64,000 nt of DNA from Acanthochromis polyacanthus (Eukaryota > Chordata > Actinopteri > Pomacentridae), in contig NC_067123.1 in NCBI RefSeq assembly GCF_021347895.1, positions 41,541,527-41,605,526 on the forward strand, given 5' to 3'. Below, piece after piece: positions 1 to 64,000 of the stretch (its first letter is position 1; each line of letters opens with the position of its first letter). The position numbers were made by a program, and so were the translations under genes. The notes below the pieces were generated by a model, which was not told the origin of the DNA, did no database searches, and worked only from the letters and a program-made list of their open reading frames with translations.

Positions 1-479
1 CAATCTGCCGATCTCTGCTGCTGCGGACCGACCGACCACAGCGATATGCAAAGCGGCCTTAATGCGTTCATGCTCGGTGCAGCAGGTGCTTGACCTTTGC
101 ATGGTTGTACTTACAAAAGCTTTTAAACAGACCGACGCTGCGCTGAGGGTTTTATCTGCAGCAGGAAAGACACTAAACATCTGATTTGAAAGAGCACAGA
201 GTGGAATTTACCACATTTAACACTTTCCTTATGTTATACTTCCTCCTAATATCATCTGTTCATCATCTGACATTTAGATGATCACATTTATGTTCCTTAA
301 AGTACATTTTTATCGATTATTTCCTGCAGAATCTACCACTAAACTAAATCCCTCTACTTGATTCAATGCAGTGTTACAAGTTAAAAATAAATCTAATTTA
401 CTGAGATAAACCTTTATTTGATTGCTTGGCTTCACATAATAATATTGCATCATCGAAATTTTGTGTGTAATCTGAACTC
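1..479. other. Non-coding flank, nothing recognised
   Basis: No exon, repeat or RNA gene is recognised here. If the first exon of the GPI-glycoprotein gene at 5006-5551 is upstream, it should lie in this part or beyond the window edge. No signal-peptide ORF with a phase-0 donor was seen. Confidence 0.4.
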
Positions 480-680
480 TGCAATAGTTGGTTTAAAATT
501 AGTTATGTCGTAGTTAGTGATGATCAACTCAGAGTTGGAGTCATTCATCTGTAGGACATTCTGGGAAGAGACATCGGTGGTACCAGAATTTAATGGGACA
601 TGTAACAGGAATAAAACCAGCACCACTTTTACGTATGATATTGTTGCAACTATTATTTGGATTGTTGACATAATAATGTC
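480..680 (-). mobile_element. Decayed LINE reverse-transcriptase fragment
   Basis: The minus strand encodes a broken stretch reading VPLNSGTTDVSS, then LQMNDSNSELIITN. This is the region just after the YADD motif in fish CR1/L2/Rex1-type reverse transcriptases. The same block recurs at 1080-1290, 1295-1440, 1640-1870, 2600-2860, 14650-14790 and 51595-51830 in both orientations. It is a short internal fragment with no ends or intact ORF. Assignment to the clade is from motif style only. Confidence 0.6.
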
Positions 681-712
681 TGTGTAGGTTCTCATTCATC
701 CAGGTCATGGTT

Positions 713-1056
713 ATCCAAAGTAGTTTAAATCAATCCACTGGACTTTAAGAAAGTTCCTTGAAGACGTTTCACCTCTCATCCAAGAGGCTTCTTCAGTTCT
801 GGTGGTGGTTGGAGTTGCCTCAGCTCTTTAAACCTCTGTGAGGTGTGTCCAGGGCTATTATACGACCATCGTTGAGTCGTCAGATGAGTCTTGGTATTGG
901 TCATTGGAATAATATCCCTGGACACACCTCACAGAGGTTTAAAGGCTGAGGCAACACCAACCACCACCAGAACTGAAGAAGCCTCTTGGATGAGAGGTGA
1001 AACGTCTTCAAGGAACTTTCTTAAATTCCAGTGGATTGATTTAAACTACTTTGGAT
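713..1056. repeat. Palindromic fold-back element (two ~149-bp arms)
   Basis: The left arm (about 713-861) is the near-exact reverse complement of the right arm (about 908-1056), with a 46-bp loop. The outer ends read ATCCAAAGTAG and its complement. The core of each arm, with AAGAAGCCTCTTGGATGAG and GAAACGTCTTCAAGGAAC, is a very common dispersed teleost repeat. It sits inside LINE debris: TTGACATAATAATG flanks both sides. It is probably a non-autonomous fold-back/MITE. Confidence 0.7.
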
Positions 1057-1079
1057 TGACATAATAATGTTGCATGAAA

Positions 1080-1290
1080 TAAATATTGTGTGTAATTTGA
1101 ACTCAAATTTTAGTGTTAGTTGATTCAAAACTAGTTATGTAGTAGTTACGTACGACCACGTCAGGTTTGGAGTCATTGAGCGGCAGGAAATTCTTGGAAT
1201 CCAGTTTTTAATTTCAACAAGAACACAACAAGAGACGTCAGTGGTACCAGAATTTTACTTTAAAACCAACTAATACAGAGTTCAAATTAC
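1080..1290 (-). mobile_element. Decayed LINE RT fragment
   Basis: Minus-strand copy of the post-YADD reverse-transcriptase block (sequence matching GTTDVS, EIKNWI and the LNDSK-like stretch). It is short and broken. Confidence 0.5.
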
Positions 1291-1294
1291 ACAC

Positions 1295-1440
1295 AAAATG
1301 AAAGTGATGTAACATGATTACTGCAACTGGATTCCAAGAATTTCCGGCAGCTCAATGACTCCAAATCTGATGTGATCACAACTAACTAGTACAAAACTAG
1401 TTTTAAATGAACTAATGTTGAAATTTGAGTTTAAACTCCA
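1295..1440 (+). mobile_element. Decayed LINE RT fragment
   Basis: The plus strand carries the FRQLNDSKSDVITTN-like stretch of the same LINE block, facing the opposite way to the copy just upstream. The pair forms an imperfect inverted arrangement. Confidence 0.5.
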
Positions 1441-1639
1441 TGGATACACAGATGACACACTGTTGTTGCAAATGTTTGCAACTTAAAAGGTTTATCGGAA
1501 TCTGTAAATGTATTTATTTCAGAATTGGAGTAAAATTAAACAAAATATTGTAAAATAATACTTCATTTCTGTCATTTTACTAGTTGTCTATGATTTTGCA
1601 AAACAGGAGAAATCTATCTAAATTATACACAAAAAATGC

Positions 1640-1870
1640 AGCTACCATGCTCAGGTTTAGAGTCATTCAGTTGCAGGAAATTCTTGAAAATATTGTTTTT
1701 AATTTCAGTATCGGTGGTACCAAACTTTAATTAGACATAAAACAGGGTGTCATCTGCATAGGAATGAATAAAACCAATGCAACTTTTAAGTATGATATTG
1801 TTGCAACTATTATTTTGATGGTTGACAGAGTAGTGATAAATAGAAATGTATGCAATAGTTGATTTAAAAC
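1640..1870 (-). mobile_element. Decayed LINE RT fragment with YADDT core
   Basis: GTGTCATCTGCATAGGA on the plus strand is the complement of codons for the YADDT catalytic core of a LINE reverse transcriptase. The downstream block is also present. Frameshifts and stops interrupt it. Confidence 0.55.
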
Positions 1871-1899
1871 TGAATGGAAGTTGAGGTTAAAGGCATTAG

Positions 1900-2590
1900 A
1901 GGAGATTTAATTTCCTACGACTTTGAACGTAGCATGCGCACATACAACCTCTCCCTCACCCCCCTCTAACCTCCCTCCTCTTAACATTTACGAAGAAACA
2001 CCCCCCTCCAGAAACTTGCGTAGGATTCGTTAAGTTGCCTACAGCCGCAGTATAATACAATAGTATATTTTACCTGTCCAGAAGGAATTTAGCAACCAAG
2101 GCATCTGTCTTTAGGTCCATTTGTTGCTTGAGCTGACGCCATTGCCCAAATGACTCGCCAATAATCACTTTTGTTTTTGCATTCTCGCGATCCAGTCGTC
2201 TTTTTATTTTCTCTGACCTCAAAAAATGCCTTTCTTTTACGGGCTGGGTCCCCCTGGATCTTTATCTGCCATCATGTAAAAAAAGATGAGCAAAACAAGT
2301 CTCCAGCTAACTACGAAGCTATACCAAAGCAACACATACAGAAAACACGTAAGTCCAAGGCGTACGTAATCTATGTAACTAGGCCTGAGCCGGAAGATTT
2401 TTGATTGACAGGAAAGGGAGCAAACCAAATGCCTCGGTCCGAGCGCTTTGATTGGCTGATGTTTTTCAGGTCCTGCCATGTCCACAGTTATTTTTTTTTA
2501 AATTTTTTATTCTTTTAGAAACCATACATACAAGTCCACTAAAGGTCAGTATATTAATTTTATGTGAATCAGACAAATTAAACAACAAAA
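1900..2590. other. Unassigned unique-looking stretch
   Basis: Less AT-rich than its surroundings, with CCCCCCTC-type runs (1955-2010). There are overlapping short ORFs on both strands (2171-2404 plus, 2237-2485 minus) that resemble no family I know. No convincing splice sites tie them to a gene. It could be a fragment of an uncharacterised repeat or a decayed exon. Confidence 0.25.
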
Positions 2591-2599
2591 ACATCCTCC

Positions 2600-2860
2600 A
2601 TAATGCCTTTAAGTCATTTATTTCTATGCAGATGACATCATGTTTTATGTCCCATTAAATTCAGGTGCCACTGATGTATCTCATGATGTCCTTGTTTAAA
2701 TTAAAACCTGGATTCCAAGAATTTGCTGCAGATCAATGAGTCCAAATCTGAAATGATCATAGCTAACTACCACATAACTAGTTTTTAATCAACACAGAAA
2801 TTTGAGTTTCAACTACACACATATGCAGATGACACCCTGTTTTAATGTTTGCAACTTAAA
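2600..2860 (+). mobile_element. Decayed LINE RT fragment with YADD core
   Basis: Plus-strand translation reads YADDIMFYVPLNSGATDVSH and then, after a stop, the EIKTWI and LQINESKSEMIIAN-type block. These are the catalytic palm motif and following region of a CR1/L2/Rex-like LINE. No ORF remains. A second YADDTL-like stretch at about 2822-2845 suggests a second adjacent fragment. Confidence 0.6.
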
Positions 2861-2953
2861 AGGCTTTTCTGAATCTGTAAACTTATTCAGCTAGTTTGCA
2901 GCCATGTGATTAATTAAATGCTTGAATTATTATTAGAGTGCATGTTTAATTGT

Positions 2954-3298
2954 TTAACCCTTAAAAAGCCGGGACCGAGTATACTCGTTCCCGCTTACTC
3001 GTACATACAGCCGAAACTGAACATTCTCGGCTCAACACATGTGACTTGTTCATGATTGCTAATTAACATAAAATATGCACACACCCGTATGTTTGGTAAG
3101 ATATAAACATTGGCCCCAAATTTGCTTATTTCAAATGATAAACCCGTATGAGCCGTTATAACGAAGCCACAATTACGAAGCTCTTATCGGGCTGCGTACC
3201 GGCCGAAATTCAACATGGCGAACGTCTACGGCAATGCGACCTAGCAAGACTTGATCGATATTTTTATGGATTAGGTGGTTTTACTATATGTTTTAGTA
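2954..3298 (+). mobile_element. Possible piggyBac-type transposon end with ORF stub
   Basis: A TTAA (2954-2957) is followed by CCCTTAAAAAGCCGGGACC and an imperfect hairpin (CGGGACCGAGTATA and its partner, about 2970-2993). The TTAA-CCC start is typical of piggyBac ends. A short ORF begins at 3148 (MSRYNEATITKLLSGC) and is cut by the Tc1 insertion at 3299. No matching right end is found after the Tc1 element, so this is a weak assignment. Confidence 0.3.
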
Positions 3299-3300
3299 TA

Positions 3301-3519
3301 CACACGTGGACAAAATTGTTGGTACCCCTCAGTTAAAGAAGGAAAAACCCACAATTCTCACTGAAATCACTTGAAACTCACAAAAGTAACAATAAATAAA
3401 AATTTATTGAAAATGAAATAATCAAAATCAGCCATCACTTTTGAATTGTTGATTAACATAATTATTTAAAAAAACAAACTAATGAAATAGGGCTGGACAA
3501 AAATGATGGTACCCATAAC
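3301..3519. repeat. Left terminal inverted repeat of Tc1 element
   Basis: Starts CACACGTGGACAAAATTG and contains the inner direct repeat GGACAAAAATGATGGTACCC near 3493-3514. It matches the right repeat at 4714-4931 in reverse complement with few differences. Confidence 0.9.
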
Positions 3520-4626
<1,107 letters not shown>

Positions 4627-4713
4627 CTATGAGTTTGGAAACACCTGTGATGTCAATTAAATGACACACCTGAGTTAATCATGTCACTCTGGTCAAATAG
4701 TTTTCAATCTTTT

Positions 4714-4931
4714 ATAGAGGTACCATCATTTTTGTCCAGGCCTGTTTCATTAGTTTGTTTTTTTAAATAATTATGTTAATCAACAATTCAAAAGTAATGG
4801 CTGTTTTTGATTATTTAATTTTCAATAAATTTTTATTTATTGTTACTTTTGTGAGTCTCAAGTGATTTCAGTGAGAATTGTGGGTTTTTCCTTCTTTAAC
4901 TGAGGGGTACCAACAATTTTGTCCATGTGTG
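4714..4931. repeat. Right terminal inverted repeat of Tc1 element
   Basis: Reverse complement of the left repeat. The inner copy GGTACCATCATTTTTGTCC is at about 4720 and the outer end is CAATTTTGTCCATGTGTG, followed by TA. Confidence 0.9.
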
Positions 4932-5005
4932 TATGTACTTCTCCAGAAACATGGCCTTGTAAGAGTTAACTGAATGTAGTTCTTTGCTCTGTGGGTCTTC
5001 TACAG

Positions 5006-5551
5006 GGGCAAACAAGCGGAACAAATGCAACAGGGACCAGTAACGGCACTGATTCGACAAGTTCGACTCCAATGACCATGCCGACGTCCGTCCAAACCTC
5101 CGTCCCCTCCGGCAGCCCACCGACCTCACATGCACCTCCGGCCTCCTCCACCCTCCTAGCTACCACCACCTCATCCCAGGGACCTGTAAACTCCTCTGGG
5201 ACTACTGAAAGCCGTGGAGAACCAGCCTCCACCACTCTCCCAGCTACCACCACCTCATCCCAGGGACCTGTAAACTCCTCTGGGACTACTGAAAGCCGTG
5301 GAGAACCAGCCTCCTCCACCCTCCTAGCTACCACCACCTCATCCCAGGGACCTGTAAACTCCTCTGGGACTACTGAAAGCCGTGGAGAACCAGCCTCCAC
5401 CACTCAGTCGTCCACAGCCTCCACCGGAGGCAGCAGTGCTTCGACGATCTCAGCTACGACGTTACATGGAGGATCTGAAGCTCTGTTTGGAGGCTGCAGT
5501 CAGCTGATGGTGGCCTCCATCTCTGTCCTCATCTACTGGACCCAAGGCTGA
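5006..5551 (+). CDS. GPI-anchored mucin-like glycoprotein, terminal exon (member 1; 5' exon not found)
   Basis: Terminal coding exon of 181 codons plus TGA. The acceptor GTCTTCTACAG ends at 5005. The frame is phase 0, matching the phase-0 intron of members 2 and 3. Mature sequence starts GQTSGTNATGTSNGTDSTSS, rich in Thr/Ser/Pro with NAT and NGT sequons, as in an O- and N-glycosylated stalk. Three near-identical 84-bp (28-aa) repeats occupy 5141-5400 and each carries an NSS sequon. The tail (HGGSEALFGG, then hydrophobic LMVASISVLIYW, ending TQG) resembles a GPI-attachment signal. No known named family is recognised from residues. By architecture and gene order it may be CD52-like. The signal-peptide exon should lie upstream; a Tc1 element fills most of the visible intron. 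Gene reality is fairly sure, homology is not. Confidence 0.72.
   Translation, partial: GQTSGTNATGTSNGTDSTSSTPMTMPTSVQTSVPSGSPPTSHAPPASSTLLATTTSSQGPVNSSGTTESRGEPASTTLPATTTSSQGPVNSSGTTESRGEPASSTLLATTTSSQGPVNSSGTTESRGEPASTTQSSTASTGGSSASTISATTLHGGSEALFGGCSQLMVASISVLIYWTQG
5141..5400 (+). repeat. Three 84-bp in-frame coding repeats
   Basis: Copies begin at 5141, 5225 and 5309. Units are nearly identical (TLLATTTSSQ in copies 1 and 3, TLPATTTSSQ in copy 2), which points to recent expansion inside the coding exon. Confidence 0.9.
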
Positions 5552-5585
5552 AAGAGTGAAATCACAGACTCTGGTTCTGTTTTAC

Positions 5586-5591
5586 ATTAAA
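5586..5591 (+). terminator. Poly(A) signal ATTAAA of member 1
   Basis: ATTAAA variant 35 bp after the stop codon at 5549-5551. It is the nearest poly(A)-like hexamer to the exon. Confidence 0.4.
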
Positions 5592-5599
5592 CCCAAAAA

Positions 5600-7055
5600 T
5601 CTTGTATATGAAAGTTAAAAAGATGGAGCCCTATATTAATACTCTAATGGCTATGAAGTACTTTGTTTGCACTGAGCTCTTTTCCACCTTTTAAACTGTT
5701 GCACAAATATATAGAAGCTACATAAACTCCATATTTTACACGTTAAAGCTTTATTTCTGTCATGAACAGTGAAAGGAAACAAAAAACTGTGTTTTTATGG
5801 CAATTAAAAGGAGAATTGAACTAAGACTCGTCTCTAAATGTGTTCATAAATGTTACATTTATGTTGGGGTCGTTGCATCTCAAATCATCAAGAGGAATCT
5901 AATCAACTCCATCAGATTTTTATCAAAAACTGTGTATTTAAAATGGTATCTGTGAGATTCAAGGTTGATTTATTGAGTTTTTTTATGAGATTATACATTT
6001 TAAAAAGTTGCCAGTTGACCGACTTTCAGCAGATTTTTTCACACAGTGAAATTTGAGGATTTTTTTTAAAGAGCAATATCCCAGGAAATATTAAAGATAA
6101 AGCCCTAAAATGTTCTATTTTTCCATTTTCAAACTTCAGAACTTTATTCTACTTAGATCAGACTATCGACCAATATTTTAGTTTTTGCATTACAACTCCT
6201 CAAACTTGCTAAATCTGTTATGAAAGTTAAACAAAAACTATTTTAGCTCACCAATAATCACAGATTATTTCATCAACTTGTCCAATATTACAGATTCCAA
6301 ACCAATGACATGTTGTTTGATCCTATAAAAACGTAAAATTGGAAGCAAATCAGAGATAAATGTGATGATTTGAGAAAGAGTGAGTCATTTTCAAATCTGA
6401 CAAATGGTTAAATTCTAATTATTGGAAACCGGCAGCCTCAGCCTCATTTGCATGCCGGCCTCGGCAATAAAAAGATAATCCCTTCTATTCAAATGCAGCA
6501 GGCTTGTTTTGCACCATCTTTTGTTTCTCCCTTTGCTCTATTTAGAGATTTTACGACATGAAAACACTTTTTATCTGTATACAATAAAAAATCATGGACT
6601 GAGGAGTGTAATGTCATAAAATAGCAACAATCCGGCTATCTAAAACTCTAAAACTAGTTCACACAATTGAAACAACAGAAACACAATTGGCTGACAGTAC
6701 TTCAATGTATAAGCTTAAAATTACTTTATTTTTGTTCAGAGTAATGTCTTTTATCAACTGAAGACTGCAGCTGCTTTAAATGTTACGCATCAGTTTAATA
6801 AAGTTAAAGATCAGTAACTCTTCTGTGTTTAAAACAATCCTGTAAAGACGTTAGACGTCAGCATTATGTTCCATTTTAGCTGAACCTTTAATGACCGTTT
6901 GTTTCCATGATGCTGGTATTGTTTTTATGAAAAGTATTCACATACAATAAGTACACAGTGCATCTTTGAAACTGATTTTGATTGATTCTGATGCTTTATT
7001 AATTTTAATTCAGAACAAAACAGAAACAAACAACAAAAACTTCACACTTAAAGAC
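5600..7055. other. AT-rich intergenic stretch
   Basis: No exon, RNA gene or repeat family recognised. Only short spurious ORFs occur (for example 5850-6056). Confidence 0.5.
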
Positions 7056-7058
7056 ACA

Positions 7059-8524
7059 CAGTCATGAAAAAATTATCAGACCACCCCTGCTTTCTTCAGT
7101 TTCTTGTTCATTTCAATACTCAGTACAACTAAAGGTACATTTGATTGGACAAAAATAATAACAACAAAAATAACTCATGAGAGTTTAATTTCAGAGCTGA
7201 TATCAAACATTTTCCACTGTTTTCTTGATAATAACCAAACTTCCTTCAGTTCTTCCATCAGCATTGTTCTGCCAAAAAAAGCTTTCAGGATTCCATGTTT
7301 TCTTTTCTGTCTGCTTTAGTCCCATGATCCACACAGGAGTTAGTACTGATTCAGAACCATTGCTCCTGATGTCTCTTCATGCTCTCCACCAGCTTCTGAT
7401 CACAGCAGCCCATTCCTGTTGCACTAATTCTAATTAATCTGCTTTGTTTTTGGGCTTGTGGTTCTCCATTTAGCGTGTGATGATTTTCCACAGGTTTTCA
7501 GTTGGATTTAGATCTGGTGATTGAGCAGCCAAGACGTGGTTCCAGTGTTCTGATTCTCCATCCAGGCTTTAGCTGACCTTTTCTTGTTGGAAAATCCAGT
7601 CATTGGAGGCAGGAAAGAGTTTCTCAGCTGATGGAAGAAAACTGTTTTCTCGAGTAGCCCCAAACATGACCTGGTTCATTTGCCCTGTTCCACCCAGATT
7701 GAAACTACCCCAGATGGTCACTGATCCACCCCCATATTTTACTGTAGGGGCAGACAGTCTGGTTTGGAGCTTCTCCAGGCTTCCTCCTAACCAGTAAGTT
7801 GGCTGAAGTGGGCATCAACTGAAAACTGGATTCATCCCTGAAGAGAACTTTCGTCTAATCATCAACGGTCCAATCCTTGTGATCCCAGCAAAGAGTAACC
7901 GGCTTTCCTCTACCTTTCCTTGATGAAGGGCTTCTTCCTGCCCTGTGTGGCTTCAGACCAGCTTCAACAAGTCGCTTTCCAACTGTCCTTGCCCAACAAG
8001 TCCCATTTCTTCACAGTGTTCACTCATTTTTAAGATCCCTGGAAGTCTGACAGGAACAGATGAGTGACGGTCATCTAGTGGTAGAAAGACGTTTCCTGAC
8101 CAGCTAGCAGTTTGGTGGAACCATGCTGGGCTTGTTTTTTCTTGGTAAAATGAACGGCTGTCTTGGAGATCTTCTTCAGTTTTTTCACTACCTGTCTCTC
8201 ACTCATGATGGCTGTCTTTGTGGCTTCACATAATTCTTTAGTTTTAGGCGTTATGTGAGAGCTGACAACTTGTGAGTTGTGCTACGGTTTGAATGTCAGC
8301 AGGAAACCACTCTAGACCTTTGGATGACATGAAATGTCCTCTTAGATACCCTGGGAATACAATGAAGTCTCAGCATGTCAAATAGGACATAAAGTATGAT
8401 GGAATCAGCTGCATTTATTGTCATGTTCATTGTATTCTTTAGCTAATATACCTTTAGTGGTACCAGACATTAAAATGAACAAGAAATTAAATAAAACAAG
8501 GGTGGTCTAATCATTTTTTTGATC
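7059..8524 (-). mobile_element. Decayed Tc1/mariner-type transposon
   Basis: The ends form imperfect inverted repeats of about 80 bp: left TCATGAAAAAATTATCAGAC, right its near complement at 8504-8524, each continuing with GTACAACTAAAGGTA-like sequence. On the minus strand, transposase debris includes a PTVKYGGGSVTIWG-like box (about 7715-7750) and an SPDLNPTENLW-like box (about 7490-7525) carrying the acidic catalytic region. Stops and frameshifts break it throughout. It is followed directly by a tetranucleotide array. Confidence 0.75.
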
Positions 8525-9151
8525 TATCTATCCATCTATCTATCTATCATCCATCCATCTATCATCCATCCATCATCTATCCATAAATCTATCATCCATC
8601 CATCTATCTATCTATCATCCATCCATCTATCATCAATCCATCTATCATCCATCCATAAATCTATCATCCATCCATCTATCATCCATCATAAATCTATCAT
8701 CCATCCATCTATCATCCATCATAAATCTATCATCCATCCATCTATCTATCATTATCTATCATCCATCCATCATCCATCCATCCATCCATCTATCATCCAT
8801 CCATCCATCCATCTATCATCCATCCATATATCCATCTATCATCCATCCATCCATCATCCATCCATAAATCCATCATCCATCCATCTATCTATCCATCTAT
8901 CATCCATCCATCCATCCATCCATCCATCTATCATCCATCCATCCATCTATCATCAATCCATCTATCATCCATCCATAAATCTATCATCCATCCATCTATC
9001 ATTCATCCATCCATCTATCATCCATCATAAATCTATCATCCATCCATCTATCTATCATCTATCCATCATCCATCCATCTATCATCCATCCATCCATCTAT
9101 CATCCATCCATATATCCATCTATCATCCATCCATAAATCCATCATCCATCC

Positions 9152-9182
<31 letters not shown>

Positions 9183-9290
9183 ATCCATCCATCCATCCAT
9201 CCATCCATCATCCATCCATCTATCATCCATCCATCCATCCATCCATCTATCATCCATCCATCTATCATCCATCTGTCTGTCTGTAAAAAT
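8521..9290. repeat. Compound ATCT/ATCC tetranucleotide microsatellite
   Basis: About 770 bp of interspersed ATCT, ATCC and ATAAATCT tetramers with higher-order blocks (the run CATAAATCTATCATCC recurs). The ORFs on both strands here are artefacts of the repeat. Confidence 0.97.
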
Positions 9291-9295
9291 ACGGT

Positions 9296-9400
9296 AACTT
9301 GATGTAATAACAACAATAATAATAATAATAATAATGATAATAATTGTATTTGTATAGCACTTTTCAGAAGAACATTCACAAAGTGCTTTGACAGGTAGAA
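9296..9400. repeat. Dispersed-repeat tail (TTTGTATAGCACTTTTC...AAAGTGCTTTGACA)
   Basis: An (AAT)n run is followed by the hairpin-like TTTGTATAGCACTTTTC ... CAAAGTGCTTTGACA motif common at the ends of teleost dispersed repeats. Related sequence occurs at 13655-13700 and 37384-37440. Confidence 0.5.
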
Positions 9401-9919
9401 TATAGTGATAAATAAATAAAAGAGAACTGATGTTGATATTGATTACAGTTTTGTCTTGTTTGGTACGTTTAACATGTTTTAGATTTCTGTGATTTTACTG
9501 GATAAAATATCAATTTATCCTTCATTAATTAATTTCCTTATATGCGTAATTTTCCTTTTAAGTAAGGTGAAGTTTATTTAATATTGTAAAAAGAACACAT
9601 TGCTATCTAGAAAAACACATCTTTGAAGTAGATATTACAGTTTTGGTCTCTTCTTTTTTTTACATTCAACGTGATTTATTGTATATCATTTTGCAAAACG
9701 GGGACAATCTGTGGGAACTGTGAGACATATTCTTGTCATTTCTTGGAAGTGTAGCTGAAGAAACAAAAGAGCTGAGTCCAGGTGTGTCTGACGCTCATAC
9801 CTGGATGGATTTCAAATGCTCCAGGGTGAGATTTTGCATTTGTGGTCCAAGTCCAGGGTGGAGACTGAGGCGATGCTTCCTGGATGGAAACGGGTATCAG
9901 GTGCTCCATGTGAAGACTT

Positions 9920-9925
9920 TATAAA
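9920..9925 (+). promoter_or_regulatory. TATA box of member 2
   Basis: TATAAA within GACTTTATAAAGGACGG. It lies 136 bp before the ATG at 10061, which leaves a plausible 5' UTR of about 105 nt. Confidence 0.6.
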
Positions 9926-10060
9926 GGACGGCCTCCTGAGACTCCTTTGACTGAACCAGGACTGCCAGGTACAGGAGGCGACGGGCTGAGATTCAGACAG
10001 GAAAGACAGGAATAAAAACTGTGATACGACGACTTCAGAGCAAACCGTCTTTCATCCAAC

Positions 10061-10120
10061 ATGAAGTACCTCGTTTTGGAGCTGCTTACCCTCGCCCTGC
10101 TGGGATTTATCTGGGCAAAG
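10061..10120 (+). CDS. GPI-anchored Asn-rich glycoprotein, exon 1 (signal peptide; member 2)
   Basis: ATG in the context CCAACATGA encodes MKYLVLELLTLALLGFIWAK, a classic short secretory signal peptide: Lys, hydrophobic core, small residue before the end. The exon stops after a complete codon (phase 0) at the donor AAG|GTAAAA. The intron (10121-13254, 3134 bp) holds a LINE with a nested SINE and a diverged T/G-rich minisatellite. A TATA box at 9920 supports this start. Confidence 0.82.
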
Positions 10121-10429
10121 GTAAAACACTTTACTCACTAGCTATACACAGTTAATCACTTTTTCTGTTTATTTTTAATATTATTTAACAGTAAATTATG
10201 TCCACAAGTAATTTCTGTTTCATGTTTTTTCCCCAACTTCATAGAAATGCAATGCAAAGAACAAAAATGTAGTAAAAACAACAATAGTGATATAAAAAAA
10301 CTAGCTTGGAAAATCCAAACTGAATCTCCATGTTAGGAGATACAGGAGAATGCATAAATAAAGTCAGTCTGGATTTTCCAGGCAAATAAAAAACAACTAT
10401 TTCCTCATTCCTTTATCTCTACAAACATC

Positions 10430-11702
10430 ATGGTAGTGTGGTCTAACACGTCACAAGAAAATATAAAAAAGTTGCAAATTGTACAAAATAGAGCAGCAAG
10501 AATCGCTTTGCATTGCGGTTACAGAACAAACATTATAGCCATGCACAAGTTTGGGCTGGCTATTGGTTAAGGAAAGATTATTGTATTCATTGCTGGTTTT
10601 CTTTAGAAACATTTTAATTACAAAAAAAAACATCAAGCTTGTATAAAAATGTATATTTTAGTTCAGCTAGGCATAGCTATGCAACCAGACATGCTACCAG
10701 AGGAAATTTTACAGTACCCAAATCAAACACAAATACAATTAAACAAATGGTTCTGTACAGAGCTATGCAAGAACGGAATAAACTACCAGAAAACATTACA
10801 CAAGAAAATAGCAACATAATTTTCAAGAAGTTAAGCAAAAAACATCTGTGCACAATAGAGACTTAATATAGGTCAATTGGAAGTACACGTATTACTTAAA
10901 ATTGCACCTTCGCTACTGAAATAGTTCTAGCGAGATGAATAGTAAAAGAATGGGTGACTGTCAAATCTGATTTAAATTTAATTGTTAAATCGGGTTAATT
11001 TGGGGTTTGTGCTTCAGTGGAGTTGGGTGTAATATCAAAGGGCAAAAGAAATTTGAGTTTTGTGTGACCAATATACATAATATATGTAGATCTGTGTAGA
11101 TATGATGATATGTAAATACTATACATCACTGCTGACCTGGGGGGCTGCACACTGACGTAGTGGTTAGCACTTTCGCCTTGCAACAAGAAGATCCCTGGTT
11201 CGATTCCCGGGGTGGGCCTGGGATCTTTCTGCATGGAGTTTGCATGTTCTCCCTGTGCATGCGTGGGTTTTCTCCGGGTACTCCGGCTTCCTCCCACAGT
11301 CCAAAAACATGCTGAGGTTAATTGATCACTCTAAATTACCCGTAGGTGTGAATGTGAATGTATTTGTTTGTCTGTATATGTAGCCCTGTGACAGACTGGT
11401 GACCTGTCCAGGGTGTCCCCTGCCTTCACCCGAGTCGGCTGAGATAGACTCCAGCACCCCCCATGACCCTAGAGAGGATAAAGCGGTGTATAGAGAATGG
11501 ATGGATGGATGGATGCTGACCTGGGAGCGGTCTTGTATTGTCGTGTTGTGTATTTTTTGTGTTTTATGTTGCATTTGTATAGGGATTGTATTGTAAGTGA
11601 TGCAACTGCACTGACACATTGTAAAGATTTTGTATGGACCCCAGGAAGAATAGCTTTGGCATTGCCATAGCTCATAGGGATCCAAATAAATCAAATCAAA
11701 TG
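10430..11702 (+). mobile_element. 3' end of a non-LTR retrotransposon (LINE)
   Basis: Plus-strand debris reads LQIVQNRAARIALHCGYRTN, the region after the RT domain in CR1/jockey-type LINEs. It continues with a 75-aa remnant (10639-10866, TRHATRGNFTVPKSNTN ... MQERNKLPENI), the usual C-terminal end of such pol proteins. A 3' UTR follows, ending TATGGACCCCAGGAAGAATAG ... GGATCCAAATAAATC with a short AATC-type tail. A SINE is inserted in the UTR at 11142-11514. Stops and a frameshift interrupt it. It lies in intron 1 of member 2. Confidence 0.75.
11142..11514 (+). mobile_element. tRNA-derived SINE with 11-bp target duplication
   Basis: The 5' part has RNA polymerase III boxes: A box TAGTGGTTAGC (about 11158) and B box GGTTCGATTCC (11197-11207). 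A conserved body follows (GGAGTTTGCATGTTCTCC, CTCCGGCTTCCTCCCACAG, CCTGTCCAGGGTGT). It ends in an (ATGG)n tail. The direct repeat GCTGACCTGGG lies on each side (11131-11141 and 11515-11525), a clean target-site duplication inside the surrounding LINE. It is a widespread teleost SINE type. Confidence 0.88.
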
Positions 11703-12539
11703 GTATAATTGAAGAATTCAATAAAACAGTGACTGAGGAACTGAAAAATCATAAATAAATGCCATGAAGAAACACCAGACCACAACTAGTTATAATTTAG
11801 ACAAAGAAAATAAGACAATTATAATAATAGGTAAATAGATAAGAGGAATGAATGAAGAAAAACTGTTTTAAAAATGGTAATAATTGAATAAAATCAATGA
11901 AAAGCTAGACTAAAGGTAGGCTTTGAGTTTACATCTTTAAATATCAACACTTTTTAAAAAACTAATTCCAATATATGTATTTTGCTGACAAATATTTTTC
12001 TATTATCCTTTAAGTTTTAACACTAAATTTTACAGTTTTTGTGTTTTTAATAATTACATCACAATATATGAATATAAGAATATAAGAAACAAAGAACAAA
12101 AATGGAGTAAAAAAACAATTAGAATAATAAAATTAACCAATATTCACAACCCTGTATCTCGACAAACAACATGAAAGACTCAACAAAACAGGAAGTAAGG
12201 AATTTAAAAAATCATAAATAAAAGCAATGAAGAAACACCAGACCAGGATTAGTAACAACAAGACAATAATAATATAAAAAATATGACTAAAGATAGATGA
12301 CAATACAATAAATAGAGAAATAAACGAATAAAATATGTTTTAAAAATGTCAATAATTCAATAAAATCAGCCAAAAGCCAGACTAAAGGTAGGTTTTTAGT
12401 TTGCTTCTTTAAATATCAACACTTTTTTAAAAAAACAAATTCCAATGTATGCATTTTATTTACAAGCATTCTTAAAATATGTATTCTGTGTTCTAATGCT
12501 GCTGTTCTGAACCGTCTCAGTGACAGTGATAGAGGTTTG

Positions 12540-12940
12540 AGTGCTTTTGTGTAGATTTTGCTTCTTTTCATAAAGGTTTTGTCTGTTTTTTGTGAAGAGT
12601 TTGTTGTTTATGTTAACATTTTGTTTTTGTTGAAGATTTGTGTGTTTTTGAGGAGATTTTGTGTCTTTTTGTGAAAATTTTGTGTATTTTAGCGCAAGTT
12701 TTGTGTCTTCTATGTTGAGGTTTGTGTGTTTGTTGACGATTTGTGTGTTTTTGTGGAGATTTTAGGTCTTGTGTAAGGGTTTTGGATCTTTTTGGAAAAT
12801 GTTTGTCTCTTTTATGTGAACATTTTGTGTCTTTTGTGGTGGTTTTGTCTCTTTTTCTTGAGGTGTTTTGTTTTTCTGTGAAAGTTTTGTCATTTTTGTG
12901 GTGGTTTCATGTATTTTTGTGGTTATATTGTGTAGTTAGA
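12540..12940. repeat. Diverged TTTTGTGTxTTTTTG-type minisatellite
   Basis: About 400 bp of degenerate repeats around TTTTGTG, TGTGTTTTTG and similar, in intron 1 of member 2. A similar T-rich array is at 29945-30250. Short ORFs here are low-complexity artefacts. Confidence 0.7.
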
Positions 12941-13254
12941 TTTTTCAAATATTTTTTTTTTAAAGCAGACAATGGGAAACAAACAAATACACACCTTGAA
13001 TTTGTAGTTTTAGCTTCTTAGGGTTTAAAAAAGCCACAAAAATGATTACATTTCTTTCATAAATTATAAAAAGTCTTGAATAAATTGAGATAAATGAGCC
13101 ACCAAATTATTTGTCACAGTAAAATATCAGCATTTTTACAGTGTTGGTTTTAAATTTGCCATTTATTTGACAGTAAACACACAACATTAACCTCTGTGGA
13201 ATCAGACATGACAGAGTTTTATGTCATAAATCAATGTCTCTGTCTTCTTTTTAG

Positions 13255-13584
13255 GAAAACACAGTGAAACCAGATGAAGCAATGACTACCAATAACTCCA
13301 CCAATACGACCTCGACAGGCGAAGGCAACGGAGACGGCGACGACACTGGAGGCAACAACAGCAATGGTGGCAACAACAGCAATGGTGGCAGCAACAGCAA
13401 TGGTGGAAACAACAGCAATGGTGGTAACAACAACGACAACGGCAACAACAACAGTACCAACTCCAATGGAACCCAGACCACAAAGGCCCCCCAGGACATG
13501 ACCATGAAGAACGGACAGAACCACGCCTTCACCTCCATCCGTCTGCTGCTGGGATGCTTTGTTCTCGGAGCTCTTTGGCTGTGA
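13255..13584 (+). CDS. GPI-anchored Asn-rich glycoprotein, exon 2 (member 2)
   Basis: The acceptor TTCTTTTTAG ends at 13254 and the exon continues in phase 0 (ENTVKPDEAMTTNNSTNTTS). It encodes 109 residues plus TGA; with exon 1 the precursor is 129 aa. The ectodomain is Asn/Gly/Ser-rich with about five copies of an 18-bp unit (GGNNSN, about 13350-13435) and about ten N-x-S/T sequons, so it should be densely N-glycosylated. The C-terminus (NGQNHAFTS, then RLLLGCFVLGALWL and stop) is a good GPI signal: small residues, short spacer, hydrophobic end with no cytoplasmic tail. Two-exon layout, phase, size class and tail match members 1 and 3. The protein is not recognisable by residues; CD52-like is an inference. 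The minus-strand ORFs here are shadows. Confidence 0.82.
   Translation, partial: ENTVKPDEAMTTNNSTNTTSTGEGNGDGDDTGGNNSNGGNNSNGGSNSNGGNNSNGGNNNDNGNNNSTNSNGTQTTKAPQDMTMKNGQNHAFTSIRLLLGCFVLGALWL
13350..13440 (+). repeat. 18-bp coding minisatellite in member 2
   Basis: Repeats of GGCAACAACAGCAATGGT give GNNSNG units, each adding an N-glycosylation sequon. Confidence 0.85.
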
Positions 13585-14044
13585 GCGCGACAACGCCATT
13601 TACCATGCTGCAAATCCAAACCAAGTTTTGAGAGTAGAAAATTCTAATATAAATATGTAACAATGCTTTATTTCCATAGCACCTTTCAGAAACAAGCGCT
13701 GTAGAGTTAAAAATGAGCCATATGATGATTGAAGTGAGTCATAAGATGGGATTCGAGTGCGGAAATTAATGAGATCTCCAATCGGAAAGTAGCAGAAAAA
13801 TCCTAACATCAACTCTAAAACTCAGGCAATCAGTGAAGTGTAATAGGAATCAAGGTGTGTGTTGAAAACCTGTCAGCAGAATTTTAAATTAAGTGCACTG
13901 TCAAAAAAACAACAACTGAAAAGCAAACAAAAGAAACCTCTGTGAAAAAACTGTGAGAAAATAGCAGCCAGAGTTCCAGGAAGAAAAATCTACTAAAAAA
14001 AACAGGAGAAAAAACTGTGAAATTGCAGCATACATATTTACTCT

Positions 14045-14540
14045 ACCGCTCAAAAGTTTGGGGTCACTTAGAAATGACTTTATTGTTGAAAGAAAAGCAA
14101 TTTTCATCTTTATCTTACATATCTTCTTATATGTCTTAGAAATTTTGGACAAGCTGAGTGATTTTGGGTCAATTTGGACTAAATCTGGGTTATTTTGGAC
14201 AGATGACAAGTCGAAATTGTCTAATAAATGGAACCTTGTCTGGTCAAACTTTCCTCACATCAGATTCTACTGATGTTAGAGCCTCAAAAGTTGGTGAAAT
14301 GTCAACCAAAGACTGTATTTTAGTAGAAACATGGATCCATCCATATAAACTACTGTTCAAAGGTTTGGGGTTGCTTAGAGGTGTCCTAATTTTTGAAAGA
14401 AAATATGTGTTTTTCAATGAAGATAACATTAAATGAATAATACATCCAGTCTAGACATTGTTAATGTGGTAAATGACTATTCTAGCTATACTAATTATTA
14501 TCTGTAATTTAGGGACAGTCTAGCTAAGTTGTTGAAAAAA
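14045..14540. mobile_element. Non-autonomous Tc1/mariner-type repeat
   Basis: CGCTCAAAAGTTTGGGGTCA (14048) and CTGTTCAAAGGTTTGGGGTT (14353) are two copies of the terminal motif of a very common vertebrate MITE. They are followed by TTGAAAGAAAAGC-type sequence and AAATGACTATTCTAGCT near 14475. There is no coding capacity. Confidence 0.55.
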
Positions 14541-14649
14541 GTCCAATACCATTTTTTGCAGTGTGCAGTCTTTGGATGATAAAATAAAATGCAATAAAAT
14601 AATCAACTCTAGAGGAAATGAAAGCATGAGAAATGAAAGGAGAGATTGT

Positions 14650-14790
14650 TAATGACGCAAAATTCTTGAACATTCAGGTTTTAATTCCAGCAGGGTGTAA
14701 TAAAAGACGCTGGTTGTCCCAAACATTAGCAGAACATACAAGTAAGTGGGTGTCATCTGCATAGCGTAGAACACAGAAGGGGACCCAATA
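14650..14790 (-). mobile_element. Decayed LINE RT fragment
   Basis: GGGTGTCATCTGCATAGC is the complement of the YADD(T) core codons, with the AATTCTTGAACATTCAGG flank of the same LINE block seen near 1200 and 51600. Confidence 0.5.
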
Positions 14791-14799
14791 CAGATCTCT

Positions 14800-15330
14800 G
14801 GGGGACACCGTAGCTAAAATGCATTATTAGCTGCTTATAATGCCTATATGCCTTATAAATTAAACTAACACACTACGAGTTGGCTAATGTGAATCATATC
14901 CAGTCCGTTTATTTATTTAGAGTATATTTGTTTGAATTTTAAGATGCTACAGTTGGATTTTAAAACATATATTAGATTTATGTATTTTTCTTGCATGTAA
15001 TTATTTATTTAGTTACAATTATATTTTGCAAATATATATACATAGCATAAGTAAGTGGATTATAATTTCATCTGTAGACATGTTTATGCATTAGTGAGGA
15101 AAATGTCCTTCCTGTGTGTAGTAGTATAATTATTTGTCTACAGTTGTACAAGCAGTGGTGTATTTCAAAAATGTAATAAACGGAGTGATAAATATTTATA
15201 ACAGCAGTCTTTATACCATCCTGTAATATTCACATTTATGATATGTATCCGTTAAAATAAAAAGAACATTATTTAATCAAATATCAAGGTGTTTTTTTTT
15301 TTTCGTTTTTGTGTGGTGCACAATCTGGAA
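14800..15330. other. AT-rich intergenic stretch
   Basis: Nothing recognised beyond a poly-T/TTTCG run at 15294-15308. Confidence 0.4.
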
Positions 15331-15339
15331 ATCAAAGAG

Positions 15340-16186
15340 TGATCTGCTTTGTTGGCACCAGGAAAGTAATCCGACCGGGTATCATATGTGATAACACAAA
15401 TGAAATGGAGAGAACAAGGAAGAGAGACTGAATTTATTTCAAAAGGAGACCTAATATGAGCTTTTGTTGTGTTACAGTATGAGCAAGATTTGACACTAAT
15501 ACTGAATCAACACAAAAATAATGAACCGCAACTGATCTTTAACAGGAATATCCTCATGTATTTGATATTTTTCAGCTTGTAAGAGCTTAAATACTGTTTC
15601 ACCAACTATAATATCAGCTCACACTAACTTTAAAATACAATAAACTGGCATTATTATGGTTAGGGTTAAGGTTAGGGGTTATGGTTCAGGTTAGATATAA
15701 AGTAGAATGTCTTATTAACAGAACAGGATAAAACAACATTTTAGTAACTCCTTTTGAGGGTGAAAACATAAAAATTCTCACTCAAAGTAGTTCCCTTAAT
15801 CGTTTATTGGGCCATTTCAGAACTGGAGAACATTTTACATCAAATTTCCAATAATCCATGTACAAAATCCTAAAACATGCAGTAGTTGTGTAAATGTTCT
15901 TTTCTTGAGACCAAATGTAAAAAAAGAAAAGAAAAGAAAAAGAATCTAGGAGAAAAGAATGTTTGAAAATATTTCAAAAATATCAAATAAGTCTGGAGTT
16001 CAAACTAAAATGCCATTTTTCTCTTGTCTCATCCTGCTGATGACCAAATTAAACCTCTAATAAAACAGTTCAAATCAAATTTAAATCTCCTTTTTTTGGG
16101 TTTTATTTTTTTCATTGGTGTATCTTGTAATTGTGGGAAGATTTTTAAAATCAACATAATATTTTAAATAATAATTCTTACACATC
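15340..16186 (+). repeat. Paralogous segment A: duplicate of the upstream/intron of member 3
   Basis: Blocks here match the member-3 locus in the same order and orientation. 15345-15480 (GTTGGCACCAGGA, TGATAACA, AGCTTTTGTTGTG) matches 30680-30790. 15835-15905 (AATAATCCATGTACAAAAT) matches 33065-33125. 15975-16185 (AAATATCAAATAAGTCTGGAG, TAATTGTGGGAA) matches 34395-34560. The match resumes at 26514 after the retroviral insertion. A signal-peptide exon equivalent to 32654-32707 was not found between the blocks, so any fourth gene here has lost it. Confidence 0.7.
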
Positions 16187-16602
16187 TGTTAGAGTTGAAT
16201 ACATGTATCATAATCGAGCCTTAGACCATTAACTGTGTGTGCATAGTATTTTACATGACTATTTTTATAGAATACCACTCACTCACTTCTACCTGCACAT
16301 ATCTCTCTCTCTCTCTCTCTCCCTAGTCTCCACATCCCAGTATATTTCCACTCTTTCAGCTTAGCACACCCCCTTGTGTAACTCGAGCTATTTCTTATCT
16401 TATGCTATGTTTTCATTTCTGCTTGTGTATAAAATAAACTTCGTATGGGAGCAGTCTTTGTAGCTCGCACTAATGTGTCTTGTTACACTGTGCTGTGTTA
16501 CCCTTGCAAGTAAAAGTTACAGTCTCCGTGTCTTTCTGGTTCGGTGAATATCTTCTTATGTTATGTGGGAGCTCTCAGCGGAGCTTCTCTCTGAGATATA
16601 AC
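16187..16602 (+). repeat. Putative 5' LTR of the endogenous retrovirus
   Basis: Begins TGTTAGAGTTG at the junction with paralogous segment A. It contains a (CT)n run (16305-16321), a TATAAAATAAA TATA/poly(A) cluster (about 16427-16437) and a T-rich region. The likely end is just before TGGTCCTTCGAGCCGGATC (16604 on), which looks like a tRNA primer-binding site. There is no second LTR to fix the limits. Confidence 0.45.
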
Positions 16603-18544
16603 TTGGTCCTTCGAGCCGGATCCGAGGATTCCTTCCCGACGTTGAGGAGAGCCGACACCGAAGTCTGTCGACAGCGATCGTCGCCAAGCAGCGAGATCTG
16701 AAAATCCTGGGACGTGAATTTGTGGCCAGGTCGGTGAAAAGAAAAGCGGTCCCTCGGTGCTGGGTGTGAATCCAAGGATCCGATCCAGGAAGTGACACCG
16801 ATCAGAACCACGGGTGAGAAAGAGATTCCGCTAGCATGATAAAAGAGATTCCGCCGGCAAGGTGTACACAGGTGTGAGTGTGAAGAGATTCCGCCGTAAT
16901 GGCATGATAAAATAGATTCTGCCGACATGACGAAAGAGATTCCGTCATCAAGGTGTACACGGTGTGAATGTGAAGAGTGATTGAGAAATTCAAGCACATT
17001 ATAAGGTCTAGAGTACCTTGCTGAATTTCTGATTTATTATTTTCCTTGTTGTTGACGACGTACTGGTGACAAGGGGATTAAGGGCGAGCTAGACTCATAA
17101 AAACTAACACCGCTGCAGCTTATCTGCAGTAGAAGGATGTGTTGGTGTCCTCCCGTTGTCTCGTGCCAGAGAACTCAACAACAAGCAGCTATAGGACAAA
17201 AACAAAGCGTATTAGAAGGCGATGAGAAATTTATGGAAGGATATGTGGAAGAATCAGGAAAAAATAAGTCAAAAAAGATGGAGAAAGAAACATAATTTCT
17301 CAGGCAAATTAGATGAGAGAGACATCTTAGAACTCCAAACTAAAATAAAAACTGAAATCCTTCAGATAAAGAGTGAAAAAAAAAAAGAAGCGCAGAAAGG
17401 ATGCCAATACACCTGGGAACCTAAGGAGCTGTTCGAGGGAGACCGAAGTCTGTGCACAGCCCCCTGGAACTAGGTTTGGGGACAAAAGTCCTCCGTGGTT
17501 GAATTCCATGTCGGCCGGTTAAAACCCTGTCCAGGTTCCGCGGGGTTCCAGGTTGATGACATCTGAACAAAGCGCTTTAGGAAAGTGAAGTCCTGAGCTA
17601 AGAGAAGCCAAAACTTACAGTAGGAAAGTGAAGTCCTGAGCTAAGAGAAGCCAAAACTTACAAAATGTGTGCATGTGTAAAACTGTGAGTGTGAAAGGAC
17701 TGGTCAGTGATTGAAGCAGCGGACAGCCTGAAACCTATCGGTGTGAACGTACGGCTGTTGTCAGTTGAAGTAAATCACTGCGTGTAAACAGTCATTAAGA
17801 TTTAGGAGGATTTTGTGAAAACTCTAAAACGACCTTTTGTCCTGATATTGGACCCCTAGTGGAAAACCAGACTAGCTAATAGAGCTGGCTGAGAAGCTTG
17901 TTTTCCAAGGGCTGAACTTTGGCTTATGACGCATTGTTTTTCACAAATTCTCAATAAAATAATTTTGAAAAACACCACAAATTCTAAATAAAAATAATAG
18001 TTACAAAAAAACAAAACAAAAATGAGAAATAATCAAGAAAAATTTCACTATAAGGCGATGCAAAATAAGCAGAACAGAACAGAAGCATCCAGATTTGATA
18101 CAATTCTTGTCAGATTGGGAAAAGAAATATGAATTTAATAGCAAATTAATAGTAGGAGGCTGCACAGAGCTATTTACAGAATTAACTGCAAAACAACGAA
18201 CTGATAAAAGAAATCAAAAGAAACTGAAAAACAGCTTCACTATGCAGAAATATGGCTGGAAGAAGCACAAAGAAAAAAAGAAATACAGCAACAAATAAAA
18301 AAAGCTGAGGCCTGTGCAGCCAGAGCAGAAGGTGATAAGATAGTGTACAAAAACACAAAGACAACAACGATGGCCTGGTGCATCAGAGGCCGAAGGCGCC
18401 GCGGCAGCTGAGGCACCAGATAAATGACCTCTCCCCCTTGATAATAACTTGACAGAATTTTGTCGTATGCAAGCATGATCACAGAAATTACTTTGTGGTC
18501 CGATTTGCTTTGTAACATTGACTACAGAAACCTGCGATGGAGTC
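16603..18544 (+). pseudogene. ERV leader and gag-like debris
   Basis: Contains a small repeat set around GAGATTCCGCC (16809-16950) and a 43-bp tandem duplication (GGAAAGTGAAGTCCTGAGC, twice at about 17579-17660). Short Lys/Glu-rich ORFs (17222-17473, 18095-18298) resemble eroded gag. There is no continuous reading frame. Confidence 0.4.
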
Positions 18545-18759
18545 TGTTGTGTGATTGGTCCTTTGTCCCCGATTGACCCAGTTTTGGATTGTGGGCGTGG
18601 CTATGTGGCTACACACCGGTGCGCAATTCAATAAATGGCCTATGCCTATTCACAAAAGTGTGACAAGCAGGTCAAAGATATGTCTGTCGACTGTGTCTCC
18701 ATTTTTCTCCGTTTTGCCGGTTTATTCCAACTCTTACACGCAGAATGACTGTCCCAACA
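18545..18759 (+). repeat. Left LTR of copia element
   Basis: TGTTGTGTGATTGG to CTGTCCCAACA. It includes the AATAAA hexamer within TTCAATAAATGG that serves as poly(A) signal in the right copy. No difference from the right LTR was seen. Confidence 0.95.
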
Positions 18760-21700
18760 GGTTATGGGCCCAGTAAAGAGTTTGGAAGCCGATGGAATCG
18801 TTTATTGTTTGACGGAGATGAAAAGAATTATGAGCTCTGGGAAACGAAGTTCCTGGCACATTTGCGTCTGCTGGACCTGAAGACCACCATCCTGGGTGGA
18901 GCCCCCGCTGCAGGCTCAGATGGTGTTGCAGCAGATGCAAATAAAAATGAGGAGGCATATGCAGTCTTGATCCAGTTGTTGGACGATAAAAGTTTGTCTC
19001 TTGTAATGAGAGATGCTGCTGATGACGGGGGAAAAGCGCTCCAGATCCTGCGTGACCATTACGCAGGGAAGGGAAAGCCGCGCGTAATAAGTCTGTACAC
19101 GGAGCTGACATCTCTTCAAAAGGGTATGAATGAGAGCGTCACAGACTATATTATTCGTGCGGAGACTGCCATCACAGCGCTGCGTAATGCAGGAGAGACA
19201 CTTAGTGACGGTCTACTGACCGCAATGATTTTAAAAGGTCTGCCTGATGTGTTCAAACCATTCTCTGTTCACATTACACAGAGTGATTCAACGTTGTCAT
19301 TTGCTGATTTTAAGACTAAACTGAGGAGCTATGAAAGCACGGAGAAGTGTGGTGCGTCTGGCTCAGGAGAGGACAGTGTGATGAAGGTGAAAGGAAGAGA
19401 CAGGAGAGATAATTGGAGTGCAAAACTCACCTGTTTCACCTGCGGTCTGAAGGGCCACAAAGCCGCGGAGTGCACTTCCATTGGAGAGCGTAGAGACCAG
19501 AGACAGTGGTGTAGCCTTTGTAAAAGCGCCACGCACAAGGACGCAAATTGTCGGCGGAGGAAACGGGACAAGGTGAAGCAAGCGGTGGATGAGGAAGACC
19601 ACACGTTCGCCTTTAAGGTCCAGCTGGATGCCGCCGCCCCGGTCAACGCTGAGAGGATGAGGGGCCTCATGGTCGACTCGGGAGCGACAAGGCATATCAT
19701 CACTGATATGGAGAAGTTTGAGGAGTTTGATCCAAACTTCCAAGCGCAAAGTCACATTCTGGAGTTGGCTGATGGAGAGCGCGCTAGCGGGATTGCGCTA
19801 AAGAAAGGTATTGCCAAAGTGCGCATGAGAGACAATAAAGGCCGTGATGTGGATCTGATGTTGAAGGAGGCGCTCTACGTCCCATCCTTTTCTCAGGACA
19901 TCTTCTCGGTTAAAGCAGCAACGGCCCAAGGAGCAACTGTCATCTTCAAAGAGGGACAGAATCGTCTTATCCACAAAAACGGTACAATTTTTGATATTAA
20001 CACACATGACAGACTATTTTATTTAGATACTCTTGAAAATGAAACTGATCAATGTAGTGTGTGTTATGACATTCAGACATGGCATGAAATATTGGGGCAT
20101 TGTAATTATGACGATGTGTTAAAGCTGGAAAGTGTAACAAACGGTATGAAGATAAAAGGGAAAACTGAGAGGTCTAATCTGAAATGTGAAGTATGCATAA
20201 AAGGTAAATTTGCTCAGAGTAGAAATACAGATCCAGATGAAAAAGCTAAAAATGTACTGGAGCTTGTTCATACTGATTTGGCTGGGCCAATAGAGCCAGC
20301 AAGTAAAGAAGGCTTTAGATTTGCTCTTGCATTTACAGATGATTATTCTGGAGTCATTTTCACTTACTTTTTAAAATCTAAGAGTGATACTGTCAAAGCT
20401 ACAGAGAGGTTCATTGCTGATGTTGCACCATATGGAAAAATTAAATGTTTAAGATCAGACAATGGAACTGAATATACCTCAGCTGTGTTTCAGTCACTGC
20501 TAAGGCAAAATGCCATCAGACATGAAACCTCAGCCCCGTGGTCGCCCCATCAGAATGGGACAGCAGAAAGGGCCTGGAGAACTCTATTTGAAATGGCTCG
20601 ATGTATGTTGATAGAAAGTAAATTACCAAAACAGTTGTGGCCATATGCAGTACAAACTGCTGCTATAATCAGAAATAGATGTTTCAACAGGCGACTAGGA
20701 CAAACCCCATACTTTGTGTTAACAGGGAAGATCCCTGATATGACCAAAATGAGAGCGTTTGGTTCAGAGTGTTTTGCTTACAAATATGATCAGAAAAAGT
20801 TGGACACACGCTGTGAAAAAGGAATATTTGTAGGTTATGACAAAAACAGTCCTGCATTTCTAGTGTTTTATCCAAGCACTGGTAAAGTGATGAAAAATAG
20901 GCTGGTAAAATTTGTGACAAAAACAACTAATGAATGTGACACTCAGACAGATGAAGACATATATGACTATTCTAAATATAGACAAAGTGTACGGGAGCCA
21001 CCAAAACCGGATGTGACTAATATGATTCCTGAAGAACTAAAAACAGAGGAGAGTGAATTGAATATCAACTCACAAAGTGAGAATGAGAGTAGTCAAAGTG
21101 CTCGTTATCCAAAAAGAGAGAGGAGACCCCCAAAATTCTACAGAGATTATGATTATGAAGTGAAATTTGATGAAGATAGATCATTGATGGATATTGACTA
21201 TTGTTATCGTGTGACATGTGATGTTCCCCTGACATTGCAAGAAGCTGTTAACTCTCCCAAATCACAGAAGTGGGTTAAAGCAATGCAGGAAGAAATGGAC
21301 TCTCTAATTGAGAATGATACCTACACACTAACATCCTTACCTGAGGGCAAACATGCAGTGGGGGGCAGATGGGTTTTTGCTGTTAAAGAAAATCCAGTTG
21401 AGACCCTATACAAAGCCAGATATGTTGCGAAAGGTTATAGTCAATTGGCTGGGATTGATTATAATGAAACTTTCTCACCTACAGCAGATATGACTTCTGT
21501 ACGTGCCCTAATGCAGCTTGCAGCTCAATATGATTTAGAACTCCATCAGATGGACATTAAAACAGCTTATCTGCATGCTCCTATAGATTGTGAAATTTAT
21601 ATGGAACAACCTGAAGGATTCGAGATAAAATCAAAAACAGGAGAGAAACTGGTGTGTAAACTTAACAAATCGCTTTATGGTCTAAAGCAGTCAGGACGAA

Positions 21701-22758
21701 ATTGGAATAAAATGCTTCATGATGTACTTATTGAAAATAATTTTGTTCAGAATACAGCAGATAATTGTGTTTACACTAAACAATCTGAAAGTGAAAGAAT
21801 TGTTTTAATAATTTGGGTTGATGACATTATTCTTGCAGCGAGTCATTGCCAAATCCTTGAAAACGTGAAGGAAATGTTGGGTGCAAAATTCAAAATTAAA
21901 GATCTTGGGAAATTGAGGCATTTCCTTGGCATCGATTTTGCCCAGAAAAGGGGGGAAATAAAAATGAATCAAAAGAGATGCATTACCAAAATTCTGGACC
22001 GATTTGACATGACTCATTGCAAACCCAGATTGACACCATGTGAAGTGAAAATGAAATTTGGCAGTGAAGGTGAGCCTGCTGATCCAAAGAAATATCGTGA
22101 GATGGTTGGCAGTTTAATCTATGTGATGACCTCAACCCGACCAGATTTAAGTTATGTTGTGAGTAAATTGTCACAATATCTTGCTCAACCAAAACAAGAA
22201 CATTGGGTTGCAGCTAAACATGTGTTGAGATATTTAAAAGGCACTGTGGATCAGGAGTTGTGTTACAGGAAACATGATAATCTATCACTTTTTGCTTACT
22301 GTGATGCTGATTGGGGAGCAGATCAGAATGATAGACGTAGTGTGACTGGTTACTGCTTTAGTTTGGCAGAAAATGGACCTGTCATTTCCTGGAAGTCAAA
22401 GAAACAGCCCACTGTGGCTTTGTCCACTTGTGAAGCTGAATATATGGCTTTATCAGCTACTGCACAGGAGAGTCTTTATTTAACTAATTTGTTGACTGGA
22501 ATGGACAATGGAGTGGACTATACACCTGTTACTATTTTTGAAGACAATCAAGGTGCTATTTCCTTATCAAAAAACCCTGTGTGTCGCCAACGATGCAAGC
22601 ACATTGATATCCGATATCATTTTGTCCGCTCTGTGATTTGTGATGGGAAAATTACAATTAAATATTGTCCGACAGATAGAATGGTGGCAGATATTTTTAC
22701 AAAAGCTGTTACAAAAATAAGAATCGACAGATTTGTGATTTTTTTATTTGGTATTTGA
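18745..22758 (+). CDS. Copia gag-pol polyprotein (1337 aa)
   Basis: One uninterrupted frame encodes capsid, protease, integrase and reverse transcriptase/RNase H, the copia order (integrase before RT). Visible landmarks: gag region residues about 1-225; zinc knuckles CFTCGLKGHKAAEC (about 229) and CSLCKSATHKDANC (about 255); protease MVDSGATRH (about 308); integrase zinc region WHEILGHCNYDD (about 446), then HTDLAGP, RSDNGTEYTS and SPHQNGTAERAW (catalytic Asp, Asp, Glu); RT HQMDIKTAYLHAPI, SLYGLKQSGRNW and WVDDII (about 1023); RNase H AYCDADWGAD, STCEAEYMALS and EDNQGAISLSKN. The ATG at 18745 lies inside the left LTR and the primer-binding site is translated (TGYGPS). The enzyme set appears complete and intact. 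Confidence 0.97.
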   Translation: MTVPTGYGPSKEFGSRWNRLLFDGDEKNYELWETKFLAHLRLLDLKTTILGGAPAAGSDGVAADANKNEEAYAVLIQLLDDKSLSLVMRDAADDGGKALQILRDHYAGKGKPRVISLYTELTSLQKGMNESVTDYIIRAETAITALRNAGETLSDGLLTAMILKGLPDVFKPFSVHITQSDSTLSFADFKTKLRSYESTEKCGASGSGEDSVMKVKGRDRRDNWSAKLTCFTCGLKGHKAAECTSIGERRDQRQWCSLCKSATHKDANCRRRKRDKVKQAVDEEDHTFAFKVQLDAAAPVNAERMRGLMVDSGATRHIITDMEKFEEFDPNFQAQSHILELADGERASGIALKKGIAKVRMRDNKGRDVDLMLKEALYVPSFSQDIFSVKAATAQGATVIFKEGQNRLIHKNGTIFDINTHDRLFYLDTLENETDQCSVCYDIQTWHEILGHCNYDDVLKLESVTNGMKIKGKTERSNLKCEVCIKGKFAQSRNTDPDEKAKNVLELVHTDLAGPIEPASKEGFRFALAFTDDYSGVIFTYFLKSKSDTVKATERFIADVAPYGKIKCLRSDNGTEYTSAVFQSLLRQNAIRHETSAPWSPHQNGTAERAWRTLFEMARCMLIESKLPKQLWPYAVQTAAIIRNRCFNRRLGQTPYFVLTGKIPDMTKMRAFGSECFAYKYDQKKLDTRCEKGIFVGYDKNSPAFLVFYPSTGKVMKNRLVKFVTKTTNECDTQTDEDIYDYSKYRQSVREPPKPDVTNMIPEELKTEESELNINSQSENESSQSARYPKRERRPPKFYRDYDYEVKFDEDRSLMDIDYCYRVTCDVPLTLQEAVNSPKSQKWVKAMQEEMDSLIENDTYTLTSLPEGKHAVGGRWVFAVKENPVETLYKARYVAKGYSQLAGIDYNETFSPTADMTSVRALMQLAAQYDLELHQMDIKTAYLHAPIDCEIYMEQPEGFEIKSKTGEKLVCKLNKSLYGLKQSGRNWNKMLHDVLIENNFVQNTADNCVYTKQSESERIVLIIWVDDIILAASHCQILENVKEMLGAKFKIKDLGKLRHFLGIDFAQKRGEIKMNQKRCITKILDRFDMTHCKPRLTPCEVKMKFGSEGEPADPKKYREMVGSLIYVMTSTRPDLSYVVSKLSQYLAQPKQEHWVAAKHVLRYLKGTVDQELCYRKHDNLSLFAYCDADWGADQNDRRSVTGYCFSLAENGPVISWKSKKQPTVALSTCEAEYMALSATAQESLYLTNLLTGMDNGVDYTPVTIFEDNQGAISLSKNPVCRQRCKHIDIRYHFVRSVICDGKITIKYCPTDRMVADIFTKAVTKIRIDRFVIFLFGI
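18760..18773 (+). promoter_or_regulatory. Primer-binding site (initiator tRNA-Met half-tRNA type)
   Basis: GGTTATGGGCCCAG immediately after the left LTR. Complementary to the anticodon stem-loop of initiator tRNA-Met rather than its 3' end, a copia hallmark. Confidence 0.85.
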
Positions 22759-22818
22759 TGTAAATTATGTATGGTAATGTGATGCACTGTGTTATTGTTT
22801 ATACTTGGTCAGTTGGGA

Positions 22819-22829
22819 ACAAGTGGGGG
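22819..22829 (+). promoter_or_regulatory. Polypurine tract of copia element
   Basis: ACAAGTGGGGG abuts the right LTR and would prime plus-strand synthesis. Confidence 0.6.
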
Positions 22830-23044
22830 TGTTGTGTGATTGGTCCTTTGTCCCCGATTGACCCAGTTTTGGATTGTGGGCGTGGCTATGTGGCTACACA
22901 CCGGTGCGCAATTCAATAAATGGCCTATGCCTATTCACAAAAGTGTGACAAGCAGGTCAAAGATATGTCTGTCGACTGTGTCTCCATTTTTCTCCGTTTT
23001 GCCGGTTTATTCCAACTCTTACACGCAGAATGACTGTCCCAACA
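22830..23044 (+). repeat. Right LTR of copia element
   Basis: Same 215-bp sequence as the left LTR, followed by the GAGTC target duplication. Confidence 0.95.
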
Positions 23045-23049
23045 GAGTC

Positions 23050-23624
23050 AGTGAAATAGGAATCTAATTTTCAGTTGTTCATATGTTTCGAGATTTGGGA
23101 TTTTTCACTAACGAGCTGTTATGAGGTGTGTGAGATAATTGTTCCTGTAAGACCAAGACTGTATTCTTGCTGTTAATTCGTACCACAATGAGAACTCAGT
23201 GCTTAAAATGGTTTCTTTTCAGCTGCTTTTGCTTCAAGGTTCTTTTTATCTCTGGAATGCAGCTCAGCCTGGTACATTTCATACACTTCACTCTGTATGC
23301 AGTATTAAGACCACAGGAACAATTATCACACGGTTCAACAGATCAAGCTAAAATGAAATTTCATGTTGATGGAGCATAGATGTGATAAAGTATGAATGTA
23401 TTACTATATAAAGATATTAATATATAGATGTGGTTGCATATTTCTTAACGGTCGGAAAAAACAAACTCTATCCCATGAGAGTGCAGACTTGAAAACCAGA
23501 GTGATAGGGCTAAACACCCGAATTACAACGACTTTTGCGGTTCATGAAACAGCCTCTTGGGTGGTGTGTAAACACCACACCCTCCACATATTTGGATGAC
23601 AAAGAAACCTGATCATTAATTTGT
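23050..23624. other. ERV interior, unassigned part
   Basis: Lies between the copia target site and the RT debris. Short ORFs (23167-23379, 23396-23599) are not recognisable. It may be protease-region debris or another small insertion. Confidence 0.35.
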
Positions 23625-24700
23625 TTGTCTATAGAGGATTACCCAGAATTAAAAAAAAAAAACCTGCCCGGTGATCTCTGGTCCAACAGCCCTACAGATG
23701 TGGAACTGATAAAACATTTTCCACCTGTTGAAGTACAAGCAGCCACTCCATATCGACCACAGATTCCTCAATATCCACTGAAGCAATCAGCGATAGAAGG
23801 TATAAGACCTGTTATTGCAGATATGGAAAAATCAGGGATTATTGTGAATACCAAAAGCGCGTTTGTAATACCCCCATTTTCCCTGTTTAAAAAGCACATA
23901 CGGGAACATGGGGGATGGTACAAGACATGAGAGCAGTGAATGATGCTATACAGGACACTACGCCTGATGTTCCAAACCCACATAGATTATTAAATGAAGT
24001 GACCCCAGATAAAAAGTGGTTTTCAGTTATATATTTAAGTAATACTTTCTTCTCTGCACTACTACACCCTACCTCACAACACTGGTTCGGATTTGCCTTT
24101 AAAGGTACACAGTGCACCTATATACGATTACCATAAGGCTTTACAGAAAGCCCCATGTATACACTCAGGATCTCAGGTGCTCAATGGCAAAATTTCAAAT
24201 TCCAGAACACAGCCAAATTTTGTTGTATGTTGATGACATTCTTGTGACTGCAGACATGCAGGAGCACTGTAAACAGACAACGATGGCAGTGTTACGACAC
24301 TTACGTGGAACAGGTCATAAGGTTTCGCTAAACTAACTTCAGTTATGGGCTCCACAAGTAGTGTATCAAGGCCATATGTTTTCAAAACATGGGAAAGCGC
24401 TACTTCCTGACAGAAAAACTGCAATCCAATATGCTCTAAAGCCGCGAACATAACAAATGATGTCCTTTTCCGACCTTTATAATTTCTGCAGATCTTGGAT
24501 TCCAGATTATACAGTGTTATCTCAGCCACTGCAAAATTTGATATATGGCAAGGACATGTCATTAACAGATGAAATTACTTGGACTGAACATGCTGAGAAG
24601 GCTTTTAAAAATCTAAAATTAGCCCTGAAAACTGATGTTTTGGCTCTACCTGACGATGACACACCGTCTGACCTGTTTGAGTGACAAGAGCGGATGAAGA
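23625..24700 (+). pseudogene. ERV reverse transcriptase/RNase H region, broken
   Basis: Fragments in shifting frames carry retroviral RT features: a PYRPQIPQYPL-type start (about 23745), a DMRAVND motif (about 23922), the YVDD catalytic motif (about 24220-24231), and a thumb/connection-like stretch at 24457-24684. At least three stops or frameshifts separate them. Not functional; no repair is proposed. Confidence 0.8.
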
Positions 24701-25204
24701 AACTAAACCATGACCTGATATTTTTGTTCTACCACAACCTGGTTTTATTGATATTTTTTGTGGCCGGTTCCGCTTCGGGACAATCGTTGTGCTTCTGCAC
24801 CAGAGAGGCTCTGATCTGTTCAAGCAATCAACAGTGAAACATACAGTTGGCACATAACTGCACAAATTTACAAAAACAAAGGGACGGTTAGCGAAACATC
24901 TAGAACTAGTAGCAGAAATTTCCTTTTCTTGCTTTTGATACTTTACCTTTTGATGCACTACATGGGTCAAGAGTGTCCCAATCCAGTGGAAAATGGGTAT
25001 CCTGACCCCCACTGTGCACCCAAGGGTTAAAGGAGTAACGTACAGATGTCCTGTCCTGTGATGCCAGAATATTTAACTGATGCTTAAAGTTGAATCTGCT
25101 GAATATTAACACATTTTAAAGCAGTACATGCTTAGCTAATGGATAACCTGCCTCACATTTATCTACAAGTGGTTGAAAGCTGTAGAGACAAAAACCTTTA
25201 AGAG

Positions 25205-25810
25205 ATGGTTGTCGAAGGCTACATTAGATCTGTTATTAGGAGGGTTTCACCATACTGCATTTTTCTTTTCTTTCTGAATTACAGTGTTGAGGATGGTATT
25301 ATAATCCATAGGAGCATTTTTGCACTGTGTGAGTACAAAGCTCATCAAAGGGATGACTCCACTATAACACTGAGTGACCTTGCCAACTCTGGTGCAAAAC
25401 AAGCCTCATTCAGCACAGAATGTTTTGAAAACAGTAGAATTAGAAATCTTAGCAGACGCATATCTGAACAAACTTCTTGGCTCAAGCGCGGAGCAGTTCT
25501 CACAAACAACCTCTATCACATTGAAAGCAAACCCATCCTCTAGTGAGTCATGGTCTCACCCATGTCTCAACAGGAGGGATGGTACAAGGAATACTGTACA
25601 CAATCCATATGGACTTTATTGAACTAACAGCATCAAAAGGACTAATATATTGTTTAGTGATTATAGATGCGTTTTCAAAATGGGTTGAAATATACCCAAC
25701 CGAAGATAGCACAGCCATAAATGTAGCAAAGGCTCTCTGCAACCATTACTTTCCAACTTATGGTATTCCCGCCATAATTAGATCAGATAATGGTACACAT
25801 TTGTAAATGC
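25205..25810 (+). pseudogene. ERV RNase H/integrase core region, broken
   Basis: 25543-25806 shows an integrase core (HMDFIELTASKG with the first catalytic Asp, and RSDNGTH with the second), preceded by broken sequence. The frame ends at 25806 before the rest of the core. Degraded integrase sequence continues to about 26060. Confidence 0.75.
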
Positions 25811-26087
25811 AATTATGACACATTGCTCACACTAAGGAACCACTGTGCATATCATCCACAAAGTGCTGGCCTTGTACGAACGGAACGAACGGCACAATAA
25901 AAAACAGACTAGCCAAAACTATGGAAGAAACTAAAAGGCCTTGGCCAGATTGTTTATCCTTGGTTAAACTGTGGATGAGAATTACGCCTACGGGAGACAA
26001 AGCAATAACACCTTTTGAGATAGTGCATGGGAGACCTTTCCCACTTCCATAAAACAACAATCCACTGAATCTGAGTGAGCAGATTGG

Positions 26088-26411
26088 ATGGCACATACAC
26101 TGAAAATGAGAGAAGTTCAGAGTTCAAATAATCTGCCAGAGTGTTCTTCTCCTTTGTCTAGACAGAAGCTTCAGCCTGGAGACTGGGTCCTGATCAGAGT
26201 CCTGAGGGGGAAGAATTGGAGGTCGCCTCGGTGGGAAGGGCCGTATCAAATACTGCTGACGACACCCACGGCAGTAAAAATTGCTGAACGGCCTTCGTGG
26301 ATCCACCAATCGCACTGTAAGCTGATACAACTGGAAGCAGAGCCAGATCAACCGACGGGGGTAGCGGTGGAAGTCCGATACAAAGGGGTCAGTAGCACAA
26401 TAGGGTGCTGA
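26088..26411 (+). pseudogene. ERV integrase C-terminal domain fragment
   Basis: Contains [12 protein letters not shown] and [17 protein letters not shown], the gamma/epsilon-retrovirus-like integrase tail, then [10 protein letters not shown]. Followed by a possible envelope start (about 26457) that is truncated at the junction near 26513. Confidence 0.75.
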
Positions 26412-26513
26412 CGTCTCAATCCGGTGAAGAACCCAACTGATCCGCGCCCAACTTTAAAATGGCTCTCTGGCGACTTCTGCAAGTCGCAGGGGTGACTTTG
26501 TCACTTCTGCGGC

Positions 26514-27040
26514 AAACTTGTGTCCCACAGCATCTTAGCATAACCTGTAGATGATGTTTATGACATTTTTTGTCATTGTGTGTCTTGTTGTTGTCATTTA
26601 CATCATCAAACAGTTAAAGTTAAATTCCTAATGAATGTGTAGAGCAAAGTTATGTCCTCTCTTCTATTTTCCATCTTTTCATCCCATTTTCAGCCTTGAC
26701 TGAATGTCTCTCTCTACCTCATATTATCAGGATCAGACTCATTCTTTGGACTGTTTTCCATCAGTCAGTTTGTCCTCTTGGTCAGCAGTAACAGCTAGCT
26801 AAATATCTAGCTTCTGCTGCTGAGAAAAAGATCACATTAGCATGGATTAGAGTAGGGTTAGCAACAACACAGAAAACATGGAATAAAAATGGCACCGTTG
26901 ATGTGGAAGCTGAGCCAATCAATACCTATTATTGATCAATATGAAGCAGAAAATGGGAAAAGAGAAGGTTGATTTTCAAGTATTTTAAAGCCCAAATGTC
27001 CTCCAGTTGTGGATGACCCTATTCCTAGCTTTGAAATGGC
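26514..27040 (+). repeat. Paralogous segment A continued: duplicate of member-3 intron
   Basis: Highly similar, same order, to 34568-35010. Shared strings include CATATTATCAGGATCAGACT, AGCTAGCTAAATATCTAGC and GAATACCTATTATTGATCAA. It ends about where member 3 approaches its exon 2 acceptor (35182), so the sequence after 27040 is the position expected for exon 2 of a fourth paralogue. Confidence 0.85.
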
Positions 27041-27109
27041 CTCGTGTCATTGATTAGCTATCTTCTGGCTGCTTTTGTTCTAAAAGAGTTTAGAGTTCAT
27101 CATTAAGAT

Positions 27110-27590
27110 CTATATGTTACCATTAACTAACCAGACAACCATCCAACCAATCAACCAACCAACCAGACAACCATCCAACCAACCAACCAACCAACCAACC
27201 AACCAGACAACCATCCATCCAACCAACCAATCAACCAACCAATCAACCAACCAGACAACCATCCAACCAATCAACCAACCAGACAACCATCCAACCAATC
27301 AACCAACCAGACAACCAACCAACCAATCAACCAACCAGACAACCAACCAACCAACCAGACAACCATCCAACCAACCAACCAACCAGACAACCATCCATCC
27401 AACCAACCAATCAACCAACCAATCAACCAACCAGACAACCATCCAACCAATCAACCAACCAGACAACCATCCAACCAATCAACCAACCAGACAACCAACC
27501 AACCAATCAACCAACCAGACAACCGAACAACCAACCATACAATCATCTAACCAACCAGACAACCATCCAACCAACCAACCACTTGTTCAT
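27110..27590 (+). repeat. CCAACCAAT/CCAGACAA minisatellite (possible remnant coding exon)
   Basis: About 480 bp of CCAACCAAxCAACCAACCAGACAACCAT units with 140-150-bp higher-order copies. An open frame (27114-27668, 184 aa) reads [18 protein letters not shown] and similar, with many NQT/NQS sequons, ending [17 protein letters not shown] phase-0 acceptor candidate TTGTTCTAAAAG ends near 27085. It occupies the position of member-3 exon 2. It may be a fourth ectodomain or simply a microsatellite; the C-terminal hydrophobic stretch is weak for a GPI signal. Confidence 0.4.
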
Positions 27591-27699
27591 TATAAAAATA
27601 CAGAGTCATCCTCCAGTTTGACCGACTATCTCCTCTGTTGTTGCTCAAGTGTCTTGGAGGTAACATGAAACTCTTGAAATTCTCTAAGTTCAGCCAATT

Positions 27700-28450
27700 T
27701 TTTTACATAACTTAGTTTCCTGAGCCAAATAACAAACACAGACTGACCCACATGTGTGAGGTCTCATAAATATAAAATTAAACTAATAAAGACAGGACGG
27801 TTGTTATAAAAAACTGCAAGGAGGCCGGTGAGCCTAATTGTCATTGTTTTTTTTTAATTCATATAATAAATAACAATATATAGTGTAAGGATAAACAGGC
27901 TTTATCTGATCTATCAATCTATCTAAAACACCATAAAACTCTGATTAGATTTGATCACTTGCAAAGTTTATATGCTGTCACTAGTTTGATCATATGGCAA
28001 AATAACACAGCGACCTATTTTCAGGCTGTCAATTGTCCACCATAGTGAATGATTTTCCGTTTATGATTTTTTTATAACTACTTCAATTCATCGGACCCAG
28101 TCCTGCACAGGCTGATGAGTTTACATGAGGTTAGCTTGGTACAAGAAGGTTCAAAATCAAACCAATCATCAGCTTTACAGAATCAATGAAACAATGAAAT
28201 ATTTGTGCAAAAGGGAAGCAGTATTTCAGAATTTGAGCCCTCACTGAGTGTTGCTTTAATTATAATGTAATATAAAGTTTGAAGCTAGTTAGGAAATCCC
28301 TTCAACTTTAGGCCTGTATATTCTGATACAAAAAGAGTCAAACTGAGTCTAAAGAGACTGGTTTCCTCAATGAGTAGGGTGATAAATAAGCGCTCGATAG
28401 CCTCAAAGGTTCCCTGAGGCAGCATACCATTCAAACATATAGGAATGTGT
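27700..28450. other. AT-rich intergenic stretch
   Basis: No gene or known repeat recognised. Confidence 0.4.
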
Positions 28451-28456
28451 GAACAA

Positions 28457-29168
28457 CCAACCCGGTCTCACGGGGATTCGTGAAACTGTCACGTAAGTTT
28501 TAGTTTCGGTTTCGTGCGCACCAACACGATTTCGTCATGTTTTTCGTGCCGCTCACCACGAAATGTTTTTCGCTGTGGTAATCCAACACGGTCTCACGGG
28601 GATTCGTGAAACTGTTACGTAAATTTTTTGTTTCTTTTTCGTGCGCACCAACACGATTTCGTCATGTTTTTCGTGCCGCTCACCACGAAATGTTTTTCGT
28701 GTTGCTCACAACGAAACCCGCTGTGGTAATCACAGCTGAAAGTGGTTTATACCAGCGGATTCATGACGATCTAAGCTGTCCATCGGCGTATACTGCTTGT
28801 GTGATCGCGTTTGCGGCCGCCGGCCGCCGGACATTCTTGAAATTCCTATGCAAATTGGTAAGTGTACCACCGGCTTATGGTTAGGTTATGGTTAGGTTAT
28901 GGTTAGGATTATGGTTAGGGTTATGTTTAGGGACGATGTCATGCAAAATATAGCGTTGGATTCGCCATGGTTTTACATTAAAAATATAATACACACATTC
29001 GTTTGAAATACGTTCTGGGTGGCACGAAAAGTCCGCCGTTTAAAATACATTGGTGCGCATTTCGTGGTGAGCGGCACGAAAAACATGACGAAATCGTGTT
29101 GGTGCGCACGAAACCGAAACAAAAATTTACGTAACAGTTTCACGAATCCTCGTGAGATCGGGCTGGGT
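28457..29168. mobile_element. Fold-back repeat with duplicated left arm
   Basis: The left arm CGGTCTCACGGGGATTCGTG ... CGTGCGCACCAACACGATTT occurs twice in tandem (about 28460-28580 and 28585-28710). It occurs once inverted at about 29042-29165. The middle holds a GGTTATGGTTAGG run (28876-28930). A direct repeat GCTGAAAGTGGTTTATACC / TCTGAAAGTGGTTTATACC lies at about 28735 and 29176. It is CpG-rich with no transposase, so probably a non-autonomous DNA element. Confidence 0.65.
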
Positions 29169-29169
29169 A

Positions 29170-29820
29170 ATCACATCTGAAAGTGGTTTATACCGGAACA
29201 ACATGCGAGGGGGTTGTTGTAATACCAGCTCCGGTCTATAGAGGCGCTGTTGAACAGGAATATTGTGACTCTCACATGTGATGGACCATTTTTGGCAAAA
29301 ATTAAAAATATTCCCCATAATGTTTCGTACATACTTTTGGCATGATTGAAAGCATGACCAAGAGGTGAAGAGAAAAATGTCCCCTGTTGGCATGGCGGAC
29401 TGGTGTTGGCGAGTGTTTAACGGATGGTGAGGACCCCGATTAGATAGGGAAGCAAAACCACACACGCCAAAAAAAAAAATCTGCCCTAAAGCTGTTATAT
29501 ATTAAAATCATTTTTCACTTTTACTGATTAATTTATTTTAACCAACATCAGTCCTGATCACAATTACCAAATATTTATTAATTATTCTGAATTTCCTTCT
29601 TTTAATTCTTTAAATTGGTCATTGAAGTGTAAAATTGTAATGCGACAACAGCAGATATATGTAAAAATCATGACACACTAATCTGATTTCAATACTGTTG
29701 TAATTTCACAGTCACACATTGTAAGGGAACAAGTTACTATTTAACTACAGTGTGTTTTTCTGTATTTTTTACCAGTTATATATAATTTAACAAAATGGAA
29801 ATAATCTGTAAATTAACAGG
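29170..29820. other. Intergenic stretch, nothing recognised
   Basis: Only an unsupported minus-strand ORF (29127-29465) overlaps the end of the fold-back repeat. Confidence 0.35.
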
Positions 29821-30250
29821 GTTTTTTTTTTTTGGGGGGGGGGGGGTATTTATTGATTGATTGATTGATTTACTTATTTATTTTCACCATTTATCAGTCC
29901 TTAACCCTCCTGTTAGTTTAGATTTTCAGGAACACCGATGCTATCAGTTTGACCCGGAATCCATTTTTGTTGTTTTTTGTCTTTTTTTTGTCATTTGTCT
30001 CATGTTTTTGTCATTTTGTGTCTCATTTTTATAAGATTTTGTCTTGTTTTCATTGTTTTTTGGTCTTTTTTGTTATGTGTCCAGTGCTTTTGTGGTTTTA
30101 TGTCTCATTTTTGTAAGATTTTGTCTTGTTTTTGTTGTTTTTTGTCTAATTTTTTTTGTTTTTGGTCTTGTTTGTTGTTTGTTTAATGTTTTTGTCGTTT
30201 TGTGTCTCATTTTTGTCATTTTTTTCTTGTTTTTTGTCTGACTTTTTCAT
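29821..30250. repeat. T/G homopolymer runs, ATTG tetramers and TTTTGTC-type minisatellite
   Basis: Poly-T then poly-G (29822-29846), (TTGA)n (about 29854-29870), then degenerate TTTTTGTCxTTTTGTGTCTCA repeats to 30250, akin to the array in member-2 intron 1. Confidence 0.75.
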
Positions 30251-30259
30251 TTTGAGCTT

Positions 30260-31620
30260 AAAGTAAAATCCTCTGTGGTTCACAGTCTTTGTCGACACTG
30301 TGATCTGGAAGTTGTAATGTGGAACTTATAAACTGAGACAATGATAATTCTTCATAAATTTCAGGATGTTCATAATGTTTATTAAAAAGATAATCCCTTA
30401 AATGTGAACATTACTGCAGTAAAACAAAGGAACCATTAGGAGTTGTGGTTATTTAGATTTGGTAGGTTAGGTAGATTAAATTCTACCTTTATTCTGCTGT
30501 GGTTTTACTGGTTTTACTGGTCCACTGGAGATCAAACTGGACTGGATGTGGAACCTGGACTAAGAAGAGTTTGGCTCTCCTGGTTTACAGTTTTGGACTT
30601 TTTTTAATGTTTAATATGTAAGTTAACACTAACTGTACCAAAACAACAGGACAGAAACATGAAATCATCGATGGTGTGTTTTGTTGGTGCCACACATACA
30701 GACAGTAATCAGTCCAGGTGTCATGTGATAACAAAATGAAAGAGAGATTAAACTTATAATGGACCTGATAGAAGCTTTTGTTGTGCTACAAACACCCAAA
30801 TGACGGACTACAACTAACCTCTTACAAAACAGCAAAGACTCAGATATGTTTAGACATTCTTCAGGTTGGAAGAACGCAAATGTTGACTGTATTATCGGAA
30901 GATAAACTTAGAATAAATGTGCATTATAAAGGAGTGAGTCAGCTAGGACTTCACCAGAGCCATCATTTTGTTGTATTGTCGAGCTCTGGTCCCATGGTGT
31001 TGTTTGTCAGTGGCTCAACACTGTTTTGTTGTTATTGGAGGGCTCTTAAGAATGAGATCCAGTGTCTCAGTGAGAGTACCTGCATAAATAAAGGTCAAAA
31101 AAGAATAAAAAATCTGCCAAAGCACACTGAAAAGTCATAAAACTCTACTGAGCCACAACTCGGCCGTAAAATCTTTGACCTTGGCTCTGCAGAACCAATT
31201 GTCCCGTTAAAGGAAATTACATTGTCTCATATGTGTTTGTCATGCTGTCAATTATCCACCAGAACGGGGTGAATAATTCTCCATTTCTGACTAAAATACA
31301 ACTCTTTCAATCCATGGAGCTCAGTTGTACAGGTCAGTGTGTTCATGCAAGCTCAGAAGGAAGTTTGTGCTTTAAAGGTTGCAAATTACTCCAATTATCG
31401 ACTTCTCATTCCAACAGAACATTCTCCATCACGTTGACTTCATAAAACAGCCACATATCTGAGCAGTGTTGCAGAAAGGGAAGTGGTTATAATTCATACT
31501 TCCCAGAAAGAGGCAATGACTGACCAGCACCATAAAAACTCTGTATGTGTGTACGTGTCCCCCTTTTTATGCTTTTTATGTCCTTTATGCCTGTGTTTGC
31601 TGTGATGATAGAATCTGGAG
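30260..31620. other. Upstream region of member 3
   Basis: 30680-30790 is paralogous to 15345-15480. No exon found; the ORF at 30778-31140 lacks recognisable features. Confidence 0.45.
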
Positions 31621-31628
31621 CACTTTAA

Positions 31629-32319
31629 AGGGGAACTTCGGTTTTTTTCAACCTGGGGTCTGTTTCCATATGTAATTTCATACATGTGAGTGATGGAGAA
31701 ATTAATTTTCAACATAGCTCCAGTATTTAGCCAGGCAGGCAGCTTAGTAGCTCAGCTAGCAGCTCAGCTAGCGAAAAGCATGGGGCAGCTGGCCCCCCCA
31801 CGTCAAAGTCCGCCCTAACGTGCTTTTTTCCCCCACACTGACCGGCTCGGATAGTCTCAACGAGTGTCCCACAACATACTAGAGATGAGAAGTGAACGAA
31901 AACCTCCACATTACCTGGCGATCGCTCTTTGTTGTGGTCTGTATCTAAGCGAGCTCTCGCGCGATTTCAGAACGAGATTTGCTTTCTAGCGTCCTGAGAT
32001 TTGGATACAGACCACAACAAAGAGCGATCGCCAGGTAATGTGGAGGTTTTCGTTCACTTCTCATCTCTAGTATATTGTGGGACACTCATTGAGACTATCC
32101 GAGCCGGTCAGTGTGGGGAAAAAAGCACGTTAGGGCGGACTTTGACGTGGGGGGCCAGCTGCCCCATGCTTTTCACTAGCCGAGCTGCTAGCTGAGCTGC
32201 TAAGCTACCTGCCTGGCTAAATACTGGAGCTATGTCGAAAATTCATTCCTCCATCACTCACATGTATGAAATTACATATGGAAACAGACCCCAGGTTTGA
32301 AAAAATCCGAAGTTCCCCT
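31629..32319. mobile_element. 691-bp palindromic MITE flanked by TTAA
   Basis: The sequence begins AGGGGAACTTCGG and ends in its complement, with TTAA on both sides (31625-31628 and 32320-32323). The two halves are reverse complements almost throughout (for example CCAGGTAATGTGGAGG), with a spacer of about 80 bp at 31940-32010. TTAA targets are used by Kolobok and piggyBac transposases. The short ORFs in it (31727-31909, 32001-32195) are mirror images of one another and not genes. Confidence 0.85.
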
Positions 32320-32537
32320 TTAATACTTTAACATTTAACGTTTATTGTTAAATGTTTGTCTTGATTCTTAAATTGTATGTATGGGCGGTGTAATCTCATG
32401 GACCGCAAAACAAATTTACCCACGGGTATAAATAAATAACTTGAACCTGTTTGATTGCTTTAATTCAACATTGGGCTTCCTGGATCCGGGTCCAGATCCA
32501 GGATCTCACGCCTACCTCCTGAAATGAGATGCTTTGG

Positions 32538-32545
32538 CATAAAAG
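32538..32545 (+). promoter_or_regulatory. TATA-like box of member 3
   Basis: CATAAAAG within TTTGGCATAAAAGCCC, 116 bp before the ATG at 32654. This spacing is similar to member 2 (136 bp). Confidence 0.45.
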
Positions 32546-32653
32546 CCCAAAGAAAAAAAGTTTCCCGTTAGTTTGTCAGAAGCAGAAGTTGGCCGAACGC
32601 AACAGGAGAAGTGTCACAGAAAACTCGTGTACGGTTTTATCTCTGCATCCATC

Positions 32654-32707
32654 ATGAAGACCTCGGCTTTGGGAGTTTTTACTGTAGCTCTGGTGGCATT
32701 CACACAG
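32654..32707 (+). CDS. GPI-anchored repeat glycoprotein, exon 1 (signal peptide; member 3)
   Basis: ATG (CATCATGA) encodes MKTSALGVFTVALVAFTQ, a secretory signal peptide. The exon ends on a full codon (phase 0) at CAG|GTACCT. Its length (18 codons) and phase parallel member 2 exon 1 (20 codons, phase 0). The intron is 32708-35181 (2474 bp) and contains a 541-bp palindromic element, a CA/TA microsatellite and diverged minisatellite. Confidence 0.8.
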
Positions 32708-33139
32708 GTACCTGATCATTATCTCTTAAAATGACCGTACTAGAGATGCTCTGTGTGAATTTAATCAATTAATTACTCAATATGTAACTGTCCTGAAAGT
32801 TTTCTTTTGTGGTTTAATAGATTTTAAGAGGCCAGAAGGTGTTATTTATTATTATATTCTCTTCTAATAGTGATGATTCCGATTCAGTATACTGCTGGAA
32901 TTGTCTATGCATGACTGTTTGACATTTTTTGCTTTAAAAAGCAAACACCCACGATAGCTCAAGAAGCTTTCAAAACTATTTGCTGATTATACTGTGGTAA
33001 CACTAGAAGTACAGATGAAAATTACCATGTGGGTCATTCCACAATTGGACATCAAATTCAAATTCAAATAATCCATGTACAAAATACTAAAATATGCAGT
33101 TGTTGTGTAAATGTACTTGTCCTGATTGTCCTGGGCTTA

Positions 33140-33680
33140 CCGGGCTTTGCAAAAGTTCTGTTACACGGTTTCATGATCTTTAGAGACGTTTACATGTCGG
33201 AGTGAAAAATTCCTTTAAACAAACTGAAAGTTCTACCTTATAGGCAGGTGTCATTAATACAAATTGTTCTCCGTTGAAGTTGTATCAAGATAGAAGTCAA
33301 AAGAGTTGAGATATCTGCTCTCCTTTGTGCTGAACATCAGCTGGATGACCGTCCACAGAGTTGCGGAGAGGCTCAAGAATGGTGAAGATCTTTCAGGTCT
33401 TCACCATGATGAAGACCTGAAAGACTCTGTGGACGGTCATCCGGCTGATGTTCAGCTGGTTGGCTTTGTCAGACCTGTTGTGGCCAGCACAAAGGAGAGC
33501 AGATATCTCAACTCTTTTGACTTCTATCTTGATACAACTTCAACGGAGAACAAATTTGTATTAATGACACCTGCCTATAAGGGAGAACTTTCAGTTTGTT
33601 TAATGGAATTTTTCACTCCGACATGTAAACTTCTCTAAAGATCATGAAACCGAGTGTAACAGAACTTTTGCAAAGCCCGG
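33140..33680. mobile_element. Palindromic MITE with TA target duplication
   Basis: Ends CCGGGCTTTGC and GCAAAGCCCGG, with TA at 33138-33139 and 33681-33682. Both arms carry the same segment in opposite orientation. The plus strand near 33340 reads WMTVHRVAERLKNGEDL, similar to the N-terminal helix-turn-helix of mariner-like transposases. It seems to have arisen as an inverted duplication of a transposon end. In the intron of member 3. Confidence 0.7.
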
Positions 33681-33685
33681 TATAT

Positions 33686-33687
<2 letters not shown>

Positions 33688-33736
<49 letters not shown>
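33688..33736. repeat. CA/TA microsatellite
   Basis: (CA)n followed by (TA)n directly after the palindromic element. Confidence 0.95.
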
Positions 33737-33739
<3 letters not shown>

Positions 33740-33741
<2 letters not shown>

Positions 33742-34385
33742 GCAATGTTTTGGACTAATTCTAAGTAGATTTGGATGGCTTTTCAATCATTTAACTAATT
33801 GACTAATTTAACTAATTTCCCATGTATTTCAGACAAGTTTTTAATCATTTTGGATGAATTTGGAGTTATTTAGGACAAATTTCACGTCATTTGGATCAAG
33901 TATCAGCTCAGAAAAGAAATATATCACGGTATTTTGGACAACTGGATGAATTTTGGACAAATTCTAAATGGTTCAAGTCATTTGGATCTAATTTCGACTC
34001 ATTTCACATGCACTTAGATTAGATGAATTTTGAATCCCTTGGATGAAATTGGAGTTATTTAGGATAAATTTCAAGTCACTTGAAATATGTATCAACTCAA
34101 AATAAAAATATTTCAAGGGATTTTGGACAACTGGATGGGTTTGCGATCAATTTTAAGCAGATTTGAGCGAGTTTCAAGTCATTTTGGACTATTTGTGACT
34201 CATTTTACATGTATTTAGATGCATTTTGAGTCATTTTGGATGAATTTTGAATAGTTCAGAACAAAGTCATTTAAAACAAGTATCAGTTCAAAATGGAAAC
34301 ATTTCAAGGCATTTAGGACAATTGGATGTGTTTTGGGGAAATTTTAAGTAGATTTGGAAGCGTTTCGAATAGTTTCGGATTAATT
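33740..34385. repeat. Diverged TTTTGGAC/AAGTCATTT minisatellite
   Basis: Degenerate units around TTTTGGACAA, AAGTCATTTGGAT and GGATGAATTTTGA across about 640 bp of intron. The same motif family recurs at 36840-37070 and 38720-39010. Confidence 0.65.
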
Positions 34386-35181
34386 TGAAAGTATTTTTTA
34401 AAATATCAAATAAGTCTGGAGGTCCCTCTAAAATGCAATCTTTCTCTTGCCCCACCCCCTAGATGACCAAATTGAATCTCTTTTTGGTAACATTCTTTTC
34501 ACTGACGTCTCCTATAATTGTGGGAACATTTTTTTAATCAACATAATATTTTAGATAATTATTATACATGGAACATGTGTCCCACAACATGTTAACATAA
34601 CCTTGTGTCTTGTTTTAGTCGTTTTGTGTCGTTGTCGTTTACGTCTTCAAACAGTTTTCCTAAAGAATCTTTTCATCCATTGTCAGCCTTGATTGGAAGT
34701 CTCACTCTACCTCATATTATCAGGATCAGACTCATTCTTTGGACTGTTTTCCATCAGTCAGTTTGTCCTCTTGGTCAGCAGTAACAGCTAGCTAAATATC
34801 TAGCTTCTACTGCTGAGAAAAAGATCACATTAGCATGGATTAGAGTAGGGTTAGCAAACACAGAAAACATGGAATAAAAATGCTACCATTGATATGGAAG
34901 CTGAGTCAATGAATACCTATTATTGATCAATGTGGAACAGAAAACTGGAAAAGAGAAAATTTATTTATAAGCATTTTGAAGCCCAAATGTCCTCCAATTC
35001 TGGAAAGACCCACCAACAGTTATCCTGGTAGTGACTGAAACAAATCATGAGAAACAACTATCGAGACAGAAAGCAGGAATGTTGTTGGAACAGACGCTAC
35101 TGCTTCTGAATACTCACTGAAATTATTGTTTTTTGTTCTTTTTCTGATCAACTGTGTCCGGAACGACCGCGACTCTGATAG

Positions 35182-36378
35182 ACTGCAATCGCAGATTCGA
35201 CCACCAGACCGGCAAACACAACTGTCAACCCAGCTGGCAATGTCACTGTCAACGCAACCACTGTCAACCCAGCCGGCAATGTCACTGTCAACGCAACCAC
35301 TGCCAACCCAGCCGGCAATGTCACTGTCAACGCAACCACTGTCAACCCAGCCGGCAATGTCACTGTCAACGCAACCACTGTCAACCCAGCCGGCAATGTC
35401 ACTGTCAACGCAACCACTGCCAACCCAGCCGGCAATGTCACTGTCAACGCAACCACTGTCAACCCAGCCGGCAATGTCACTGTCAACACAACCACTGTCA
35501 ACCCAGCCGGCAATGTCACTGTCAACGCAACCACTGCCAACCCAGCCGGCAATGTCACTGTCAACGCAACCACTGTCAACCCAGCCGGCAATGTCACTGT
35601 CAACGCAACCACTGTCAACCCAGCCGGCAATGTCACTGTCAACGCAACCACTGCCAACCCAGCCGGCAATGTCACTGTAAACGCAACCACTGTCAACCCA
35701 GCCGGCAATGTCACTGTCAACGCAACCACTGTCAACCCAGCCGGCAATGTCACTGTAAACGCAACCACTGTCAACCCAGCCGGCAATGTCACTGTCAACG
35801 CAACCACTGTCAACCCAGCCGGCAATGTCACTGTCAACGCAACCACTGTCAACCCAGCCGGCAATGTCACTGTCAACGCAACCACTGCCAACCCAGCCGG
35901 CAATGTCACTGTCAACGCAACCACTGTCAACCCAGCCGGCAATGTCACTGTCAACGCAACCACTGCCAACCCAGCCGGCAATGTCACTGTCAACGCAACC
36001 ACTGCCAACCCAGCCGGCAATGTCACTGTCAACGCAACCACTGTCAACCCAGCCGGCAATGTCACTGTCAACGCAACCACTGTCAACCCAGCCGGCAATG
36101 TCACTGTCAACGCAACCACTGTCAACCCAGCCGGCAATGTCACTGTCAACGCAACCACTGTCAACCCAGCCGGCAATGTCACTGTCAACGCAACCACTGT
36201 CAACCCAGCCGGCAATGTCACTGTCAACGCAACCACTGTCAACCCAGCCGGCAATGTACCTGTCAATGCAACCACTGTACCGATGGCTGCTACTACAAAA
36301 GGTGGCGTCTCGGCGGTGAGAGCCTCGGCGTTGTTTCCTGTGGTGCTGTTGTTGTTGTTCCACCAGCTCTGCCAGTGA
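35182..36378 (+). CDS. GPI-anchored N-glycan-rich repeat protein, exon 2 (member 3)
   Basis: The acceptor GACTCTGATAG ends at 35181. The exon runs in phase 0 for 398 codons plus TGA, giving a 416-aa precursor with exon 1. There is no ATG until near the end, so ATG-based ORF searches miss this frame. It begins TAIADSTTRPANTTVNPAGN, then about 26 copies of a 13-residue unit, NATTVNPAGNVTV, each with two sequons (NAT, NVT), predicting more than 50 N-glycans plus Thr for O-glycans. The tail TTKGGVSAVRASALFPVVLLLLFHQLCQ (shown in parts: TTKGGVSAVRASA, then LFPVVLLLLF) is a good GPI signal. AATAAA follows at 36404. Glycan-repeat proteins such as fish egg hyosophorins are an alternative comparison, but they lack this tail. 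Function is unknown. Confidence 0.8.
   Translation, partial: TAIADSTTRPANTTVNPAGNVTVNATTVNPAGNVTVNATTANPAGNVTVNATTVNPAGNVTVNATTVNPAGNVTVNATTANPAGNVTVNATTVNPAGNVTVNTTTVNPAGNVTVNATTANPAGNVTVNATTVNPAGNVTVNATTVNPAGNVTVNATTANPAGNVTVNATTVNPAGNVTVNATTVNPAGNVTVNATTVNPAGNVTVNATTVNPAGNVTVNATTVNPAGNVTVNATTANPAGNVTVNATTVNPAGNVTVNATTANPAGNVTVNATTANPAGNVTVNATTVNPAGNVTVNATTVNPAGNVTVNATTVNPAGNVTVNATTVNPAGNVTVNATTVNPAGNVTVNATTVNPAGNVPVNATTVPMAATTKGGVSAVRASALFPVVLLLLFHQLCQ
35220..36258 (+). repeat. 39-bp coding minisatellite, about 26 copies
   Basis: The unit ACTGTCAACCCAGCCGGCAA plus AACGCAACC-type remainder is 13 codons long. Changes are few: GTC/GCC at one Val/Ala codon, GTC/GTA, and one GCA/ACA. No indel is seen, so all frames stay open on both strands. 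Confidence 0.95.
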
Positions 36379-36403
36379 GAACCAAAAACTCACCTCAAGG
36401 ACG

Positions 36404-36413
36404 AATAAATAAA
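36404..36413 (+). terminator. Poly(A) signals of member 3
   Basis: Overlapping AATAAA hexamers (36404-36409 and 36408-36413) 26 bp after the stop codon. Confidence 0.7.
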
Positions 36414-36499
36414 CTCTTGTTCTTCGACGCATCTCTTTTAGCAACCATGAAGCTTCAGTCAACCGAATGATGACGCACAGCAATGAAGGGAAAATAGTA

Positions 36500-36840
36500 A
36501 ACCCGTGTCCGAAATTCTAAATATAGCCTTGAACTTGTTGAATATCCTTGTAAAGAAACAGATTTTAACTAATAAAAAAAAACACCTTGAGTTGATTGAA
36601 GTCCGAAGGCTGCCTCAGCTGATGAAGATTAAAATGTGTGACTGTTCTATGGTACGGGGGTGATATTTACTCTCACCTTAACATTAACACTCCTATTACC
36701 TTCAAATTTACTCACATCTTGACATCAGTATCAATATCTTGATTCACTTGATGGGTTTAAGTCAGGACTTTGGGGAGACCAGACTCGAACCTTCATTCTT
36801 GCCTGACTGAACCATTTCTTTGCCACTAACTCAGCAATTT
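36500..36840. other. Intergenic stretch
   Basis: Nothing recognised. Confidence 0.4.
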
Positions 36841-37070
36841 CCAACCAAATTGGAGTCATTTTAAATCATTGTTAAAGTAATTTTGGACAACTTTCAAGTC
36901 ATTTTTGAGTCAATTTGGACATTTTTTTTTGTCATTTTGGAAACATTTGAGTAATTTTGAACCAATTCTTAGTCATTTTGGACCAATTTTTAGTCATTTT
37001 AGACAATTCTCAGTCATTTTGAACAATTTTTTAGTCATTTTGGGCAAATCTTTAGTCTTTTTAGACAATA
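36841..37070. repeat. AGTCATTTTGGACAATTTTT-type minisatellite, left part
   Basis: Degenerate repeats of about 20 bp. The array is split by the transposon at 37071-38719 and continues to about 39010. Confidence 0.8.
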
Positions 37071-37148
37071 GGGTAGATGCCCGACCTAGACTGACATACT
37101 TCCGCTAGATTCTCAAACAGCGTAACCACTTCCTGTCACTCGTTTAAA

Positions 37149-38329
37149 ATGGCGAAGTGCGAAAAAATCAAACTGCAGCGAGTGGTAAATAGTACTTCAG
37201 CGGAGCATTGTTCTGTTCCGCTGTGTCAGGCATCCAGTCGATATAATTCTGTTCTCAGTTTTCACTCTGTGCCTGCTGATCCCGAGACGAGAAGAAAGTG
37301 GAAAGTTGCTATTCGCCGGGACAACTTCACGATCACCGACCGTACCCGGGTTTGCAGCCGGCATTTTAAATCAAATCAAATCAAACTTTATTTATGAAGC
37401 ACTTTTCATACAAAAAAAGCAGCGCAAAGTGCTGTACAACATTTAAAAACATTAAAAATAAGAATACCCATCCCGCCCTCCCTCCATATAGGCACACAAC
37501 TGCACACACACACACACACACTCTCACCAATGGCTATAGGAAGACATGGCGTGGCACTGATGATTGTGGAAAATGCCTCCATTGGGGCCGTCCACACCGG
37601 GAGGAGCTCCAGGCCATGCCCGCCGAAGGCGCCGGCACCCAGACTCCCCGACCACGACAGACACAGGGACCCCACACCGAGGTAGGGAGCCCCCCAACTA
37701 GCCGAGCCGAGGAGACTCGAGGACAACACCCCCAGCAGCAGACCAGACACAGCCCCCAGTGTGGAGGACCCCCCTGAGGAAACACTGGAGTTGAAAGAAA
37801 TAAAATAAACATATAAATAAATGTGGTAATAACTAAATAATGGGAAGTAAAAACCGTAACATACATAAGATGATAAATAAGGAATGATAAGAACATCAGA
37901 ATATAAGAAGGCTTAAAAGATCAGTTAAAAGCCTGATTAAAAAGGTAAGTCTTTAACCTTCCTTTAACTTTTACTCCGGATGATTTCTGTGACACAGCAG
38001 GGCGGCGGCTCTTGAAGAAAGGAGTTGTGCCCTCGCTGTTTGAATGGAACTCTTTTTTATCACCCCCACAAAGACCGGGGGTTTGGCAGAGAACAGAGCG
38101 ACCGGCGGTAGCGGCGGTGGACTCGGAGCCCGAGGATGCACCGGAGGAGGCAGCAGCGAGCGTAAACTCTGCCGGTCACCATGACTACGCCTCTCTCCCA
38201 GATTCTGCAGTGGTTGATCTTGCTCTGGAGGAAAATAAATCACTCAGAGAGGAGATCAAGCACTTGAGGGAAGACATGTTGAGGATGACATTGAGGCAGC
38301 GGTTTGGCATCCATCGCTTTGCCCACTAA
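37149..38329 (+). pseudogene. THAP-domain ORF of the transposon, split by an insertion
   Basis: 37149-37368 encodes MAKCEKIKLQRV... and a THAP zinc finger (CSVPLCQ ... KWKVAI ... RVCSRHF, the C2CH pattern). The frame resumes at 37974 with TPDDFCDTAGRRLLKKGVVP, the end of the THAP module, then an acidic linker and a Leu/Glu-rich coiled-coil (ALEENKSLREEIKHLREDM). A TAA at 38327 interrupts HRFAH before DRDIRLFTR and a donor-like GTAAAT. So there is one insertion, one stop and a missing catalytic domain. It would bind the element ends in the intact relative. It is a transposon relic, not a host THAP gene, because it lies between the inverted repeats. Confidence 0.75.
37369..37968. mobile_element. 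600-bp non-autonomous insertion in the THAP ORF
   Basis: Flanked by TTTTA (37364-37368 and 37969-37973), apparently the target duplication. It begins with TCAAATCAAACTTTATTT and AGCACTTTTCATAC, then AAAGTGCTGTACAAC, a common teleost dispersed-repeat motif. A (CA)n run (37503-37520) and a GC-rich body follow. No transposase. Confidence 0.6.
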
Positions 38330-38477
38330 GACCGAGACATTCGGTTATTCACAAGGTAAATAATAAATCCTCCAGCTCGTCTCAATATGTTAAGCCTGCA
38401 GTAGCTACAACGTTAAAGTAGTATCATCTCCAACATATGCTAACTAATGTTAAAAACAACACAGTTTCGGGTCTTAC

Positions 38478-38628
38478 CTTCGTACTTGTGAATGTAGCTT
38501 GTAACGTAAAGTTGGAATCCCTTGCTTTTTTTACTCGATGAGGCTCTTGTCGATGCTCGAATAAAACGACTTACGTCATTAATCGTTATTATGGGCAGAT
38601 CCTGGAGCGAGCCTGTGAAGAACGCCAT
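38478..38628 (-). pseudogene. First exon of second transposon ORF
   Basis: Minus strand: MAFFTGSLQDLPIITINDVS continuing RFIRASTRASSSKKSKGFQ to a GTAAGA donor at 38477. The start style resembles the accessory ORF of ISL2EU elements (which carries a YqaJ-type nuclease in full copies); the remainder is absent. Confidence 0.45.
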
Positions 38629-38719
38629 AGCTACTCTGCAGCTACACGAGTGACCGGAAGTGGTTACGCTGTTTGAGAATCTAGCGGAAGTACGTCAGTC
38701 TAGCTTGGGCATATACCCT

Positions 38720-39010
38720 ATTCTCAGTCATTTTGAACAATTTTTAGTCATTTTGGAAATGTTTTAGTCGTGTCATTTTTGACATTTATTTTTGACATTT
38801 TGGACAAGTTTCAGTCATTTTGGGCAAATTTTGAACCATTTTGAACCAATTTTAGGTAATTTTGATTAATTTTTAGTCATTTTGGACTACTTTTTGTCAT
38901 TTCTGACACATTTTGATGTAATTTTGGGCAACTTTTAAACCATTTAGTGTCACTTTTTAGTCATTTTGTGGATGCTTTTTGTCATTTTGGATAATTTTTG
39001 AGTTGTTGAT
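38720..39010. repeat. AGTCATTTTGGACAATTTTT-type minisatellite, right part
   Basis: Continuation of the array at 36841-37070 beyond the transposon. Confidence 0.8.
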
Positions 39011-39213
39011 TCATCACATCTGAGGATGTTATGTACAGGCACACACAAATGTTTATTTTCTTAGATGTTTAATACAGCTTAAAGCCTGGGGTCAAATTCA
39101 CCCCAAAGAACACTGATACGTTCAACATGTGTACAGGTCATTGAAAACATGTCATCATGTTCATTTTATGTTTACCCAGTTGCCTCCATTAAATTAGGAA
39201 AAGTTATTAATTA

Positions 39214-39931
39214 TTAGAGATGGGATTTCTGGCTCTTTGAGGGGAACCGGCTCTTGGTGAGCCGTTTCTTTCAAAGAGCCGTTCAAAAAACTGGCTCATT
39301 TTTATATTTATTAAGTTTCAAGAAGCCAGTCTGGCCTTAGCTCATTTTATCTTGGAAATAATCACTGGGAGGAATGAATTTAGATATCCCACCAATATGA
39401 GTTTGAATTATTCTGAAAGAAGCACTGGCATTTTCAGAGGCTTCATTCTCACTATTATCTGAGCCATCTGGCTCTCTTCTCACCTCTGCCACTTTTACTG
39501 TTGGATGTTGAGTTTTCAGGTGTTTGTGCAAATTATTTGTGGAGCCTTACTTAAAATATTTTTTTGACACATACTGCATTTAGCCTTACTGTCTGCCACG
39601 AGAGAAAAGTACATCCAAATGCTGCTTCGTTTCCTTAATTGGCTCATTTTGTCCACTACCACGGACTGACTCTCCTCCTCCTCATTTAGACCGCTGCTGC
39701 TGCTCTCCAAGGCATTCACATGTTTCTGTGTTGATGTTTTGGTTTTTTTCCCACTGGTGCACTCACGTGAAGGCAGCGTGGACAGCGTGGCGTGATGCTA
39801 TTTGCATATATAATAAGCACTGCGCTCCTTCCCATGTAACTGGGGGGAATAAAGAAAAACAGAACGGTTCCCATCGCTCATGTTAACGAGCCGTTCAAAA
39901 GAACCAGTTCGTTCGTAAACGTCACAACACT
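39214..39931 (-). mobile_element. Non-autonomous hAT transposon
   Basis: 718 bp flanked by the 8-bp duplication ATTAATTA (39206-39213 and 39932-39939), typical of hAT. The right end, read inward, is TAGTGTTGTGACG. Ends share GAGCCGTTC-type subterminal motifs (for example GAGCCGTTCAAAA in both). It retains only the zinc-finger part of a transposase gene on the minus strand. Confidence 0.8.
39337..39719 (-). pseudogene. BED zinc-finger remnant of a hAT transposase
   Basis: Two minus-strand frames. 39719-39516 has SSIWMYFSLVADSKAKCSMC; the shifted frame 39531-39337 continues NLHKHLKTQHPTVK. Together these show the W-x-Y-F, C-x2-C and H-x4-H pattern of a BED finger. A frameshift separates them and the catalytic domain is missing. 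Confidence 0.75.
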
Positions 39932-39939
39932 ATTAATTA

Positions 39940-40275
39940 TGAACCGAAAAGATTGATCATTTATTTAGAGACGTTAAATATTGAGTGGGGTCAAATTGAG
40001 CCCAAAGATAGTAGGAGGGTTAAAAACAAAAGACCTAATACTGAAGGGAATATTGTGATGAGATTATCTGAACAAATCATGCCAGTGTTCCCTACCTGGT
40101 TTATTTGTAAAATAAATACTACATTTATTTGTAGTATAAATTATTCATCACCTTTTCATTAACTGCACTCAACACAACTTGTTTTGTTAGATTTTATGTA
40201 TTTGTGAGTCAGTAAATGTAGAAGATGCAATTCATGTTGATCTAATAAAATGTGAAGAGCAGGAAGTTATCAGAG
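39940..40275. other. Intergenic stretch downstream of the annexin gene
   Basis: Nothing recognised apart from the poly(A) signal of the annexin gene at its edge. Confidence 0.4.
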
Positions 40276-40281
40276 TTTATT
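40276..40281 (-). terminator. Poly(A) signal of the annexin gene
   Basis: AATAAA on the minus strand, 33 bp after the stop codon at 40315-40317. Confidence 0.6.
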
Positions 40282-40314
40282 TTTGCATAAAGACAGACTG
40301 TGTGGAATTCTGGT

Positions 40315-40374
40315 TTAATCTTCAGACCGACAGACGGCCAGCAGCACCTGTAGATGATCTCCTTTGAACTGTTT
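40315..40374 (-). CDS. Annexin coding exon 12 (last)
   Basis: KQFKGDHLQVLLAVCRSED then TAA. Acceptor TTTTCTACAG. End of repeat 4. Confidence 0.9.
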   Translation of the reverse strand, partial: KQFKGDHLQVLLAVCRSED

Positions 40375-43300
40375 CTGTAGAAAAAGAAAGATTTCACGTC
40401 AGCGTTGGATACTGAGAGGCGACTCTAGTATGTATTGCAGTTTTACTGACCTGCAGAGCCGAGTACAGAGAAGTTCCTGTTAGTTTAATGAAGGCCGCCC
40501 GGATGCAGAGCAGATCCTCCTCGCTGTGAGAAACCATGATGCCGTGAACAAAGGACGGCTGCAAAAGTTTAAATTATTAGGCTGTGAAAAGTTCCAAATC
40601 TCCCCTCATACATACAAAGTTAACGTCCAGTTTGTTTCACATAGCTTTACAGTCAGTGCAACAACAGTCTGCAAACCTGTGTGTTATAGAAGTGTTGTTG
40701 TGAATAATAAACAAATCAATAAGGTAGAATGTGATCTTGGCTTTGCTTCTTGGCAAGGCTAAAGACTATAAAACACAATTTTGGACATAGAACCCATTGT
40801 GTTTTGTGTTGAAATGTAAAAACATGATGATTTTAGTTTGTTTTGTTGCATCTGGACCGCTTTAGATCAGGTTCACACCAAAAACCATTGAGCTTAGGTG
40901 GGTCGGATCTTGAATAAATCATCGCACAAAGGCTAAAGACTCCCTAAAACATAATTTTTGAAGTGTAAATGGATAATTTTTGGTGCTAAAATGTAAAAAC
41001 ATGGAGATTTTAGTGCATTGTTTGCATCTGGACCACTTTAAATCAGGTCCAGATTAAAAACCAGTGAGCTAAGGTGGGTTCAATCTAGAATAGATCTTCG
41101 TACAACAGCAAAAGACTATAAAACTGAATTTTTGACATGGAAAAAGATTATTTTCAGTGTTAGAATGTAAAAACCTGAAAATTTTAGTGTGTTTTTTTGC
41201 ATCTGGACCACAGCTTAGGGGTCAAATCTTGAATAGATTGTCGTACGAAGGCAAAAGACTCCATAAAAAATAATTTTTGATTAAAACACACGCTTGTAAA
41301 ACCACAAAGACACACACACAATGAGAAACTGGGAGAAAAGCATCTGCTAAGTGCATGGACACACTCATGCATACTGTCCTACATATGCCAATATGGTCTT
41401 CATATGTTTTTGTGGCATCTAGTATTTTATTTTATTCTAATTATTGCAAGTTCTGCACATTGTGGATGGGAGCAATTATTCAAAAGGTGTGAATTCTATT
41501 GTACAGTATACAGCACACTGTTGTTCCCCATCAGTAAAATACATTTAAAGCTAATTTCTGTACATTTCTGGTACTTTTTAAGGCCATACAAGTGCTATCT
41601 CTAGCTAAACATAATGTTTACACCTATAGCAGCAATAATAGTGATAATAAACCTCTACCTTAGTTAAGAAAACTGTTAAAATGAGTGTGATTCAAAAACA
41701 AGTGCTGTCCACTGACTAAATCCCGTCTTTCTGTCGTCTGAAGAGGGAAAACCCAGACATTCACAAAGAGTGTGATGGAGGAAAGGTGGGTTCTTCATGT
41801 AAAATAGATTTTGGGTTTAAAAAAAACTCAAGGCGCAAAGGGCGATACCTGATTTGCTTCGTGATGTCATAAATGCAAAATTCAAGCCAAAGGACACAGG
41901 GATCATTTGTTTGGCTCAGTTAACGACGTTTTGCATGAAACGATTCACATACCAGGAAGTCGTTTGAAATGATCTACTGCATCCAAAACAACAAGAAAGT
42001 CTATCATTAACTGTTATTGATTTACAAACTGGGATATTACAGCAAGAGGAAGTCTGTTCCCTAAATTTCAGACAATGTTTTATTCATAAAGCTCGATTCA
42101 TTGCAGATGAAGTCAAGTTAGAAGTTTTCTTTTTATTTGGGTCTGAACACCTACGGTACCAGGAACCTCTTGAAATCTATTATGTTTCATCATTTTTCTG
42201 TCGCATTTAAAATTGCAATTTTGAAAGCCTAAAAATGCTTGAGAACCCGTGAAAATTTGCACACACATCTGGACCGGCAAAAATTTGATATGTTAGAGGA
42301 ATTGTACACATGTGAGCCAAAATAGCGCCACAAACTACGGCCACTACATGCCATTTACAGCTATGGAATTTGGTAGGCATATGTAACTCATCAAGCCGCA
42401 CAAAAATGTAATTGACAGCCACACCCAAAACACAACAGGAAGCTGGCAATTTTGAATTATGTGACATATTTTGGAACATTTTGGACTAATTTTTTCACTT
42501 TTTCAAAAGCTTTAACTCAAATAGGGCAACACCAACAGAGCTCAGATTTGGCCAGGATGTGCTCCAGGCATGGGTGATTAAAAGCTATCCAAAAAGTTTT
42601 TGCTCCATAAAAATCTGAGTGTGTGTAAATGGTGGCTGGCGGAGTTTCGATGAAACCATGAAACAGGAAGTGCTGTACATGCTCCAATCTGCCTCAGATT
42701 TTACATGTATGATCAGAGTCTGGCCCTGATGACATACCTAGGTCAACACACTCTCACTTGCACCGCCACCTGGTGGAAGCTTGGACTCACTGACCAGTAA
42801 AGATGCGAGGACCCGATCAACGCTGCTTGCAGCTTTAATTAGGGTCCAAGCATTGAATGGTGCAAAGACCCCATTGAAACCCATGGGTTTAATTTACACC
42901 ATTGTTCTTTCTTTGGTGGACTTTTCATTTGGACTTTTGAAGGTCAAAAAATACTTGAAAGCACGTCGACCTTTGTACATACATCAGGATCAGCGGAAAA
43001 AAAAATCATATTTTTTGGGGGAATTGCATGGGTGTGAGCCAAAGTGGCTCCATAGCGCCACCTGGAAAATTTCAAGCATTTACTATGGCCAGTACGTGTC
43101 ATCTAGAGTTATGAAACTTGATACATATATGTAATTCATCAAGATGCACTAAAATGTCATTGACACCCATACCCAAAACACAACAGGATGCTGAGCATTT
43201 TGAATTATGTGTCATATTTTGGACCATTTTTTTCACTTTATCAAAAGCTATAAACTCAAACAGGGTACCACCGACAGTGCTCAAATTTGGCCAGGATGTA

Positions 43301-45025
43301 CACTAGTCATAGGTGATTAAAAGTTAGCAAAATGCTCCACAAAAGTCCGAGATGGCTGGTGGCTGGTGGAATTTCGACAATTATGACACAGGAAGTGCCG
43401 TCTAATTGGCCTGTATACACTACAATCTGCCTCAAATTTTGCAAGTGGGATCAGACTCTGGCCCAGATTACAAACCTAGACCAAAATACACTCTCAGTCA
43501 CAGCGCCACCTGATGGACATGCTTAGATTCAATGACTAGCAAGAATCCCTCCTTTTGTTACGGCAAAAACCTCATTAAAATATGTTTAACTTAAGTGAGT
43601 TAGAAAGATAACTAGCGTACCTTCATGGTGGCGAGTCTCTTGGCGAGGTAGACATCGGAGCTTTGAATGCACTGAACTACAAACACATATAATAATAAAC
43701 TTTAGAAGTTATTCAACATGTGCATTTCACATTAAAACATTCAAACCTTATTCACCTAAAACACTCAAACCCAGTCGAAAGTCTCCAGAGAAGCGTTTCT
43801 CCACCGTTTCATTGATCGCCTGTCCGTTCTTCAGCTCCAGTCCCGTCAGCACTGTCAGGAAGTTATTATTAAAAGTTAGAGGAATTAACTTATGTTTAAA
43901 TTTGTGTAAATCTAAATCAGAGAACCACCTTTGTTGAGATGATCCGAGTCTCTGGAGGTCAGGATGCTAATCCACGGTCCAGCATCAGCTTTTTTCCCAC
44001 TTAGAGTCGCAGACAGAGACTGAAAACAAAAAAAACAGTCCAAAAAAGGTGAAATCGCACAAATTTGAAGTTTTACAGCAACATTCTGCTCCCTATAAGG
44101 GCTGTGAGTGCATATAAGTGTCACAGAGTGATGCAAAAATGAAAGTTTTGCTGCTCACGTCCCCGTTTATCACAGCTATTCTGAATATTCTCTATGTGAG
44201 AAAGTAAATGATTGGGGAAAAAGTGATTTTTTTGAGCTGTTTCTGCAATTAAGATGGTGAGAACTGCTCCAAAATCACAGGTACTTTTCTTATTAACAAA
44301 CTAATAAAGTAAATCTATGGATTATAATGGTGCACTGTCAGAATTTAGTAGAGATATGCTTTATCCTATTAGAATATAATGTTGAGAGTACCACATTTGT
44401 GAATATAAGGTAAAATAATACCTCAATACTTCCTTTAACCACATAAATGAAAACTTGTGAATGCATGTCTTGTGTTTTTATGGTTCAAAAAATGCAATTT
44501 TCTATAAAAAAAAGTGGGAATTTTAACGGCATTACAGAGACATGTAAATTTGTCTACTTTTGTAACTTCATTGACATTTTTGAATATTTAAAAAATCTAT
44601 GAGAAAAGAGAAAATATAGTAAAAAAATTGCAGTGTACAAGCTATTTGCCATTTAACAAGCAAATCTGTGTACAGTTATTGTACCAATCTGTGTAAAATT
44701 AGAGAAGTGTCATTAATTGTGTCTAATTATATAAATATATTATGCTTGAATTTAACCAATTTATCTATTAAAAGGAAAACAATTGGGATTTTACAACAAA
44801 TCAGTCCTTTTGTGCATAAAAACAGTTAATATTTAAAAAGGAAACCTTTAAGGGAATTGTAAATATTATTTTGCACTGGACATGTAAATATGCCTTCTAT
44901 GTGTTCTTTTATTGTATTGATGTTTTTGAACATTTAAAAAATGTTGGAGAAAATTAGAAAATTATGTAAAATTACATTTTACAAAATTACATTTTTTACA
45001 GTTTACTGTGTGTGTGTGTATATAC

Positions 45026-45103
<78 letters not shown>

Positions 45104-48100
45104 AATCTTGAAAATAACACATTTATTTTGACAATGTGCAGCTTTTTTATATTAAAATATAATAATCACAGATTCTCCTTTTATGCAATTAGAGCACATT
45201 TTTTAATTTATAAAAGTAAAATAAATAAATACCTCAATATCTCTTTGAACACCACCAGCAGCGCTGCTTTTCTGTTGAGAGGAAGAAGAAAAAAATTCTA
45301 TTTCAGAGCCACATATAGAGTAAATAATAATCCATAAGGCACAGTTGTAGTTTTAAAAAAAATGTGACTGTTAGTTGTGAAAAATGTAAAGATAAAAATA
45401 GTGAAATTACATTTAGTAAAGCCAGAACGAGTTTAGCAAAGTCTCCGCTGGTTTCTCCTTTCAGCTCCTTCTCCAGATCCTTCTTATACACTGAAAACCA
45501 AAAGAAATAAAGAAAATATGTGAATTTAAACATCCACAACTATCAGTTTATGTGGTTGAAGAAGATTAGAAAAGTTACATTGTTTATATGCGGCTCTGAT
45601 TTCCTGAAGCCGAGGTCCAGATCTGGTGCACAGAATCTCCATCAGAGTTTCCTCATCTGTACCTAAACCCTGCACACATAAATATGCATGAATACAAACA
45701 CTAATATAAATGCCAGGTAAGTTAAATAAGAGCTGTAGCACTCACGGCCATGGCTTGCTGCAGCCGATAAGCTTCATACTGGACAGGAGGCATCAGAAGC
45801 TCCAGCAGAAGAACCTCCACATCTCCAGATAAAGATTTCTTCAGAGCCGCCGCAAGGTCCTGATAAACCACAGTGACCCATTTTAGACTGTGTCAGTGAA
45901 AAAACACTAGATAGTCCATAATTAAACATGTTTCATCATCATTAAGGTCCTGATAGACCACAGTGACCCATTTTAGACGGTGTCAGTGAAAAAACACTCG
46001 ATAGTAGGGATGGGTAGATGATACCTTAGTGTGTGTATCGGAACATTTCCCAAACTGTGTTGACAGTTACTGTATAAATGTCGACATCTGCTGGATGAAA
46101 AGAGTCATTGCAGGCTGCTTCAATAAAGACTTTTCACTCATTGCGTATTGTTGTGCCTGCTTGAACTTGCACTTTATTGTCAAGACAAATGCCCCATGTG
46201 GGACAATAAAGTTTAAATGATTAATAAATGTATTTATTTAACTGAAAACAAACACAACAGTCTTTCATACATTTTTATTCAGAAACATCAGCTGCTGTAA
46301 CATCTTAGGGCCAAGGCGATTACGTCGCTTGGAAACTATTTCTCCTGCTTTGGAGAACACCCTTTCACAGGGCACTGATGAAGACGGTGTACAGAGACAT
46401 TTCATTGCAAGTCTGTACAAGTGAGGGTAGTCTTCCCTTTGTGATTTCCAGTACTGAAGTGGATCTTGTGAGCGGGGAGTGTTAACCTCAGACAGATATC
46501 TCTTCACTTCAATAACAGAATCTGTGGTGGCACTTGAGTTGGCTCTGCTGTCCCAGACTTCCATGTCTAGCAGCTCCCACAGGTTGTCATCTGAGGGGGA
46601 AAAACATACAATGCATCTATGTTAGTCTTAAACTCTGAACTCTCCTTTTACAGCTAATTAAAGCTGAGGTTAAAATCCAAATAAACACTTTACAATATGA
46701 CATGACAAACTGAACTGGGAGCAGGTGGTTGTGTTGAAGGTCCAGCCTGGGCATCATCCATTAGTATTGGCACAGTGCTCCTTCTCATTTCTGCAGCACA
46801 CTCTGACTTAAGTTTTTTCACTGCTTCATTGGCTTTGCACTCACTCACAAACCCCATTTTCTTGAACCAAGGATCCAGCAGTGTTGGTTAAGTCATCACA
46901 CTTGATGACTCAAGGCCGCACACAGTTTCTGTAAGTCTTTTGTTAAGGTTTTCCACCAAAGTCTTTGCAGTTTCTGTTGTCATACTGACTGCGTTGCGTT
47001 GCAATGAGTGGTGCAGCATTTTAAGCATAGGAATGACTTTTGATCCACTCACTCTTTTCTCCTCTGACAGCTCCACTGTTGCTTGGTGAAATGGAGCAAG
47101 CACATGGAGAGTCTCCTGTATGGTTTCAAAATCCTGTGTAGTTAGAGGAGGTATTTCACTATTTAAAGAGGCCAGAGATACCATCATTGATTCCTTCAGC
47201 TCCACCATGCGTTCCAGCATTAAATATGTGCTGTTCCATCTAGTTGACACCTCATTAATTAATTTCTTCACTGGTGATCCCATCTGTAGCTGGACTTGTC
47301 CCAGCTTCTCTTTGGCCGTGGTACTTGTTCGAAAGTATGTTACAATCTGCTTTGTTTTGTTACGAATACCTGTGAGTGTCTCAATTTTGTCACATGATTT
47401 CCTGACTGTTAAGTTCAATGAGTGAGCTATGCAAATTGTGTGTCTAATGTGGAGCTTTCTGGCACATGCCTTCATGTTTGCTGCTGCATCTGTGACTAGA
47501 CATCTCACTTTCTCTGCTATGGCCCAATCTTCCGTTATTTTTTGCTTAGCTTGGGCCAGATTTTCAGCAGTGTGCAGCTGGGGAAAGTGTTCCACTCCTA
47601 ACACTGATGTAGACATTGTATGAGTCTCACTGTGGATGTAGTGACAGGTTACAGCCAGGTATGCCTCCATGTCGATTGAAGTCCACATGTCAGCCGTTAG
47701 ACTCACTGCAGCAGCACTCTCCAGCTCTTTTTTCACCTTCTCCTTTTTCTCCTCATACTTTTGGCCAATCATGATCTTGAGAGTCTAAATTTAAAAGAAC
47801 ACAGGTTAAATAGATTATTGAGTGAAAGCACGTAACAGGCATACCAGAATCAGAAAAAGTTTTATTGCCAGAGCAAAATTCATTAACTAGGAACTTGATT
47901 CAAAGTGCAACATAAAACACTGATGAGAATAAAATAGTAAATTATAAATACCAAATATTACAAAAACATTAAAAGTGCTAAACAAAATATGTCGTAAAAG
48001 ACATCAAAAAAAAGGGAAAAAAACAAATTCACTTTGTTAAAATGTATAACACCATATCCAATTAATCAACTTCATTGCCTACCTTTCTTGTTGGCAGAAC

Positions 48101-50834
48101 ATATGAGGGCATAATGAACTCCATCAACTCTCGGTACCCCTCGTCTTCCACGATGCTGAGCGGCTGACAGTCTTTAATAATCATGTTCACAATTCTTTCA
48201 TCACCTCGTTGCTTCATGGAAGCACTCGGGTTGATCAAAGGGGTGTCATCAGGCGCTTCGTTCTCATGTCGGTAATGCCTCAGCATTGTAGAGGTGCTCC
48301 GGTTACTGTAGGACAACTCCTGAGAGCAAATCCTACATTTCACCTACAGTCAGAATTACAAATAAATCTGTGTAAGCAATTTCGTTTGAATATAAATTGC
48401 AATAACCCCCAAAAATAGTGGAAACAACAACAGGAAGAGCATTTACCTTATTTGCCGTGATAAGATCAAAGTGATTCCACACGACAGAAAACTTCCTCTT
48501 CCTTGATTGATTATCCATGATGATCTCCACAAACAAGTAAGAAACCAACGCAAAGCCACAAAGTACACAAAAATGTCGGTGCAACACGAGCCACAAACCT
48601 GTCGCCACATTTTCCGCCTTATCAATACGATTTGGCGCTTCCAAGACCAAACGACACAGCAACTGTGTCGGTCACGTGGTTTGCCTTACAGCGATACGCA
48701 CACCGACACGGGGCTTCGCCTTGTGGAGTCGACACATGTGTCGAGGCTTCAGTGTCGTTAGACCCATCACTACTAGATAGTCCATAATTAAACATGCTTC
48801 ATCATCATTAAGGTCCTGATAAACCACAGCGACCCATTTTAGACGGTGTCAGTGAAAAAACACTAGATATGTGAGTTTTTATGTATAATGACATATTTTT
48901 TTAGATTTTACTCATGTAAAAACAATGAAATAAAAAATGTGATGGATACATTGTAAAACATTGTATTAGATTAGAACTGTTTAGATTTTAGCTGTGAAAA
49001 CTGCTACAAATATATAAGATATCCTCAATTTATCAAATACATTGATGTTAAATTACAGAACCAATAATCCATTTACAGTTTCATACTGGAAATGAATTCA
49101 TTATTACTTGTTCACAGTTGCTGTTTTTATAAATTTATTTTACATTACTAGGAATATGATAGAATAACATATGTAATATAATAAAATATAATATAAAAAT
49201 GCTGGAATAAAGATATTACAGGTTTTGTGTACAAAAAATCTAAAGCTTAACAAACAAATCTATGGAAAATGAAAGATCAACAGTCTTTTTGTTAATTGTC
49301 ACTTATTTTGTCTAATTTTAGAAAAGTATTTGCAATTTTACACTTAAATTTAATTTGTGAAGTGATAAGAAATTATTAAAATAATTTTTATGTATTAAAA
49401 ACAATTTATTATTGCTACTGCTATTAACAATAATAAAATACATTTTTATGTATTAAAACATGCTATATATTGTTATTTTTATTGCTAAAATACACTTATG
49501 TATAAAACATGTTGCATATTGTTATTAAAATATGTTGTATTAAATGTTATATGTTATTATTAATAAAATACATTTTATGTATTAGAACATGTTATATTAT
49601 TATTAGTAGTAATAGTAGTACTATACATTTTATGTAAAAAAAATGTTTTCTTTAAAACAATAAAATTCACAGTCAGAGTTTTTAGACGTTATTTTCCATT
49701 AGATGTGTAAATATGTCTAGTTTTGTCATTTTCTTGATAATTTGGAAATGACTAATAATCAGAGATAAACATTATTAAAATGATTGACTTAACAGTTTAA
49801 AATATAACTCAGTTTTTTTCTGTTAATTGTCATTCCTTGTATTCGATTCTAGATGTACATTTACAGTTTCACATATTAGACAAAATGATTTGTGAAATTG
49901 GAATTCATTTTTTATTTTTTAAAAGTAATGTTTGAACAAAAAAAATCTAAATGATCTTTTTAAAAAGTTGATGTTATTCAAAGATACAGATGTTTTACAT
50001 TCATTTAAATTAGAAATATGACTTCTGTTTTCTCATTTTAGATATTGTTGTTCATTCTAAAGATGCAAAACGAACCTGTAATGGGAGAAAGGCGTAAATA
50101 ACAGATGGATTTTATTTTACACTGTATGTTTTGTGTCCTGTTTCTTCTGTTGACTTTCCCTTAAAGATAAACAGACGTGCTGCTGTTGTGAATAAAGATT
50201 CTTTTAGCTGAACCTTCTCCAAACAGAGGTGTGTTCAAACATTTCTACATTTCATCAGCAGATGAAGGGATGACAGTGTTGTGTAACCTATGACAGATGA
50301 ACGGAGGAAGTTTTTCCTCCAGGGCCTGAAAATTCCTCTCTGGAATTCTTTCTGAACATGTGGTGTTTCTCTACCTTCTGGGTTTGTTCTTCAAAGGTCT
50401 TAGCGATCTCCTGCCGCTGGGCATTGGTCCGGTTGGTCAGAATTCTCAGCAGAGTCACTACGTCTGAATGACACGTGTGTTATTATTGTGGGTTTAATAA
50501 CAGGGAAATAAAAGCAAGAATGCAACAGAACATGTACTTTTGCTCTCCAGAGCTTCTCGGATCTCCATTGCGTCTCGGTCGGCATGGAAACCGGGAAAAG
50601 GTCGAACGGTTCCCAACGTTCCCCAACACATGTTCTGTTAAACGAAGGAGAGTAGAGCCAATAAAACCTGCAGACTGGACTGACAAAGATCCTGTTTGTG
50701 TCGACGATAAAACAGCTGGAATGTGGCTGAAAGAACAACCAGGAGATGACCAGTGATAGCAGGCAGCTGGAATCCAAAGAATCTCTAATATGTTTTACCT
50801 CCTGGTGGAGGGTTGGTACATCAGTAAAAGACAT
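40315..50834 (-). CDS. Annexin, 12 coding exons, 318 aa (A1/A2/A9-like subgroup)
   Basis: Join on the minus strand: 50834-50799, 50634-50538, 50463-50375, 45859-45746, 45669-45579, 45490-45411, 45271-45233, 44019-43929, 43851-43756, 43676-43621, 40558-40451, 40374-40315. All junctions are GT-AG, phases agree, and the total is 957 nt. It encodes a four-repeat annexin that would bind membranes peripherally. Short tail MSFTDVPTLHQE, then CWGTLGTVRPFPGF. Repeat 1 has ILTNRTNAQRQEIA, repeat 2 GLGTDEETLMEIL with GETSGDF, repeat 3 is diverged, and repeat 4 ends KGDHLQVLLAVCRSED. The type II calcium loop (GxGT) is kept only in repeat 2. The WGTLGT linker and the CRxED end recall annexin A9, and the AQRQ core A1/A2. 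Length is normal. The large third intron holds a hAT element. Confidence 0.9.
40451..40558 (-). CDS. Annexin coding exon 11
   Basis: PSFVHGIMVSHSEEDLLCIR ... GTSLYSALQ, 36 codons, phase 0 both ends. The usual GxGT loop that starts repeat 4 is absent. Confidence 0.9.
40755..41280. repeat. Three tandem ~165-bp repeats in annexin intron 11
   Basis: Each copy has AATGTAAAAACxTGxxGATTTTAG, GCATCTGGACC and CTTGAATA(A/G)ATC-type strings. Copies are diverged; the third lacks a middle part. Confidence 0.75.
42190..43560. repeat. Two tandem ~700-bp dispersed-repeat copies
   Basis: Both copies contain GGAATTG(T/C)A, GTGAGCCAAA, AGCGCCAC, CACCCAAAACACAACAGGA, TTTGGCCAGGATGT and CACCTGGTGGA/CACCTGATGGA. 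Copy 1 is about 42190-42845 and copy 2 about 42846-43560. A known-looking teleost repeat, in annexin intron 11 (between coding exons 10 and 11). Confidence 0.75.
43621..43676 (-). CDS. Annexin coding exon 10
   Basis: QCIQSSDVYLAKRLATMK, the start of repeat 4. Acceptor TGTTTGTAG, donor AAG|GTACGC. Confidence 0.88.
43756..43851 (-). CDS. Annexin coding exon 9
   Basis: LTGLELKNGQAINETVEKRF then SGDFRLGLSVL; second half of repeat 3. Confidence 0.88.
43929..44019 (-). CDS. Annexin coding exon 8
   Basis: SLSATLSGKKADAGPWISIL then TSRDSDHLNK. First half of repeat 3; the GTD calcium loop is replaced by KADAG. Confidence 0.88.
44180..45000. other. AT-rich annexin intron 7
   Basis: No recognisable element before the TG microsatellite at 45007. 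Confidence 0.5.
45007..45100. repeat. TG/TA microsatellite
   Basis: (TG)n-(TA)n-(TG)n run in annexin intron 7. Confidence 0.97.
45233..45271 (-). CDS. Annexin coding exon 7
   Basis: KSSAAGGVQRDIE, 13 codons, phase 0. It replaces the usual repeat 2-3 connector, which is longer in A1/A2. Confidence 0.8.
45411..45490 (-). CDS. Annexin coding exon 6
   Basis: YKKDLEKELKGETSGDFAKL then VLALLN, end of repeat 2, with the conserved SGDF. Confidence 0.92.
45579..45669 (-). CDS. Annexin coding exon 5
   Basis: GLGTDEETLMEILCTRSGPR then LQEIRAAYKQ. The only intact annexin calcium-loop motif in the protein. Confidence 0.95.
45746..45859 (-). CDS. Annexin coding exon 4
   Basis: DLAAALKKSLSGDVEVLLLE then LLMPPVQYEAYRLQQAMA. 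Its acceptor (GGTTTATCAG) is part of a 90-bp unit present three times. Confidence 0.93.
45855..46004. repeat. 90-bp repeats carrying the exon 4 acceptor (copy A and left half of B)
   Basis: Unit AGGTCCTGATAAACCACAGT ... ATCATCATTA. Copy A (45855-45944) includes the true acceptor. Copy B starts at about 45945 and is cut by the hAT element at 46004, resuming at 48773. Copy C runs from about 48810 to 48870. Confidence 0.9.
46005..48772 (-). mobile_element. Nearly complete hAT transposon
   Basis: 2768 bp with 8-bp target duplications CTCGATAG / CTAGATAG (45997-46004 and 48773-48780, one mismatch). The ends are TAGGGATGGGTAGA and, inverted, TAGTGATGGGTCTAA. Contains a multi-exon transposase gene on the minus strand, opposite no host exon. 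It sits in annexin intron 3. Confidence 0.9.
46265..48522 (-). pseudogene. hAT transposase gene (BED finger + RNase H-like + dimerisation), one nonsense codon
   Basis: Exon 1 (about 48522-48451): MDNQSRKRKFSVVWNHFDLI, first half of a BED finger. Exon 2 (about 48343-48082): VKCRICSQELSYSN ... MLRHYRHEN completes it, ending LPTRK. Exon 3 (about 47787 down): TLKIMIGQKYEEKK, SLTADMWTSIDMEAYLAVT (catalytic Asp region), CLVTDAAANMKACA, CIAHSLNL and STRWNSTYLMLERM. An in-frame TAA at 46888-46890, after SSSVMT, interrupts reading before LLDPWFKKMGF. The last exon (46610-46265) has the hAT dimerisation domain (LYRLAMKCLCTPSSSVPCER, VFSKAGEIVSKRRNRL). Apart from the nonsense codon it looks whole. Exon limits are approximate. 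Confidence 0.85.
48773..48870. repeat. 90-bp acceptor-containing repeats (right half of B and copy C)
   Basis: Continuation of the repeat set at 45855-46004, separated by the hAT insertion. Confidence 0.88.
48880..50330. other. AT-rich annexin intron 3 sequence
   Basis: Long A/T-rich stretch; no element recognised. Confidence 0.5.
50375..50463 (-). CDS. Annexin coding exon 3
   Basis: VVTLLRILTNRTNAQRQEIA then KTFEEQTQK; core of repeat 1. The GVDE-type loop before it is deleted (ESKN-VVT). Confidence 0.95.
50538..50634 (-). CDS. Annexin coding exon 2
   Basis: NMCWGTLGTVRPFPGFHADR then DAMEIREALESK, the tail-core junction and helix A of repeat 1. Donor AAAA|GTACAT. Confidence 0.92.
50799..50834 (-). 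CDS. Annexin coding exon 1
   Basis: MSFTDVPTLHQE. The exon likely begins at 50854 (acceptor GCTTTTCAG), with 20 nt of leader before this ATG (A at -3). Start chosen because it is in frame with exon 2 and the upstream ATG closes first. Confidence 0.75.
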
Positions 50835-51594
50835 TTCTATAGGTCTTAATAACCCTGAAAAGCACTTCCATAAAGCTGCATTTAATATGTGGCTACAAGA
50901 TAAATATTAAATTCACTGATTTAGGGAAAGCAAACATTATTTTCATCTGTTTTTCTTGATAGCATTGTATCGACTTATTATATGATATGTATAACTGGGT
51001 GTCATTAGTATAGGAATTAATAAAAGTCAACAGAACTTCTACTTAACATATTGTGGCAACTATTATTTTGATTGTTGACATAACGTTGCATCAACTTATC
51101 AAATAAAAAAAGATTTCTGTATTAATTGATTTCAAATTTAACTTTTAAGTTGAGTAAAATAATCTTTTCTTCAATTTGTCAAATGTTTTTGGAGAATGTT
51201 TATTTTTTCATTTTAGTAAGACTGAAGACTGCTCTTTTTCCACTGTTTTTGGCAAACTTATTTTAATTAATTTCTTTTCCATTTTATTGTGCATGTGTAT
51301 TTTTCTTATCACTTGTTTTTTAGCTGTTTTAATAAGTTTTAATTATTCTATCAATCTTTGTGTACTTTATCCAACTTGTCTTTAATGTTTTTGCTTCGTT
51401 TATTTCTTAAAACTTCTACAAAAAATGAAAACTTGTGTTTACGTTGCCAATCATTTAATAAAAACACATTTGATTTTAGATAAGCGGATTCTTTTATTTC
51501 AGTGTATTTTGTTGATTAAACATGATTTTGTCAAAAGTTGTCTGAACTCAAAAGACTTGATGTAAACGGCTGTAATAATCTATTTTCTTGAAAC

Positions 51595-51860
51595 AAAACA
51601 TTCAGTTTGGAATCCGGTTTTTAATTTCAACAAGGACATAATAAGAGACATCGGTGGAACCAGAACCTAACAGGACATATAACAGGGTGTCATCTGCATA
51701 TGCATAAATAAAAACAACACAACTTCTACGAATGGTATTGTTGCAACTGTGAATATTGACATAATAATGTTGCATCAACTTAATATTTTTTTGGTAATTT
51801 AAACTCAAATTTTTTGCATTAGTCGATTTAAAATTTAATTTTAAGTTGAATGAACTCATC
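51595..51860 (-). mobile_element. Decayed LINE RT fragment with YADDTLLYV
   Basis: Minus-strand ORF (51859-51602) includes AYADDTLLYVLLGSGSTDVS and LVEIKNRIP, the catalytic region of a CR1/L2/Rex-type LINE. A smaller scrap lies at about 50990-51090. In the annexin leader intron. Confidence 0.7.
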
Positions 51861-52351
51861 TTTATTTCAATTTGCCAATTTAAAGAGTTATACTAAGGAG
51901 GATTTTTTTTTCATTTCAGTAAGCTAAAGGCTGTTGTTTAAAAAAATGTATATTCTAATTATTTATTTAAGTATAAAACTAAAATGTCACTTGTTAGGAG
52001 AATAATTTACATATTTCTTCAAAATTCCTTCAAAATAACTTGGATTTATTACTCAGAGGAACCTGATTTTTATGAAAAATGAACTAGAAAACTTATATTT
52101 ATGCACCAACTATTAAATAATTTAAGTTTTAGACATAAAGCTAATTCATCTAACTAAATTTTGCTTTTTGGTTGAAGATAATTTAATTAAAACTTATAAA
52201 AAAATGATGCAAACTTTTATTTTTGTTGCTGTTGAGCCCAAACATGAGCTTTGACATTTTAAATCTTCTTTAAATGTCATAGCATTAAGAGACAGCAGAT
52301 CACTTCATCTATAAATCGAGTCATAAAGGAGGTTTTCAAATGTTTACTTAC

Positions 52352-52391
52352 ATAAGAGGTGAAGTATTCTGGGTCCATGTCTTGGTTTTAT
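52352..52391 (-). promoter_or_regulatory. Annexin leader exon 2 with upstream ORF
   Basis: Acceptor ACGTTTTCAG, donor TAT|GTAAGT. Contains ATG (52376-52378) in good context (GACATGG). Spliced to 50854 it reads MDPEYFTSY-GY and stops (TAA 50846-50848), 11 nt before the annexin ATG, so it is probably a uORF. Confidence 0.55.
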
Positions 52392-52753
52392 CTGAAAACG
52401 TGAACAAATACAAAAAGGTGAAACTGAAAATGATTTTAACAGCACAGACAATAATAAAAATACATATATCATGAGCATAGATAGTAATAAAAACACAAAT
52501 ATCATCCTCAGAGACAGAAAATGCTCAAAAATTCTGAAAACATGGACAAATACTGTCAAAAACATGAAACTGAAAATGATTTCAACCACACAGACAGCAA
52601 TAAAACACAAATTTAATGAGCATAGATAGCAATTAAAACACATATCATCCTCAAACACAGAAAATGTGAACTTTACTTGAAGTTTTAGATCATTAAGATG
52701 CTAAAACCTCAGCTGTTGACATGTATTCACAAAGAATTTCTTATTTTTCTCAC

Positions 52754-52825
52754 CTGTAACAGACTCGGAGGCAGCTGGAGGAGGGTGTGGAGGGTATTTC
52801 GCAGTACTTTTACAACCCCCTGTAA
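52754..52825 (-). promoter_or_regulatory. Probable non-coding first exon of the annexin gene
   Basis: Minus strand ends CGAGTCTGTTACAG|GTGAGA, a strong donor. Upstream sequence (52830-52985) is GC-richer with an inverted CCAAT (52882-52886). The 5' end is not determined. Confidence 0.45.
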
Positions 52826-52989
52826 TCTGCCTGTACTTCAGTCCCACCTCTGCACCGCCACACCTGGCCGTCGGTCCTCGGCCAATCAGAGCTCGGGATG
52901 GTCGGGGCTTTGAAAACGCTGACGCTCTCTGGGAAGCAGGAATCCGGACAGTCGGGTTTGTTTACGCTTCTACAGTCTGCCCTTTGTGA

Positions 52990-53730
52990 ACCCAAAACAA
53001 ACTGAAGTGAGGAAGTGTTTCACTGAAGGATGAGCTCTGGAGTTTTTCACCAAGTGAGAGGAAATCTGATAAAGGAAGCCGTCAGGCTGCATGCCAGGAA
53101 GGTTCAAACTGTGGTTTCAGGGCGTGTTGTTAAAGTAGAACATCTTTTGGCTCTGAAACCAGGACAAACCCGCAGAGCAAACAACAGGAGTTCCTGGTGA
53201 TAAAAATCTGATCTAAATAAAAGTCATTCAGGTGAGAAAACACCTGAAACATGACAAAAGGTCCAGAGATGCCTTCATGCTTAAAGAATTCCAACAGAAG
53301 AAGCTCAGAAATATCATGAATCCGTTGTATAAATGTGTTTTTATGTCAGTTTTAATCTTTTAATCCAGTTTCTACCTGCAGAGCTCTCAGTAACATGAGA
53401 CCAATGTGGTTACCACAAACAAAGCTCCTACACTCTAAAAAAACATTACAGGAACCTGTTCCGTAACTGAATGCACATCTGCAGGATATAAATTACAGTT
53501 TAATCTTTTAAATAAACCTTATGAGAATTTTATTTTGATGCTCAACAGAATAATGTTGCATCAGTTGCAATATTGCAACATTTTCTGTTATTTAAGCTCA
53601 GATTGGTTGATTTAAAGCTAAATTTAAGTTGAAGTAACTTCATGGAATTGGATTCACAACTTCACATTTATTCACTTTAAATTCAGAATTTTAAGTTCAA
53701 TCTCTTATTTGGTAATTTGGTGTGTGTGTA
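52990..53730. other. Intergenic stretch between annexin and CRYBG genes
   Basis: Includes weak LINE-like words near 53560-53660; otherwise nothing recognised. Confidence 0.4.
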
Positions 53731-53734
53731 TATA

Positions 53735-54700
53735 TATATGGCCCAAAATAAGTCTCCATTCGGATTTAACTGATCAAATAGGTGAGATCCTTCCATTGGA
53801 TAATTACTGCAGTGATGACAACTTCTTTAACTCTAGCTGATGCAGTGAGGAGCTTCCATGTTGGAAGACAAATCCTGTGGTCATGAAAGGATGTTAATCT
53901 GTCTCAGAAGGGTCAAATTATTGGCCTGCATCAAGCAAAGAAAACTAAGGAGATGAAACGACTAAAATCAGGTTAAGAATCGTCCAGCGTATTATTAAAA
54001 CCTGAAGGATAGTGGAGAACCATCATCTTCTGGAACAAACTCTTAGATGATGGTAGGAAATCAACAGTAGAACTCATGGCTGTTCAATAGTGAAAGTAAG
54101 AGCAAACTCAAAGGATTGGGACTAAACAGCTGTAGCTCTAAAACCACTGATCAGTAAAAAAAAAAAAAAAGGCTTCAGTTTACTGTGGAGCATAAAGATT
54201 GGACTCTGGATCAATGGAAGAAGGTCATGTGGTCTGATGAGTCCAGATTTACCCTGCTCCAGAGTGATGGGGGCAGAAGTTTAGGTTTGGTTTTGGTCCA
54301 GAGTTTGTGCTGGTTTTAGACTTTCTTTAGGACTGGTTTTAGAGTGGATTCTGACTGGTTCTGAACATTTTTTGGACTGGTTTAGGTTTTATTTTGGTCC
54401 TGGTTTTAGACCTTTTAAGGACTGGTTTCAGACTGTCTTAAGCAGGTCTTTTTTTAACCCCAAGAACACCAAACCAACCATTGAGCATGGTGGTGGCAGT
54501 ATCATGCTCTGTGGAACTGGAGCTTTACACAAAGTAAGTGGAACAATGAAGAAGGAGAATTACCTCCACATTCTTCAGGAAAACCTAAAACTTATAGAAA
54601 CTCTGGAACTATTCCCAGTATGAAGGTAGAACTCTGATCATTGATAAAGTTACTGAAGATGAAGAACCAGATGATCTGAGGAGGTTTGGGGGGAAACTAA
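53735..54700 (+). mobile_element. Decayed Tc1-like transposon(s)
   Basis: Plus-strand debris shows SQKGQIIGLHQAK-like sequence (about 53900), a WSDESRFTLLQSDGG-like catalytic box (about 54230-54275) and, further on, IEHGGGSIMLCGTGALHKVS (about 54480-54540). The two parts have different styles, so two Tc1 families may be mixed. No ends or ORF survive. Confidence 0.75.
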
Positions 54701-54808
54701 CAGAACGTTTAAAGTATTCATAGATGAATACATTGGAAGTTAAACATTTGAAAATCCTGAAGTTTCCTAAAACACAAGCACATCCATGGGTTTTTTCCTC
54801 TTCTTGTC

Positions 54809-54821
54809 TTTATTTTTTATT
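54809..54821 (-). terminator. Poly(A) signals of the CRYBG-type gene
   Basis: Two AATAAA hexamers on the minus strand (54809-54814 and 54816-54821), about 700 bp past the stop codon. Confidence 0.45.
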
Positions 54822-55169
54822 CAATATTTTTAAAACCTCTCCCTCTTACATAACAATAAACCTGTGCTATGAAATATGAACATACAGCTGATGCTGGTAA
54901 CATACGTGTTTCATGTAACATTTAGATCAAATATGTCCAGAAATAGAAGCAACCTGACAGAAACTGGACCAACAACCCGTGATAAACTGCAACGTTTCCC
55001 ATATTTATATATTAAAATATTAAAATCAGAACTTCTCTGGGCTTCTACACAGTCTTTGGCTTCATCCGTCCAGCGTCGACACAAAGAGTCCGATCTGCTT
55101 CACCAGCAGAACATTTGCATGAACTCAGGAGTCTCACAAACAAAGACTGTGGTTTGAATATTTAAAGGC

Positions 55170-55322
55170 ATCCAGGTGGAGGTCAGAGCCGTGGAGGAGG
55201 TCCAACCAGAACATCAGGTGGAGGTCCAACCAGAACATCAGGTGGAGGTCCAACCAGAACATCAGGTGGAGGTCCAACCAGAACATCAGGTGGAGGTCAG
55301 AGCCGTGGAGGAGGTCCAACCA
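55170..55322. repeat. 24-bp minisatellite in the CRYBG 3' UTR
   Basis: Four to five copies of AGGTGGAGGTCCAACCAGAA plus CATC. ORFs across it on both strands are repeat artefacts. Confidence 0.9.
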
Positions 55323-55514
55323 GAACCTGGGATGCATCTTGATGCTTTGCTGCTCCTCAGGATCCACAACAGAAACTCTGACTGAGGCACTTTTGTACAG
55401 AAATGAGAAAAGAAACTAACAAAACTACTTTTTTAAACAGAGTTCGTATCCCTTCGTTGAGTTCATGTTTGCTACAGTCCAGAAAACATCCCATAATGAT
55501 GTTGGTGTTTCCGT

Positions 55515-55603
55515 CTACAGCAGCTCGATCTCCCATTGCTGGCTCGGTCTCTCCTCGTTCTCGGGTAAAACCACCACATGGTCCTTATCGTAGCTCTTAC
55601 CGC
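55515..55603 (-). CDS. crybg2: CRYBG-type gene, last coding exon
   Basis: GKSYDKDHVVVLPENEERPS then QQWEIELL and TAG. Acceptor TTTTTGTCCAG. Confidence 0.85.
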
Positions 55604-58600
55604 CTGGACAAAAACATGACAAATACATTTAAAAATTTTAAGGAAGGAAAGAAATATTGTTTTTTTTATTGGTATATTGCAGTAAAATATCTGAAAACTT
55701 CTTCTGCCGCCACATTTATTTATACGTGTAGAGAAACATTATATATAGAGACAATAAAAAATATATGATAATGAAGTATAAACATATAAAACTATATGCA
55801 AATTATAGTATTATGTTTTATTATAATTAGTAGAATAATAGCATAATAGTAGTGAAAAATAGTAGATAATACTATATAAAGCATTAATAATACTATAATA
55901 GTATACTTTATAATATGAAGAAACACTTTAGCGATCCCTAAAGGGAAATTCTGCAGAAATGTATATAAACTTAAAAATAATAATTATAATAATAAATTCA
56001 GTATTATATCCAGCCATAGAACTACAGTGATTTAAAAAAAGTGATTTATTTTGCAGCTATAAATTTTATTATTTTAGATATTTGTTGTTGATTTTTTATT
56101 TATTTAATTTTTTCATTTATTTATTTATTTATTTACTGCAGGTTTTTTTGCTTAAAAACAGCCCAAAAATATTATAAATTAATTTCTTTTTTAAAAACAG
56201 TCTTGGTTTGTTTTTGTTATTTTTATTTTGTAGTGATTATCTGTGATTTATTTTTTGTGAAACAGGAAAAATCTGTAACTTTACCAAAATAAAATATCAT
56301 TTAGCAAACAAACAGTAAATAATTTGTTCTTATACAACATTTGACCATAAAATTATTCAGTTTTTGCTGCAAAAACATTTTATTTATCAGATATTTGTTG
56401 TTTTTAGAAGAAATTCCTGTTTATTCGGGATTTAAAAACTGTAAGCGATTTCTATTTTTCCTGTTTTGCTAAATCACAGTTAATAACTACAAAGAAAAAA
56501 AATAAGAACAGAAACAGAATAAAACTGTAATTACAAGATTCACAGAAAAAATAATGATGAATTTACATAAAATTGATTTTAAATCACAAAAAAGTCAAAG
56601 CAGTCAGCAGACGATGCGATGAGGAAGAACCGGCTTTATGCTTCAGCTTTGCATTTATTTTCTACAATTCTACAATTTCATTTAGCAGACGCTTTTGTCC
56701 AAAGCGATGTACAACACAAGCAAGAATTCAGACATAAGGAAAAACCTGTAGTAAGTGCAAAAAGTGCTTCAAGCTAAACGAACCTTTAACGTCCAGGACG
56801 ACTCCGGGGAAGGTCAGGCTGCTGATGAGTCCTCTGGTCTGAGCCGTCCACATCTGGATCGGCTGCCGGCTTTCCGTCCACAGAACCACCTTCGCTCCTG
56901 GTTCCACGTTCCCGACCACCTGGAGGCTCATGGTCGGAGAGAGCTGCAGCAGGAAGACACAAAAACAGCTCAGACTTCAGGAGAAACGGCTCAGACTTCA
57001 GGAGAAACGGCTCAGACTTCAGGAGAAACGGCTCAGACTTCAGGAGAAACGGCTCAGACTTCAGGAGAAAAGGCTCAGACTTCAGGAGAAAAGGCTCAGA
57101 CTTCAGGAGAAAAGGCTCAGACTTCAGGAGAAAAGGCTCAGACTTCAGGAGAAAAGGCTCAGACTTCAGGAGAAAAGGCTCAGACTTCAGGAGAAAAGGC
57201 TCGGACTTCAGGAGAAAAGGCTCGGACTTCAGGAGAAAAGGCTCGGACTTCAGGAGAAAAGGCTCGGACTTCAGGAGAAAAGGCTCGGACTTCAGGAGAA
57301 ACGGCTCAGACTTCAGGAGAAACGGCTCAGACTTCAGGAGAAACGGCTCAGACTTCAGGAGAAACGGCTCAGACTTCAGGAGAAACGGCTCAGACTTCAG
57401 GAGAAACGGCTCAGACTTCAGGAGAAACGGCTCAGGGAGAAAAGGCTCAGACTTCAGGAGAAAAGGCTCAGACTTCAGGAGAAAAGGCTCAGACTTCAGG
57501 AGAAAAGGCTCAGACTTCAGGAGAAAAGGCTCAGACTTCAGGAGAAAAGGCTCAGACTTCAGGAGAAAAGGCTCAGACTTCAGGAGAAAAGGCTCAGACT
57601 TCAGGAGAAAAGGCTCAGACTTCAGGAGAAAAGGCTCAGACTTCAGGAGAAAAGGCTCAGACTTCAGGAGAAAAGGCTCAGACTTCAGGAGAAAAGGCTC
57701 AGACTTCAGGAGAAACGGCTCAGGGAGAAAAGGCTCAGACTTCAGGAGAAAAGGCTCAGACTTCAGGAGAAAAGGCTCAGACTTCAGGAGAAAAGGCTCA
57801 GACTTCAGGAGAAAAGGCTCAGACTTCAGGAGAAAAGGCTCAGACTTCAGGAGAAAAGGCTCAGACTTCAGGAGAAAAGGCTCAGACTTCAGGAGAAAAG
57901 GCTCAGACTTCAGGAGAAAAGGCTCAGACTTCAGGAGAAAAGGCTCAGACTTCAGGAGAAAAGGCTCAGACTTCAGGAGAAAAGGCTCAGACTTCAGGAG
58001 AAAAGGCTCAGACTTCAGGAGAAAAGGCTCAGACTTCAGGAGAAACGGCTCAGACTTCAGGAGAAACGGCTCAGACTTCAGGAGAAACGGCTCAGACTTC
58101 AGGAGAAACGGCTCAGACTTCAGGAGAAACGGCTCAGACTTCAGGAGAAACGGCTCAGACTTCAGGAGAAACGGCTCAGACTTCAGGAGAAACGGCTCAG
58201 ACTTCAGGAGAAACGGCTCAGACTTCAGGAGAAACGGCTCAGACTTCAGGAGAAAAGGCTCAGACTTCAGGAGAAAAGGCTCAGACTTCAGGAGAAAAGG
58301 CTCAGACTTCAGGAGAAAAGGCTCAGACTTCAGGAGAAAAGGCTCAGACTTCAGGAGAAAAGGCTCAGACTTCAGGAGAAACGGCTCAGACTTCAGGAGA
58401 AACGGCTCAGACTTCAGGAGAAAAGGCTCAGACTTCAGGAGAAAAGGCTCAGACTTCAGGAGAAAAGGCTCAGACTTCAGGAGAAAAGGCTCAGACTTCA
58501 GGAGAAACGGCTCAGACTTCAGGAGAAACGGCTCAGACTTCAGGAGAAACGGCTCAGACTTCAGGAGAAAAGGCTCAGACTTCAGGAGAAAAGGCTCAGA

Positions 58601-61181
58601 CTTCAGGAGAAAAGGCTCAGACTTCAGGAGAAAAGGCTCAGACTTCAGGAGAAAAGGCTCAGACTTCAGGAGAAAAGGCTCAGACTTCAGGAGAAACGGC
58701 TCAGACTTCAGGAGAAAAGGCTCAGACTTCAGGAGAAAAGGCTCAGACTTCAGGAGAAAAGGCTCAGACTTCAGGAGAAAAGGCTCAGACTTCAGGAGAA
58801 AAGGCTCAGACTTCAGGAGAAAAGGCTCAGACTTCAGGAGAAAAGGCTCAGACTTCAGGAGAAAAGGCTCAGACTTCAGGAGAAAAGGCTCAGACTTCAG
58901 GAGAAAAGGCTCAGACTTCAGGAGAAAAGGCTCAGACTTCAGGAGAAAAGGCTCAGACTTCAGGAGAAAAGGCTCAGACTTCAGGAGAAAAGGCTCAGAC
59001 TTCAGGAGAAAAGGCTCAGACTTCAGGAGAAAGGCTCAGACTTCAGGAGAAAAGGCTCAGACTTCAGGAGAAACGGCTCAGACTTCAGGAGAAACGGCTC
59101 AGACTTCAGGAGAAAAGGCTCAGACTTCAGGAGAAAAGGCTCAGACTTCAGGAGAAAAGGCTCAGACTTCAGGAGAAAAGGCTCAGACTTCAGGAGAAAA
59201 GGCTCAGACTTCAGGAGAAAAGGCTCAGACTTCAGGAGAAAAGGCTCAGACTTCAGGAGAAAAGGCTCAGACTTCAGGAGAAAAGGCTCAGACTTCAGGA
59301 GAAAAGGCTCAGACTTCAGGAGAAAAGGCTCAGACTTCAGGAGAAAAGGCTCAGACTTCAGGAGAAAAGGCTCAGACTTCAGGAGAAAAGGCTCAGACTT
59401 CAGGAGAAAAGGCTCAGACTTCAGGAGAAAAGGCTCAGACTTCAGGAGAAAAGGCTCAGACTTCAGGAGAAAAGGCTCAGACTTCAGGAGAAAAGGCTCA
59501 GACTTCAGGAGAAAAGGCTCAGACTTCAGGAGAAACGGCTCAGACTTCAGGAGAAACGGCTCAGACTTCAGGAGAAACGGCTCAGACTTCAGGAGAAACG
59601 GCTCAGACTTCAGGAGAAACGGCTCAGACTTCAGGAGAAACGGCTCAGACTTCAGGAGAAAAGGCTCAGACTTCAGGAGAAAAGGCTCAGACTTCAGGAG
59701 AAAAGGCTCAGACTTCAGGAGAAAAGGCTCAGACTTCAGGAGAAAAGGCTCAGACTTCAGGAGAAAAGGCTCAGACTTCAGGAGAAAAGGCTCAGACTTC
59801 AGGAGAAAAGGCTCAGACTTCAGGAGAAAAGGCTCAGACTTCAGGAGAAAAGGCTCAGACTTCAGGAGAAAAGGCTCAGACTTCAGGAGAAAAGGCTCAG
59901 ACTTCAGGAGAAACGGCTCAGACTTCAGGAGAAACGGCTCAGACTTCAGGAGAAAAGGCTCAGACTTCAGGAGAAAAGGCTCAGACTTCAGGAGAAAAGG
60001 CTCAGACTTCAGGAGAAAAGGCTCAGACTTCAGGAGAAAAGGCTCAGACTTCAGGAGAAAAGGCTCAGACTTCAGGAGAAAAGGCTCAGACTTCAGGAGA
60101 AAAGGCTCAGACTTCAGGAGAAAAGGCTCAGACTTCAGGAGAAAAGGCTCAGACTTCAGGAGAAAAGGCTCAGACTTCAGGAGAAAAGGCTCAGACTTCA
60201 GGAGAAAAGGCTCAGACTTCAGGAGAAAAGGCAGGTAACGCTGGAGTTTTCGCAGGTCTTTGGTTTGTTTCAGTGCATGATCTGGTTTTAACCCTGCACT
60301 TTTAAAATACTTTTTTACAAATAATTTGACATTTTCCAACCTTTCCAAGTGTTTTCAACCTTTTTAAAAAACAATAAATGTTTAAAAAATTTCAACTTTT
60401 GATAGTTCTGACTTGTATCGCAGTGAAAAATGAGCCAACAGCGAGAAAAAAAAAAAATCACAAATGAAGCAAAAAAACATCCAGAAAACTGCTTGAAGTT
60501 AAAATAGAGCATAGAATACAAAAAATAACATTAGATGGTGAAAAAATATCTGATCGTTATGACAAAATAAGACATAGATATCTACTGAAATTATTATTAT
60601 TTAGCATGAGCAAATAAACTGAAAATCTGATCTTACAGCACTTTTTTGCACATTTTAAAATCTTTTTTACAGTTTGACATTGTCCAACTTCTCCAGAGGT
60701 TTTCTGCTTTGTTTTAAACAATAAATATTCAAAAAAAATTCAACTTTTGATATTTTTTAGTTATATTGCATTTGAAACATGAGGCAAAAATGACAAAAAA
60801 AAAACAACTAACAAAGCAAAAACCGTCCAGAAAACTGCTTCAAGTTTTATTTTACAGAAGCAAATAAACTGAAAAGCTGAACTTACAGCACATTTTTTGC
60901 ACTTTTAAATAAAAATAATACAAAACTTTTTCCAAGTGTTTTCTACTTTTTTAAATAATATTCAAATAAATTCAACTTGACTAGTTATATGCAGTGAAAA
61001 CTGAGAAAAGAAAAAACTCCACCTTGTTCTTGATGAGTCCGTCCTGATAGAACCAGATGTCGCTCATCGGTTCCACCTCCGGCGTCACAACGACTCGACC
61101 CGACTTCATCTCCTCCACGCCGCCCTGGACGGACAGGAAGTGACCTCGCTCTTTGTTCTTCACACGGAAAAAGTGACGTTT
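55515..61181 (-). CDS. crybg2: Beta/gamma-crystallin domain protein (CRYBG/AIM1 family), C-terminal ricin-B lectin domain; 5' part outside window
   Basis: Last three exons, minus strand: 61181-61023, 56943-56784, 55603-55515, GT-AG throughout with agreeing phases. They encode about 134 residues forming a beta-trefoil: HFFRVKNKERGHFLSVQGG, IWFYQDGLIKNK, MSLQVVGNVEPGAKVVLW, IQMWTAQTRGLISSL, VLDVKGGKSYDKDHVVVLP, and QQWEIELL before the stop. The three-fold pattern with (I/M)W and QQW matches the C-terminal domain of CRYBG1/2/3, actin-associated proteins with tandem beta/gamma-crystallin folds upstream. The crystallin repeats would lie beyond 64000. Choosing CRYBG2 over 1 or 3 rests only on its neighbourhood with CD52-like genes. 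Confidence 0.8.
55770..56640. other. AT-rich last intron of CRYBG-type gene
   Basis: ATTT/TTTA-rich sequence without recognisable elements. 56650-56710 has a TTTAGCAGACGCTTTTGTCC word common in teleost repeats. Confidence 0.5.
56784..56943 (-). CDS. crybg2: CRYBG-type gene, penultimate coding exon
   Basis: LSPTMSLQVVGNVEPGAKVV then LWTESRQPIQMW ... VLDVK. Acceptor TCCTGCTGCAG; the 21-bp array starts 24 bp upstream of it. Confidence 0.88.
56968..60232. repeat. Very long 21-bp minisatellite (about 155 copies)
   Basis: Unit GCTCAGACTTCAGGAGAAAC G or ...AAAAG. Runs of A-type and C-type units alternate in blocks. A CTCGGACTT variant forms one block (57200-57295). Two shortened units occur at about 57430 and 57720 and a 1-bp deletion at about 59030. 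Lies wholly in an intron of the CRYBG-type gene. Because 21 is a multiple of three and the unit has no stops, very long spurious ORFs appear in several frames. Confidence 0.97.
60240..61015. other. CRYBG intron remainder
   Basis: Two related blocks (about 60285-60500 and 60645-60850; shared words ATTCAACTTTTGATA, CCAGAAAACTGCTT, GAAAA-CTGA) indicate an old local duplication. No gene. Confidence 0.5.
61023..61181 (-). CDS. crybg2: CRYBG-type gene, antepenultimate coding exon
   Basis: KRHFFRVKNKERGHFLSVQG then GVEEMKSGRVVVTPEVEPMS and DIWFYQDGLIKNK; 53 codons, phase 0 at both ends. Acceptor TTCCTGCAG, donor AAG|GTGGAG. Confidence 0.9.
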
Positions 61182-61189
61182 CTGCAGGA

Positions 61190-61955
61190 AGAACAAACAC
61201 CAAAATATTTTGTTGTTGTTAAATCAGAGAGAAACGACACGAATATCGCACTTTTAAAAAGTGCAAGGCTGGTTTAAATGTGTATTTTGAGCTTAAAATC
61301 GGGACTGTTTTACATTATTTCAACATTTTTTAAGGAAAAATATAGATTTTTTAAAGACAAATTTAATGTTAAACAAGCCTTATGTCTCAAATTTGTCATT
61401 AAAAGTGGTAATTAAGTGACACAAAAATGTGAAATAGATGCTTCTGGAACAAATCCTTCATCTTCAGCTACAATTCTTCATATTTCAGGTCTGAGTTCAG
61501 GTCATCTAGTTCATATTATAATCCTTAACAGAAGCAGAACAGGTAATAAATCATCAACTTTATTTATTCTGCTCAATAATCAAGCAACAACTTTTGATTA
61601 TGCAGCTGTTTAAAAAGAAGAATTTAGCTTTTAAAGGGTGAAACATGACACAAGACGGGGCATTTGTTCATCTTGTGTCAAGTAAAAACAAACTAAAATC
61701 ACTTAAAGACAGATATTTAGGTCAAACATGGGGAAAACAAGGCATTCAGGAACTCAAACATGAAACATGTAGGAAAAATAAGGAAACTAGTGTACAGAAA
61801 ATGTGTAAATTGTTCTGATATTTACAATAAAAAGTATTAAAAAGTCTAAGTACAGTAGAAAAATCTAAATGAGCATATTTGAGGGTGTTGGTTTACAGGT
61901 AAATTTATGATATTATAGAAGCTATTTAGTGTTTTAAATGTTTTTGTTGTGGCTA
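61190..61955. other. CRYBG upstream intron, unique part
   Basis: Nothing recognised before the 43-bp array. Confidence 0.5.
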
Positions 61956-61959
61956 AAAT

Positions 61960-64000
61960 CTCCTAAACCCGCCTGTCTGACGTTAAAATAGAGCTTTAAA
62001 TGCTCCTCTGTCTGATGTTAAAATAGAGCTTTAAAGGTTCCGAAACCCACCTGTCTGATGTTAAAATAGAGCTTTAAAGGCTCCTAAACCCACCTGTCTG
62101 ATGTTAAAATAGAGCTTTAAATGCTCCTAAACCCGCCCGTCTGATGTTAAAATAGAGCTTTAAAGGTTCCTAAACCCGCCCGTCTGATGTTAAAATAGAG
62201 CTTTAAAGGCTCCTAAACCCGCCCGTCTGATGTTAAAATAGAGCTTTAAAGGCTCCTAAACCCGCCCGTCTGATGTTAAAACAGAGCTTTAAAGGCTCCT
62301 AAACCCGCCTGTCTGATGTTAAAATAGAGCTTTAAAGGTTCCTAAACCCGCCCGTCTGATGTTAAAATAGAGTTTTAAAGGCTCCTAAACCCGCCTGTCT
62401 GATGTTAAAACAGAGCTTTAAAGGTTCCTAAACCCGCCTGTCTGATGTTAAAACAGAGCTTTAAAGGTTCCTAAACCCGCCTGTCTGATGTTAAAATAGA
62501 GCTTTAAAGGCTCCTAAACCCGCCCGTCTGATGTTAAAATAGAGCTTTAAAGGCTCCTAAACCCGCCCGTCTGATGTTAAAACAGAGCTTTAAAGGCTCC
62601 TAAACCCGCCTGTCTGATGTTAAAATAGAGCTTTAAAGGTTCCTAAACCCGCCCGTCTGATGTTAAAATAGAGTTTTAAAGGCTCCTAAACCCGCCTGTC
62701 TGATGTTAAAACAGAGCTTTAAAGGTTCCTAAACCCGCCTGTCTGATGTTAAAATAGAGCTTTAAAGGCTCCTAAACCCGCCCGTCTGATGTTAAAATAG
62801 AGCTTTAAAGGCTCCTAAACCCGCCCGTCTGATGTTAAATAGAGCTTTAAAGGCTCCTAAACCCACCCGTCTGATGTTAAAATAGAGCTTTAAAGGCTCC
62901 TAAACCCGCCCGTCTGATGTTAAAATAGAGCTTTAAAGGCTCCTAAACCCACCTGTCTGATGTTAAAATAGAGTTTTAAAGGCTCCTAAACCCGCCCGTC
63001 TGATGTTAAAACAGAGCTTTAAAGGTTCCTAAACCCGCCTGTCTGTTAAAATAGAGCTTTAAAGGTTCCTAAACCCACCTGTCTGATGTTAAAATAGAGC
63101 TTTAAAGGCTCCTAAACCCGCCCGTCTGATGTTAAAATAGAGCTTTAAAGGCTCCTAAACCCACCTGTCTGATGTTAAAATAGAGTTTTAAAGGCTCCTA
63201 AACCCGCCCGTCTGATGTTAAAACAGAGCTTTAAAGGTTCCTAAACCCGCCTGTCTGTTAAAATAGAGCTTTAAAGGCTCCTAAACCCACCTGTCTGATG
63301 TTAAAATAGAGCTTTAAAGGCTCCTAAACCCACCTGTCTGATGTTAAAATAGAGCTTTAAATGCTCCTAAACCCGCCCGTCTGATGTTAAAATAGAGCTT
63401 TAAAGGTTCCTAAACCCGCCCGTCTGATGTTAAAATAGAGCTTTAAAGGCTCCTAAACCCGCCCGTCTGATGTTAAAACAGAGCTTTAAAGGCTCCTAAA
63501 CCCGCCCATCTGATGTTAAAATAGAGCTTTAAAGGTTCCTAAACCCGCCCGTCTGATGTTAAAATACAGCTTTAAAGGTTCCTAAACCCACCTGTCTGAT
63601 GTTAAAATAGAGCTTTAAAGGCTCCTAAACCCGCCCGTCTGATGTTAAAATACAGCTTTAAAGGTTCCTAAACCCACCTGTCTGATGTTAAAATAGAGCT
63701 TTAAAGGCTCCTAAACCCGCCCGTCTGATGTTAAAATAGAGCTTTAAAGGCTCCTAAACCCACCTGTCTGATGTTAAAATAGAGTTTTAAAGGCTCCTAA
63801 ACCCGCCCGTCTGATGTTAAAACAGAGCTTTAAAGGTTCCTAAACCCGCCTGTCTGTTAAAATAGAGCTTTAAAGGCTCCTAAACCCACCTGTCTGATGT
63901 TAAAATAGAGTTTTAAAGGCTCCTAAACCCGCCCGTCTGATGTTAAAACAGAGCTTTAAAGGTTCCTAAACCCGCCTGTCTGTTAAAATAGAGCTTTAAA
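61960..64000. repeat. 43-bp minisatellite running off the window
   Basis: About 46 copies of AGGCTCCTAAACCCGCCCGT + CTGATGTTAAAATAGAGCTT + TAA. Variants (CAGAGCTT, GAGTTTTAA, CACCTGTCTG, a form lacking GATG) recur in ordered blocks, so higher-order repeats exist. It lies in the next upstream intron of the CRYBG-type gene. Confidence 0.97.

Follow-up and report, generated by a model that had tools for sequence, protein, structure and literature searches.

The question raised by this locus is whether a small tandem gene family, located near a CRYBG-type gene of Acanthochromis polyacanthus, holds the place that CD52 has in mammals. Analyzing a window of 64,000 nucleotides of chromosome C11 together with its surroundings, three small genes (M1, M2 and M3) were found in tandem on the same strand. 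We consider it probable that these genes encode secreted, GPI-anchored, densely glycosylated low-complexity proteins and that the array is the teleost occupant of the mammalian CD52 slot. The features of the array, read directly from the DNA, are the following (window positions).

-1860 to -1798 (C11:41539666-41539728), plus strand: M1 exon 1, signal peptide MKMTEMFEVLLTFLMLLSCTQ, 1.8 kb beyond the window edge
5006 to 5551, plus strand: M1 terminal exon, 181 codons and stop, with a homologous tail in the protein P0121
5141 to 5403, plus strand: 84-bp (28-codon) repeat of M1, 3.1 copies by repeat detection
9920 to 9925, plus strand: M2 TATA-like box, -141 from the ATG
10061 to 10120, plus strand: M2 exon 1, signal peptide MKYLVLELLTLALLGFIWAK, phase-0 donor
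13255 to 13584, plus strand: M2 terminal exon, 109 codons and stop, precursor with 9 sequons
32539 to 32545, plus strand: M3 TATA-like box, -115 from the ATG
32654 to 32707, plus strand: M3 exon 1, signal peptide MKTSALGVFTVALVAFTQ, weak phase-0 donor
35182 to 36378, plus strand: M3 terminal exon, 398 codons and stop, 27 units of a 39-bp repeat
36404 to 36409, plus strand: AATAAA 3' of the M3 stop

All three genes follow a common plan, with a Ser/Thr/Asn-rich ectodomain in a phase-0 terminal exon and a hydrophobic tail running to the stop. Signal and terminal exons alternate on one strand (3 + 3), and every junction is in phase 0. The first-pass annotation had proposed this shared plan, including signal exons for members 2 and 3 and repeats of 84, 18 (M2) and 39 bp; exons, joins and coordinates were recovered as described, and repeat detection returned the same three units. 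Exon 1 of M1 comprises 21 codons ending in ...SCTQ, and its donor CAG/GTAAGA obtained the top donor score among the listed candidates. Four candidates for this exon inside the window (1-5005) were rejected in favor of the exon at -1860, three of them lying in a Tc1 element and one having a poor donor. TATA-like boxes of M1, M2 and M3 were found at -61, -141 and -115, respectively. The precursors measure 202 (M1), 129 (M2) and 416 (M3) residues and contain 5, 9 and 54 sequons, with two N-glycan sequons in each M3 repeat unit. The tails reach hydropathy values of 2.35-3.02 over 11 residues and are devoid of D, E, K and R in the last 11, which agrees with the GPI-type C-terminus predicted earlier. 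An Rfam search of the window gave no match at gathering scores.

The abundance of such structures by chance was estimated with a filtered scan of 264 kb on both strands, using thresholds chosen after M1-M3 were already known. Four stretches passed, three of them being M1-M3, and these alone had at least 5 sequons. In 20 dinucleotide shuffles a total of 19 passes was counted (mean 0.95), none with at least 5 sequons. M3 passes the scan because the filter was loosened (acceptor pyrimidines from 0.6 to 0.45, composition from 0.45 to 0.42, sequons from 2 to 1, nearby-AG check dropped). Using the stricter filter for the window only, 2 of 124 candidate exons passed, namely those of M1 and M2. M3, and perhaps the others, might be chance open frames, i.e., a stop-free GC-rich minisatellite followed by a hydrophobic stretch and never expressed. 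The 39-bp array of M3 is stop-free in several further frames, so its openness by itself is no proof of a gene; the splice sites of M3 score poorly (1.4 bits for the donor, a pyrimidine value of 0.50 for the acceptor), and no annotated homologue was seen among 1,589 candidates for M2 or the best 8,000 for M1 and M3 combined. However, the elements of M3 follow one another in the correct order, from TATA-like box and signal exon to the tail and the poly(A) signal, and a second assembly copy of the array retains an identical tail and signal exon, with a length change of whole units that keeps the frame. We therefore regard chance frames as very unlikely.

The two assembly copies of the array, A (in the window) and B, are located 37 Mb apart on one chromosome, and the frames of M1, M2 and M3 are open in both. 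The 39-bp units of M3 number 27 in copy A versus 30 in copy B, corresponding to 54 versus 60 sequons. Further paralogues of M1 or M3 besides these copies were not found in the genome. Identity between A and B amounts to 98.9-99.6% in the core and falls to 94.5% and 83.8% toward the left end of A, where a med30 exon is frame-shifted. The remaining med30 was found only via B, while the annexin start and the crybg2 end were found only via A. The distance between the copies would fit a true recent segmental duplication, giving the fish six genes, rather than two haplotypes. This is unlikely in our view, as the core identity, the decay at the left end of A and the splitting of med30, annexin and crybg2 are what two contig ends yield when they overlap without being merged and one is misplaced.

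Beyond M3 the following genes were identified.

40315 to 52378, minus strand: annexin A2/A14-like gene, intact, with 12 coding exons, separating the array from crybg2
55515 to 55603, minus strand: last exon of crybg2, end of the ricin-B domain and stop
56784 to 56943, minus strand: ricin-B exon of crybg2
61023 to 61181, minus strand: ricin-B exon of crybg2

The array is thus convergent with a crystallin/ricin-B (crybg) gene, as had been claimed, but the direct adjacency claimed with it did not hold, since the annexin gene (52378-40315) lies between them. Human CD52 and CRYBG2 are convergent, too. The crybg gene is read as crybg2 rather than crybg1 or crybg3 because its chromosome also carries a Prdm1-like gene (at 3.72 Mb). 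On the other side, med30 and not ubxn11 is the neighbor beyond M1. Pieced together across the two assembly copies, the order would be Prdm1-like – crybg2 – annexin – M3–M2–M1 – med30. Published gene orders place crybg2 next to prdm1b/znf683 in the species studied (PMC7662092) and give the mammalian list order as LIN28A-ZNF683-CRYBG2-CD52-UBXN11 (PMC12587522). Except for the annexin, the fish order resembles mammalian ZNF683–CRYBG2–CD52.

A CD52-like place and plan of M1-M3 is therefore supported; homology in sequence, which the first-pass annotation had left to inference, was not found. The Pfam CD52 family (PF15116) had no match in the M1 and M3 terminal exons and full M2 at E up to 0.1, nor in full M2 and repeat-trimmed M1 and M3 at E up to 10. 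As a control, human CD52 matched PF15116 at 3.6e-9, and the CD24 model likewise found human CD24. Searching the whole genome with the CD52 profile (E up to 10) yielded 14 matches, none of them in the array. One match at C16:2.58 Mb (27.3 bits, cut-off 27) was taken as chance because of an internal stop and the lack of a gene-like frame. None of the M1, M2 and M3 tails beat shuffled sequences in comparison to the CD52 tail (p 0.15, 0.58 and 0.40). Low-complexity stretches of the three proteins gave sub-cut-off Pfam matches to unrelated families. In a database of 5.8 billion proteins, a composite M1 and M3 query (E up to 10) matched a single protein among the best 8,000 candidates scored, the M1 homologue P0121, with 17/29 identical residues in the anchor region (E 1.2e-6); for M2, none of 1,589 candidates reached E 0.001. 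Titles and abstract openings of the literature on fish CD52/CD24 and on the exon structure and synteny of these genes revealed neither a teleost CD52 nor this array. The M1, M2 and M3 tails showed no significant likeness to one another, and descent from a single ancestor consequently rests on plan and tandem position.

With zero sequence match to CD52, M1-M3 may be real GPI-type glycoproteins unrelated to it, a lineage-specific family that arose in, or was inserted into, the junction of the annexin and med30 blocks, the place of CD52 beside CRYBG2 being a coincidence. The array is flanked directly by annexin and med30, and anxa2, med30 and ext1c are reported to stand together beside one salmonid prdm1b copy (PMC7662092). 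The SH3BGR family, used as a marker of the CD52 side, had five matches in the genome, none by the array, and the only one on C11 lies at 20.8 Mb. Against such an origin, the array shares the side and the convergent orientation of CD52 relative to crybg2, and its two-exon phase-0 plan equals that of human CD52. We rate a lineage-specific family as quite possible, with chances somewhat below even; common descent of M1-M3 with CD52 is inferred.

Alternatively, M1-M3 could belong to the CD24 lineage or to an ancestor of CD24 and CD52, these two being old duplicates beside CRYBG1 and CRYBG2. CD24 lies beyond CRYBG1, in convergent orientation. The tail of M3 scored 46 against the human CD24 tail (shuffle mean 24.7, p 0.0045), a value that is borderline because 15 comparisons were made, and human CD24 versus CD52 gave p 0.0125. 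By sequence, the M3 tail thus appears closer to CD24 than to CD52 and may weakly resemble the former. However, M3 versus CD24 yielded E 0.30 in BLASTP, the M1 and M2 tails gave p 0.21 and 0.87, and the Pfam CD24 family (PF14984) had no match in M1-M3. Genome-wide, seven weak CD24 profile matches all stayed below the cut-off of 27 (best 22.7 bits, outside the array), and the open frames there look unrelated. We rate a CD24 lineage as improbable. A broader scenario, rather doubtful as a whole, would make CD24 and CD52 duplicates of the early vertebrate genome doublings, each 3' of a CRYBG gene. Teleosts would have kept the crybg2-side ancestor and multiplied it in tandem; its 12-residue glycan peg would have become rods of polymorphic length bearing 54-60 N-glycan sites, making it a glycocalyx gene that varies between individuals.

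Returning to the preferred reading of a CD52-slot array, expression, anchoring, glycosylation and function of M1-M3 can be outlined as predictions. Exon 1 would supply the signal peptide, exon 2 would form a disordered stalk with N-glycans and probably O-glycans, and a GPI anchor would replace the hydrophobic tail. Like those of CD52 and CD24, the peptide would mainly serve to present glycans. The resulting charged glycocalyx may block adhesion, and ligands for sialic-acid-binding lectins may be offered on leukocytes, epithelium or germ cells. The coding minisatellites would fix stalk length and glycan number, with whole-unit changes leaving the frame intact, and their length differences would form a natural series of stalk lengths. 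CD52 is a drug target and CD24 an immune checkpoint, and the origin of both is hard to trace: their peptides are so short and so loosely constrained in sequence that standard homology searches do not suffice. If fish do have a positional counterpart, this origin and the basic job of glycan display would become testable there. The single relative (P0121) retrieved from 5.8 billion proteins, among the best 8,000 scored in the M1 and M3 search, suggests how such genes elude annotation.

Comparing the array with known systems, M1-M3 resemble CD52 (CAMPATH-1 antigen, HE5), an antigen of lymphocytes and of epididymis and sperm, in their signal exon, low-complexity ectodomain, predicted glycosylation and GPI-type tail, and in two coding exons whose phase-0 junction falls within the signal peptide or directly behind it, as in human CD52. 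They are also convergent with the crybg2 gene, on the side away from ZNF683/prdm1b, given the deduced order and crybg2 identity. Unlike CD52, they lack a PF15116 match, contain coding repeats, have precursors of 129-416 residues where CD52 has a mature peptide of 12 residues, and occur as three genes, with an intervening annexin and with med30 in place of UBXN11 beyond the array. With CD24 they share the predicted nature of GPI-anchored Ser/Thr-rich glycan carriers, and the M3 tail, ATTKGG...AS.LF.VV.L.LL.H, may resemble that of CD24 (the borderline p 0.0045), but they differ in the missing PF14984 match, the repeat-built stalks and the place at crybg2 rather than crybg1. Human MUC1 is a mucin-type VNTR glycoprotein with a transmembrane segment and mainly an O-glycan motif. 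Like such VNTR glycoproteins, M3 contains a coding minisatellite whose copy number varies between copies with the frame kept; unlike MUC1, it has a GPI-type tail for the transmembrane segment and two N-glycan sequons per unit for the mainly O-glycan motif.

Three putative small GPI-type glycoprotein genes (M1, M2, M3), each with a signal exon and a terminal exon, were found in tandem. The first-pass annotation had described three same-strand members with a common plan, and plus strand, coordinates and phase-0 joins, the latter alike in all three, were confirmed. The M2 and M3 signal exons lie where they had been placed; that of M1 had been missed because it sits outside the window, and was also found (negative positions are left of the window start; a slash marks a splice site):

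5006-5551, plus strand: M1 terminal exon, acceptor ...ttctacag
-1860..-1798, plus strand, outside the window: M1 signal exon, MKMTEMFEVLLTFLMLLSCTQ, then the donor CAG/GTAAGA
10061-10120 joined to 13255-13584, plus strand: M2 exons
32654-32707 joined to 35182-36378, plus strand: M3 exons

M1 has a predicted precursor of 202 residues with 5 N-glycan sequons, M2 one of 129 residues with 9, and M3 one of 416 residues with 54. Using an approximate matrix, the M1 donor scored 7.1 bits, the top score among the candidates listed, and the M3 splice sites were weak, at 1.4 bits for the donor and a pyrimidine fraction of 0.50 for the acceptor. TATA-like boxes were found upstream of the ATG at -61 (M1), -141 (M2) and -115 (M3), and ATTAAA or AATAAA follows the stop after 35 bases in M1, 26 bases in M3 and only at 639 bases in M2. 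The M1 intron holds a Tc1/mariner element (3298-4934; 216-bp inverted ends, 97%; 368-aa open frame), and elements about 99% like it lie near -65 kb and +86 kb. Judged from sequence, the working plan of the predicted products is most likely a signal peptide, a disordered glycosylated stalk and a GPI anchor. By analogy, the peptide would be a scaffold holding glycans on the outer membrane, and repeat number would set reach and glycan count of the putative stalk. CD52 is a short human GPI-anchored glycan carrier. According to PMC9630641, its sialic acids are said to cloak the surface of primate sperm. An anti-adhesive and lectin-ligand role of the same kind may be envisaged here for blood, mucosal or germ cells.

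Candidate terminal exons were filtered with thresholds chosen after the members were seen. The filter required a phase-0 AG acceptor, an ectodomain rich in Ser/Thr/Asn/Pro/Gly, one or more sequons, and a hydrophobic tail free of charges that ends at the stop. In 264 kb on both strands it was passed by four stretches, namely M1, M2, M3 and one on the minus strand, which overlaps an annexin exon but is read in a different frame. In twenty dinucleotide-preserving shuffles there were 19 hits altogether, none with five or more sequons. Using a stricter filter (two sequons, composition 0.45, acceptor 0.6 without another AG close by) 2 of the 124 candidate exons of the window passed, M1 and M2; M3 was admitted by the looser set only. 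The open frame of the 39-bp array of M3 is weak evidence, because several other frames besides the coding one are open too. The whole is a well-formed tandem array; each part is ordinary by itself, but their combination and location are unusual. A composite M1 and M3 query found one database protein, P0121 (192 residues, E 1.2e-6, best 8,000 candidates scored); for M2 no protein was found at E 0.001 among 1,589 candidates. The P0121 anchor region, ISSTTTKGGSAPLFGFCSQLLVFAVTILI, is identical to that of M1 at 17 of 29 positions, and both genomic frames share LLQ/GQ at the acceptor (M1 GLLQ/GQTSG; P0121 FLLQ/GQGTT, acceptor by reading); the M1 tail is therefore conserved in another sequence. The P0121 frame continues past the tail, possibly through a contig fault. 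Ectodomain matches to unrelated families, of M3 to PCF11_RFEG_rpt (6.7e-9) and of M2 to GRP and New_glue (about 0.004), lay below curated cut-offs and were taken as low complexity.

The array had been described as next to a CRYBG-type gene. Such a gene is present nearby; direct adjacency needs correction, because an annexin gene separates it from M3:

52378-40315, minus strand: complete annexin gene, 12 coding exons, GT-AG at junctions by reading
Right of the annexin gene, minus strand: last three exons of the CRYBG gene, together a ricin-B domain (E 7.8e-11)

The annexin product matches annexin structures and Pfam Annexin. It shares 95% identity with an annexin A2 of Amphiprion ocellaris and 86% with a Stegastes partitus protein; some of its fish relatives are named annexin A14. 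This single protein suggests that the DNA comes from a damselfish (Pomacentridae) or a near relative. Further to the right lie stretches with beta/gamma-crystallin matches, both below the curated cut-off (E 1.2e-4 and 0.029). An annexin intron holds a hAT element at 46265-47784, with a Pfam hAT dimerisation match at 46265-46621; for 46888-47784, which matched nothing significantly, the hAT assignment is by reading only. A 21-bp unit, repeated 156 times and open in several frames, fills 56968-60232 in an intron between ricin exons, and a 43-bp minisatellite (47 copies, 62010-64000) extends to the window edge. At 37100-38700, an element with a THAP-like tail lies between inverted copies of a CTGTTTGAGAATCTAGCGGAAGT-like sequence (both by reading); the two stretches tested gave no Pfam match.

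The array occurs twice on chromosome C11 of the window's own assembly (G000), as copy A in the window (C11:41541527-41605526), which falls in the final 168 kb of C11, and as the inverted copy B, read over C11:4066001-4112000. Identity was 98.9% at window -7052..8767, 99.6% at 9576..17662 and 23045..36278, and 99.4% at 35218..43204. Toward the left end of A it drops to 94.5%, then 83.8%, and past about -15.6 kb, where only short pieces of B were compared, no match was seen. The ricin exons, the annexin first exon and its upstream region were found in A only, so the likeness stops between 43.2 and 53.1 kb. We take the copies to be haplotype contigs that overlap but were left unmerged, one of the two being misplaced; that the pattern reflects a true duplication appears rather unlikely. 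The med30 exons lie beyond M1 in copy B (C11:4118010-4124798), and copy A is accompanied by the first med30 exon only and a second that looks frame-shifted (by reading). Another med30 exon set was observed at C11:5098752-5151686, 1 Mb from the first. A Prdm1-like gene, the third-best zinc-finger match at 68% identity (next matches 44-51%), lies at C11:3724476, some 0.34 Mb away from the stretch of B that was read. According to PMC7662092, crybg2 adjoins prdm1b in all species studied and znf683 in human and mouse, and anxa2, med30 and ext1c accompany one salmonid copy. That paper and the Prdm1-like placement suggest that the CRYBG gene is crybg2 rather than crybg1 or crybg3. Given overlapping haplotype contigs, the order would be Prdm1-like, crybg2, annexin, M3, M2, M1, med30. 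The join left of copy A at about -15.6 kb is likely a misjoin; beyond it on C11 are Vps52 exons, a RING1/RNF2-like stretch (by reading) and V-set immunoglobulin exons.

Between the copies, the M2 terminal exon is identical, while that of M1 shows 2 synonymous and 3 amino-acid differences. In M3 the number of units is 27 in A, with 54 sequons, and 30 in B, with 60 sequons; no unit breaks the frame, and the two copies share the same signal exon and tail. Between aligned blocks (17662-23045), A has 5.4 kb with a copia-type LTR retrotransposon (4.1-kb, 1,364-aa open frame) versus 1.5 kb in B, where the element is therefore not whole. Whole-genome searches found M1, M3 and the M2 intron/exon stretch in A and B only.

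Of the proposed CD52-like locus, likeness in plan and place held, likeness in sequence did not. The Pfam models of CD52 and CD24, another such human carrier, recognise the human proteins and matched none of M1-M3, and no tail stood out against CD52 in shuffle tests, nor did M1, M2 and M3 tails against one another (p 0.85, 0.16, 0.12). Suggestive among 15 pairs tested were M3 versus CD24 (p 0.0045), CD24 versus CD52 (0.0125) and M3 versus P0121 (0.042). Of the 14 matches from a whole-genome CD52-profile search, none lies in the array, which leaves the odds for CD52 unchanged because the missing Pfam match was already counted. One candidate, C16:2582429-2582548 on chromosome C16 (27.3 bits, 0.3 over the cut-off of 27; E 0.0046), has a stop inside and looks like chance. 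The array is a plausible, though unproven, counterpart of CD52 by position. It resembles CD52 by plan and place; in cattle, PMC12587522 lists LIN28A, ZNF683, CRYBG2, CD52, UBXN11, SH3BGRL3 and CEP85 in sequence, and, with list order assumed to be map order, CD52 there lies between CRYBG2 and UBXN11, whereas the array here lies between annexin and med30.
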